Below are positions 1 to 64,000 of a DNA stretch of 64,000 bases, piece by piece. Positions within the stretch are counted from its first letter, which is position 1, and the number at the start of each line of letters is the position of its first letter. Under the pieces are notes generated by a model that was not told where the DNA came from, did no database searches, and saw nothing but the letters and a program-made list of their open reading frames with translations. The position numbers were made by a program, and so were the translations under genes. The stretch comes from Phorcus lineatus (lineage: Eukaryota > Mollusca > Gastropoda > Trochida > Trochidae): positions 39,914,520-39,978,519 of the forward strand of contig OV121089.1 of NCBI GenBank assembly GCA_921293015.1, in the 5' to 3' direction.

Positions 1-1204
1 AAGGATCTATTTATTATTGGACGAAAAACCTTTAACGCAAAACAATGATAAAAGAGGGGTAAATTTATCGTCATTGACTTTTTAAAAAACAGCATCCATG
101 TTAGCATTTCATTTTCAGTTTTATTGTGCCAAGTAGACCTGTGTATCGTGGCCTCAGTGGCGAGACGATATATCCTGATTCCAGTTTTATTAGGCGAGAC
201 AATATATCATTGAAGCATTTCAAAGGAACCTGCAAGACGAAAATCATCACGATACAGTAGTTGCGATAGAATACGTTTCCCCGATGCTCTATAGTTATGA
301 AAAAAGAATATATAGGACATAGAAAAGTAATGTTTTTCTTAGATACCAAACTGTCATTAACATTACATGAAGGGAAATCGCAAAATTAGAGAGGTTGAAA
401 AATTGAAGATAAAATATTACAAATATCATAAATGTTCTGTTTGTGTGATCACTCTTATCTCAGAAATAGAGAGTTATTTGATTGTAACATATTATGTTAT
501 ATTGTCTCTTATGGCAATACATGGATGTATCATGGACCCTCAATTATATAAATATCCTGATATATTGTCTAAACATGTTTTGTATTGATGCACTCGTATC
601 GCGCAGTAGACGATGCAAACATCGATACTATCGATGAATCATTACACCACTAGTGCCAAGGTACTTCAATTTATCGACACTTTCAACATTAAGTCAATTT
701 CCATTTATACATAATGGGTTGTAATGTTTTATTTGTTCCTGAAATTGAAATTCTTTTTATTTCATTTTCATTATTATGAAATTGTTCTCTCAACAAGTCA
801 CACAATACTTGACACTATCTCTGTAAGGAAGTTAATTTTTTTGAGTGAGTCCTACTAGCACGGAAAATAATTCAGTATTGCACACTTTCCATCAAAGCCG
901 ACAGAACAATGACTTTCTGGTAGCGTTTTGGTATTAGTAAAACTGAAGCCAGTTAACATAACGTTTGGCTATGTAAGAAAAGTACTTAATACATTATCCT
1001 TATTGTTTTTTGTAAATCTTTGTTTAAGTAAGGTTTCTCTATATAACAAATCTAAAGATCATTAATTTTGTCATAGTGTTTGCTATTGAGATCGATAATC
1101 ACGTAAAATGTTACGTGAAACTACACTTTTTTTTTATAAGAATCAGGCAAGCAATCTACACTATGTTTTCTTTACCACATCAATGCATCAAGGTACAAAC
1201 ATCA

Positions 1205-1315
1205 AACATCAAGACCTCATTTCACAAAGCAACCTTAACTCCCATACTTTAACATTGCACTAAGGTTACCCTAAGAACTTACGATCACTTTAGGGCTTTG
1301 TGAAAACAGGCCCAG
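1205..1315. mobile_element. MITE-like palindromic repeat
   Basis: An imperfect inverted repeat has CACAAAGC near 1214 and GCTTTGTG near 1294 as opposing arms, with AAGGTTA-type sequence between. The same repeat is at about 46485-46575 in unit D. The homologous positions in units B (about 15960) and C lack it, so it inserted in an ancestor of A and D only. Short non-coding palindromes of this kind behave as non-autonomous DNA transposons. No clear target-site duplication was identified. Confidence 0.5.
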
Positions 1316-1680
1316 TGCTTGTTGTCATTTTCTTTGCAGGTGTGCTTCATTATTTTAACGTTATCTACAATAGTTTATCAAATCTTTTAGTCTTGGTGAT
1401 ATCTCGGATCAGCAAGAGAGTGGTTTTCAATTTGATTGCAAATTTAGTGACATTCACTATTATAAAATCAAAGCTTGTGCTTATTGTCACTTGGGTGAAT
1501 CCACTTATGAGCAGGGCAAAACCAAAGCTAAAAAGTAAGGTGTTTGGAAAAAAAATTGATTAAGTTTATTTGAATCAGGACGTAGATATACTGAATAAGA
1601 AAAAAACTAGTAACCGACGAAACGATACCACGTCAAATTAGACTGTGATGTAACAGATGTAATCATGCAAATACAAATGT

Positions 1681-1800
1681 TGATGACGCGACTAGCCCAT
1701 CTTACTAATTGGTCAAATGCAAACATGCACGTCAAGTGAAAGCTGCAATTATATACATATGTTACGTATGCACGAGTCGTCCTATTTGCTGACGACACTT
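1681..1800 (+). promoter_or_regulatory. Conserved distal promoter-like module, unit A
   Basis: This roughly 120-bp block is retained in all four units (B 16321-16440, C 31630-31750, D 46945-47065) while the flanks have diverged more. It contains in order TGATGACG (CRE-like), ATTGGTCAAATGCAAAC (inverted CCAAT box overlapping an octamer-like ATGCAAA) and TTATATACAT (TATA-like). It lies about 3.7 kb upstream of the gene A TATA box. It may be an enhancer, a promoter of an upstream exon or non-coding RNA, or a part of an old repeat; sequence alone cannot separate these. Confidence 0.35.
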
Positions 1801-2769
1801 CCATTTACGTATTTGTCAATGGTATTGATGAATGCCACTATATTTTGACTGCCTACTTGTTTTTAGAAAATAAAAAAAAACATTTGTACAAGACCTAGTT
1901 GTTTTCATAGAAAGTGATAGTACAGTTGTTGGCAAACTCATTTCAAACAGATATCGTGAAAATAATATTTTTTTCCACTTTGTTACCTGTATTATCATGT
2001 AATGACATAATGCCTCCGTCTGGGATGCTGTAATTACGAAATGCTTTCGTTTCCGTGCCATAACTCAAACACTGTTCAATGTTCTTTGTTCTTTGACGAA
2101 ATCTATCCAGAATTATGTGATGAAACGAACCCTTTCCAAATCTGTTAACTTTAAGTATCATTTTACGAAACATGGTGCATGGCTCGACCGAGTGCCTTAT
2201 TGTGTCCTTTGTTTCTTTGGTTGTTCTATGTTTTTATTTCTGCTTTTCTGAAACAGTTTGAACCAGGTGCATATGGGAGCACCTTTTCCGTCCTCTGTCT
2301 GAAAATCTATGCAGTTTTATTTTTTGAGACTTGGTATGTGGTTAGATCTAGTGTTGAAGTCTTGCGTATTCGTACTTTATTTATTCTAAAATTTTACAAT
2401 TTGAACTTGCATAACTGGCGTATATTTTCATTATGCAAAGGTTTGGTTTAAAGTTGAGACAGGAGTTATCTATGTAAATATGTACACTGTGTCACTATGA
2501 GTGGGACTTAGTAACATAGTAACTTCCCCTTTGACAAAATAATCCAATTTTTTTGCAAAACTATAAGTCTGCCATACATATTACCCACATTGGAATGCAC
2601 TCAAAATGATACGAATCGAAATATCTATATGGACAAAAAAGTTTTTGGTAAAAGGTTTTCTCCATCCTTATCATTTCAATTTCTATAATGCCCCCTAAAG
2701 AAGTAATCCGAATTAGTTGAAATTCATTAGTATCCGGGCATAACTCCACAGAGCGTTGATACCCAATAA

Positions 2770-4250
2770 CATAGTTCATATTTTCAGTATTTAAAGATTG
2801 TTATCACACCTGGGATAACAATAAGATTGCTCTACATTCCATGCATGAGCGATTACATTCAGATGCACTCCGTACAATATGTCGCCCATTTCAAACCACA
2901 AGTTATCCCCTGCTAAACCACGAAGTTCAAGAAAAGCTAAATCAAACAGTAAATTTGAACAAGATGAATAATGTTCTAACACCAGACAGAATCTGCAAAC
3001 TTGTTTTCTGAAAACAATCACTTCAATCTCCAAAACAAAACTTATTCAAAAACACTTAACTGTAGAAATTAAATATATGAACAATAGTTACACCTGACAC
3101 GATAAAAAAGTTGAATTCTTTACCTGATGTATTCTAAGAATCTAAGACTTGAACAAAACCTAATGTCAGTGAAGTACAAATTGGACACATTTGCTTACAC
3201 TTCTTCCAAATGCACTACCATGGAAGTATTGTTCCTATTGACGTTATAATACAAGTTTGTTAGCCTTTGACGTCCATCATTTATCAGCTGTTTACATGCT
3301 GCCTCTGTATTTCTGTGTGTCTATTGCACCCGATCGTTATGTACGTCACTATTTATGAATTCACATATCTGGTCTAATATAAAATATAAGTATCAGCCAC
3401 TTGAAAACATATCTGTTTCTGACAATAGTGTAAGTCACTGCAGAGGATAATACAGTAAAACTCGCAGCAACCCTACTACACTGAAAATAAGTGTAGCATT
3501 GTTGTAGTTAAGTTGTGCTTTATAGAGGACCTTTTCTACATTAAAATCTTGGTTGTAAGTCGATATAATGCATACTTAATCCATTACATATTTGAACTAA
3601 ATTCTTTATATATTTTAACTCAAGATTTACATATTTGAAAATGATTCTTCACCTTTTTTAACTTAAGCCCGAGAAACCTTCGTATTTCCTCTGTGGGGAG
3701 AGAATGCTATCAAATGTAAACTTAATTCTTTTCATTTGCATCATATTTGAACTCCATTCCCTACATATTCAACAGATATATTTATATGTACTTCGTTCGT
3801 CAGATATTAGAAATTCGTTCTTTAGATATTTCAACTTCATTCTCAATGTATTTAACATTTTAGTGCAAAGGTCAACAAAATCGTAACAATATAAATCCAA
3901 ATAATATAAGGTAACATAAGGTAACAAAATCTATTGTACTTACCATTTACAATTAGAAGAATCTTTACAATTAAATGAATTCAAGATTAGAAGAATCTTG
4001 AAAATGATGTGTGCAGTTATTAGAGAAACTAGCTATGAAATAAATCTTCAAGGAAACGTCATTAGCAAATTAATTGTTAGCACAAAAATAACTCTTATTT
4101 TCCAAGTTAGTTTTTTGCCTGATCTAAATTTTAGATTTGAGTTTCAATTATTCATAACATTCGCATATACCCTTATCCGACGTATTGTTATTCAACTTCA
4201 AATACACCAGATACGATATCGTAACGGTTGATTTAACTCACAATTAGTAT
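2770..4250. repeat. Decayed repeat shared by units A, C and D
   Basis: Sections of this stretch recur at 32500-33540 in unit C and at 50160-50860 in unit D, where an internal part is deleted. The minus strand gives coding-looking but broken frames (for example 2791-3033), and I cannot assign them to a known family. The part at 4010-4250 matches C 33200-33440, which continues into the arm of the large inverted duplication there. It is most likely an old transposon or unit-specific intergenic DNA. Confidence 0.4.
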
Positions 4251-4359
4251 AGTTCAAACAAGAAAAGATTTGTTTTGATAAAAAAAACTTTGGATCCAAT
4301 GGGTTTTATTGATAAAGACTTCATGAAATGAATTGACAAATATTTCAAATAAAGTTGAA

Positions 4360-4800
4360 ATTTCCAGGCCTTTCTGTTCCTGGTGGCCAGTCCACATTAG
4401 TGGCACCCATCTTGTGGAGAGCTTGCTCATGTGAAGAAAAACTAATGTCCAATGTCTCATCTATGTGTTGAACGATCACACGTCTGTCTGCAAGCCACAT
4501 GTTGTGAACAGTATTAACTTGAACATCACTGGACCATTGTAGGTTCTTGGCCGACCAGACCTGGCATAATCTTCAACAGTCTTCCTCCCACGATTATATT
4601 CAGCAACCCACTTTGCAACTGTGGACAATGCAAGAGAGTCATCACCCAATGTATTGACCATGTCTTCATGAATTTCCCGGGCATACTTCCCTTCACTGAA
4701 CAAATGCTTGATGACTGCACGCCTATAAAAATCATTTATTTTTCAAGTTTCTTCACCCCTATGCATTTTGGGATACGACATCTCAAAACTAGTCTACAGA
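4360..4800 (-). pseudogene. Mariner-family transposase remnant (N-terminal part)
   Basis: Read on the minus strand from about 4785, the frames give the start of a mariner-like transposase: a PKMHRGEE-type N-terminus, then LFSEGKYAREIHEDM, the helix-turn-helix segment with STVAKWVAEYNRGR and the linker RSGRPRT. After a frameshift near 4540 comes MWLADRRVIVQHIDETLDIS and KMGATNVDWPPGTERPGNFN. The DDD/DDE catalytic half is absent, so it cannot transpose. It sits between the unit A repeat and the gene A promoter; comparable mariner remnants lie upstream of the B and C genes, while D lacks one. Confidence 0.75.
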
Positions 4801-5240
4801 TGGTTGCAATATTTTGTCACTAGCTTCAGAAAAGATTGCTTTCCATGTTATTGATAATTTAAAAGTAGTGGAATGTTAGATAATGCTTGTTTTGCGTAAT
4901 GTTTATATATCCTCGTGTATTGTAATTCCCTTACCATAAAAAAACACTCTTTGCTTAATTCAGTCTAGGGATCAGTGCCAATTTACATTCATCGGAAGGG
5001 TACGCAATGTAAATATAGCCGAACTACCAATTGTTCAACATTTACTTTTGTCATTTTGCATGAATAACAGATTGTTACTTTCTGATCTAAGAATCGCCAA
5101 CACAATCTTAGTTACATTTATTTAATATCTTAGACAAGTAAATCACTATATGAAATGTAAACGTGTTCTTATATAAAATCCTACTAAGATGCAATATGAA
5201 CCGGTTAAATGGTAGCATAGTATTTAATATGTTCTCCAAA

Positions 5241-5460
5241 ACTATCATTTTTTGACTAACCACTCGATAATCGCTTATACACATCTGTTGCAGTGTGAAA
5301 AACGGATGTTTTGATGTTTCATTATTTCTGTAATTAGGCTAAACCTACAATACTGTTGATTCAACTTTCCATCGCTGACACCTTTAATGTATATATTGCC
5401 GAAGTATCAGAAAATTCTACGGGATCCTCGTCTCAAACATACAGGTATCCGCAGAGACTG
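5241..5460 (+). promoter_or_regulatory. Promoter and non-coding first exon, BRICHOS copy A
   Basis: A TATA box (GTATATATT, 5389-5397) precedes a short 5'UTR exon of about 5420-5460 that ends at a consensus donor CTG|GTAAGC (5461). Upstream at 5241-5320 is a block conserved in all four copies, including CGATAATCGCTT and GTGAAAAACGGATGTTTTG. The 5'UTR exon carries a GGATCCTCG motif also kept in the four copies. The TSS was set from the usual 25-30 bp spacing and is approximate. Confidence 0.7.
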
Positions 5461-5628
5461 GTAAGCATATTTTATCAATTACTTTGATTACGATCTTTGC
5501 TTTTTCTCATGATGATTATTTTCAAGCCTAAGGATGATTAACCCCGTATTAAGGCAATTTATGTCATTCGAAATAAAAATTTCAGTACTTTCATCATTTG
5601 TCTTGCACCTGTTACTTTTGCAGCAACA

Positions 5629-8600
5629 ATGAACCTACTTTCGGCGTTCTTTTTGCTATCTTTGGTTGCGAATGCGATTTCCACTGAGGTAGGTTATCTG
5701 TTTTACGAAATGAAGTTTATAACACTGTTTATTATTCAATTTCAAAAACCAAACATTACCCCTCTGATTGATTTGCAAGATCAAATTTGTGCCATGCTTA
5801 ACACATCATGCATAAATATCGACACAAAGGTGAACAACTTACATGGGAATGGGCTTCATTCAAATTTAAACACATTAATACTCTAATATCTGTAAAAATG
5901 TAAACAAATTATGATTATGAAACTTGCTATAACAATCGAATTTGTTGAAATTTTTTAAAAGTGACTGGTTTGAATACCAAAAAGTACACAGGAGAAATTT
6001 TTTTTTTGTATTTATCTTCAAAGACAGTTGCTATTGCGTCCTTTAGTTTACCTGTCTTCTTAAGAATCTATCTACAACTGTATTACAGTTCAATCAATCG
6101 TTTTGTCAGTATTTAAAAGGCCATAGGCCTTGGTACATTCACGGTTACATCACACTATTAAAACATTTGTGTTTCCATTCTTTTGTCTAAAAGACAGACT
6201 GATTAAAATCGACCGTGTTCCGAGGAATAAAAGTTTCAAAATATTGTCTCTACCGAGATTCGAACTCTAATTGTCTAGGCTATCCTCTCCACAACTGTCT
6301 GACCGCAGCCTACTTTCCTTTTTACATTCCGTGTATGCCTCATTCCTGCTGTATAGTAAACAGTATTGTTCCATTTATGTCTTCTCTCTTGATCTTCTAT
6401 CTAAAGTGTCCCTTTTCGTCAATCTGAATTTTTACAATAATAATCGCTCCAAAAACTCCAGCTCCTACTTATGTAATAACAACTCGTTTGAAAGGTCTGA
6501 CTTCTCCACTTTGAGTGATTTATACTCTATTGTCGGGTCTATCCCTTTTGAAATCCGTTTCTCTGAAGCCTGACCTAACGTCCAATACATACATGTACAT
6601 ACAAAATTACAGATTTCCACTAATGAACACAATGAAGTCGACAGATTCACGTCTTAGTTCATATCCTTCAGAAAAACCTTCAACAGGACTATTGATGAAA
6701 GGATAGTGATATGGAGAGACTCACATAAACAAAACACTGTAACGGCGTTCATTCACATGTCGACTGGTAGGCATATGGTGGCATGTTTTCCATTTGTTTA
6801 ACTCTTCTTGGGAGGTAAACGATTTTTCAGTTGAAGTTCGCCAGGTATCTTAAGGTATCCCAATATTGCTGCATGTACAATTTCGGACACTTTGCAAACT
6901 TTGTGAGTCAGATAATTGTATCAACTAAGTGAACAGCCAGTTTAATTGTATGGTTTAAGAATCAAGTAATAATCCCATTTAGTTGAAGAGGTTTTTTTAG
7001 TACACCAATTATGTTGGTAACAATATTCCAATCTTTCCAAAGTAAATTAAAATTCATTTGTTGACGCCATTAAGAATTGTTGTGAGTAAAAGTATCTGCA
7101 CATTTGTATAGAATTTTCGTGCACATTTTTATGATATAACATGACCATTTCAAAACATATCTTATGGCACACGATAGAAGGGTTTCCATTAAAATCTTGG
7201 TAAGTATTTTATTATTTTAACTTGATAATTTCAAATAATTTAAGACAAGATATATCTCACAGTTTGGCTCTGTATCCTTCACTCCGGAGGATGGTATCAT
7301 ACTCCCGATGGAAATGGCACTCAACAATGACTCCTTGTTATCTATTCCCTCCAAACCGAAAAACTTCACAGAATGTTTTGATCAAACAATCAACTTTCAT
7401 GACTTTGACAAGGTGAGTTGAAATTAACTCGGTTGAAAACATATCCTTTCTAATCTAAAATTGCTTTCTAAGTTTTATTTTTGCAATTATATTTCTTCAG
7501 CGTTTCCATATGCTGCTCGCATTTATTTTGAAGTTATCCTGGAACATCTAGTCTACAATGTTAATGAATGAAGATGAATTAATCACATATTTCATTAGTT
7601 GATGATAAATCTAATTGGATGATTGACGTCAAATTAGTATTCAATAAACAAATGTCTTTTTTCATCCGAACGAATCGAAGGAAAGAAACACACAAATATA
7701 TAAATGAGATACAGATGTCCGTTATTGATTGTAATCAATGCTTTTGAATAGTAGAGTTTGAGTTCATATTGATCAGAAGAAAAATAAGTTTGCTGAGTGC
7801 TAAGTGACTAATTTCAAGAAATACAATCCTGGTGTCAAATGGGTTTTATGAGAAAGTATTGATGCGGCGAAAGGTAGTCATTATTAATTAAGTATAACAT
7901 TTGAGTGAATCAAAGTGTACTTGTGATTGTTTTCGTCAAAGGGACTGGTGGCATTAAAGGAAATTCAAGGGAAGAGATGTCTCGTAAGACCAACAAATGA
8001 AACCTTCGAGGAAAACAAGAAAATTTTGGACGCAGTAAAAAACGTGAGCGTATCTGTTAATGTAATCAAAACATAGGGCACTCTTTGATATGTTGTGTCT
8101 GAAATGTATCGTATGAATACATAATCTTTACATTAGTTGTAACCCAATATAATGGTTATGATAGTTAATGTTCTTTACTCGCTTGGAATCAGACATCTAG
8201 AAAAATCAATTTCCAACTGTTATAAAACACTTGGTACTATTACCTTTAAGCTAAAGATAATGTTTTTATTAAAACAGTGTCCATATGTCACAGGGTGAAA
8301 ATACCCTGAATCCGTTAGCCGGATCCCCTGCCGGATCCTCCGGATCCTCTCAACAATGGTATACTGGGATCCGTCGCCGGATCCCTCACCGGATCCGGGA
8401 TCCGGGCGGACACCGCCGGATCCCTTGCCGGATCCCCAGTAGATCAGAATACAGGGATCCGGCGCCGGATCCCTTACCGGATCCGGGATCCGGACGGACA
8501 CCACCGGATCCTCTTCCGGATTCTTAGTAGATAAGAATACTGGGATCCGGAGACGGACACCCTACCGGATCCTCTCCTTGTAGCGAAAGTAGGAATGTAG

Positions 8601-11600
8601 TTTAGAAAAATTAAGTTTTTTTAAAGTTAGGTAAGCTTTTGTCACAACAATACACCAAACATCTTTGACAGCTTTTACATATTCTTTACATGATATTGTC
8701 ATATAAAGGCCGTTTGCATTTATAAAGAAAAAATAAGTGTTGATATGTCTTTGTGAAAGATTGTTAGCCAAAGCTGACAAAGTCAAGTTTAAATGATAAT
8801 GTTTTGATGATTCGATTCAAATTGAAACACAATCTTCAGAAAAACACTATTTATTCGGAATCAGAATTTAAGGGGTTATTTCTTATCAAATTTTTTTTCC
8901 AAAATACTTTCTGAAATAACCATGGTAACGTATACTATTTAGCACCAATTGTCACGCTTGAATGCACACTCATCACACCTGTTGGTCAGTACACATATCA
9001 ACTTGCAAAATTAGGGTCTTACATAAGTGTTAATATTGTAAATGAATTCGCTTAGATAATATATCATAGATCACTTATAGTTATGATAAACTTTAGTACA
9101 CAAATTAAATAAAAAATAATTCTATTCAATGATTTCAAACATTTATTTACAAACGCACACACACTTAAATATATAACAAAAATCGTATAAACATATATAT
9201 CTATAAATCTGTATGCACCTGAGGGTAGTGTTTGTAGCTATTTCATGTGTGATTTTATTTAAACATATTTATACAAAACCAAGTATACACCTGAACAAAG
9301 GTAATTGCAAAATTGTCAGATTTCAGAAATTTATGAAACCCATTCTGTGAGTGAAATTATAACCGTATCTTACAGCGTATCAGGCGAGTTTTTTTATACC
9401 AGAAATTGAGGGGTCAAGGAGGGGGGTCACCTTATATACGAGGTCTATGTTTACGGTCCGTAATCATGTCGACCTGCCTAGCTATATACGTTATTGAAGG
9501 GGGGGGGGAGGGGGGGGGGGGGCTTATACACATAGGTCTATGTTTCAGGCCTAAACATTCTGAGGTTAGGTGACGATCCTCCAGCGGTGTCGGCCCGGGA
9601 CGCCTAAAACTTCTATTTCGGATGTACCGCGAAGAATAATTTTCAGTGCGGGAGAAAGTACCGTTTAGCCTAATCCTAAACCTTGCTTATCAAAACAGCG
9701 GGGGTAATTAAGGCATTCAATTGAGTTGATACATTTTATTAAGAAAACATGTTTTGCAAAAATAACAATTTTGAGAACTGTTTTTTCAATTGAGAAGAAA
9801 TAACTTATCAAGAAAAAATGTTTTGCAAAAATAATAATTTTGGGAACTTTTTTTTCAATTGAGAAGAGATAATTTATAAAGAAAGTGAGAATTTGAGAAC
9901 ACGTATTTTGTATATTGAGAAGATGTATTTTATATCTATATTTACGTTTATATATATACACATTGTGATGGCAAACGCACAGCTCAGAGTTCGCTTCGTT
10001 GAGTCCGTTCGTGGAGGAAGATCACTGTATTATGCTATGAAAAAGTTTCGTGACTAGTGGAGACAGATTGCAGTCAGCGACGTTGAACCACAACCATCCT
10101 GAACCTGATTTTAACTTCAAAGTTGATGAATTCAAGGCCAAGTTGATCCACCGTGCCAAGACGGAGATAGCAAACCTGAGAAAACATCCCAACGTAGTCC
10201 CCAACAGCCTCCTTCGACTCATACCTAGCTTCTCTGCTGTCAAGACAGGCATGTATCGACAACGTCATAACACCTTTGAACAACAGTGGCAACATGAGAA
10301 GTGTTTAAGTAAACCACTGTGTACATAATCTTGTCCTACTTGTTATTTGTTAGAGTTGTTAATTGTGTGCATTCAGCCGTTACATAGGTGACCATGTACC
10401 GCGACGCCTACGCTCATCGAAGCATGTCGGGTAGCCTTTTTAGGCTTCGCGGGCCATAACCCCTCCAGCCGAGAGAGACGCCTTGATGTCAATTCATCGG
10501 CAAAAAAACGTAATGACATTACTTTTATAAACATTACATATTAATTATGGAAATAAATTGTTTTCACACGTGGTCACCTTATACATTGTAATATACGGTA
10601 ATCTTCAAATAGGGTACTGGCTGTGGATGCATGAACCAAAAGTTGCCTAGTGATGAAATATGTTCAGTTTGATTGTTTAAGAGATGATTATAATTATGGT
10701 TCTTAAAAATTGTTATGAAAAAAGTTCTTGCAACTAGATTTGACAACATTTTCTAGATTCAGGAAAGCTCCTTTAATAATTTGTCCTTTGATTTCTGGAT
10801 GACAGGTTTTTTAAAAGGTAGTTTGCATCATATCTACAACATCATTTTGAAATTGGTAGGTCTTCAAGATTTATAATATATCTTGTCATTGAACGGCATT
10901 ATTATTTCAAAGAAAGAACTTATTATAAACAGTATATTTCACGTGTATGGGTTACAATTACTGCTATTACAATATTTCATGATGAATGGAAATGTTACAT
11001 TCATTTGGATAGTAATGAATTAACCCCCCCCCCCTCTCTCCACCGTCTCTCCTGCTACGGTTCGTTGAGCTCGTCTACCTGTCTCTTGTCTGATTGCCTG
11101 TAATTGTATGCAGGTGTTTTATGACCCCAAAATGCTTATAGGCGGGGAACTAACAAAAGGCGTATAATTACGCGGGACTACTTGAAGTCATCGGATTAAA
11201 TTGAAGGCACATACACACGTAAAATACTTACTGGTATAGACATTCCTTATATACATGACACTGTGTATTGACTAACCACCGGAGGTATCTAACCCTATGG
11301 TGGGGTACGAATACACATCCGCAAACATCCAACATAATGATTTGGGCGAAGAATTAGACTTACCTTACACTGTAAAACATAAGATTAATTTAAGAACTTT
11401 ATTATTTGAAAATCTTTCTATATTGTAACTAAAATAAGTTAAACACATATTATATATATCATTTATATTCATTCCTGCAATTCATACTCGTGATCGTTGA
11501 ACAAATTTACTATCGATTTCATGAAACAATCTATAAGTGAAGTACTTTGCTAAAATTTTATTATTAGTCTGATTGCTTTATTAAATAGAAAAACGAATTA

Positions 11601-14139
11601 GTTTAATTTGTTGTTCCCTTCAATTGAAATACCGATTTCATGCGGCTGTACTGTAGCAAAATTATTCATGCTCATTGATGTTACAACATCCAGTACTTTT
11701 TAGATGATTGCAACAATGAGAACGTGACCTGATGGACTACTTTGAAATGGGTGATCGGAAAAAAAGTAAGAGGAATTTATAAAGCCAGTTAACGAATCGA
11801 TGGTTTGAATGTCGAGAGTTAATGAATTCCACAGTTTTATTGTATCTGGTAAAAAAGACTTGACATATGTCGCCGTTCTGCATTGTACTGTTCGCACAGA
11901 TGAATGATCTCTGAGATTGTAATCATTTCTACTAGGTATTCTAGGAAGGAGGTTGCAGAGATATAATTGAGGCGCTAATTATTCTTCATTTTGTATAAAC
12001 GTGTTAGTTTAGAAATATATTCACGTTCAGATAGTGGTTTTTGATTAGTTTTTTCATATAATAGGTTATGGCTTGTACCGCAAACTGCTCCTCACATTGA
12101 TCTTAAAGCGTCTAGATTAAATTTTTCCAGTAAACTGCAGTGTTCCTTGGTAAGATGAAGGACTTATAAATAATTTACAAACTTTTCCGTGGAAACGATA
12201 TTTAAGGCTTCTTATCAGAGGGCTAACTTTCTTGATCATAGAATTTATATGGATATCCCATGACAAGTCTTTTGTCGAAATAGTGAAGCAGATGAGAAGG
12301 AAACAGTTAGTACCAATATAATTATGTTGTTATAGGTAACAGATGTACCTTTTATGTGTGTTTAAACATATGTTATATATTTCAATGAAATGGATTGGCA
12401 AATAAGCTGGAAGCTTATATTAATGCCGCTCCAATACAAAATTATATTTTGAATTTATTTCAATGAGATGATATTTATTTATTTACATAAATGTTATTCT
12501 TTTGATATCTTGTTACAATGGTTTGATCTTGATGTACATCATGATGAAATGAAGACATGTTTAACAATGTACATATGTGTTTGTTATTGTTTACTATTCA
12601 TATATTATTCAATACTAAGAATAACTTTCATTAATCGTAAGCTATGATGCGCCGTCTTGTCGGTTAATGCATACCCACTTACCGCATAATTACTTGCACT
12701 TTCACCTGTTGCAGCAATAAGACACAAATGAGTCTAGGTGAATGTGTATACGCTGACAGGTGTATTGGTCAAGTGTGTGCGTTCAAGCGTTACAGTGTAG
12801 AATATTGAACCGTGCTTCGATAAAATTAAAGTAGCCTGTTGAGAAAATGTCTTTCTTATTGTAATTAAATTAATATATCATTTGGATGTTGCGATGAAAT
12901 CTTATCGTTAATGAAACTTCAAAGAAAAAGTTTTTAAAGTGGAATCGCTGGGTAATATTGACTTTCTAAAAATCTAAATTCTAATGTCTACTGAAAAGAA
13001 AAGTTAAGACTCAATAGTTTTAGTTTAGAGAAGTTGTTTTCAAGCAATAAGTTTCTGTTAATCCTGACTTTGTCCACTCAGGGTAACACACTTACACAAA
13101 CAAATATTTTAAAAGCTATAGGTTAAAACAAACACTTAATAGTCATTTATATAATAATGTTACTAGTTGACAATATCATTTCAGGAATATGATAGTAGAA
13201 GGTATCAAAGATACTAGTATGATACTTTTTTTAGGAAAATCTTCATACGTGCAAATTCTTGAAGGTTCTAAGAATATTGATCATGAGATGATAAAACTTT
13301 TTTACATTCTTGCCTACTCTTACCACCTGGAGAGGATCCGGTAGGGTATCCGTCTCCGGATCCCAGTATTCTTATCTACTAAGAATCCGGAAGAGGATCC
13401 GGTGGTGTCCGTCCGGATCCCGGATCCGGTGAGGGATCCGGCGCCGGATCCCTGTATTCTGATCTACTGGGGATCCGGCAAGGGATCCGGCGGTGTCCGC
13501 CCGGATCCCGGATCCGGTGAGGGATCCGGCGACGGATCCCAGTATACCATTGTTGAGAGGATCCGGAGGATCCGGCAGGGGATCCGGCTAACGGATTCAG
13601 GGTATTTTCACCCTGTGTGTGATACTATCCAAAGTTTGATAGTACTTAATGTTGTTTTTTAATAAAGAATTTATATTTTCGACATCATATCAGGGTGACA
13701 CTGAACCAGTGCCTCAGGGTATAGAAAATTGGATAATCCCAAAGAATCCTTTAAAAGACAATGAGGTGGAATTCCACTTTGGCAGAAGAATTGCTGACTT
13801 CTGTTCAGGCTACAAGGTGTATCGCATACACCAAGGGTCTGTTCAGAGGAGCTTGAGAGGTATTTCCTTTCTGAATTTCAAGAAACTAGTAATCAACATC
13901 CTATAATTGTAATTCAACTTTTTTCCAGGTAATACTACTACTGTACGGGTAGTCCTACTCTGATATTAAATAAAGATGATGCAGACCCAAAACAATCGAA
14001 TTTCAAGACTCTTTAAGACTAAAATCTCGTGGTTTCCGATCAGTTAGATATGAAGTGTTAGGGCAGGGCAGGGAAATGTCAAACTGCATATATGCAATAT
14101 TCAAATTCTTACATATGCAGTGACTGCTCATTGATATTA

Positions 14140-14206
<67 letters not shown>

Positions 14207-14285
14207 TTCAGTACTGGACAGGTCTGCCTCATCGCTGTGCTGGGCCGCCTGTGGTGTTTGCAGCGCCATGATGGAGAACCTTTGA
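5629..14285 (+). CDS. Secreted BRICHOS-domain protein, copy A (five coding exons)
   Basis: Coding exons are 5629-5688, 7263-7412, 7942-8043, 13694-13859 and 14212-14285, all with AG/GT borders; phases are 0,0,0,1. The product is about 183 aa. Residues 1-20 are a signal peptide (MNLLSAFFLLSLVANAISTE), followed by a 40-residue linker with an N-glycosylation site. The BRICHOS domain is about residues 62-148, with FHDF (Asp67), KRCLV (Cys83) and DFCSGYKVY (Cys141), the Asp/Cys/Cys pattern of the family. The tail is LCWAACGVC...MENL. BRICHOS domains act as intramolecular chaperones in secreted or membrane pro-proteins; the client segment here is not obvious. The start follows CAACA just after the acceptor. 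AATAAA is at 14306. Intron 3 is inflated by a 5.33 kb insertion, so expression could be lower. Exon 5 has a second possible acceptor (14221) that changes the C-terminus. Family assignment is strong by motif but not searched. Confidence 0.75.
6040..6250. repeat. Old non-LTR 3'-end relic in intron 1 of copy A
   Basis: A segment with CAGTTCAATCAATC and AAAAGGCCATAGGCCTTGG recurs at 51640-51790 (unit D) and at 19080-19210 and, inverted, 20590-20690 (unit B). In unit B the adjoining sequence encodes the terminal Cys-rich region of a non-LTR retrotransposon ORF2, so this is probably the 3' end of the same family. It has no coding capacity here. Confidence 0.45.
8289..8577 (+). repeat. Left TIR with GGATCC subrepeats
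   Basis: About 90-bp subunits starting ATAC(T/A)GGGATCCG are repeated just over twice. Each holds several GGATCCGG/CCGGATCC half-palindromes, so the strand can fold on itself. The composition (GC-rich) contrasts sharply with the AT-rich intron. The inverted copy is at 13329-13617. Confidence 0.85.
9738..9880. repeat. 69-bp tandem repeat inside the element
   Basis: Two adjacent units carry ATGTTTTGCAAAAATAA and TTTTTTCAATTGAGAAGA in the same order, followed by a partial third unit to about 9930. No function is evident. Confidence 0.6.
9968..10328 (+). pseudogene. Decayed FLYWCH zinc-finger protein frame
   Basis: ATG at 9968 opens a frame with VRFVESVRGGRSLYYAMKKF, the typical start of a FLYWCH domain, which stops at 10055. 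A second frame follows with GDRLQ, then directly NHNHPEPDFNFKVDEFKAKL, and later LIPSFSAVKTGMYRQR, which matches the region after the finger in FLYWCH/MULE-associated proteins. The middle of the finger, with the paired Cys residues, is missing, so the finger cannot bind zinc. The DDE transposase domain was not seen downstream. Confidence 0.6.
11700..12300 (-). pseudogene. Non-LTR retrotransposon ORF2 C-terminal remnant
   Basis: The minus strand encodes, across several frames, SPLIRSLKYRFHGKVCKLF and then SVRTVQCRTATYVKSFLPD followed by TIKLWNSLTLDIQTIDSLTG. This resembles the segment downstream of the reverse transcriptase core in CR1/Jockey-like elements (SFLP..I..WNSLP pattern). It is 5' truncated and interrupted, and nested within the 5.33 kb inverted-repeat element. 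Confidence 0.65.
13329..13617 (-). repeat. Right TIR, inverted copy of the left TIR
   Basis: It is the same length as the left TIR and nearly the same sequence in inverse orientation, ending TTTTCACCCTGTG. The high identity between the two TIRs suggests a fairly recent insertion or gene conversion between the arms. Confidence 0.85.
14138..14208. repeat. (ATT)n microsatellite in intron 4 of copy A
   Basis: An uninterrupted ATT/TTA run lies just upstream of the exon 5 acceptor. Unit D has only a short ATTATCATT stretch at the same place (54282-54297), so the expansion is specific to copy A. It adjoins the splice-acceptor polypyrimidine tract. Confidence 0.95.
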
Positions 14286-14690
14286 TTTTATTTCTTACAT
14301 GAAACAATAAAGTAAGAATTGCATCCATGCTGTTGTCTGTACTTCTAAGTCCAAGGTCCATGTAGTATTGTTTTATTGTATACTTTGGTAAACTAGTGTG
14401 TTTTCAAATATTAGGTGACGTTTCCTTTGAGCCTGCGTGTATATACGGAATGTATCTCTGTATTTGTTTTAATAAGTTTATGCAATCGAGCAATTCCACC
14501 ATCAAACAAGCCAAAAAGCTCAATTGAAATCACCCCCACCACACATACAATATATCAAGGTGGTGTTCATACATGCAAACATCACAACAACACGCCAAAT
14601 AATAAAAACTGATAACCTGACGGCCTTTTGGACTGTCCAACTTCCTAACTGTCTAACTCCCCGAAACTACTCGTGCATTCCATTTTTAAC

Positions 14691-15239
14691 CCACCATGTC
14701 ATTAATCACCTTCTGGGTGTGTTTTCTCTTGACCATTCATATTCATATTCCATATTTTACCTTATGACAGCAGTCACTTAACAGTTCTGTTATAACGTAT
14801 GACTTCTATCAACGCCCTTTGACAGGGTCATATCTGTACCTTAACCCTTGTGACGTCACCAATTACTCTCTATTGGTTTATCCAATTTCAGACAACTGCT
14901 CAGTTATTCATAGTTTCACGATTGTGCTTTTTTCTCTCTCTTCAATTCTGATTATCTGGAAGTACTGGACATCTGAAATGACGTAATCTAAATGTCCCAA
15001 TGAATAATATTGTCATTCTGCCCTTGTTTACCGGTACCCAAAAACTCATTTCATATTCTTGTTTCGCCTTATTAATAACCAACTGTCACACGCTGTACTT
15101 CACTTTATGCTCTTGCTCTATTGATTTTCTTCTCTACATATTTGCTACTTTCAAATAATATCTCTCTATTTAAACCTTATTTTTAGATAAACTCCTATTT
15201 TAGCTTATTTTCAATCTCACTACATAACAATAACCGAAG
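14691..15239. other. Spacer between units A and B, nothing recognised
   Basis: AT-rich sequence without open frames of interest, splice-like structure or clear repeats. Homology to the 3' flank of unit D ends near 14620. Confidence 0.5.
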
Positions 15240-17224
15240 GTTTTGGTAATGAATTGTAGTCCAACATGGTATCATTTTTGTGGTCGTTGTCCAATTGTGC
15301 TCCTGTGTTAGCTGTTTTTTACTGTCAAAATTCACATGCATTACGTGGCACATTAGAAAAAGGTAATTCTGTTAACACAGCAGAGCCATGATATGCTTTT
15401 AATACACATGGAGGATATTAATACAATCTATATTCATATATATTCGTATATAATATTCGACTTTAAGAGATGGAATATAGACTGCCATGTACAATATGGC
15501 GTCATCACATGTGGATGGACTACAATACGTCATATATACGTTATTAATGCACTATTTAAACAACACCAAGTCAAAACATTTGAACATTTGACAAAGCAAA
15601 TAGTATTTTTAACTATATAGAGAAAAACAATGCACAGTAAAGCCATTTCTTGAAGCTACGAATGTGGAAAGCTACGGCATGACCAGGCATGCTTGACCAG
15701 TCTAAAGATCAGTCATTTGTAAGTTTCTTGGTATCCTTTCAGTACATTTATCTCATCGTTACTTAGAGGTAGAGTCAAATGAATGCAACAACATTTCAAA
15801 AACATTTTTGCAAAGTGGAAAAATAATTCATTATTCAGAATATCCATCGAAGCCAAAGACTTTTGGGTAGCGTTTTGGTGTAAGTAAAATTAAAGCCAAT
15901 CATCATTATGTTTGTTGGCCATGTAAGAATATTCTCCTTACTAGTTCAATACCACATAGTTTGCAGGTTTGCTTCATTATTTTAACCTTATCTACAATAG
16001 TTTATCAAATCGTTTCGTCTTGGTGATGTCTCAATTTCGTGAGTCATGACACAACTGAGGAAGATAGTGGTTTTGAATTTGATTGCAAATTTAGTTATAT
16101 TAACTTTTACAAAATCAAAGTTTGTGCTTATCGTCACTTGCACTTATGAGCAGGGTAAAACCAAATCAAAATGGAAGGTTTTTGGAAACAGTCATTGATT
16201 AAGTTTATTTGAATCAGGGTGTACATATAATGTAGAGGAAAAAATAATGAACCGACGAAACGATACATACATCAAATTATTCTGTTGTATAATAGATGTA
16301 ATCATTCAAACACAAATGTTACTGACGTGACAACTAATCATAATTATTGGTCAAATGCAAACGTGCATGTCAAGTGATAGCTGCAATTATATACATGTGT
16401 TGCATATAAACGAGTAGTCCTATTTGCTGGCGACACTTCTGTAAACGTATTTGTCACCACCTATATTTTGAGTGTACTTTTTTCCTAGAAAAAGTTATTA
16501 CCTTATTATTATTATTTGTTGCAAAAAACCTAGTTATATTGAATTTTATAGTCTTTTCACAGAAAGTAATTGTACGATTGTTGACAAACTAATCTAAAGT
16601 AACTTTATGAAAATAGATACCATTCCCCCGTTTTTACCTGTATTATCATATATTGACATAATGTTTTCGCCTCCGTCCGTGATTCAGTGAATCCGAAATC
16701 CTTTCGGTTTCGGACCATAACTAAAAAATCGTTCAATATTCTTTGATACGAAACATGTTTTGTGGTTAGAACCAATGGTGGAGTGGTGCCTTTTTATTTT
16801 TTCTGGTATCCATGGAAACACTTGGAATTTAGTGAATGTAGGTGTGGGAGCCTTTTCAGGCTCTGTCACAAGATCTATTCGGTACACTGCAAAAATGGCG
16901 TTTGGAATTGAAACATTATGAAAACATGTTTAACTTAAAACATGTTTCGAAATGTGTTTAAATGCTAAACGCATGGTTCTGTATGTGTTGTAAATCACAA
17001 CGTGTTTTGAAGTTAAAGACATTGAATCGAGCTACTTGCCCTTGACATGTACACATGCTTTATTCCTTTGTTTGCTTTCTTCGATCTTATGACAAATTGC
17101 TCTGAAAGTTCTAAAACTGATTATTGAGCAATTATCAAGTTTCTCACGAAAGAAGGGGTGAATGCGATTGAATGCGGACCGAAATACATAAAAGTATGAC
17201 CAATGTGTATGAAAAATAAGCCCC

Positions 17225-17530
17225 TCAATATTCTCCTGTTGCAAAATTGCCGACTGAGTCTTGGACGATAACTCACGGCCAGGAAGGCCTGTTAAAGCCA
17301 TTACTTATATGATTGCACGGGTCCAGGGCTTCATGTCTGATCGCAGAATAAATTTGGACGAGATATCTTCAGAGTGTGGCATTAATCATGGAATAGTTTG
17401 TACCATAATTCATGAGCACTTGCACATGTTCAAGGTGTCTGCAAGATGGGTGTCACGAAACCTAAATGGACAAGATCGACACCAGTCGTGAGCTCTTGGC
17501 ATCTACAATGCTGATCCTGATAAATTGGCT
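17225..17530 (+). pseudogene. Mariner-family transposase remnant (helix-turn-helix half)
   Basis: The frame reads DDNSRPGRPVKAIT, then INLDEISSECGINHGIVCTI, and ends with FKVSARWVSRNLNGQDR. These are the GRP linker, the second helix-turn-helix and the KVSARWVPR..L motif of mariner transposases. The N-terminus and the whole catalytic domain are missing and the frame ends at 17490. It lies about 250 bp upstream of the copy B TATA box. Confidence 0.75.
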
Positions 17531-17609
17531 TCTATTTTATATCCACTTCTATGAGCTTCCCCTCGTATAAATATCCCTTTCTCATAAATTTAAACAGATT
17601 GATAATCAA

Positions 17610-17822
17610 ACTAATTGACTCACCACTCGAAAATCGCTTTCATACATCTGTTGCATTGTGAAAACGGATGTTTTAATGTTTCAACACTTTGGTATTTAGC
17701 CTCAAGCGACAAGAATGTTTATTATACTTCCCTTTGCTTACACTTTTAACGTATATATAGCCTTAGTACAAGAAAACACTACAGGATCCTCGTCTCAGAC
17801 ATACAGGTATCTGCTTAGACTG
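17610..17822 (+). promoter_or_regulatory. Promoter and non-coding first exon, BRICHOS copy B
   Basis: The conserved proximal block (17620-17690, with CACTCGAAAATCGCTTTC and GTGAAAACGGATGTTTTAATG) is followed by the TATA box GTATATATAG (17751-17760). A 5'UTR exon of about 17785-17822 ends at ACTG|GTAAGC. The layout and spacing equal those of copy A. Confidence 0.7.
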
Positions 17823-17992
17823 GTAAGCATGGTTTATCTCATACTTTGTTTGCGATTTTTGCTTTTTCTCATGAAGATTAGTTTTCAGGCCTAAGGGTAA
17901 TTAACGCGGTAGACAGGCAATTGTTTTGATGCGAAATAAAACTTCAAAGTACTTACATCGATTATCTTGCACTTGTTATCATTGCAGCAACA

Positions 17993-20900
17993 ATGAAACT
18001 TCTTGCAGCGTTCGTCATGCTATCTATGGTTGCGAATGCCATTTCCACTGAGGTACGTTATCTATTTTACATACTAAAATCCACAACACTGTTTTTATAC
18101 CATTTTTATGCAACTTTCATAGGAATGTGTTCATACAAAAGGCAAGGAACATAAATACTTCTTATTTTCAGTGAGGATTTATTCAAAAGTTGCTTTTTCT
18201 TTTCAAAAAGAACATGTAGGAATTAGACTAAAAAATCGGGATCCAGGATCAAATAAAAAAATTTTTAAATGAAACTTTTGCATGTTTCCAATCGTCAGTG
18301 TACACGTTATTCATATTTGATTTGTTAGAGTTTCAAATGAAAACTGTTTAAAATTTAATCTAGAAAAGGTAAATATTTTATTTTGATCAGAATAAACAAA
18401 CCGTTTAAAAATGTCTTTACATTTTGTGATGTGTCTATTTATGTTTATAATTTCATTATTCTAATTTGTTTCCATGAATCAAAGTAGATGGTTTTCTTGG
18501 TTTCATGAACATATTTTCGCCCATTTCGCCTTGACAAAAATCAGGGTACAAAAAGCGGTAATTAAGTTGTGGTTACATTCAATACGCAACTGATGTATGT
18601 AAATCGGCACAGATCCTTAAAACAAAAATAATTTAAAATCAGAACTTGTATGCATAGTTCCCCGGTAGTAACAGGTAGATGGTGCAATGTTAGACCAGTA
18701 CAGAAGAGAGATTGTGTATAGTTTGTTACAACTGGCAATAATATTAGCATGTATAGCATTTATCTCTACATCATTGGTCATTGCTGGTGGTGTTGCCTGA
18801 ACTGAGGCTATGGGTTCGAATCCCGCAAGGGACTAGATCCAAAAATGTACAAGAATTTGTACTTTTGCATATAGTGTGATACAAAATCTAAAACTGTTAC
18901 ATTTGTTCACTATCTTAATTGCATTATCTCTAAAGTGAAAACGCAGGTGATTATGAAACATGCAATATTAATCGAATTTGTTGGAAATTATTTTTAAAAG
19001 TGACTGATTTGTGGGTTGCCTCTATCTACCAAGACATTTGCTATTGCATCATTTACTTTACCTTTCTTCTTAAAGCTACCTTTAAATTAAATAGATCACG
19101 TGATTGACGTCGGCAGTGTAATACAGTTCAATCAATCTTTACGTCACTACTTAAAAGGCCATATGTCTGTAGTATATTCATGGGTAGGTCACATTAATAA
19201 ATCATTTGTGTTTTCAATATTGTTTATAAATAGCAATACATTTCAACATTTCAAATATACATTACAAGGTTTTGTAATGATTGTGTCCGTTTACCTTTCT
19301 AGACAGGACAGAATGAAAGGAAATGAAGCTCATCTTCCACAGCACATATATTATTATCTTTACTTGTATCTATTCAGTATTTTTCTTTCAATACCTGCTT
19401 ATCTTTAGTTTCAACAAAAAAATCAGAAGTTGAACAACGAAAGGGGAAAATACGCTCTACCAAACAATCCTACATCAAGTTTTGAAAGATAACTTTCAAC
19501 ACATATTTCAGATTACTACCTTCTTTGATATAGACATTATATGTTAAGTTTATAGTGACATTTATTGTACCCTTGATCGCAATTATATATATTTTATTAT
19601 TGTGTTATTAAAATGATGAAATTCTGAATGTGAATAGACATTTTGGTTGTACCCGGGAAGGTTGACCATGTCCTGCATTGTTGGGAAGTCTCATATATCA
19701 GCCTTTCATCTCAATTCTAAAGTGGACGCTATATGCGTCAGATGAGACTTCCGTTAACGCCTTTTGGAACATATTTCATATGAAGGAAAGCCAAATACTA
19801 TTTCATGGATCTGAAAATTTGGAATTCCAACATTATGATAACATTTAAAAGGTTCATTTATATGCATACAAAAATACAAAAAGTTTTTTGGTGTTAAAGC
19901 AAGCATATGTAGCGTGATGGCCTATGGAGAATATTCCCATTGTTCACTGAACTTCAATTAGAGATGTTTGGTATTGGATAAGATTATCAAAACATGCCAT
20001 TTCACAGATTTCTGGAAACAAATTGATTTCACATGATGTGAAATTATGATAAAAATGATACAAGAAAATAGGTGACTGATATAAGAGACTTCTCAACAAA
20101 ACAGCTCTTGGTACATCCAACGTGTTAGTTTACAATCAGAATTTCATCATTTCAATAACACAAATAATGAAAGATATATACCTCAGAATCCATGTCATTA
20201 TCAATGAAATATCTCATTGCTATATCAAAGGAAATATTAATCTGAAATATGTTTTGAAGGCTATCTTTCAAAATTTTATGCGAGATGGTTTCGTAGAGCT
20301 TTATTGCTTTCGTTGTGTCTTATGAATGAAAAAATACTGAACAGATGTACGTAAAGATTGTAATAAATATGCTGTGGAAGATGAGCTACATTTCTTTTTA
20401 TTCTGTCCTGTCTAGAAAATTATACAGACAAAATATCTCAATCCAAAATGATATAATCACAAAGATATAAAACATAATGTGATTGTAAAAATACCAATTC
20501 TCAATTTTTACAAAACCTAGCAATGTACAATTTAAATGTATTGTTATTTCTGGAATATATTGAAAACATAAATTATTTATAATGTGATCTATCCATGAAT
20601 GTAATTAAGGCCTGTGGTCTTTAAAGTACTGACATAACGATTGATTGAATCATCGCCGATTTTCATCACGTGATCTATTGATTTTAAAGGTAGATTGTTA
20701 AAACAAGTTAAGTAAAACAATGTATGTTGAGCCGATGTTGTCGGGTCATGTTCATTGCTCTCAAGGGTCGATAAGCTCGCAAACCAAACTGGCGGAGACG
20801 TCTGGCTACTGCTGACGGGGTGATGAAAAGCATCACTTGCTGATGACATCAAAGTGAGGAATCTGTTACGTAGGTGCAGCGTGCACAAATATTGGTCTTC

Positions 20901-23696
20901 GTTGACCGTGGTTACCTGTAGTCTTCCACTTCGTGGTGTGTCTCATTTCCGGCATTCTTCATCGTAAATATCTTATTATTTTAAATTGATAATTTCAAAT
21001 AATTTTAGATAAGTTATATTTTACAGTTCGGCTCTGTATCCTTCACTCCGGAGTATGGTATCGTAATTCCGATGGAAATGGCACTCAACAATGACTCCTT
21101 GTTATCTATTCCCTCCAAACCGAAAAACTTCACAGGATGTTTTGATCGAACAATCAACTTCCATGACTTTGACAAGGTTAGTTGAAAAGAACTCAGTTGA
21201 TAAGATATCCTGTTTAATTTAACCTATCTTTTTCAGTTACGGTTTTGCATTAGCATTTCTTCAGCGTTTACATATGCTATTTGAACTTATTTATACTTTT
21301 ATTCTACAATGTTAATGATATGGTCCTAAGTAAAAGTAAAGGGACTCGTCAAAGGCAGTTAGGGCGCGTGCCAAACTAATGGAGACTTTGAGGACAATAT
21401 CTAACTTAAAACTAAGTCACTTTCAATTATTGAAGGTCGCTACCCACTGCCATATTTTGTTTACTAAGTGCCAAAACCAATTACATTCATTAAGAAATTT
21501 TATTCCTTTCAAGTTAAGCATTAATGTCTCTTCTTTACTTATTCAATGTATTAACCATAAAACATTGGCAACCCTTGAATAATCAATTGGAGGTTGGACA
21601 TTAGTTGAAAACTATTGGAGGGTATTCAATTCATCATGTCTATTGGAGGGAATGCAGGGGCAAGATGGAACTTATGTTTACACAACTTAGTTTTAATGTC
21701 TGTTTAATGTCAGTTTCTTGTTTATTTTTCTTCTTCATTCATTCATATTTCTGCCAATGTTGGTACCTTCAGATCCCTTGTCTCGATAAAACCGTCTGTT
21801 CCTTGAACCTTGCCTCTGCTCCACTGTGCAGTTTTATCTTGAATTTCCCGACAAAGACGTCCCAGGATCGCCCTTTTCTTCTTCATTAGTGGGGTTAGGT
21901 CTGTTTGAGTACTGCATTGTGTCCCTTTTAAAAGTTGCCTAGCCTCAAACACCGCATCTCTGTCTGGCATGTAAAGAATGATAGCAATTATGCTTCTTAT
22001 TATGGAATCTATTTGTTTTCTACCTCAGTTATTACAGTTATTACAGATTTCCGATTTTAGAGACTTTATGGATGACTGTAATTCGGTTTTTATATTGTCC
22101 ATGCGATTTTCGAGTCTTTGCTCAACATCAAGCAATGTTTCCTCCAAAGAGGGACTTGACCTTGTGATTGTTTACTTGTCATATTCAATGTTCAAATATT
22201 TCAAAGTCTGAAAATATACTCGTTGATTCAATTTTCTGGAAAAACACTTACGGAAATAGATGCAGAAAGTCCCTATTGTCATATAAAGGTTGATATATCA
22301 CATTAATATGTTCACTAATGTTGGATTGAAGTGCATTTCAAATCAATGTTTGGAGCCCGCCACTAACACGTCTAGTCTTCTCTCATGCACAGCCGGAAGT
22401 CTGTCATGCGCAACGGTAAGTTTCTCATGTGCACCCGTAAGTCCTCATGCGCATTCGAACGAACACAGTATAGAAAAATTCAGAATATGCGATACACAAT
22501 GCACAATATGAGATACAGAAGTCGATAATTGGTTATTATCAATGCTTTAGAATAGAAAAAGGTTCAGTTTGAGTTCATATTGATCAGGAGAAAAAAACCA
22601 TTGCTGATTGTCAAATGGGTTCTTACAGTCTTGAAAAGTAAGTATTGATGCAGCAAATGACAGTCATTATTATTTAATTAATCTAAGTTTGAGTGAATCT
22701 AAGAGTATCTGTGATTGTTTTCTTTTAAGGGACTGGTGGCATTAAAAGAAATTCAAGGGAAGAAGTGTCTTGTTAAACCAACCGACGAAACCTTCGAGGA
22801 AAACAAGAAACTTTTGGAAGCTGTGAAAAATGTGAGCGTATCTATTAATTTTTCATGTTTGATGCTTAAAATACATCGTATGAATAAATAGTCTTTTGAT
22901 AAGTTGTATACCAATAAAATGGTTATGATAGTTATTATTTTCTTCACTCGCTGGGCATCAGACATCTAGAGAAATTCAGTTACCAAGTGATATAAAACAC
23001 TTGATTCTATTACCTATAAGCTAAATATAAACCTTTTCTTAAAACAGTGCCCATATGTCTGACAATATTTAGTACAGCGACCAATTTTTCTTTTAAAAGA
23101 AGAATGTGTATTTTCGACATCATATCAGGGTGACACTGAACCAGTGCCTCAGGGTATAAAAAAATGGACAATCCCAAAGAATCCTTTAAAAGACAATGAG
23201 GTGGAATTCCACTTTGGGAGAAGAATTGCTGACTTCTGTTCAGGCTACAAGGTGTATCGCATACAACAAGGATCTATTCAGAGGAGCTTGAGAGGTATTT
23301 CCCTTCTGATTATTGATTTTTTTAAGAAATTAGTAATCAACATCCTGTAATTGTAACCCTGTCATCCAGCTAATACGACTTATGTACTCGCCCTTAAATT
23401 AAATATGATGGAGATCCAAAACAGTCGAATTTCAATTCACTTTATAAAAAAAAAATTTTAAGACTGACATTTGATTTTGCCACTCTTGGTGGTATCCAAT
23501 GGGTTAAGTATTCAGCTTGGGTACAGGGCAGGAAAATAAAAATTCAATTATGAAATAATCAATTTATTGCATATGCAACGACTAATGACTGCTCATTGAT
23601 ATTGAATTATGTTTGTTTTCAGTACTGGAAAGGTCTGCCTCATCGATGTGCGCGGTCGTATGTGGTGTTTGCAGCTCAATGATGGAGAATCTTTGA
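17993..23696 (+). CDS. Secreted BRICHOS-domain protein, copy B (five coding exons)
   Basis: Coding exons are 17993-18052, 21027-21176, 22730-22831, 23129-23294 and 23623-23696. The signal peptide is MKLLAAFVMLSMVANAISTE. The family landmarks are kept: FHDFDK, KKCLVKP (Cys83) and DFCSGYKVYRIQ (Cys141). Exon 2 has TPEYG where the others have TPEDG, and exon 4 has QGIKKWTIP instead of QGIENW, so copy B is the most basic around residue 115. The C-terminal exon reads MCAVVCGVC...MMENL; the three tail cysteines are kept although the residues between them changed. The exon 2 donor is GTTAGT rather than GTGAGT, a weaker match. AATAAA lies at 23717. Introns 1 (3.0 kb) and 2 (1.55 kb) are enlarged by retrotransposon remnants. 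Function as for the family: a secreted protein with an intramolecular chaperone domain; client unknown. Confidence 0.75.
18771..18840 (+). repeat. Possible tRNA-derived SINE fragment (B box only)
   Basis: GGTTCGAATCC at 18813-18823 is a perfect Pol III B box, but no convincing A box or cloverleaf could be drawn upstream. It may be a worn SINE head within intron 1 of copy B. Confidence 0.3.
19080..20700. repeat. Inverted pair of non-LTR retrotransposon 3' ends in intron 1 of copy B
   Basis: The arm at about 19080-19360 and the arm at about 20340-20700 are inverted copies: CTACCTTTAAA and ATAGATCACGTGAT at the left, ATCACGTGATCTAT and AAAGGTAG at the right. The right arm (+) encodes KYAVEDELHFFLFCPV, the left arm (-) encodes VEDELHF-like residues. 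This is the Cys/His-containing tail of a non-LTR ORF2 (CDEFHFLLxCP type). The roughly 1 kb between the arms shows nothing recognisable. The two fragments could form a long hairpin in the pre-mRNA. Confidence 0.6.
21743..22200 (-). pseudogene. Non-LTR retrotransposon ORF1-like remnant in intron 2 of copy B
   Basis: On the minus strand a coiled-coil-like stretch (LLDVEQRLENRMDNIKTEL, then SSIKSLKSEICNNC) is followed, across a frame change, by MPDRDAVFEARQLLKGTQCS and KRAILGRLCREIQ. The coiled coil plus the later DRDAV..AR..LKGT motif resembles ORF1 proteins of molluscan non-LTR elements. No RT domain is attached. The identification is from pattern recognition and is tentative. Confidence 0.5.
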
Positions 23697-23830
23697 TTTT
23701 ATTTCTAACATGAGAGAATAAAATAAGAATTGCATCCATGATGTTGTCCATCTTTTGATTTCTACGTCCCACGACCATGGAGAATTTTTTTGTCATAGAT
23801 GTATATGTTTGTGAATGTAAGACTATTGAG

Positions 23831-25500
23831 AGTCTTGATTTTTTTAACAGGTTAGAACAACATTTATCATATTCTAATTCATGTTATAGACATCAATACA
23901 CAAAGGTATAATTTCATTTACTAATAATTGATAACAAAAGATGGATTAAGGACAATATTTTGCTTTTCATCCTAGCGTACGGATCAATTTTATCAAACAT
24001 ATCCTCTATATTTATAAATTATATACAGCACGAACCAACTAACAGTCTACGTCGTTTTTTCGAAGAAACAAAGATAAAACAAACAAAACATAAAGAAATT
24101 GCGATAACAACTTCCAAAGAATACATTTGATAAATGTGGTTTAAAAGATTTGGCGTATGGAAGATGATACTGACTTTACGGTTACTCTTTCAATATTGAT
24201 TTTTTTAGCACATACATATTGCAATTAGTCAAACAAAATATAGTTTATCACAGAAACGTTCAATGGATTTATGCACAGTAATTACGTTCATTTGATAAAG
24301 TGTATTAAAGTACTCTAATCGTTTATTGACCATGTGTCGAATCACGTTTTAATTTCTATATACCAATTGTTAATCGTATTTGAAAAGTTGTATGTTTGTT
24401 TGGTAAGCGTTTTTTAAAACTATTCCAATGTATTATTTTCTCTCTTCAATCAAAAGGGTTTCGATAAAACACGTGTTTGTATTTCACACATGGACTGTAC
24501 ATGTTATAAAGGATGTTCAACATTCAAAATACTTGTATATTTAATTAATGTATTCACTGTTTCATCCAATTCAGCAGATAAACAACATGAAAGTGGGCGT
24601 GATCTAAGTAGTCTTATTGATGTAAGAGAAGAAATCGTGCGTATGTAATAATGTTAACTAAAGGCATTTGTCACTCACAATTCTTCTTTGAATGGCATTA
24701 TAGAAGTTGGAGTTCAAATAAGGTCAAATATTGTTATTTGATATTTGCAATGATACACATTTCAAAACATTTTGCAACACATTTGTCGGCAACAGCAATA
24801 ACTGGCGAGCAACTGGCCAATTCAATTTTTGAAAATAGTTTAATTATGCGATTTTCTTTCAAAATCCAATCCATAAATTAAATAAAATAAAAAATAAAAT
24901 ATCAAAATAAAGTTTGATAGTGTGATATTGTTGCTGTGTTTGGTATTTTGATGATATAAGAATATCTTGGATCACCCTTGCTGATAGAAATTGCATGTAG
25001 TAGTTTAAGGTCATTGGTATATATTAGAATCTTATGACATTGCTGCCTTCTTTTAAAAAAATCTTTTTTGGGTAATCATTTGAGTAATAATTTTTTGGCA
25101 ATTATTAGAAATGTTTTTCTAGGGATGTTTGTTTCATTTTGTTCTAGATAATTGTAAATCCACATAAAAACGTGAAGGCGGTATTTTTTCTCCTATAAAC
25201 ATGACAAGGTATCCAAACCAAGCGTTCATAAAATACGGAATACCTATTCAACCCCATTTACTCTGGCCAATTTCTGATCACGATATGAGAACTGTCGTAT
25301 GCATAAACTACAGAAGATCACAAGGAATATAAACGATTAAATCTTAGACATAGAGTGGTATACATAAACTCTTAAAAGAAAAGAAATTTTACACTGACTT
25401 TCAAAGTTCAATATAAAGACCACAGATGCAAGTTAAACAATGAAATGAAAACTAAAACGCTGTTTGAAGATCTCTGTTCATTAAATTTTATTCAGAATAA
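23831..25500. other. Spacer after unit B, nothing recognised
   Basis: AT-rich sequence. No reading frame resembles a known protein and there is no clear repeat apart from simple A/T runs. Confidence 0.5.
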
Positions 25501-25539
25501 GCATGATCTTGAAATTTACAGGTGCACAGGTGTTTCAAC

Positions 25540-26560
25540 GTCACAGGGGTGCAAAAATGTCAGTATCGGGTATTGCCACCATTGGCATTGATTATTGCTT
25601 GGCACCGACGACCCATGGATGAATTAAGTTGTCAATCACAGCCTGTGGAATGTTCTGCCATTCGTGCTGAAGTGCTGCAAGAAATCCTGGAAGTGTTTGG
25701 GTTGGTGTATTCCTACTGCGCAAGCGTCGATCCAGTTCGTCCCAGAGATGCTCAATTGGTGACAAATCTGGTGACCTGGCTGGCAATGGCAATGCCTGGA
25801 CATTGTTACGATGTAAAACACGTGCTACATGTGGTCGAACATTGTCCTGCTGAAAGAGACCACCATGGACGTTGACGTGAGCAATAACGTAAGTTTTTAA
25901 GATCAAGTCCCTATACCGTACTCCTGTGAGGTTACCTACAACATGCACAAGGGGTGTCCTATCACCGTGACGAATCCCGGCCCACACCATGACACTCCAA
26001 CCTCCAAATGGGACAACCTCCTGAACACTGTTGGCAGCATAACGTTCTCCTCGTATACACGTACTCGTCCATCACTTCGTCGAAGCAGAAAACCGGACTT
26101 ATCAGTGAAGAGAGTGGTTCTCCATCTTGCACGTGCCCATCTCATCCTCTGTTGACACCACTGGAGACGTTCCTCCAGATGACGTTGCGTAAAAACGCGA
26201 CGTCGAACCGGTCGTCGTGGTAAAAGTCCAGCATCTCTCAGCCTGTTGCGTACCGTTTGGTCGTAAATTCGACGAAGGCCTGGTATCTGCGTTGTTGTTG
26301 ACGTTGCTGTCCTGGTGCGTTCCCGAAGGTGGAGCAGTCGGATGTAGCGGTCTTGGGCCCAAGTAGTCACCCTTGGTCTGCCTGACCTTGGCCTATCATC
26401 AACGCTGTTTCGGGTGTTAAAACGGGTCCACAATGAAGAGTTGGTCTGTCTGGACACGCCAAAGTGTGTTGCAACATCTCGCTGCGTCGCTCCTGCTTGC
26501 AGTCTGCCAATAGCGTTGTTGCGTTGCCCTCTTTTTAGTCTTGGCATTCTTCAGGTCGCT
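25540..26560 (-). pseudogene. Tc1-like DDE transposase gene, frameshifted
   Basis: The N-terminal frame (start 26547) has MPRLKRGQRNNAIGRLQAGA, a paired-type helix-turn-helix DNA-binding region, the linker RPRSGRPRVTT, a second helix-turn-helix and TLFTDKSGF with the first catalytic Asp. A one-base shift near 26050 moves translation to the second frame (25592-25990), which has VMVWAGIRHGDRTPL, QQDNVRPHVARV with the second Asp and SPDLSPIEHLWDELDRR with the Glu, i.e. a DD34E Tc1 arrangement. The stop is about 25592. Total coding length of about 340 aa equals a full Tc1 transposase, so only the shift seems to disable it. I could not identify terminal inverted repeats with confidence. It is GC-richer than the surrounding DNA, consistent with a recent arrival. 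Confidence 0.9.
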
Positions 26561-26639
26561 TTACCGATGTTGTGTAGTCTGAATGAACAGCGGCTGATAT
26601 GACTTTTTTTAGACAGGCTTTTAAAATCTTTTACGATGG

Positions 26640-29600
26640 TGGTTGTTACTTTTTTAGATTCTTAACTAATAGTGAAATTCGCCTTCGGCAGAATGGGAGT
26701 CACACAGCATGCTTGTTCTGTCCTCACGTGAAATTCAAAACCATCAACTTGAAAGGGCTTTTCTAAGTTGGATAAATTGTGCCAAATCCATTTCTTGAAT
26801 GAATAAAATATGTTTCAAGTACAATGTTCTTTATCAAATGACAGCTCTAAGTAGAAAAATTAATTTTGTGCGTGAGAGATCTTTCCAGTGATTTGACGTG
26901 TTATTGTCTTGATGCAAATAAAAATTAAAACATGGTTTAACCATTTTTTCTTAGCAAAATGAAAAAGCAAACAAAATGTTTTAGATGTTATGAACTTATC
27001 CTTCAGCAAATGGTTGTTTTCTTCATTGGCATTGTGTTTATCTTATTTCTTCAAATTTTCTGCAATAAATTCCCGTTCACGAAAGAAGCATTCACATCAG
27101 AGTGTCAAACACCTCATTAGTCATTTAAACTAGGAAGTGGATTGGCATATCCTAAGTGAAGATGTTGCATTCATTTGAGAACTGATTCTTTTGAATTATT
27201 TCATTGACATTAAAAACGTTGCTGGCATAAGGTTACAAGAAGTCGCTAGTTCAGTGGCAGTATATGCTAGCATAATGAAGACAGGGTGATAGTTTAAAAA
27301 AATAGATGTTGAACTTATTTATTTACACAATGGCGACATTTCGATAAAGACCTTTATACCCTTTAAAACATATGGGAAATAGTTACAGTAATTTATACTC
27401 TAAAATATAGGGGTAAGTTAATGAAATAATAATCCCAACAGGGTAATAAATTAAACTTATTTTGATAAAATGAGATTACCTTTCAACTGGAACCATTATT
27501 TGTCTTTTGTAGGATCACTACATGTATGTGTACCTTAAACATTGCTACTGTCCCATTATTCAATTCGATTCTCTGAAATAATCGTCTATTATTGCAAGGC
27601 AATATTTTATAATGAAGCAGTCAAATTATATAGACATACTTACTGATGTTTTATCACGTACAAGGTTTATTTCGTCGATTGACATTGATCGTTTCGTCAC
27701 TGGTCACAATATAAGTTGTCATTCCTGTAGTGTGATAGAAAGTTTATTTCACTAATTCACTTCTCACTATCTGATAAATTTTGTTACCCTACCCGACGAA
27801 AATAATTCTTGTAAACGGTTAAAGCCTTCGACAAAAAAGTATACAAATGAACAAATATATCTGTTGTATTTTCTCTTCAGAGTGCCAATAGTTAATACCT
27901 TAAATCAAATGAATTGGTAAAAAGTCACATGGCTTACATAATCATAACAAGTTGTAAACAAGTCTTACCTGACATATTGCGCATCCTCATTTCAATCACC
28001 TGTCTCCTTCTTTCGTCGAGAAATTGCTTCCGCTGCTCGAGACTTTCTCTACGCTTCAGGGACTTACTTTTGTAACAGCCTCTCCTTATTAGAAAAGTGA
28101 TGAAAATTGCTCTAATTGTATCAAATTTTTCAGAAAGTAACAAAGTTTCATTTCATCAAAACAATCTGAAACGTAATGTTTTTTTTCACCTTTGATACGC
28201 ACCTTTTCACCCAGGCAAATATTGTTGTATTGAACTCACCAAGTGCATTCTGTATAATTTGCGGACATTTTGTCCATATAACCATACATTTATTTTTCCA
28301 AATTTGACATTTCATGATAAGAAAAAGCGTCTTCGGGATAAAGCATTAATAAAATATTTAATTAAATATTTTTGAAATCGTAAGTGTTGATAGAGGCACC
28401 TCGGCAAATGTATTAATGTTATTAGTAAGTGAAAGCACATTTCGATTTCTTCAAATAAATGGAAGGAAATTGTTTTGATGAATTTTATTTTTAAGTGAGA
28501 ATTTCATATTTCTTAATTATGTTTTTGTGCTTCATGCGTGGAAATAAGGAAAAACTCATAATTGTCAAGTAGACATTTTTATATCAGTTGTAATGTATCT
28601 TGTCATTCAGCTGTGGATAATTAATAAATGAACAGATTGCAAATACCATTCATTATTTACATGAAAGAATTGGAAAAAATTGATAGTCCTAGTGCAACAA
28701 TTTATAACTCGAAACAGCATCAAGTTTTATCTTTTAAAATGAATGTTGTACAATAAAGAGATTAATTCCTAAATAAAAACGTAGAAATCAAAATACTCAT
28801 GAAACTGTAACAAAGTTTTAGGGTTTTCATCCGTATGTATTTTGATAACTAAAAAAACTATATGCTTACTATTTTATATGCTACAGTTTTTCAAGACACT
28901 TCTTCTTACATATGGTTCTTACAGGACAATAATGCATTCTATTAGATATCATATACCGTTAAACTGGTCACTAGCACGTTTTGTTACATAAATAAAGTGA
29001 AAAACCAAAATGAATATTTTCAGTTTCAAAACAACGTGTTTTATCAAAAGAAGCAGTTTAAAAACACACGTTCCACGATCGTTTAAGCCTTGCGAATTCA
29101 TTTCCCTACATCAAATAATTAAAAGATGGTCACACGGACATTTCTAAGTAATTGTCTAACGTATGATTATGTTTTAAAAGCCAAATGTTAAAAAAATCAC
29201 ACCACGTCATCTTTTAACTTGTTGTAATTGATTTACAACCTCGTTCAATCTCCTAAATTATCCACTGAATGGCAACTGCTAAGTGATTTGAAAAGCTCTC
29301 AATCTTTCCCCTCAAGATTCACCTCTTTAAATAAGCCTTTTCATCATATGAACATAAATGGCTATTTATATCATTATCATCATTATTATAATTGTTATTA
29401 TTATAAATAGGTACTTCTTATGCATGTGGACAATTTGTCAACATGATGAAACAACCAAATCCTTTTTCACATTGGTTGCAATCGTTTTGGAACTTTAAGG
29501 ATTTTCTTAATGTTCGACCATAATATTAAATTTGGATCCGTATGACACTGCGTGAACTTTCGTCTCTCAATCATTTCCATTACCCAAATGCGATATCAAA

Positions 29601-30600
29601 ATATTTTAGTAATGAAAATTCAATTACATGAATATGGATTGGCACAACAAGCTGTGAGCTTATTTACTCATCGCTCCATTAAATATGACAAACTACAATC
29701 AATAATACAATTCAAAATTTACAAAGTAACTAAGTTAGTATTTCCACATTAGCCAACAAAAAGCAGACAGTAATAAGCGGTGGAAAATCACCAAGGATAT
29801 ATTGAATATAGGAGTTTTGTAATAACTTAAATAATGATGTTTTATGATAACTTAAAACGTTGTGAATCTTGTATAATTTTATGGACAAATTAATGAATAT
29901 TCTGATTAAGTCATTTACTTAATTGAACATCATGTATATGTATATATAAATCAAAACCATGACTGTAACAATATTTATCTGATCTTGTTTAATCAAAATT
30001 AAGACGAAAATGGAAGTACTGGAGATAATCTTCCCCTGGATGTACCCATGAACAATTCGAATTGTTTTTAATGTGCCTGTCAATTTTATCGGCGTTTAAG
30101 TCACTACAACTCAATCTGAGACGGCCGAGCATAAATAATTTGGTTCAAATGTTTACATTGATACCTTATTAAGAAGACTTCGCAATTAAATTAGGAAATT
30201 TGTAGTGATCATGTAATTTTGATTTAAACGATTTTAAACATGTCGTCGATCTTGCTAGACCAATTTAGGATGAAATAAAATGAGTTTGAACTCATGAGGA
30301 CAAAGAGATATCAAAGAGAAAAAAAATGTTTTTACGATTAGTTCGGTTGGATAACAAAATAAGTTATATATATGACAAATGACGTGAACTGATATTTGAA
30401 CAACCAAACCAAATTACAATAAACTTACAATCAGTAAATTTAGATTACAACGATTTACGATTACCCAACAAGAAATTAGTTATTTTCATACAAACTTTAG
30501 AAATGTATTTGTCAAACTATCCGAAGATCGAGTTGTAGTTGGATTATGAAACGCTTATAAATTTGATCGTCTGCATTTGGACATTTCTACAGCTCACTTT
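26640..30600. other. Long spacer between the Tc1-like element and unit C
   Basis: About 4 kb of AT-rich sequence with no gene that I can support, apart from one exon-like segment on the minus strand (27969-28084) listed separately. No tandem repeats of note. Confidence 0.5.
27969..28084 (-). other. Isolated exon-like segment of unknown origin
   Basis: On the minus strand a 116-nt open segment encodes KSLKRRESLEQRKQFLDERR followed by RQVIEMRMRNMSG, a charged helix-like sequence. It ends in a consensus donor TCAG|GTAAGACT (27969/27968) and begins after TTTTCTAATAAG. No neighbouring exon was found within this spacer. It could be an exon of a gene lying mostly elsewhere, an exon captured by a mobile element, or chance. 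Confidence 0.3.
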
Positions 30601-31138
30601 CTTCCAATTGGAGTGCAACATGGTATGATTTTGTGTTAGTTGTCCAACTGTGCTACCAATGTGATAGCTGTTTTTTACTGTCAAAACTCACGTGCATGTT
30701 GTAGTACATCAGAAAAAGGTAATTGTGTTATTAACACAACAGAGTCACGATTTTTCTTTAAAACACATGGAGGATATTTGACATTTCTCGGCTAATACAA
30801 TCTATATCTCATTGAGTGATCATGAAATTCATATATATGCTTATAGAATATTCGACGTCAAGAGATGAAATATTGATTGCCGTGTACAATATGGCGTCAT
30901 CAATAATCAAAAACATTTTTGCAGAGTGGAAAAAAATTCATTAGTCAGACTATCCATCAAAGCCGACAGGTCAATGACTTTCTGGTAGCGATTTGGTAGA
31001 GTTAAAACTGAACCTTATGAACATAACGTTTGTTGGCCACGTGAGAAAAGTTCTCATTGTAATCAATGCTAAATCGTTATCGAAAAATGTTTTTTTAAAG
31101 CAAAGTCTATCTGTATCAAATCTATTTATTTCTCATAG

Positions 31139-31390
31139 GGTTTGATACCAGGGGCGTAGGGGCCAATTTGAAAGGGGGGGGGGGGGGGGGGGGGAATTAG
31201 GAAATAATACTGAAGTCAGTTTAGTTCTACCCTCGGAGTAGTTTTAGAACTACCCTCGAAGTAATACATAGTAACTGTTTTGTAACAATACTAGACCAGT
31301 TATTGGGAAATATGTAGTAGAAAGGGCAAAATAGTTGGGAGAAAAAACATTTCGAAAAAAGGGGGGGGGGGGGGGCTAAGAGTAGTTTTA
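31139..31390. repeat. Poly-G tracts flanking a repeated short segment
   Basis: Two long G runs lie about 170 bp apart, and GTAGTTTTAGAACTAC is repeated near them (31229 and 31383). Long G runs of this type also occur at 9498-9530 and 50141-50151. They may be part of a mobile element or replication-slippage products. Confidence 0.5.
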
Positions 31391-32014
31391 GAACTACGTA
31401 CTAGACCGGTTATTGACTCAATTACTCTTAGGCCGTACTTGCCACTTGGGTGAATCTACTTATGAGCAGGGTTAAACCAAATCAAAATGATTTGGAATAC
31501 ATTCATTGACTAAGTTTATTTGAATCAGGGTGTAGAAATACTGTAGTGGAAAAAACAATGAATCGACGAAACGATGCATTCATAAAATTATTCTGTTATG
31601 AAGCAGATGCAATCATTCAAACACAAATGTTTATGACGTGACAACCCATCATAATAATTCGTCAAATGCAAACGTGCATGATAAGTCATAGCTACAATTA
31701 TATACAAATGTTGCATATAAACGAGTCGCCCTATTTGCTGGTGACATGTCCCTGAACGTATTTGTCACAACCTATATTTTGAGTGTACTTGTTTCCAAGA
31801 AAAATCTATTACCTAAGGTTTGTTGCACAAGACCTAGTTATTTCAAATTTCATAGTCTTTTCACTGCAATAATTGAACAATTGTTGACAAGATTATTTAA
31901 AATTAACTTCATGAAAAAAAAGAGATAAAATTGCCCCGTTTTTACCTGTATTATCTTATATAGACATAATGTTTTTGCTTACGTTTTCAAACCGTAACTA
32001 AGAAATCGTTCAAT

Positions 32015-33540
32015 ATTCTTTGATATATCTTTCTTATCATTTGAAATCATTATCAATACAACCAACTAGATCAAAAGTGCACGTCAAAGAAACCTTTTCT
32101 CGTTTTATCGTTATTGATTGTGAGTTGAATCAACGGTATCGAAACTGGTGTAAAAGAACTTTCAATACAACATGTTTGACAAGGACATATGCCATTGAAA
32201 AGTGACGTGCATATTTATCTGATGCAATATACAAACCCAAAAACAGAGGAAGCATGTAGACAGTTTGAAAATGGTTTTACAATGAACCGTCGAAGGCTTT
32301 TATTTCAATCACCAAAATTGAATGTTATATGGGCATACATGTAGCAGCAAGAAATGGATAAATTTAGCTTAGATAATGTTTTGGAATCATTAAATGATAA
32401 GATGAAGCAAACAAAAACTTGGCCTGAGCCTCACCACTCCCCCTTATCAGTTTGATAGTCGTGCAAAAGAGAAGTTAGATAAATTGTGTCAGCATCCCCA
32501 AACTTGTTTTCTGAAAACAATCCCTTTAAACTTTAAAACAAAACTTATCTAAAAAACACTTGCCTGTAGAACTAAAATATGTGACAAAACAAAAATGTTT
32601 TATTCTTTACCTGATATCTTCTAAGAATCTACGACTAGGATACAAACCTAATCTCAGTAAAGTACAAATTTGACACAATTTATCTAACTTCTCTTTTGCA
32701 CGACTATCAAACTGATAAGGGGGAGTGGTGAGGCTCAGGCCAAGTTTTTGTTTGCTTCATCTTATCATTTAATGATTCCAAAACATTATCTAAGCTAATT
32801 TTATTTATTTCTTGTTGCTATGCCCATATAACATTCGATTTTGGTGATTGAAATAAAAGCCTTCGACGGTTCATTGTAAAACCATTATCAAACCGTCTAC
32901 ATGCTTCCTCTGTATTTGGGTTTGTATATTGCATCAGATAGATATGCACGTCACTTTTCAATGGCATGTCTGGTAAAATATTTTTTATAATGTTAAATGT
33001 CTTTAGTCATACAGGTAATACATTGGAGAATATAAAACATTTAAATGTGGAGAAGCCCTGCTACACTGAATGCAATTTTAGTTAGTTCAATTGTGTTTCA
33101 AGGAGATTCTTTCGAAATGTTTTCTGCATCAAAATCATCGTTGTAAGTCGAGTTTATTTACTTTTAGAGGAATCTTCACAACTAAGTCATGTGTGGAGTT
33201 AATATGGAAACTAGCCATAGAAAAATGTTCAATTTAATTTCATACATTTGGCAAATTAAATGTTAGCACAAAATTAACCTTTATTCTAAGTACCTTGTAC
33301 CCTATGTCGCCTAATATGAATTTGAGAATTGAGTTTGACTTAGTAATAGTATTGGCATATGTCCTTGTCAAACATGTTGTATTGAAAGTTCTTTTACACC
33401 AGTTTCGATACCGTTGATTCAACTCACAATCAATAACGATAAAACGAGAAAAGGTTTCTTTGACGTGCACTTTTGATCTAGTTGGTTGTATTGATAATGA
33501 TTTCAAATGATAAGAAAGATATTTCAGATAAATGGATAAA
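32015..33540. repeat. Large inverted duplication upstream of copy C
   Basis: The left arm 32015-32483 is inverted relative to two right segments, about 32681-32970 and 33353-33540. The right segments are separated by about 380 bp which, with its flanks, matches unit A 3360-4250. So the right side keeps the ancestral order and the left arm is a later inverted copy. Both arms encode the same coding-looking peptide (PTRSKVHVKETFSRFIVIDC), and the left arm continues with RQFENGFTMNRRRLLFQSP. I do not recognise the family; it could be an old transposon frame. Confidence 0.8.
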
Positions 33541-33659
33541 CATTATATTTTGTCTCAGTGGTTATTAACGTTCTCTTACAAGAATCAGTTTGTCCATGAA
33601 TCTGTGTAACATAGTTGTTATAAAACCTATGTAATACTCTGCTAATCCCATCCCAAAGT

Positions 33660-33980
33660 AATCCCTTAGTTTGTTATAATCATTAAGCTGTTGTCAAGCA
33701 ACGATGTGTTGACAACTGAGTCTGTTGGGTATATTGGACCCAGGTTTGACTTCAAAGAAAAGTTCTCAGCCATCGTCCTGAAGAGAGGGTTGAGTCTCAG
33801 CCACGGGACTGAGGAGTTGAGTCCCAGCCAGCACCCGGCCATGGGCTGGTGACAGCCACGACCAGCCACGTGAGAAAGGCGCGCTGGGTGTCGTGAGGGT
33901 GTCCAGGAGAAGTGGGCGAGAAAGGTCGACGGCCAGATTGCCACAAAGTACTAAGAAGTAATAAACTCATGAAAATCCGC
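33660..33980. other. GC-rich patch of unknown nature
   Basis: 33770-33930 is GC-rich with repeated GAGTC(T/C)CAGCCA motifs, unlike its AT-rich surroundings. The minus strand is open for 92 codons but resembles no family I recognise. Probably a fragment of a mobile element. Confidence 0.3.
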
Positions 33981-34745
33981 ATGCATCTCGTCTTCTTGTT
34001 GAATCGTTCGATGTGTGCCCGGCGATTGTGCTATATCTGTCTAGTTTAGAGCCACAAAGATGAAAAACACTCCTATATTTTTCCCTACTGCATAGTATAC
34101 ATGAGATAAGTGAATTTGTATTGAACCACAAACAAAAATCCATCCAGATATTTGGTTTACATTAGTAAAAACTTCAGACACTGGAAAAAGAAACGAGGTA
34201 CTTCAGAGATCTTAACTTTTGAACAATACGATCCCTGTCTTTCGTTTAACATATTTGCAACAATCAGCGAATGCATAATGCAGCTAGGCCAAACCAAACA
34301 ATCTGAGAAATGTCTCACTTAAACACTAGAGATGTTGGACGATCGTGTTCATCATTCTGTAAGTGAGCAGAAAACGTTATGGTAAGCAAAGGGATCTCAC
34401 GAAAGAGAAAAAAATGTTAGCATGGTAATTCTCTGTATTAAAAAACAGTTTTGAAACAAAAATGTAACATGTTCGGTTTACCTACGTGGATCCATTTCCC
34501 TACCTTGAATACTTTAAGAGTGTAAACACTGTAATAAGCAGATTTCGCTTAGTAGTACATACTACTTTTCTTCCTACTTTTTCTACGACTACGGATAATT
34601 GGAGGTGTTTGACCCTCTGAAGACAATACCTTCGGCATACACATATTTTATTGGGGAACAATATGATAAGTAACATTTTCTAAAAAAACGGATTACTGCC
34701 CATTTAAAACTAGATTGAGAGGAGGCAACGGCAAAAATATAGGAC

Positions 34746-35245
34746 TTACGAATGCAACGTTCTTTTTTCGATTAAAATGAGAACAATAACTGATTTAGAG
34801 AACTTGAACACTACAAGGGTAGATTGAAAAGTTTGTAGAAAACAAGTTCGAATGTTCACTTTTTGTATTCTATTTTTCAATATAGTCTCCCCCCTGACAT
34901 CAATACATTTTGACCAGCGATGGTAAAGCTTCATTATGCTATTCTCGTAGAACTCTACATCCTTTGTCTCAAGTAATCTTTCCACGGCTGTTTTTAACAG
35001 TAAACAGCTTAGGAAGGAGGAAGAAGTCTGATGGTGCCAAATCTTGGGAGTAGGGATGATGTGGAAGAATTTCAAAGCCAAATTCGGTCGCGGAAGTGAC
35101 AACAAGTTCTGTGTGGACATGAGCATTGTCCTGAAAGGATTTTCTGTGCAGACATTTCTTTAATGAACAAATACTTGATGACAGCACGCTTTTCATCATC
35201 ATTCACCCCTACGCACTTTAGGAAGTGACATCTTGAAAACTATTA
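34746..35245 (-). pseudogene. Internally deleted mariner transposase
   Basis: The minus strand starts with an SLPKVRRGE-type mariner N-terminus near 35235, then a broken LFIKEMSAQKI-like stretch. It jumps directly to the catalytic C-terminal half: QDNAHVHTELV, PHHPYSQDLAPSDFFLLPKL and, in another frame, LYHRWSKCIDVRG. The region between (most of the DNA-binding domain and first catalytic Asp) is missing, and frames change at least twice. It lies about 450 bp upstream of the copy C promoter. Confidence 0.8.
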
Positions 35246-35559
35246 TATGGACAATTGCAATATTTTGTTCATTTACGTTCATTTAAGGGTATTGAATGTA
35301 AAGCTAGCAACTACCAATTGTTTTACCTTGAGTTTTTGCCTGCTAGAATTATCATTTTACATGAATTACTGATTGTTTATAGTGATCTTCGGATGGCATG
35401 TAAGATGTGATATTGTCAAAATCATAGTTGCATTTATTGAAATTACTTTGACAAATAAAAATATTATATTTCAATGTAAAGGTCTTGTTAGGTAAAATCC
35501 TACTATAATCCTTCTACAAAATGACACGTGTAAATGGAAGCAGAGTATTGAACATGTTC

Positions 35560-35768
35560 TCTAAATCTATCACTTTTTCACTCGACAATCGCTTTCATAC
35601 ATCTGCCACAGTGTGAAAACGGATGTTTTGATGTTTCAGCACTTTGATATTAGGGCTAAAGTTACACATGCAACTTCCCTTTGCCAACACCTTTAATGAA
35701 TAAATAGCCGAAGTCTCAGCAATACTGCAGGATCCTCGCCTAAGCCATACAGGTAACCGCAGAGATTG
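35560..35768 (+). promoter_or_regulatory. Promoter and non-coding first exon, BRICHOS copy C
   Basis: The conserved proximal block (35575-35640, ACTCGACAATCGCTTTC and GTGAAAACGGATGTTTTGATG) is present. The TATA position has AATGAATAAATAG (35696-35708) in place of GTATATAT(T/A)G in the other copies, so the TATA box is weakened. A 5'UTR exon of about 35730-35768 ends ATTG|GTGAGC. Confidence 0.6.
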
Positions 35769-35947
35769 GTGAGCATACATGTCGTTTTTATCATACTTTG
35801 ATTACAATTTTTGCTTTTTCTCCTGAAGATTATGTTTTCTAAGCATAAGGGTAATTAACCCAGTTGACAGTTTAATGTTCTCATGCGAAATAAAACTTAG
35901 TTTAATAAAACATAGATTATCTTACACCTGTTATCATTGCAGCAACA

Positions 35948-38900
35948 ATGAAACTACTTGCAGCGATTTTCTTGCTTTCCATGGTTGCGAATGCCATTTC
36001 CACTGAGGTACGTTATTTAAAAGTTGTTTTTTCGTTTCAAAGAGAACATGTAGCAATTTGATCAGGAACAAGGGAGCTATAAAATTATTTCTATTGAGTT
36101 TTGGCATCTTTCAAATCGTTTTTTATTTTGATCAAATAAACACACAAGGGTCAATGAATGTAACAACAGCTGAATTACCGCTTGTTGTTACTTGATTTCT
36201 GGAAACCCGAAGAGAGTTTTTACTATTGCAGATTTAACATTTTTATGAGTCTGCGTCTATGCCTATTTAATTCTTCATGTTAAAACTGACATCTTTAACT
36301 TTAAATCAAAGTACACTTCCTTAGCCGAGTTCCCCACAAACAAACGGGGGAACTCTATTCTATTACGTATTTTCCTTTCAACCCCTGGATATTTTCAGTA
36401 TCAACAAACATTTCACAATTCAAACAACGGAAGGGACCTTCACAAAACTACCTCAAATCAATTTTTTAAAGATAGCAGTCAATACACATTTCAGAATTCT
36501 TTTTTTGTTATTTAGACATAAGATATTCAATTGATTATCACGTGTTATCTATGACGAAATTCTGATTGTGAATAACCACTTTGGTTGTCTCCTATATCAG
36601 TCATTCAGTTGTTTTACCATTTTTATCATACAGTTCCATCATAACATATAAGCATGTTTTCGCATGTTACGTTTATTTCATCTAAAATGTAACAGCTCTA
36701 ATGAAAATGAGTATTGTGAATATGAATAGTTCTCTATATGCCATCATGTGATTGGTATAAGTCATTAAGATCATAAAATGAACCTTTTAAATGTCATCAT
36801 ATTGTTGTATTTCCAAATTTCAAATGGTACAGAAAAAATATATCTCTAGTAAAGCTCAGTAACCCTCTGTTATTTTAAAACTTGTTTCTGTCACCATGTT
36901 TGAACAACAGTTTGAGAAGTCCCGATTATCTAGTATTACGATAAATAGTTATAAGTATGTTGACTCCTCTGAAATGTAAGTAAAGGTTTTGTCTTGCTTA
37001 AATGACCACTGAGAACACTGAGAGAGGCGGTCAGTCCTCTGAGCTATTTTAACGAGCATTTTGTTGGGATTTTCATGAAACTTCCTTATATGTTCAGTAT
37101 ATGTCTCATTACTGCTTTTCGTTACCTGTTTTTAAGGTCTAACGTCTTCACTTTGAGTGATTTATATTCTCTTGTCGGGGTTATTCTTTTTTAAATCCGT
37201 TCCTCTGAAGCCTGACGAAAATAAACACAGACTTCTACTACGGAACATAGTGAAGCCGACGGAGTCTCAACCTAGACCCGATGATATCTTTCAGAAAACC
37301 TTCAACAGGACACTAGAAGAAAAGATAGTAATATCAAGAGAATCACATATACAAAACAAAAGCTGTAACAACATGTAAATACCCGGCGTTCATTCACGTG
37401 TCGGCTGGTTGGCAGGGTAGCACAATTTCCAGTTGGAGTTCGCCAGGCATCTTTAAGTATCCCAATATTGCTGCAAGAACAAATTCGGATGCTTTGCAAA
37501 CTTTGTCCATGAGGAAATTCAATTTACCTAGAGAACAGCCTGTTTAATAAATGGTTGAAAAGTCAAGTAGTAATCCGACTTAGTTGAAAGAGTATTTTTT
37601 AATATTAAAAACCAATTACGTTGGTAACTACATTCCAATCTTTCCAAAACTTAATTTAAAAAGATTTGTTGACGTAGTTAAGATGTGTTGTGAGTAACCG
37701 TAACTGTAAATTCATAATGCAAGTATCGTTCACGTTTTAATGATATACCATGAACATTAAAAAAATATCTTACGGTGAACGATAGGAGGGAATCCTCGAA
37801 CATCTTGGTAAGTGTCTGATTTCTTTAACTTTATAATTAAAATAATTTTAGATAAGTAATATCTTGCAGTTCGGCTCTGTATCCTTCACTCCGGAGGATG
37901 GTATCATAATTCCAATGGAAATGGCACTCAGCAATGACTCCTTGTTATCTATTCCCTCCAAACCGAAAAACTTCGCAGGATGTTTTGATCGAACAATCAA
38001 CTTCCACGACTTTGACAAGGTGAGTTGAAAGGAACCCAGCTGATAAGATATCATGTTGAATCCAACATTGCTTTTCAAGTTATATCTTTGCAGTGAAATT
38101 CCTCAGCTTTCCCATATGCCACTTGAACTTAGCTTAATGTTTCCCGGCACATTAAGACTATTATGTTTAATTCACAATTTCATGAGTTGTTGACAACTTT
38201 AATTAGATGATTCAGTCAAAATGAAATCCAATAAACAAATTATTCCCGTTCATCCCTACGAATCAAGGAAGAGAATCAAGTATATAATAAATACATGAGA
38301 TGCAGAAGTTAGTTATACGTTGTTATCAATGCTTTAGAAAGTTGAAGGTTCAGGGTTTGAACATTCTTAAGAATTAATGCGTTTATGGTATTTATCATCA
38401 ATTATGAAAACATTTGAGTGAATCTAAGAGTATGTGTGATTGTTTTCTTTTAAGGGACTGGTGGCATTAAAGGAAATTCAAGGGAAGAAGTGTCTTGTTA
38501 AACCAACCGATGAAACTTTCGAGGAAAACAAGAAACTTTTGGAAGCTGTGAAAAACGTGAGCTTAACTGATAACGTTGAATTGAAATATTAGGCTGTTTT
38601 TGTTTAAAAATGTATCGTCAGAATAAGAAGTCTTCAAATAGTTATGACAGCTTATAGTTTCTTTCACTCGCTGGGCATCAGACCTCTATCTTAAGATATC
38701 TTAAGCTTAAGATAAACTATTTTTTAAGACATATGTTATCCTAGCAAAAACCTAATAATATATAGCGATCATGTTTTTCTAAAAGAAGAATTTATATTTT
38801 TGACAACTTATCAGGGTGACACTGAACCGGTGCCTCAGGGGATCGAAAACTGGAAAGTCCCAAAGAATCCTCTAAACGATGATGAGGTGGAAATCCACTT

Positions 38901-39694
38901 TGGGAGAAGAATTGCTGATTTCTGTTCAGGCTACAAGGTGTATCGCATACAACAAGGGACTGTTCAGAGGAGCTTGAGAGGTATTTCCCTTCTGATCAAT
39001 TCTTAAGAAATTAGTATTCAACATCCTGCCGTTGTAACCCAATGTTAGCGGGGCGGCATAGCGCAGTGGTAAGCGCGTTCGGCTTCGGATCAAGAGATTC
39101 ATGGTTCAAATTTTGGTGGGTGCAATGTTACACTTAATTTCAGCGCAGTACCATCCATTGTTCGCTTGTTCCAGCCGATGCTGCATAGCCTCAATGGTGT
39201 TGCGGACTTTCTCCTTGAAATAATACTGACAGCCGTGACCGATGTGAAATAATCTTGAAAGCAGCGTTTAACACCAAATCACCTCACCTCACAGACGCGT
39301 GTCATTTTCCGGTTTAACCTGTTTATTGTCAATCTAATTTAACTCATGGGAAAACAAAATACTGACTGAAACAACCACTACATCTTGATGAAATAGCACC
39401 ACTTTTGAAGTTTGACATATTTGACTCCCGAGTACGTACTCTGTGCCCCTTTACTTTACTTTTAAGACTGTAGTTTGGTTTTGCCACTCTCCGTGGTTTT
39501 CGATGGGCTTGAGTGCAGGGGCAGGAACATGTACCTCTTCAATTATTGAAAGTTTAATTTCTTAAATGTTCAGTGATTTGTGAAAACTGCTTATTGATGT
39601 TACATTAATTTTGTTTTCAGTCCTGGAAAGGTCTGCCTCATCGTTGTGCTGGGCCGCCTGTGGTGTTTGCAGCTTCGCGATGGAGAACCTTTGA
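35948..39694 (+). CDS. Secreted BRICHOS-domain protein, copy C (five coding exons)
   Basis: Coding exons are 35948-36007, 37870-38019, 38455-38556, 38815-38980 and 39621-39694. This is the most compact copy (3.7 kb) and its splice sites are consensus. Signal peptide MKLLAAIFLLSMVANAISTE; BRICHOS landmarks FHDFDKGLVALKE, KKCLVKP (Cys83) and FGRRIADFCSGYKVYRI (Cys141). Exon 4 differs most from the others (ENWKVPKNPLNDDEVEIHFG). The tail is LCWAACGVCSFAMENL. In the alternative exon 5 frame (acceptor at 39630) the stop seen in the other copies is lost and the frame runs on to 39720, ending YMEQ. AATAAA is at 39715. The weak TATA suggests different regulation from A, B and D. Confidence 0.75.
39049..39292 (+). 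mobile_element. tRNA-derived SINE in intron 4 of copy C
   Basis: The tRNA-like head has a Pol III A box (TAGCGCAGTGG, 39059-39069) and a B box (GGTTCAAATTT, 39103-39113). A body of about 150 bp follows, ending GAAAGCAGCGTTTAACACC and a CACCTCACCTCAC tail. The tail resembles molluscan, especially gastropod, SINEs (AAAGCGGCGT(T/A)AAAC then CTCACTCA). Units A, B and D lack it at this site, so it inserted after duplication. Confidence 0.8.
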
Positions 39695-39770
39695 TTTTAG
39701 TTCTTACATGGAACAATAAAGTCAGAATTGCATGACCATGGAGAATTGTTTTATTTTAGTCTTAATTGGT

Positions 39771-41700
39771 AATATGCTTTTTTGTGATAGCTGCAAAAAC
39801 AATGGCAAAATAAATGTCACCAGCTAGGTTATGTTAGGTTATTTCTCAAAGTTAACTACCGTATTTTATAAAACATTATGTGGTCACGTTTCTAAAAATA
39901 AAAACACTGATATAAAGGAAATTGTCGTTTTGAAATCTTCTTAAGATGACAAGAACAGGCACAAAAATTCAATTGTTAAAACTCAAATGGGTAAACATTG
40001 TGTTTTTAATATAAGATGACATTTCTTTTGTGCCTTCGTGTATGTACGGAATGAATAGACATGTACATACATTTGGTTTAATATATCTTATCCAATTCAA
40101 CTACCAAGAACCCAAATTGATTGAAATCACCACCAAATTAGTTCAAGTCAAATTTATCATCTTTAGGGGTCAAAACATCTCATTTCACAGTCCGATCACC
40201 CGTAGTCGTTGAAGAATAATCATGTATCGAAAAAATTAAATGATGGACACTTTTGTGTGAACACCTTTTCAAGATAAGTGACAGGGAAATTTATTCGCTT
40301 GGCTTTACCGATTATTGATTATTGATTGGACAATATTTCACTTGGAAAAGATTATTTCGTTGTTTTGGGCTCACTTTATATATTAAAAACGTGCTACTGC
40401 CCCTTAAGTTATCTTGCATGTGTCACCGTTGTATAGTGTATGTAGAATATGGAAGAATTCTCCGATGATGTCATTGAAAGTACTAAGAGAATATATCATT
40501 AGACAAACAATTATGTATACGTAATTGATCACTTATCGACTCTACTTTAATATCATAAATTTACCTTTGATTGCAAGAGGTGTCGTTTTGCGTTGTTCTA
40601 AACAATTTTACAGCTATTCCGTATTAATTGATATGATAGTTGACATTCTGGCAACTTGAATAAAAATGAATTTAGGAGTGATGTAATGATTGCACGTTTG
40701 GAAAAGTTTGGAGAATTTTGAAATTTAGGTATCCAACATTTATCTACAGGTTATTGTTATTAAATGTCTAGGATCTTCTAATCCGTATCTAAGATGTCTA
40801 GGCTAATTGAAAGCTTCAAAGCTTCTTCTGGGATTTATTTTGATTAATATAAAAAAAAATTAGAATAATGTTTAAAGAAAGGAGCTAATCTTTCCATCAT
40901 TTGGTGATAATGAATCCAATCACTACCATCCTTTTTGTTAATGTCAACCTCTTAATATTGTCACAGTGTATTCGTTGGTACATTATTAACGAAATTATAT
41001 TCCAAATTCTTCATTTGAAATCTATGTAAATTTTCCTCCAAATTATTACTCTCTCTATTATAAGCACTCGCCCGTCAGGCCACATGTTCATGTGCACAGA
41101 TGGCGAGTAAATTCCATTCACTTGAAACAAATTACTGTGGAATCATATAATTGGCGGGGGTTTAATTTTAGCGCATTTCACGCAATGCCATAGTGCGCGA
41201 AAAATAAAACATCGCGAAATATTATGGTTATGAACGTGAAGAAAAACAATAACAGACAAATAATTCGGTTGACTCATTTTATTACTCACAGGAATGTTTG
41301 GTTCGGTTATTAATGACGAGTCACTAATTAGAGCTCTTACAAGTGAGTACGCGACTATGAACGTTGTTTATTGTGCAGTCATCGGGCTCTTGGTTCGATG
41401 TAGACATAAACAATGCACAGAGCTTTCTAGTCATCTGATACGCCAAGCTTGTCACGTGTCGAAGTCACATACGGGTCAATAACAACACCATACATCAATA
41501 AAGAAAATTTTCGACCATCACCAGTTTCTCAAGTCATTATTTCAACGTCACTGTCATCGTTTTCATCGTCCCTCGTCGAAGTAGTTTCCTTGCGCTCAAA
41601 ACATTAAAATCCAGTAATTAAAAGCAACATAGTTATAAACTGAGTAAGATTTAACCTTTCATTTGCTGTTATAAACGTTTGCAATATTAGCTTACATTAG
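39771..41700. other. Spacer after unit C, nothing recognised
   Basis: AT-rich sequence. A faint similarity of 40025-40140 to the 3' flank of the other units (TGTACGGAATG and following) marks the decaying end of the duplication. No genes supported. Confidence 0.5.
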
Positions 41701-41715
41701 ACTGTCTACTTTCAG

Positions 41716-42500
41716 CTTTCGATACAATGATTCTGGCAATTTTAACGTATGGTTCGGAAATTTTGGGACACAAAAAATTAAATTTGATTGAAAATTAACA
41801 TATAAATTTTTTGAAAATGGCGACTGGACTGCGCAAATCTACTCCGAACTTTATGGTCTGTGGTGATAAAGATATTTCAGCGCATGTTGTCCTTTTGGCA
41901 TTAACTTACTTTCACTTGTACGAAAAAAGTCAAACTCTCGCAAATCATTTATAACTGTCTCCTGATCAAATACCAACAGTATCCAAAACAAGTCCCGTGG
42001 TCATGCTGCATCCAGACTGAGTTAAATGATATCGGATTAAGTGAAGTAATTGTTAACCCTTCGCTGTACCCTACACCTTGGCTAGTCTCTAGAGCTGGAC
42101 AAATTCTTTCCGACCAGTTTTACCAAAAATGGAGAGAAAACATTGAATGTAGTTCTGAAGGCATTATACATAGAATTTGAAAAAAATTTACAATTTGAAC
42201 AATATCTATTTTTACAAAAGTATATTTCCTTAAATTCCGAACTTCTAACCATAGAGACTGGAAGGTGGTAGGGTATTTCGAGGGAAGAACGTCTATGAAA
42301 GCTATGTAACCAAAATGTAATTGGAGATGAGGTTCACTACATCTTCAGGTGTAAAGCCCTTCAAGCAATTGGAGCTCTGTATATTCCCGAAAAATATTGT
42401 AAATATCCAAATGTTTATTCTCTTTGTACATGTACAAACGAACTGAAATATATATCTAGATTCATTACTGTGCTACAATTGATGTTAAGAAATAGTGCAT
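41716..42500 (+). pseudogene. Non-LTR retrotransposon ORF2 C-terminal remnant (+)
   Basis: Frames give FDTMILAILTYGSEILGHKK, LRKSTPNFMVCGD, LSEVIVNPSLYPTPWL and, near 42310, NVIGDEVHYIFRCKAL. This order (TYGSE.WG motif, RKSTPN, then the D-E-H-C tail motif) is the region after the RT core of a non-LTR element common in molluscs. It is 5' truncated, and several frameshifts break it. Confidence 0.8.
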
Positions 42501-42520
42501 AAGACGCATGTATATCATTA

Positions 42521-42523
42521 GAA

Positions 42524-42570
<47 letters not shown>

Positions 42571-42572
42571 AG
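42521..42572. repeat. (GAA)n microsatellite
   Basis: A GAA run with one GAG interruption, located in the gap between two retrotransposon remnants of opposite orientation. Confidence 0.95.
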
Positions 42573-42649
42573 TTTATTCAGTATTTGAGGACTCATGGCC
42601 AAGAGTAGAATCATTTGAAATAATACATATAGTTTGCGGATGGACAAGT

Positions 42650-44800
42650 TAACAAATGATTATAAAAGCTGTTTTTTTTTACACAGGCAGGATACGTTTA
42701 AGAAATATCGCAACCGATTCAATTACATTTACATTTGATTTTGCTAAAAGTTGTTTGAATTTTAATTGTGATGGAAAAGTATGATAACAGCTGCTTATAT
42801 ACAATTTTCTTTGCAAAGAATTAAATGGACACATAAGTAGAAAATGAAATTCATCTTGTTGAACATTATAATCACATTTGTCACAAATAGGTTTATCGCT
42901 TTGTATATCAACATTATATTTATATCTTTGTTTTTGAATGTCCAACTTATGGCTTTGACATCAAAATTTGCATAAAATACGTAGAAGATCTTTATTTAGA
43001 TTAAGTGTTAAGATGTATTTCTCTGGTTCCAGGGCAGACTTGATTGATCCATAGTATTTAGAAAAGATGACGATGTTAGCCTGGAATGCCAATTTTGAAT
43101 TTTAATATGTTTACATCTTTCTCGAAATTCAAAAACAAATGCATCCATATTTCCACATTCTTGTGTTATCCAAACATATGAAAAGCCTGTACGAAACAAA
43201 AGCAAACGCGAGACCCAACTGCAGCTGCCATGGTCATCTTCTTGCTTTAACGTATCATAGCATGCTTTGGGGTGACGGTGATCGTCCATATGTATAATTC
43301 TGCACCAATATTTTATCCATCTACTGAAATTTATGAACACATAAGGGAGTTCTACCATCTTCTCCAAGTATAGCTTTGGAAGAAATCGTTTTATGAACAC
43401 ACAAAAACCGTTTGAAAAAGAAGCATTGGATTTTCAAGATTGACTTCAAAACCCCATCTTGAGCAAAACGGATACAGTGTCAAGTTTTTTTCTGCAAGCC
43501 AATTACAGTGTCATCGAGCAAAGTAACATCATCTGCAAAAAGCAGTTATAAAATATCATTTAAATCATCTTTGACAAATATTCCTCTTTATCAAAATTTC
43601 TTCATCTCATCCACAAGCTCGTTGATAAAGAATATAAATAGTACTGGACTTAACATACAACCTTGCTTTGCTCAAGACGTATCAAATATTTCTGACCTCT
43701 TTTTTCCGACTTTCACAAATGCAGATACCTTATCATACATATCTTTCAACAAATTGAACATTTTACCATGGACACCTTTTATAAGAAGAACATATAAGAG
43801 TTTATTTCTATTCACATAATCAAAAAGTACAAAAATGTTATCGACTGTTGAATAGTCAGCTCGAAATCCCTCTTGACATTCATGTAAAATCTCATGTAGT
43901 TCCATCAAGACACGAATTCTTGAGTCAAGGATCGATGTGAATATTTTACCCATCATATCCAACAAAGAAATGCCACGATAATTGTTATGATCGTGCTTAT
44001 CACCCTTTTTAAACAATGCTATAATCATCCCAACAGTCGGGTATACGCCAGAGTCTAAAACAGCATTAAATAGTAATTCTAAATATGGAATTATAAAATT
44101 TCAATTTTTAAAAAAAACTCAGGTAGTATTACCCGGAGATTTTCCCGTCTTAAGGGACTTGATTGCCTGTTCAATTTCGTTTCTAGTCATATGATCTGAT
44201 AAGAAATCTACGTTGTTACAATCTGAACAATTATGGGCAGTTTGTTCAAAACCTTCATCGTTTCTATTGTTTGCGGGATTTAGTAATTCTTTGAATTTTG
44301 AAAGCCATTAACCCATGGAAATACAGTTAGGTCCTCCCGACCCAGATGTAAGAGATTTTACCTTAGACCAAAACTTCTTACAGTCACCATTGGTAGCTGC
44401 TGCACATATTTCATCAGCAATCATTTCATTATATTGCCGTGACTTATCCTTGCACAGTTTTTTTAACGTTACGTTTAGCATCAGTGTAACTATTGAGATT
44501 CTCATTAGAACGATACTTTCGGAACAAATCAAAGTGCGAAGATTTTTTTCATTAAACTATTTAGGTTGGATGGGTTTTTGCTTCGGTATTTTAGAGGTGT
44601 TATTTGCACGTAAATGACTACCCGCATGCTGCATAAGTTTTACCAGTTTCTCAGTTGCAGCATTGCACTTTATTTTGTATTTGGAACAATGCAATGCTCC
44701 GGAAAATAAACATAGTCGTTGTAGATTTTTGTCAAGGCTTACCAAAAAAAGTACACATATTGTTGTACGCAAAAGGTGGTAAAATATTCCTTGTTCACCT
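42650..44800 (-). pseudogene. Non-LTR retrotransposon ORF2 remnant with reverse transcriptase (-)
   Basis: Reading the minus strand from 44800: a linker with RKYRSNENLNSYTDAKRNVK and KSRQYNEMIADEICAA. Next is the RT domain (43672-44028) with ALFKKGDKHDHNNYRGISLL, QEGFRADYSTVDNI and NLLKDMYDKV. An ADDVTLLDD-like catalytic motif follows near 43520. The C-terminal tail (42679-42945) has KPICDKCDYNVQQDEFHFLL and MCPF. At least five frame changes and missing pieces make it dead. The endonuclease domain is not visible upstream, so the copy is 5' truncated, as usual for LINEs. Confidence 0.85.
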
Positions 44801-46484
44801 AAGAAGTTGGTCGATCATCTATGACCAAACTAAAATAACGCATAACTAGTAACGTACTTTGTGACTTAACAGTATGAACGCCTCTATGTACTGTAATGTA
44901 CGATTCCGCATTTGATAGGAAATTAAAATATATTTCATTTGAACATACGTACAAGGCGGTAGCGAATATACCCTGGTAGTCTAGAAAGTTATTGTTTAAA
45001 ATTATAAACTTTTTTTGTGACTTTACGTTATGGTCGCCTTTATATATAGAACGTAAGATACCACATTGGATAGAAAAATAAGTAAGCGTTAATTTTAGTA
45101 TTCTGTATCAAAATAAACAGGGTATTTAAGATTGCCAATTGCCAACAAGGAGACGAAGCATTCCCTGTTGGAAGCGTCTTGAAGTGGCTGAAAATATTTA
45201 TATAGTTTAAGTTGTGTTTTTGCCGCAAAAGATCCATTTAATATTGGATGAAAAACATTTAAACGCAAAACAGTGATAAAAGAGGGGACTTCAGGTTTTT
45301 TGTTCTTGTTAAAAGATCGCATTTCGTACAGTAAATTTATTGTCATTAACATTTTTAAAAACAGCACCCATGTTAGCATTTCATTTTCAGTTTTATTGTG
45401 GTAAGTAGACCTGTGTATCGTGGCGTGACCAATATCCCGATTCAAGTTTTATTAGGGGAGACAATATATCATTGAAGTAATTCAAAGGAACCTGCGATAC
45501 CATTATCATCACCATACAGTAGTTGCTATACAATACGTTTCCCGATGCTCTACAGTTCATGAAAGAAGAATATATAGGACATAGAAAAGTAATGTTTTTC
45601 TTAGATACCAAATTGTCATTAACATTACATGAAATCGCAAAATTAGAGAGGTTGAGAAATTGCAGATAAAATATCACAATATCATCAATGTTCTGTTTGT
45701 GTGATCACTCTTATCTCTGCAATAAAAAGTTATTTGTTTGTAACATATTATGTTAACAGTATCAGGATATATTGTCTCTTATGGCGATACATGGATATAT
45801 CATGGACCATATAAATATCCTGATATATTGTCTAAATGTGTTTTGTATCGATGCACTCGTATCGCGTAGTAGACAATGCAAACATCGATACTATCAATGA
45901 ATTGTTACACCACTAGTGCCAAGTTTCTTCAATTTATCGACACTTTCAACATCAAGTCAATTGCCATTTATACATGATTGGTTGTAATGATTTATTTGTT
46001 CCTGAAATTGAAATTCTTTTTTATTTCATTTTCATCATTATGAAATTGTTCTCACAACAAGTCACACAATACTTTACACTTTCTCTGTAAGGAAGTTAAT
46101 TTTTTTGAATGAGTCCTACTAGCACGGAAAGTAATTAGTATTGCCCACTTTCCATCAAAGCCGACAGAACAATGACTTTCTGGTAGCGTTTTGATATTAG
46201 TAAAACTGAAGCCAGTTAACATAACGTTTGGCTATGTAAGAAAAGTACTTAATACATTATCCTTATTGTTTTTTTAAAAATCTTTGTTTAAGTAAGGTTT
46301 CTCTATATAACAAATCTAAAGATCATTAATTTTGTCATAGTGTTTGCTATTGAGATCGATAATCATGTAAAATGTTACGTGAAACTAAACCTTTTTTTTA
46401 TAAGAATCAGGCAAGCAATCTACACTATGTTTTCTTTACCACATCAATGCATCAATGTACAAACATCAAACATCAAGACCTCAT

Positions 46485-46575
46485 TTCACAAAGCAACCTT
46501 AACTCCCATACTTTAACATTGCACTAAGGTTACCCTAAGAACTTACGATCACGTTAGGGCTTTGTGAAAACAGGC
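46485..46575. mobile_element. MITE-like palindromic repeat, unit D copy
   Basis: This is the same insertion as at 1205-1315, at the same site relative to the gene, with CACAAAGC and GCTTTGTG arms. It was inherited through the A/D duplication. Confidence 0.5.
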
Positions 46576-48026
46576 CCAGTGCTTGTTGTCATTTTCTTCG
46601 CAGGTGTGCTTCATTATTTTAACGTTATCTACAATAGTTTATCTAATCTTTTAGTCTTGGTGATGTCTCGGATCAGCAAGAGAGTGGTTTTCAATTTGAT
46701 TGCAAATTTAGTGAGATTCACTATTATAAAATAAAAGCTTGTGCTTATTGTCACTTGGGTGAATCCACTTATGAGCAGTGTAAAACCAAAGCTAAAAAGT
46801 AAGGTGTTTGGAAAAAATTAATTGATTAAGTTTATTTGAATCAAGACGTAGTTATACTGGAGAAGAAAAAACTAGAAACCGACGAAACGATACCACGTCA
46901 AATTAGACTGTAATGTAACAGATGTAATCATGCAAATACAAATGTTGATGACGTGACTAGCCCATCTTACTAATTGGTCAAATGCAAACATGCACGTCAA
47001 GTGAAAGCTGCAATTATATACATGTGTTACGTATGCACGAGTCGTCCTATTTGCTGACGACACTTCCATTTACGTATTTGTCAATGGTATTGGTGAATGC
47101 CACTATATTTTGACTGCCTTCTTTTGTTTAGAAAATATAAGAAACATTTGTACAAGACCTAGTTGTTTTCAAAGAAAGTGATAGTACAATTGTTGGCAAA
47201 CTCATTTCAAACAAATATCGTGGAAATAATTTTTGCCACTTTGTTACCTGTATTATCATGTAATGACATAATGCCTACGTCTGGGATGCCGTAATTACGA
47301 AATGCTTTCGTTTCCGTGCCATAACTCAAACACTGTTAAATGTTCTTTGTTCTTTGACGAAATCTATCCAGAATTATGTGATGAAACTTGGAAACGAAGC
47401 TTTTCCAAATCTATTAACTTTAAGTATCATTTTAGGAAACATGGTGCATGGTTCGACCGAGTGCGTTAAATTGTGTCCTTTGTTTCTTTGGTTGTTCTAT
47501 GGTTTTTTTCTGATTTTCTGAAACAGTTTGAACCAGGTGCACATGTGAGCACCTTTTCCGTCCTCTATCTGAAAATCTATACACTTTTATTTTTTGAGAC
47601 TTGGTATGTGGTTAGATCTTGTGTTGAAGACTTGCCTATTAGTACTTAATTTATTCAAAAATTTTACAATTTGAAAACAATTTGAACTTGCATAACTGGC
47701 CTATATGTTTATTCTGCAAAGGTTTGGTTGTAGTTGTGACAGGAGGCATCACATGCACACATTTATAGTTATCTATGTAAATATGTACACTGTGTCACTA
47801 TTAGTGGGAAATAGTAACAAAGTAACTTCCCCTTTTTGATATAATTGTAATAATCCATTTTTTTGGGCAAAACTATAAGTCTGCCATACATATTACCCAC
47901 TTTTGAATGCAATCAATATGATACGAATCGAAATAACGATATGGACAAAAAAAAGTTTTGGTAAAAGGTTTTCCCGATTCTTATCATTTCAATTTCTATA
48001 ATGCCTCCTAAAGAAGTAATCCGAAT

Positions 48027-50155
48027 GGGCAACAATCCCCAGTTACGTCCCTTATAACTAGCCCACATGTTTAGTAGCTTCTATTTCTGTACCTTTATTT
48101 GTACTAGATTAGAAGGGAAAAGCTTTTGATGCTGAAATGTGCTATACTCCTGATTCCTTACTCATACTATGGCCCAAGCTTAATGATGATAAATTTTTCA
48201 GCTGATGAGCTACAGAGCTTTTATTTCCATTGTGAATAACTTAAAAAAAACCACCCTGATATTAATGTCTTTTATAGGTGACACACCAAAAAGAAGACAG
48301 AAAAATCAAGATACTGTGCCCTCCAAATTTCCTTGGACAAACTCTGATGGGACTGATTTGAAACTGAAGCGGAAACGAAGGAAGGAAGGGCGAGAAATAA
48401 AAATATCAGAACTGTCTGAGAGTAAATTTGACATGGATGTTGATCATGTAGCAAGGGAGGAAATAGATTAATTGTCACATAATTTTGTCCATCTGACTCA
48501 GAATAAATTATCACTACAGTAACAACTGAGTATGAACAGAAATTATACTACTCATTCATCACTTTCCATTGAGAGCATCCTGTTTCATGCTCCAGCAATT
48601 CTGTTTTATTCAGGCTTAGTGAATTATTCTGAATTATTTCTGTCCTGTTGACTTCAAGAGTAAAAGAGAAAATAAAATACTTCAGACGACCCTTGCTGTT
48701 GGTATCATTTTATTATGTTTAATGATGACTGGATGTGTCGCACATTGAATTGTTACAGTGTTTTACATCATGGCAAAGAATTAGATATACATGCTTCACA
48801 ACATAATTTTAAGGTCTTGGCTCGAAAATGGCATTGAAGTCAATAGTGCCTTATGCCATATCAGTTGCCTTATCTTTGTCCAGTTGCTCCCTGCCTTGCA
48901 GCAAATTCACATTCAACAATAGTGCAGTAATTACCAATAGAAACATCGATTATATAGGACACACGTTTTTTCATTTCACCACAACTCATCTTGCAGGGAG
49001 AAACATGAATATTTTGAAAATCAACTTATGTCAAGATTTTTAGCACTAGATGAAATATTATGGTGGTAAGTATTGAGGTAGTAGCTGCTAGCAGTGTATA
49101 GCACCAAAGGGATTGTACTTTCTCTATTCACATCAATGTAGGTCCAGGTGGGATGTCCATCTCAAATTCTACCTGCATCATTTTGGGTTTCTTTCAAAAG
49201 TTGCTGTTCCTCTCCAGTCTGAAAACAGTAACACAACACAATGACAATGAAATGACTGATTCAACATGTAACATGATTATTTAACGACATTCATGAGAAT
49301 ATTATTATTTTATTTTTGGAAATGCTTTTTTAAATTCTTAATATCAACCAAAACTACATTTTAATTTCTTTAAGATAATATTACTTCGTTGATTTCGTTC
49401 ACAGATGTTAATTTATCAATTTAATTCTAATAACCCCAAGAATAGGGACACCTCAGTTGAAATACATTGCATAGACAATAGATTGACATTATAATTGTGC
49501 AGTTATTTTAGAATCTACAATGTGTACAAATGTTTATGAAAATATACATGCAAAATGATAAGACCCACAATTATTAATGACCATATGAATATTTCAAACA
49601 CAAGTCAAGATTGTTAACATCAATTAAACTCCTTTCTACACTACCAATCTGTGTTTAAAAAGACGTTAACATTTTAGTTGTGACATGGGTCATTATCAGC
49701 TAATCGAAGTGTATTTCTTGGTCCTAGGAACACGGGATAGAAGTCTATGAAACTCAATATCAAATCAGATTATTTCTTTTGAATTTGTTTAATGTATGCG
49801 TTGTTGTAATAATTTTTGTGCTATTTTAACACAAAGCATTTGAATGTGCTGCCTAATAGATAAGCGCATAGAAATCATTGGGGAAAAAAACTTGTGAGTC
49901 AGACTATTTATATCATAGCATCGCATCACATCATTTACAATATCGAACTTACCTCTCTACCAAGTTTATTTTTCGTCCAGAAATCCTGACTCCTCTGTTT
50001 TCAGCTAAGCTTTAAGTTTAGGTATTCTCCAACTTCCGTAATTCATATTGTCATTCATGAATTCCAAAAACTTCAAACAAGTCAAATCGATCACTTGGTG
50101 AATGGAACGGAGTGCTGAATCTGCTTGGACCGTAACTAAGGGGGGGGGGGAACTC
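48027..50155. mobile_element. 2.1 kb insertion in unit D
   Basis: Unit A runs straight through the site (CCGAATTAG near 2708), whereas in D CCGAAT is followed by 2.1 kb of unrelated sequence ending in a poly-G run (50141-50151). Inside are an exon-like + strand frame (48280-48471) and, on the minus strand, another acceptor-like sequence (CTGTTTTCAG) at about 49220 with an open stretch after it. No terminal repeat longer than a few bases is visible. It may be a DNA transposon or a captured genomic fragment. Confidence 0.5.
48280..48471 (+). pseudogene. Terminal exon-like frame of unknown gene
   Basis: After TGTCTTTTATAG (a good acceptor ending at 48278) an open frame encodes GDTPKRRQKNQDTVPSKFPW, a lysine/arginine run (KLKRKRRKEGREIK, nuclear-localisation-like) and an acidic end, and stops at 48471. 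AATAAA follows at 48503 and again near 48674. This looks like the last exon of a nuclear protein carried within the insertion. The family is not recognised. Confidence 0.4.
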
Positions 50156-50864
50156 TAGGAATTCTAGACATAACTCTACAGAGTGTTGATACCCGATATC
50201 ATTGTCCATATTTTCAGTATTTAAAGATTGTTATCACATCGTATTCAAAAACACTTAACTGTAGAAATTATCATGAACAAAAGTTGAATTCATAATACAG
50301 TAAAACATATTTGAAAATGATTCTTCACATTTTGTAACTTAAGCCCGAGAAACCTTCGTATTTCCTCTGTGGGAGAGAAAGATATCCAATGTAATCTTAA
50401 TTCTTGTCATTTGCATCATATTTGAACTCCATTCCCTACATATTTAACAGATATATTTATATATACTTCGTTCGTCAGATATTTGAACTTCATTCTCGAT
50501 GTATTTGACATTTAGTGCAAAGGTCATCATAATCGTAACGATATAAATCGAAATAATATATGGTAACATACTTTTCAAAAAAATTTATTGTACTTACCAT
50601 TTACAATTAGAAGAATCTTTACAATTAAATGAATTTACATAGAAGAATCTTTACAATTAAATTAATTTACAATTAGAAGAATCTTTAAAATTAAATGATG
50701 TGTGGAGTTATTAGAGAAACTAGCTATGAAATAAATCTTAAAGGAAACGCCATTAGCAAAATAATTATTAGCGCAAACATAACTTTTAATTTAAAAGTAA
50801 GTTTTTCGCCTGATCTAAATTTCAGTTTTGAGTTTCAGTTATTCAAAACTATCATTTTTTTACT

Positions 50865-51068
50865 AACCACTTGACAACCGCTTATAACCATCTGTTGCAG
50901 TGTGAAAAACGGATGTTTTGATGTTTTTAGCATTTCTGTAATTAGGCTAAACCTACAATACTGTTGATTCATCTTTCCATTGCTAACACCTTTGATGTAT
51001 ATATCGCCGAAGTATCAGAAAATTCAACGGGATCCTCGTTAGAGTCATAAAGGTATCCACAGAGACTG
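50865..51068 (+). promoter_or_regulatory. Promoter and non-coding first exon, BRICHOS copy D
   Basis: The conserved proximal block (50870-50930, GTGAAAAACGGATGTTTTG) is followed by the TATA box GTATATATCG (50998-51007). A 5'UTR exon of about 51030-51068 ends ACTG|GTAAGC. A deletion relative to unit A has moved the older repeat (to 50860) directly against this block, so anything essential further upstream in A is lost here. Confidence 0.7.
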
Positions 51069-51236
51069 GTAAGCATATTTTATCTATTACTTTGATTACG
51101 ATTTTTCCTTTTTCCCATGATGGTTATTTTCAAGCCTAAGGATGATTAACCCCGTATTGAGGCAATTTATGTCAATCGAAATAAAAATTTCAGTACTTTC
51201 ATCATTTGTTTTGCACCTGTTATTGTTGCAGCAACA

Positions 51237-54200
51237 ATGAACCTACTTTCGGCGTTCTTTTTGCTATCTTTGGTTGCAAATGCGATTTCCACTGAGGTAG
51301 GTTTTACGAAATGAAGTTTACATTTCTGTTTATTATACAATTTAAAAAAACAAAAATTACCACTCTGGTTGATTTGCAAGATCAAATTTGTGCCATGCTT
51401 GACACATGCATTACTAGCGACTCAAAGGTGAACAACTTACATGGGAATGGGCTTCATTCAAATTTAAACACATTAATAATCTAATATCTGTAAAAATGTA
51501 TACAAATTATGATTATGATACATGCTTTAACAATCGAAATTGTTGAAATTTTGTGACTGGTTTAAATACCAAAAAGGACACACGAGAAAACTTTGTTTGC
51601 ATTCATCTTCAAAGACATTTGCTATTGCTTCGTTTATTTTACCTGTCGTCTTAAGAATCTATCTACAATTGTAATACAGTTTAATCAATCTTTTTGTCAG
51701 TACTTAAAAGGCCACGGGCCTTGGTACCTTCACGGTTAGATCACATTATTAAAACATTTGTGTTTCCATTCTTTGGTCTAAAAGTCTGATTAAAATCGAC
51801 CGTGAACCGAGGAATAAAAGTTTCAAAATATCGTCTCTACCGAGATTCGAACTCTAACTGTCTAGGCTATCCTCTCCACAACGGTCTGACCGCAGTCTAC
51901 TTTCCTTTTTACATCCGTGTATGCCTCATTCCTGCTGTTCAATACACAATATTGTTTCATCTATGGCTACTGTCTTGATCTTCAATCTTATAGTCAAAAT
52001 AGTCAGGTATCCTTTTTCATCAATCTGCTTTTGTACAGTAATTGACGCTCAGAAAACTCAAGCTCCTACTTATTTAATAACCAATCGTTTTTTAAGGTCT
52101 GCCTTCTCCACTTTGAGTGATTAATACTATATGTCGGGTCTATCCCTTTTGAAATCCGTTCCTCTGAAGCATGACCTAACGTCCAATACATACATTTACA
52201 TACAAAATTACAGATTTCTACTAATGAACACAATGAGGCCGACATATTCACGTCTTAGTTCATATCCTTCAGAAAAACCTTCAACAGACAGGACTATTGA
52301 TGAAAGGATAGCGATATGGAGAGACTCACATAAACAAAACACTGTAACTCTTCTTGGGAGGTAAACAGTTTTCAGTTGAAGCTCGCCAGGCATCTTAAGT
52401 TATCCAAATATTGTTGCATGTACAATTTCGGACACTTTGCAAACTTTGTTAATAAGAGAATTTTATCAACTAAGTGAACAGATTGTTTAATTGTATAGTT
52501 TGAGAATCAAGGTATAATCCCATTTAGTTAAAGAAGGGCTTTTCTTTATCAAACCAATTATGTTGGCAACTATATTCCAATCTTTCCAAACTTTAATTAA
52601 AATTTATTTGTTGACGTCATTAACGTATCTGTAAATTTGTATAGAATTTTCGTGTACATTTTTATGATATAACATGACCATTTCCAAACATACCTTATGG
52701 TAAACCATAGGAGGGCATCCTGGAACATCATGGTAAGTATATGATTATTTTAATTTAATAATTGCAAATAAGTTAGATAAGATATATTTTGCAGTTTGGC
52801 TCTGTATCCTTCACTCCGGAGGATGGTATCATACTCCCGATGGAAATGGCACTCAGCAATGACTCCTTGTTATCTATTCCCTCCAAACCGAAAAACTTCA
52901 CAGGATGTTTTGATCGAACAATCAACTTCCACGACTTTGACAAGGTGAGTTGAAAGGAACTCAGTTGATAAGATATCATGTTTAATCCAACATTGCTTTT
53001 CAAGTTATATCTTTGCACTGAACTTCCTCAGCTTTCCCATATGCCACTTGAACTTAGCCTGAAGCACATTAAGACTACAATGTTGATGAATGAAGATGAA
53101 TACTTTACAATTTCATGAGTTGATGATAAAACTAATTTGATGATTCAGGTCAATTAGTATTCAATGAGCAAATGTCCGTTTTCATCCGAACGAATCGAAG
53201 GAAAGAAAGAAACACAGTAAATAATAACACACACATAAATAAATGAGATACAGATGTCCGTTATTGATTGTAATCAATGCCTTTGAATAGTAGAAGGTTC
53301 AGTTTGAGTTGTTTTGATCAGGAGAAAAATAAGTTTGCTGAGTGCTAAGTGACTAATTTCAAGAATTACACTCCTGGTGTCAAATGTTTTTTTATGAGTA
53401 AGTATTGATGCGGCGAAAGGTAGTAATTATTGATTAAGTTTAACATTTGAGTGAATCAAAGTGTACCTGTGATTGCTTTCGTCAAAGGGACTGGTGGCAT
53501 TAAAGGAAATTCAAGGGAAGAGATGTCTCGTAAGACCAACAAATGAAACCTTTGAGGAAAACAACAAAATTTTGAACGCAGTGAAAAACGTGAGTGTATC
53601 TGTTAACGTTATTAAAACATAGAGCTCTCTTTGATATGTTGTATCTGAAATGTATCGAGGGAATACATAGTCTATCATTAGTTTATCCCAATATTATTGT
53701 TTTGATAGTTTATGTTCTTTACTCGCTTGGAATCAGACATTTAGAGAAATCAATTTCCAACTGTTATAAAACACTTGGTATCATTAACGTTAAGCTATAG
53801 ATATTTTTTCTTAAAACAGTGTCAATATGTGATACTAACCAGTTTGATAGTACTGAATGTTGTTTTTTAATGAAGAATTTATATTTTCGACATCATATCA
53901 GGGTGACACTGAACCGGTGCCTCAGGGGATCGAAAACTGGATAATCCCAAAGAATCCTTTAAAAGACAATGATGTGGAATTCCACTTTGGGAGAAGAATT
54001 GCTGACTTCTGTTCAGGCTACAAGGTGTATCACATACACCAAGGATCTGTTCAGAGGAGCTTGAGAGGTATTTCCCTTCTGAGTACTGAATTTAAAGAAA
54101 CTAGTATTCAACATCCTATAATTGTAATCCAACTTTTTCCAGGTAATGTATCCCTTTTAAGACTAAAATCTCGTGGTTTTCGATCAGTTGGACATGAAGG

Positions 54201-54375
54201 GCAGGGCAGGAAAATGTCAGAATGCATATATGCAATAGTCAATTTCATACCTATGCAGTGACTGTTCGTTGATATTACATTAATATCATTATCATTTTCA
54301 GTACTTTACAGGTCTGCCTCATCGCTGTGCTGGGCCGCCTGTGGTTCTTGCAGCGCCATGATGGAGAACCTGTGA
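51237..54375 (+). CDS. Secreted BRICHOS-domain protein, copy D (five coding exons)
   Basis: Coding exons are 51237-51296, 52795-52944, 53488-53589, 53902-54067 and 54302-54375. The signal-peptide exon encodes the same 20 residues as copy A, and exons 3-4 share copy A-specific residues (KRCLVRPTNE, IHQGSV). Differences from A include ENNKILNAV and a KVYHIHQ stretch where Arg became His. BRICHOS landmarks Asp67, Cys83 and Cys141 are intact. The tail is LCWAACGSC...MMENL. Before exon 5, TTTACAG|GT makes the second acceptor the strongest of all four copies. AATAAA is at 54396. No element interrupts this copy, so it shows what the A gene looked like before insertion. Confidence 0.75.
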
Positions 54376-54690
54376 TTTTATTTCTTTCATGAAACAATAA
54401 AGTAAGAATTGCATCCATGCTGTTGTCTGTACTTCTACGTTCAAGGTCCATGTTGAACTGTTTGATTGTAGACTTACGTAAAATTGTTTGTTTTTATAAT
54501 TTGGTGACGTTTACTTTGTGCCTGCGTGTAAATACGGAATGTATATCTATTTCTATATTCGTATTTAATATTTATGCAATCGAGCAATTCCACCACCAAT
54601 CAAGCCAAAAAGCTTAATTGAAACGACTCCACCACACATACAATATATCAAGGTGGTGTTCATACATGCAGACATCACAACACGCCAAGC

Positions 54691-56850
54691 TTTGCAATAC
54701 ATAATCAGGGTCTGGGCTTAGATTGACAATACATTCATAAGTAAAAGCATCCTCTTACCAAAATGCATTTAGTTATGTTGTGAAAACACATATAAATAAT
54801 CAGAAATGGATGGTATGTGGAAGAAGCACAATCTAGTCTCTTACATGTCGAATAAAATCAGCTCTAACGAGGTTCCCACCTGCAGCATGGTGGACACATA
54901 GTTACGGTATTTTTCCAAGCCTACTGTGTACATTGATGTATCTACAACTACATGTAGATGTCTGCTTGTTTTTACGTTGCCACCATCTAGTCATTTCCCA
55001 CAGATTCTTAGGTTATTTTAAATCAACGGTCACAGTGTCGTGTACTGTACTGTGCAAGGGGATGTTACAACACTTAAAGGGTCTGCACACAACGTTAACT
55101 CCAAGATGTTTACACCAGATCACAGGTGGGTTCCTACTCAGCTTTAGACCTTTGTCGACTCGGCCTCCACATCCTGATTTATTATATTGTTTTTAACTAA
55201 ATTTTATATCTATATGGTATAAGGGGGCCTGGATACAAAGAAGAGTTTGAAAAATGAAAAGATAGAAAGTTTCTTTTAAATGTGCGTACAACGTTTGTAA
55301 AGTTGACAATGGCATATCTTACTTCAACTTCCCTGTGCTACCAACATTTTCGTACTGCTCATTATTTACAAAACCCCAATTAATGTGCAGAACCACCATG
55401 ACAAAGGTCAATCTTTATAACTCAACAACTGTGAAATAGTGGAACGTTTAACCTACGATTGAGGATATTGAATTTAGATGTAAATCATGTATTATATAGA
55501 GGATATTATACGAGTGTCAATGACATACTTTATGTATGACACGAGTGCCTCAATATTAGTATTTTCCGAGCGAGAGCGAGGGATATACTGATATTTAAGC
55601 ACGAGTATCGTGAACATAGTATGTCATGAGCACGAATATGATATTCTGTTAATTACGAAGTCGCGCAATAAAAGCAAATTACCAAAATCGACTCGCAACA
55701 TAGGCTGTTTACCCGCCGCCGTCACATTTTCAACGTAACGTTATAAGCGAGCTGTGACTTCAAAGCATTGTTTTTGATGTGACGTCACAATGAAAAAGTG
55801 ATATGTTGCCCTAGGGAATCGCATTAGAAATATGAACCCCAAAAGATTGCCCTCGTAGGGTAATAAATAATGTTATTGCAGCAACATGTCATAGAGATAA
55901 ATGTCTAATCTTTTTGTTAAGTTATTATGAAACAGTGAAACAATGGAAAACAAAATACTATAATTAATTTATTTAGAATTCCTGATTTGATCTTATGTAT
56001 TTCAGCTATGACAAATCGGATAGTATTATATTTTGAATCCCTATAAAATATCATTCAGTTCTTCATCTGGCCTTCACCACTGTAGTGTGATGCCATAATT
56101 TATGACAAAAACGAACATATCAAGGTAAATGACATATTTTTATTCATAAAGTTTGTACAGGATGTACAAATATTTTCTCGAATCCAATTCAGCAAACATA
56201 CACTCCTCCTTTTGTTAATGAAGTTAGAATAAAGCCTACCACTTGATGTTCAAGGAGTGATTCACCTCTGTTCAATGGACAGTCAACGTAGGTGTTAAGA
56301 TTTTGAACGAAATAAAACTGAAATCATACGACATAATATTTTTGTATTCATGGTATACAAATAGATTATCTATGAACAAATACGGCAGTAAATACAGGAA
56401 GAGTTAGTGAAGGGTCAATCTTGTGCTAGAGTCAAGACACATCACCAACAGCAGCAGTCTTCCTGTAAGGTGCACCTAATGTTACCTTTGATATTATATG
56501 TTTTTACAAACAACCGGCCATCAATTATATAAGAACAAAGGCATGAAAGGATAGAATAAGCATACAGTGACGACAAGCGTTCATGTGTCTTACAGTCAAT
56601 AAACGTGTTTAAAATTATTGCATCAAGTGTAAATTGATATAGTATTTTTATACATATATAGAGTTCCATATAAAGATGAATTAACTTATTGTATGACAGT
56701 GTAGACAACGGTAAATGTACCACATACGTGTAGTATAACAAATGAGCAATCGGACCTGAAAGCGTAGAGCGAAGACAGATCGGGAGATATACAGTCGGAT
56801 AAACATTTTGTACGGCAGTGTTCAAGGAGTAATTTAACATCATCTATGGC
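54691..56850. other. Spacer between the BRICHOS cluster and the IL-17-like genes
   Basis: No gene supported. A nested palindromic repeat is at 55490-55660. A minus-strand frame at 56442-56843 is open for 133 codons but has no recognisable domain and lies in the 3'UTR region of the IL-17-like gene; it is treated as chance. A possible poly(A) signal for that gene is near 56139-56144 (minus strand). Confidence 0.5.
55490..55660. mobile_element. Nested palindrome, MITE-like
   Basis: An outer pair (ATACGAGTGTCAATGACATA against TAGTATGTCATGAGCACGAA) encloses an inner pair (CACGAGTGCCTCAATATTAGT against TACTGATATTTAAGCACGAG). The whole can fold into a long hairpin around a GAGCGAGAGCGAG centre. Compact and non-coding, consistent with a MITE. 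Confidence 0.6.
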
Positions 56851-57435
56851 TTAGCTTAAACAACCCCAACCCCCACAACCTCCACCTTGTGCCACACTCC
56901 TCTTGACACAGGTGCAGCCCACGGAATTCTCAATGACGACAGGCTCGTACATTCGGAAGCCATCCTGACACCCTTTCTCTCGGAGGACTCTGATGTTTGT
57001 TGTCACATTACTACATTGGTGGAGAGTTGCATGTACACAGTCCTCACACTTGCACACAGCTTGAGGTATGACTGCTGGGAAATGTCCCTCGGGAAGCTTG
57101 GTGATGTTGTACCACCAGGGACATAGAGTGCGACTCATCACAGACGCCCCGGGCTCATCACTCACCGAGGAGGGACAGGTTCTGTCTGCAGGATCCTGGG
57201 TGTCTCTCACCAGGTGTGTGTTCAGTTCTGTGGGGAGGTAGAGGTCCTGGGAGTACACGCTACCAAGCTGAAGATACGTCGACGCATTCATGTGCTGGTT
57301 CAGACTCTCGAAGATGAGGCTCAGGTTGTTTGGAGGCGGACATGTTACCTCCCTTGAATGTCTTGTTGGAGGTTCTTGAAATGGCAAACCTGTACATATG
57401 GCTAGGAGTGATACTATTAAAATAGTGTGTTCCAT
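56851..57435 (-). CDS. Interleukin-17-like secreted cytokine, copy 1
   Basis: Intronless frame of 194 aa. Residues 1-18 form a signal peptide (MEHTILIVSLLAICTGLP). The C-terminal half has the IL-17 core: CPWWYNITKLPEGHFP (residues 105-120), the AVCKCEDC cluster (128-133), Cys141, Cys156, and VVIENSVGCTCVKRS (Cys174, Cys176), i.e. the cystine-knot spacing of IL-17 family members. Twelve Cys in total; a Gly/Cys-rich end (GGGCGGWGCLS) extends beyond the usual fold. N-glycosylation sites are at about 37, 50, 110 and 143. IL-17 proteins act as secreted dimers on IL-17 receptors and drive NF-kB-type inflammatory responses; molluscs have expanded families. A TATA box is at 57518-57526. It is arranged head to head with copy 2 (about 91% identical). 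Confidence 0.9.
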   Translation of the reverse strand: MEHTILIVSLLAICTGLPFQEPPTRHSREVTCPPPNNLSLIFESLNQHMNASTYLQLGSVYSQDLYLPTELNTHLVRDTQDPADRTCPSSVSDEPGASVMSRTLCPWWYNITKLPEGHFPAVIPQAVCKCEDCVHATLHQCSNVTTNIRVLREKGCQDGFRMYEPVVIENSVGCTCVKRSVAQGGGCGGWGCLS

Positions 57436-57600
57436 TCTTTAAAGGTGCCTTTACTGATAGATCTTCACTGTTTCGATTGGGCTCAATTTGAATGTGATTT
57501 ACCATGAAATATTTAACCCTTATATACACCATCATATCTTGAATTTGATGACTGATTCCTACATTTGAAGGTAAGTGACGTATTAATCTTAGAAACTCCA
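57436..57600 (-). promoter_or_regulatory. Promoter of IL-17-like copy 1
   Basis: On the minus strand: a CRE-like TACGTCA (57576-57582), then TATATAAGG (57518-57526) and about 80 bp to the ATG. The stretch is nearly identical, inverted, to 60900-61069, so the duplication included the core promoter. Beyond about 57640 the two flanks differ. Confidence 0.7.
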
Positions 57601-57640
57601 TTTCAAATCTATCAACTGTGAACACTGCCTGTTTTAATTG

Positions 57641-59300
57641 CCACCTGCTTGAAGAGTGTGTAACTATTAACTTCTGGTATGTAATCATCTGAGTAAACTT
57701 CCTTGTGTTGAATTTTGTGGTAATTAATTAAACGAGCGGCTAATCTGAAGGAGTGTTTTGGTATGGTATAGACCAACAACGGTCTTATTGTGTAAGATTA
57801 CTGTATTATATCATTAAAATGAATGCAAATGGATAAACATTTAACGTTTACTGTTTAAATGTGTTTGATTCCTACGGAATAATGGTATTTTCACAAGACA
57901 TTCTGATGAAACATTTCATAATGATGTTCATGCTATTTTTCACTTTATCAGAATTAATTATATTAAATATGCCCATTTCTCCCGTCTTTATTAGTGTTAT
58001 TTATGGTTTTTTAAGTATTATTATGATGAGTATTAAACACCAGTGATCTATAATAATGATTAACAGTCAAGAGAATAATTGATTCAATGTTTTCGGTTAT
58101 AACGTTCCGGCTTGTGGATGGTGGGTCATATTGTCTTACTGTACCACACCGTTACGAGATTCCCTGACATTGCATATCTCAAGCAGTAATGCATTTACCT
58201 TAACGATCATTTTCATTTGCTTTCATGATAATTCACATGTATTTGGTATTTAGCAGCTCGGGTTTGATCAGGGTAATGTTAAAGTCGGTTCCTTGAGCAT
58301 GCATCTGGGGCATAGATATCCTCACTATTATTAGCATTTACTATCGCGCTTACAATAGCCCGCTTTTACTGTCCATTCAATGCAATCTCATTTACTGTAG
58401 AATTAATAGGTGTGTGGGAGAACATTTGTAACATTAATCAAACAATGTGTCAATCTTTATCTCAGATTAAATCACTAATACTTCCTTTCCAACGTCTTAG
58501 TGAATAGACTTAATAATAAATAACAATATAATGCATTCGAATAGGCGACTGCAACCTATTTATAGTTTTTGGTATAAACCACCTGCATACCGCTTCAAAT
58601 CATGGTAAATTTCTAATAATCGATTATCCCTGACAGGAACTACTTTTTAGCTCATAGGAAACACTTTTTCCACTTTGACTAATGGTCGCAACATTTGTCA
58701 TTCGATGCGTTTTCAAACTTATTATTAGCTACTTGTGCATGCTTTGGAAACTACGAGGTTATACAGGTAGTAATTAGCATAATCATAATCGTATTTTCAA
58801 AGTTTCTTTATTTAGTGTTTGAAATAAAAACACGATCGCCTTCTATAACCTCTTCCACTTTATAAATAGCAATCAATACTTTTAATTTTACCATAATCTT
58901 TACACAAAATGGAGATTTTACTTTTCACAATGAACTGTTCATGAAGGAAGAAGTTCCCTCCTCATCTCATCATTAAACAAACCTCAACCCTCAAGATGCT
59001 TTATTCAACATACATGTAAGTTTACCCTTGGACTCATAGGTAGTTGGATTTCTTGTGAAATGCCAAACTCACCATCACGAAGATTTAAAGGGGTACCAAA
59101 TGCTTATCCATATACAACAATATGAAAAAATATAAAATTAATCAGATATTAGAAAGATTTTAAATCAAGACATCATTTATACCCATAAATTCAGGCAAAC
59201 ATGCACGCCTCACGTTCTGTACTGAAAACCATTAAAGACTAAAATATATTTTCAGTGTGTAATAAAACATATGAAAAGAGTAACACTTGTTTTGTTTTAC
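57641..59300. other. Intergenic DNA between the IL-17-like genes, left part
   Basis: AT-rich sequence with no gene, no long repeat and no conserved element that I can identify. Confidence 0.5.
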
Positions 59301-59304
59301 AACC

Positions 59305-59935
59305 TCACAGTAATGAACCCACAGTTATGAACCCACAGTATTGAACCCACAGTAATGAACCCACAGTAATGAACCTCACAGTAATGAACCCACAGTAATG
59401 AACCTCAAAGTAATGAACCCAAAGTAAAGAACCCACAGTAATGAACCTCACAGTAATGAACCTCACAGTAATGAACCCACAGTAATGAACCTCACAGTAA
59501 TGAACCCACAGTAATGAACCCACAGTAATGAACCCACAGTAATGAACCTCACAGTATTGAACTCACAGTAATGAACCCACAGTAATGAACCCACAGTAAT
59601 GAACCTCACAGTAATGAACCCACAGTAAAGAACCCACAGTAATGAACCCACAGTAATGAACCCACAGTAATGAACCCACAGTAATGAACCTCACAGTAAT
59701 GAACCCACAGTAATGAACTCACAGTAATGAACCTCACAGTAATGAACCCACAGTAATGAACCCACAGTAATGAACCTCACAGTAATGAACCCACAGTAAT
59801 GAACCTCACAGTAATGAACCTCACAGTAATGAACCCACAGTAATGAACTCACAGTAATGAACCTCACATTAATGAACCCAGAGTAAAGAACCCACAGTAA
59901 TGAACCCACAATAATGAACCCACAGTAATCAGGCC
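59305..59935. repeat. 14/15-bp minisatellite
   Basis: More than 40 tandem units alternate irregularly between AATGAACCCACAGT (14 bp) and AATGAACCTCACAGT (15 bp), with rare point variants (AAGT, ATTG, AAAG). Because the units are 14 and 15 bp, no single frame is kept across the array. It lies between the divergent IL-17-like genes. Confidence 0.95.
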
Positions 59936-60130
59936 TACCATACAAACGGCAAACAAATCTTCAAAACTGACCACATATACTCTAAAACTGACCACAAATC
60001 GTCTAAAATGAAAGAAATACCTTCCAAAACTGACACCATACCCTTTGAATTGGATACAATAGCTTCTGCAACTGAAAACAAATCGTTTGGAATGGAAACA
60101 AAACTTCCGAATCGGCTGCAAAAGCAGCCG
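59936..60130. repeat. Degenerate 21-bp repeat
   Basis: Successive lines such as TCTAAAACTGACCACAAATCG, CTTCCAAAACTGACACCATAC and CTTTGAATTGGATACAATAG follow a period of about 21 bp with strong decay, directly beside the minisatellite. It is open in one frame as a 7-residue repeat, but this is probably just a decayed satellite. Confidence 0.55.
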
Positions 60131-60899
60131 AGAACTGTCACCGAGCGTCCGGAGCGGAGTAAATATCACCCCGAACGGACAACAAAACCATCTCGCAGCC
60201 TCGCTCTAAGTGTAGCAAAATGGCAGCCCGCGGAGACAAACAAGCTTTGCTGAACAAAGTTTCATGCCACTACGAGTTATGTCTTTAATATATCACATCG
60301 TAATATAGTGCATAAACCCCCTAGTAACCTTACCTCTAAATATATGTGCAAAGTTGTCAGTGTCAGGCTTGCGATTCTGCACAAGTTGGTCCCCAATGTA
60401 ATAAGAGTCAGTTCGCTGTGTTGACAAGGGTTGGGTCCGGTCATTGTTTATATGACACTTTAAATGAACACTGTCCACATTAAATCCCTGTTTAAACCTA
60501 GGTCAAAACAAACCCTTTTCTTTGATTTGGTCAAAGGCTAACACTTTGAAACACAATTAATTTATGTAAAATCAAAATGAGAACAGTTTACATGATAGCC
60601 TTGTAAAATTGCTTATTTTTATGATGTTTGGTGATTAGTTTAGCGTTTTAGTATATCTAGTAAAACAATTCCATCAAACAGCGTTCACTATACACACAAA
60701 ATCATCAGCCACTGAAATGAAATACCCTTAGTATTTACAATACACAACCAAATAAGATTTCTTCCTTATTTCTTTAATTAATTACAACAAGAATCTACGA
60801 AAAAGGAAGTCAATTCACACGTTTAAGCCAACCAAAAGCTGACAACAAAGAATGTACATTTCGGTACAAACGGTCATGTTCATGTAGTCTTGATAAGTT

Positions 60900-61069
60900 T
60901 GTAATGGAGTTTATCAGATTTATACGTCACTTTCCCTGAAAGGAAGGAAACAGTAATAAAATTCCAGATATGATGGTGTATATAAGGGTTATATATTTCA
61001 TGGTAAATAGCATTCAAAATGAGCCCAATCGAAACAGTGAAGATCTATCAGTATAGTCACCTTTAAAGA
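60900..61069 (+). promoter_or_regulatory. Promoter of IL-17-like copy 2
   Basis: CRE-like TACGTCA (60923-60929), then TATATAAGG (60979-60987) and an ATG 91 bp further on. It includes an insertion relative to copy 1 containing CTTTCCCTGAAAGGAAGGAA (60930-60949), a short imperfect palindrome that might hold a kappaB- or STAT-like site; copy 1 lacks it. Confidence 0.7.
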
Positions 61070-61654
61070 ATGGAACACACTATTTTACTAGTATCACTCC
61101 TAGCCATATGTACAGGTTTGCCATTTGAAGAACCGCCAACTAGACACACAAGGGAGGTAACTTGTCCGCCTCCTAACAACTTGAGCCTCATCTTCGAGAG
61201 TCTGAACCAGCACATCAATTCGTCGACGTATCTTCAGCTTGGTAGCGTGTCCCCCCAGGACCTCTACCTCCCTACAGAACTGAACACACACCTGGTGAGA
61301 GACACCCAGGATCCTGCAGACAGAACCTGTCCCTCCTCGGTAAGTGATGAGCCCGGGGCGTCTGTGATGAGTAGCACCCTCTGTCCCTGGTGGTACAACG
61401 TCACCCAGCTACCCGAGGGACACTTCCCAGCAGTCATACCTCAAGCTGTGTGCAAGTGTGAGGACTGTGTACATGCAACTCTCCACCAATGTAGTAATGT
61501 GACCACAAACATCAGAGTCCTCAGAGAGAAAGGGTGTCAGGATGGCTTCCGAATGTACGAGCCTGTCGTCATGGAGCATTCCGTTGGCTGCACCTGTGTC
61601 AAAAGGAGCGTGGCACAGGGCGAAGGTTGTGGCGGATTCAGTTGTAACACATGA
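61070..61654 (+). CDS. Interleukin-17-like secreted cytokine, copy 2
   Basis: Intronless 194-aa frame, the inverted paralogue of copy 1. The signal peptide (MEHTILLVSLLAICTGLP), the CPWWYNVTQLPEGHFP core, the AVCKCEDC cluster, and VVMEHSVGCTCVKRS are all kept, as are the 12 cysteines. About 17 residues differ. These cluster at the N-terminal linker (Q/E20, S/T27, Y/S61, S/P62) and at the last ten residues (GEGCGGFSCNT), while the cystine-knot core is almost unchanged. This suggests selection to keep the fold. Poly(A) signal AATAAA at 62128-62133 gives a 3'UTR of about 0.5 kb. Confidence 0.9.
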   Translation: MEHTILLVSLLAICTGLPFEEPPTRHTREVTCPPPNNLSLIFESLNQHINSSTYLQLGSVSPQDLYLPTELNTHLVRDTQDPADRTCPSSVSDEPGASVMSSTLCPWWYNVTQLPEGHFPAVIPQAVCKCEDCVHATLHQCSNVTTNIRVLREKGCQDGFRMYEPVVMEHSVGCTCVKRSVAQGEGCGGFSCNT

Positions 61655-63348
61655 ATCATATGGTAGAAACTTAATCCTTAATCACTGCCATGTGACTGGT
61701 TTATTCTTCTTTACATGTTTTACCCCTGGTGCTTGTACACTGCCATGCTCGTTGAACTGAAAGTTTCTTCTTTTTACTGTTAATGTCATACTTAAAGCTC
61801 TGTTTACACTCCCATGTATATCAAATTAGCGTGTAGAAAATCTCAAATGTTGGTGTACAGTTTGTTAGGAAACTTCATCCTTATTTGTACATGTACATTT
61901 TATTGTTTACATTTTAAACCTAGGTATTTCGTAACCATTTATTTGGTGGCTAAATATTGTATTACTTGAATTTTTAATTTATGTGCTTGTGTTGTGCGAA
62001 AATGCACTGAAGTGTAAATGTATACAAAAGTGAATGATCTTTATTGTTAATGTTTTGGTAAAATTAAGTTCAATACCCTTTGGAATAATTCTTAAGAGAA
62101 TTATATTTATAAAGATATTTCATATCGAATAAAATTGCAAAACCTTTAATTGCCGTTTTTTAAATCAAACATGTTTTCTGTAGCATACAATGGATTGGTG
62201 AATGGATTGGTGAATTTACGCTTTACCTTTGTACTGAATAAAAATCTGTTGAAGTCTTTCTTGTATTATTTTCATGCATTTGTTTTTAAGTTCTTGAAAA
62301 TGCTTTTCTTAGCCATCTTGTTTCTGTAAAAATACTTTATTAAAACCAGTCCGGTATAAAGGAAAAACATGCTTAAAAAAGAATTTGACCGAATTGACCC
62401 CTTACATTTGATTCAATCACCTACTCTTTCAACTGTATTAATCATATTGAGAAGGATAATCAATTCTCAAAAAATTATTAATTTTTTAAACACATTTCTG
62501 ATAAATTTGTAACAAGATCAAATTGTGCTGTTGGTTATAAAATCATAAAAATACATAGGCCCGGTTTCTCGGGCACGTAGTGCAGAACGCTGATTGGATG
62601 CAATCAAAGTTAGTTGTGCAATCAGTGACGCCGTTTCAAAAGTTATCATTCAAATCGCCTTAGTTATTTCTGGAAGCTTTACAAAATCTAAACTTGATTC
62701 GAATATGCACCTTGCACTTCGTGTCATCTTTACAGAACACATACGCCTCATTTTGCGACGGCATCATTGCATTGGCCTATGTGACAACAAATGTGTTATT
62801 CATGCAGTCTGTGTTTTCATTGGCTTAAATATTGCCAACTGCCGATGCCTGAGAAACCTTCGTAGTAAGACAGAGGTTGTATAGGAATTTATGACGGAGC
62901 AACCTCTGTTGGGAGAGAATGCCTATAGAGATACAGCAGTCATTTCCCCCTCCCCAGTCCAATATGGGCATGGCAGGCTATCTACCCTCAAATCTTCTGT
63001 TATATGTTTCAGTGACCATCAGTGACCAGGAATCTCAGTTTTTAGGATGAAGACTGGGATCAGTAGTATTCATGTCTTCTTCATAGAAGAAGAGATACAC
63101 ATGGTATGACAGGGTTGCAAATAAGACCTTATACTTTTAAAGGATTTGCTAAAAGTCCAATTTCATCACATTATTTTTTTTATGTCTGGAGCAAAGTATG
63201 AACATTAAATCAACTGGTAATTATTGTGTGAGATGGCTTGAAACAGACAGTATATCTAGCAGGTGTTCTGTATCCCAGATGCCCTATAGCGTTATCCACG
63301 GATTCTTTAACTGCATAATTATGCGTATGTATAGATCGATAGGGCAGT
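61655..63348. other. 3'UTR of IL-17-like copy 2 and downstream DNA
   Basis: After the 3'UTR (to about 62150) there is AT-rich DNA. 62850-62940 carries GAGAAACCTTCGTA and GGGAGAGAATGC, which also occur at 3665-3710 and 50345-50390, so a short dispersed repeat is present. No gene supported. Confidence 0.5.
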
Positions 63349-63396
63349 CTAACCCTAACCCTAACCCTAAACCCTAAACCCTAACCCTAAACCCTA
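63349..63396. repeat. Interstitial telomere-like repeat
   Basis: A short tract of CCCTAA units mixed with CCCTAAA units. It is only about 48 bp long and embedded in unique sequence, so it is not a chromosome end. Confidence 0.9.
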
Positions 63397-64000
63397 TGAG
63401 AAGAAGAGTATTAATATAAAATTATATTTCAAATGTTTTCATATATTATTATATATTTTTTTGTAATTATTTTTTAATATATATGTAAAATTCTTACATG
63501 CTATATTTCATGAACAGAAATGCATTACTATTAGATTCACGAGCAAACAGTGTGGAGCACAGGAGTCAGGAGTTAGTGTAAAAAATCACATCGGTTCACA
63601 TCCACCTGTTACGTGTTTACTATGAAAATTGAAAGCTAAACTGACCCTACTAATATCTACTACTCAAATATACATTATCAGTCAAATATCTAATGCGATT
63701 AGTACAGATAAAACAGTGAACTTTGGGAACTGGATGTCAACAATCAGGATGGTATTTAGAAATACATGTCATCTACATACGACGGTAAATAAAAAAAGTT
63801 CGAAGAATGAGCATGATGTAACAAAATCCACTACTTCCAAATTATCTATAAACCTGGAAATAAATCTTTTTCTGGCACTAGTGAGAAACAATCCGTAGAG
63901 TAGTTTTTAGGATCTCACATCCCAAAGTGAAAGAAGAAACTGGAAAAATGATTGAATGAGCGTGCAGTAACCAAGTATTTGTTCAGGTCGACAATTGGGT
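63397..64000. other. Window end, nothing recognised
   Basis: AT-rich sequence. A plus-strand open stretch (63629-63898, 89 codons) has no domain or codon signal that would support a gene. Confidence 0.5.

What the first reader, a model, noticed from the sequence alone, without database searches (positions are those of the whole stretch)
5389..54401. Tandem family of four secreted BRICHOS-type genes
Four full gene copies on the same strand keep the same six-exon layout, phases and the D/C/C signature of BRICHOS domains, all with open frames. Every polychaete BRICHOS precursor I know with a comparable layout (signal peptide, BRICHOS, Cys-containing C-terminal peptide) is an antimicrobial peptide precursor of the arenicin type. 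Here the tail is short, hydrophobic and Cys-rich rather than cationic. It is therefore either a different client or a new class of BRICHOS pro-protein in molluscs. An array next to IL-17-like genes makes an immune or mucosal role plausible.
Basis: partly seen in the sequence, partly recalled or inferred. Interest (0 to 1): 0.85.

Follow-up and report, generated by a model that had tools for sequence, protein, structure and literature searches.

The report
Four tandem secreted BRICHOS pro-protein genes
An animal genome carries four intact side-by-side copies of a gene for a small, apparently secreted protein with a BRICHOS chaperone domain and a short cysteine-rich tail; it is a real gene family of a known kind, whose intron phases resemble those of a worm antimicrobial-peptide gene although the tail itself does not look like such a peptide.

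Summary
Four genes on the + strand each encode 183 aa without stops, frameshifts or indels. All 16 coding introns are GT-AG, phases 0,0,0,1. A conserved 5'-UTR intron (4 of 4) makes six exons, and AATAAA follows every stop. All four pass the Pfam BRICHOS cut-off (32.3-35.8 bits against 25). D67/C83/C141 spacing (16, 58) nearly equals that of ITM2A (16, 59). Whole-CDS dN/dS is 0.21-0.34. Two IL-17-like frames lie beside the array.

The last exon encodes a tail of about 24 aa, net charge -1 to 0, with CX3CX2C; an invariant RSLR stands at the exon junction. Preproalvinellacin, an annelid antimicrobial precursor, also has phase-0 introns except the last in phase 1, but six coding exons against five here.

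Best reading: a secreted BRICHOS pro-protein with a non-cationic client. It is not filed as an arenicin-type AMP precursor, because the cationic criterion fails. A gastrokine-like uncleaved protein is the main rival. Function, tail splice frame, fold, expression and host phylum remain untested. New member of a known kind.

The parts
5629..14285 (+). BRICHOS gene copy 1, ATG to stop; coding exons 5629-5688, 7263-7412, 7942-8043, 13694-13859, 14212-14285; 183 aa
   Evidence: Pfam PF04089 33.5 bits
17993..23696 (+). BRICHOS gene copy 2; coding exons 17993-18052, 21027-21176, 22730-22831, 23129-23294, 23623-23696; 183 aa
   Evidence: Pfam PF04089 35.8 bits
35948..39694 (+). BRICHOS gene copy 3; coding exons 35948-36007, 37870-38019, 38455-38556, 38815-38980, 39621-39694; 183 aa
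   Evidence: Pfam PF04089 32.3 bits
51237..54375 (+). BRICHOS gene copy 4; coding exons 51237-51296, 52795-52944, 53488-53589, 53902-54067, 54302-54375; 183 aa
   Evidence: Pfam PF04089 34.5 bits
5461..5623 (+). 5'-UTR intron of copy 1 (GTAAGC...CAG); a TATATAT element lies at about 5390
   Evidence: intron; TATATAT
17823..17987 (+). 5'-UTR intron of copy 2
35769..35942 (+). 5'-UTR intron of copy 3 (GTGAGC donor)
51069..51231 (+). 5'-UTR intron of copy 4
5629..5688 (+). copy 1 signal-peptide-like exon (20 codons, ANA at 14-16); equivalents 17993-18052, 35948-36007, 51237-51296
   Evidence: signal peptide judged by eye, no predictor run
7263..7412 (+). copy 1 linker exon ending in HDFDK with the conserved D67 and extra C58; equivalents 21027-21176, 37870-38019, 52795-52944
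7942..8043 (+). copy 1 exon with first BRICHOS cysteine C83; equivalents 22730-22831, 38455-38556, 53488-53589
13694..13859 (+). copy 1 exon with second BRICHOS cysteine C141 and, at its end, RSLR (156-159); equivalents 23129-23294, 38815-38980, 53902-54067
14212..14285 (+). copy 1 tail exon (residues 160-183, CX3CX2C) with stop; equivalents 23623-23696, 39621-39694, 54302-54375
14306..14311 (+). AATAAA poly(A) signal of copy 1; equivalents 23717-23722, 39715-39720, 54396-54401
56854..57438 (-). IL-17-like open reading frame (neighbour, not part of the array)
   Evidence: PF06083 45.0 bits
61067..61651 (+). IL-17-like open reading frame, inverted duplicate of the previous one
   Evidence: PF06083 44.3 bits; 92.8% over 746 bp

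Best explanation
A tandem array of four functional genes for secreted BRICHOS pre-pro-proteins. Shown: signal-peptide-like exon, linker, BRICHOS domain (Pfam, D/C/C) and a separate last exon encoding a short neutral, hydrophobic tail with three cysteines, in a coding sequence kept by purifying selection. Inferred: the signal peptide is removed after A16; C83 and C141 form the BRICHOS disulphide; the BRICHOS domain shields the hydrophobic, cysteine-bearing tail in the secretory pathway; a furin-like convertase cuts after RSLR-159, at the last exon border, freeing or exposing the 24-residue tail. The tail has three cysteines, so it must leave one free for a dimer or pair with C58 of the linker, which would keep it tethered after cleavage. 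This is the Bri2/alvinellacin way of working with a different, non-cationic client. My estimates: intact BRICHOS genes 0.97; secreted 0.9; tail frame as modelled 0.85; cleavage after RSLR about 0.55; the tail being the active product about 0.45. Its target (microbes, mucus or another protein) is not known; a barrier or mucosal role is my best guess.
For: PF04089 at 33.5/35.8/32.3/34.5 bits, cut-off 25, profile positions 8-91 (8-90 in copy 4) of 91. D67-C83 spacing 16 and C83-C141 58, against 16 and 59 in ITM2A (PMC2751770). Region lengths as I count them (hydrophobic 16, linker 48, C-terminal 35) fall within the published ranges. The 4-sequence profile lists Bri2 BRICHOS (8rnu) second of 9 PDB matches, HDFDK..C on HDFNK..C, but only at E about 1. 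Whole-CDS dN/dS 0.21-0.34 in the six pairs. RSLR has invariant codons in 4 of 4. Preproalvinellacin: introns all phase 0 except the last in phase 1 (PMC4002450), last exon containing the AMP (PMC5431198). Furin release of a 23-residue tail is described for Bri2 (PMC9714404).
Against: RXXR is a less frequent convertase site; 13 of 13 H. filiformis precursors have Lys/Arg-Arg and nicomicin has Lys-Lys. An odd number of tail cysteines is awkward for a free peptide. Phases 0,0,0,1 alone would arise by chance in a few per cent of genes (my estimate from recalled phase frequencies), and alvinellacin has five introns within the CDS against four here. The last donor scores only 5.4 on a weight matrix recalled from memory, the lowest coding-intron donor in 4 of 4 copies, and an alternative at 5.8 exists upstream. 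With a single sequence the PDB search shows no BRICHOS protein. No transcript, peptide or structure was examined.
Confidence: 0.5

Rival explanations
1. A gastrokine-like secreted barrier protein: the tail is never released but is disulphide-bonded to the linker (C58) or to a partner protein, and the whole protein works in mucus.
For: GKN1 has six exons (PMC5370009); GKN1 and GKN2 may have signal peptides and are co-localised in the genome (PMC2751770); GKN2 forms a disulphide-linked heterodimer with TFF1 (PMC7350206). Total cysteines here are six, so all can pair if C58 joins the tail. The convertase motif is only RXXR.
Against: RSLR is perfectly conserved right at the exon border. Two tail cysteines conserved in most BRICHOS families are 17 apart in ITM2A numbering; here three tail cysteines span 7 residues, though the spacing in gastrokines themselves was not seen. 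No gastrokine sequence was available for a direct comparison.
Confidence: 0.3
2. A special case of the best explanation: a true antimicrobial-peptide precursor of the annelid BRICHOS-AMP kind, with an atypical hydrophobic, disulphide-bearing peptide.
For: Same phase rule and last-exon peptide as preproalvinellacin; tandem duplication as in alvinellacin; IL-17-like genes next door; non-cationic Cys-rich BRICHOS tails exist in H. filiformis; a BRICHOS transcript is listed beside a defensin-like one among genes up-regulated in Mytilus digestive gland fed toxic algae (PMC4203926).
Against: Tail net charge -1 to 0 in 4 of 4; no even-numbered cysteine ladder such as C-X4-C-X4-C-X4-C; reviews restrict BRICHOS-AMPs to polychaetes; one coding exon fewer than alvinellacin.
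Confidence: 0.15
3. The protein ends differently: intron 4 uses the upstream donor (after K145), giving a different tail, or the copies are partly decayed.
For: Upstream donor AAG|GTGTAT is conserved in 4 of 4 and scores 5.8 against 5.4. Tail and BRICHOS core do not differ significantly in the share of replacement codons (p 0.14-0.15), and the tail's three frames do not differ clearly in their pattern of changes.
Against: The alternative frame has no stop shared by all four (copy 3 reads through), would cut the domain off at K145, before the end of the Pfam match at residues 147-148, and leaves the conserved codons 146-159 (9 invariant, 1 synonymous, 4 replaced) unexplained. The modelled frame ends in a shared stop followed by AATAAA.
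Confidence: 0.1

Closest known systems
Annelid BRICHOS-AMP precursors (preproalvinellacin, preprocapitellacin, arenicin, HfBRI peptides)
   Same: Hydrophobic start, linker, BRICHOS, C-terminal peptide; in alvinellacin introns phase 0 with the last in phase 1, the peptide on the last exon, and tandem paralogues
   Different: Tail here is neutral to slightly acidic, three cysteines in CX3CX2C, RXXR rather than dibasic site; five coding exons plus one untranslated, against six coding exons in alvinellacin; exact intron positions not compared
Bri2/ITM2B
   Same: HDF(N/D)K...C motif around the conserved Asp and first Cys; furin-type release of a tail of similar length (23 against 24)
   Different: Bri2 is a membrane protein; here a signal-peptide-like start. 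PDB profile match only at E about 1
Gastrokines GKN1/GKN2
   Same: Possible signal peptide, six exons (GKN1), clustered genes; similar size (recalled)
   Different: No sequence compared directly; three closely spaced tail cysteines here
BRICHOS domain-containing transcript of Mytilus galloprovincialis digestive gland (PMC4203926)
   Same: A BRICHOS protein reported in a mollusc
   Different: No sequence or architecture given in the passages read

Membership tests
BRICHOS superfamily (PF04089) | Score above Pfam gathering threshold | tested here: met
   4 of 4 spliced proteins, 32.3-35.8 bits against 25
BRICHOS superfamily (PF04089) | Strictly conserved Asp and two Cys at the right spacing | tested here: met
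   D67/C83/C141, spacing 16 and 58 against 16 and 59 in ITM2A
BRICHOS superfamily (PF04089) | Four-region layout: hydrophobic, linker, BRICHOS, C-terminal | tested here: met
   Lengths within published ranges (positions); signal peptide by eye only
BRICHOS superfamily (PF04089) | BRICHOS three-dimensional fold | not tested
Annelid BRICHOS-AMP family | Cationic, AMP-like C-terminal peptide | tested here: not met
   Tail 160-183 net charge -1, -1, -1, 0
Annelid BRICHOS-AMP family | Gene structure: six coding exons, introns phase 0 except last phase 1, peptide on last exon (stated for alvinellacin; six exons also for capitellacin) | tested here: inconclusive
   Phase rule and last-exon tail agree, but here five coding exons plus one 5'-UTR intron against six coding exons in PMC4002450; exact positions not compared
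Annelid BRICHOS-AMP family | Convertase site before the peptide | tested here: inconclusive
   RSLR in 4 of 4: RXXR, not the usual dibasic site
Annelid BRICHOS-AMP family | Antimicrobial activity | not testable with these tools
   Needs peptide synthesis
Gastrokines | Two conserved tail cysteines (17 apart in ITM2A numbering) | tested here: inconclusive
   Tail cysteines 169, 173, 176; the published spacing is ITM2A's, that of gastrokines was not seen
Gastrokines | Sequence closer to gastrokines than to other BRICHOS families | not tested
   No gastrokine sequence available in the tools used
Interleukin-17 (neighbours) | PF06083 above gathering score | tested here: met
   45.0 and 44.3 bits against 24

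The most novel reading that the evidence does not exclude
The preproalvinellacin-type gene (phase 0...1, last-exon client) is older than polychaetes. In this lineage it carries a non-antimicrobial client whose CX3CX2C tail, with a CG[VS]C pair, works as a redox-active, metal-binding or cross-linking peptide in mucus, chaperoned by BRICHOS and amplified in tandem.
Probability: 0.13. Interest if true: 0.65.

Novelty: new member of a known kind. Interest (0 to 1): 0.42.

Why it matters
Two reviews read in passages state that BRICHOS peptide precursors of the alvinellacin kind are known only from polychaetes. Four natural variants of chaperone plus tail give a ready-made set for testing whether BRICHOS and its client co-evolve.

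Tried and rejected
Rejected: chance open frames (no indel in 4 x 552 nt, while introns 2 and 4 diverge by 12-49%). Rejected: filing the genes as antimicrobial precursors, because the cationic test fails. Tail evolving faster than the core: point estimates of dN/dS for residues 149-183 are 0.29-1.05, but replacement codons are 8 of 24 in 160-183 against 15 of 84 in the BRICHOS core, p = 0.15, so I do not claim it. Single-exon Pfam test of ORF 53857-54258: no hit; the domain was recognised only with exons joined. Another gene inside the repeat unit: 20 further ORFs (of 209 of 60 aa or more listed) gave no Pfam match above cut-off, only three weak ones below it. NCBIfam with copy 1: none. PDB with copy 1 alone: no BRICHOS protein among 6 weak hits. 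Relatives in IMG/VR and GTDB contigs: 125 and 94 stretches matched a peptide pattern, none confirmed, as expected for an animal gene. Rfam at gathering thresholds: none. 'IL-17 neighbourhood means immunity' was kept only as weak evidence. Organism: could not be tested. Paper searches for molluscan BRICHOS gave reviews and one Mytilus transcript list: 14 of 14 listed; 8 of 8; 10 of 17 listed; 13 of 13; two searches asked for any two of six terms and listed only 30 of 14,484 and 8 of 4,454. I found no description of this architecture in a mollusc within those listings only. For this the rival on splicing went from 0.08 to 0.10 and the novel case from 0.15 to 0.13.

Full report
What is there. Three-frame translation of the repeated blocks and exon finding give four genes on the + strand: 5629-14285, 17993-23696, 35948-39694 and 51237-54375. 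Each has five coding exons of 60, 150, 102, 166 and 74 nt and encodes 183 residues. Amino-acid identity between copies is 154-174 of 183. All 16 coding introns are GT-AG; the exon lengths give phases 0, 0, 0, 1. A further intron of 163-174 nt in the 5'-UTR has conserved borders in 4 of 4, and AATAAA starts 20 nt after the stop in 4 of 4. A TATATAT element lies about 240 nt before the ATG in three of four copies (not copy 3).

More than chance. Between copies the CDS differs at 23-58 of 552 positions without any indel, while intron 2 differs by 12-43% and intron 4 by 12-49% of aligned positions with many gaps. dN/dS over the whole CDS is 0.21-0.34 in the six pairs. For copies 1 and 4, dS (0.116) is close to their intron divergence (0.12). 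Variable positions fall 25/13/45 on the three codon positions. The window holds four copies and no fifth. Homology before copy 1 runs almost to the window's start (from position 59), so more copies could lie outside; the genome search that would tell did not complete.

Identity. All four proteins pass the Pfam BRICHOS gathering score (33.5, 35.8, 32.3, 34.5 bits; cut-off 25; E 9.5e-9 to 1.2e-7). D67, C83 and C141 stand at nearly the spacing published for ITM2A (PMC2751770, parts 1 and 2 of 3 of the text read). The profile of the four lists Bri2 BRICHOS (8rnu) second of nine PDB matches, with HDFDK...C on HDFNK...C, but only at E about 1 and beside unrelated proteins: in line, not independent proof. 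The search with one sequence showed none. The fold was not predicted.

The tail. After the domain comes RSLR (156-159), whose codons are invariant, and then, across the phase-1 junction, VL[DEY]RSASS[LM]C[WA][AV][AV]CG[VS]CS..MENL. Net charge is -1, -1, -1 and 0, GRAVY 0.67-0.91. Copy 2 has three successive replacements between the first two tail cysteines, but keeps all three cysteines. The last donor (GAG|GTATTT) is the weakest coding-intron donor in all four copies, and AAG|GTGTAT upstream scores about the same on a weight matrix recalled from memory. I prefer the first because it gives a shared stop in all four copies and keeps the Pfam match whole. The pattern of changes in the last exon does not by itself single out the frame. 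The tail sequence therefore carries perhaps a 15% risk of being wrong.

How it may work. In BRICHOS proteins the domain is thought to chaperone an aggregation-prone segment, and a convertase usually frees the C-terminal peptide (PMC9714404, introduction read). The RXXR motif at the exon border fits that. Three tail cysteines cannot all pair within the tail; with C58 in the linker the total is six and all could pair, so the tail might remain tethered. I put release as active product at about 0.45 and an uncleaved gastrokine-like role at 0.3.

Comparison with known systems. For preproalvinellacin the legend of Figure S6 says five introns and six exons between the first methionine and the stop, all phase 0 except the last in phase 1; capitellacin shares five introns and six exons (PMC4002450, passages). 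The alvinellacin AMP lies on the last exon (PMC5431198, passages). Here there are four coding introns and one 5'-UTR intron with the same phase rule, so one coding exon fewer. I could not compare intron positions, and I do not know whether gastrokine or ITM2 genes have the same phases, so common descent of this layout with annelid AMP genes in particular is a lead, not a result. The antimicrobial label fails on charge. Non-cationic BRICHOS tails with many cysteines are known (HfBRI-75 and -91, PMC10745061, passages). GKN1 has six exons (PMC5370009, passage). Other papers seen in passages only: PMC6780910, PMC11767717, PMC6265681, PMC9756803, PMC7350206, PMC4203926.

Surroundings. Two IL-17-like frames stand head to head as an inverted duplicate of 92.8% over 746 bp. 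Of 20 further ORFs tested, none matched Pfam above cut-off. A BRICHOS transcript is listed among genes up-regulated in mussel digestive gland (PMC4203926), which shows only that a mollusc expresses such a protein. The source organism of the window is unknown to me.

Verdict. The functional reading stays open. It is a new member of a known kind with an unusual tail, of moderate interest.

Noticed in passing
8289-13617: A 5.3-kb insertion in intron 3 of copy 1, bounded by 305-bp inverted repeats 97.4% identical, absent at the matching site of copy 4 (about 53830); the target seems duplicated by 3 bp. Looks like a recent DNA transposon; three ORFs in it gave no Pfam match above cut-off.
   Followed up: partly
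25595-26550 (-): Tc1/mariner-like transposase remnants in two overlapping frames (PF01498 34.0 bits, above its cut-off; PF13358 26.8 bits, below its cut-off).
   Followed up: partly
43675-44100 (-): Reverse-transcriptase-like fragment (PF00078 23.6 bits, below its cut-off).
   Followed up: no
59261-59929: A 14-15-bp tandem satellite between the two IL-17-like genes.
   Followed up: no
32021-33526: Inverted repeats 99% (174 bp) and 93% (327 bp) identical upstream of copy 3, perhaps a mobile element.
   Followed up: no
59-2713 and 45331-48026: Upstream parts of units 1 and 4 are 91% identical over 2.7 kb, more than either is to units 2 and 3; copies 1 and 4 are also closest in protein (174 of 183), so the array did not grow by simple neighbour-to-neighbour copying.
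   Followed up: partly
23623-23696: In copy 2 three consecutive tail codons between the first two tail cysteines are replaced (WAA to AVV) while all cysteines stay.
   Followed up: no
14238-14261: The tail's CX3CX2C has the same spacing as the radical-SAM cluster motif and holds a CGxC pair as in thioredoxins (both motifs recalled); most likely coincidence in a secreted peptide.
   Followed up: no
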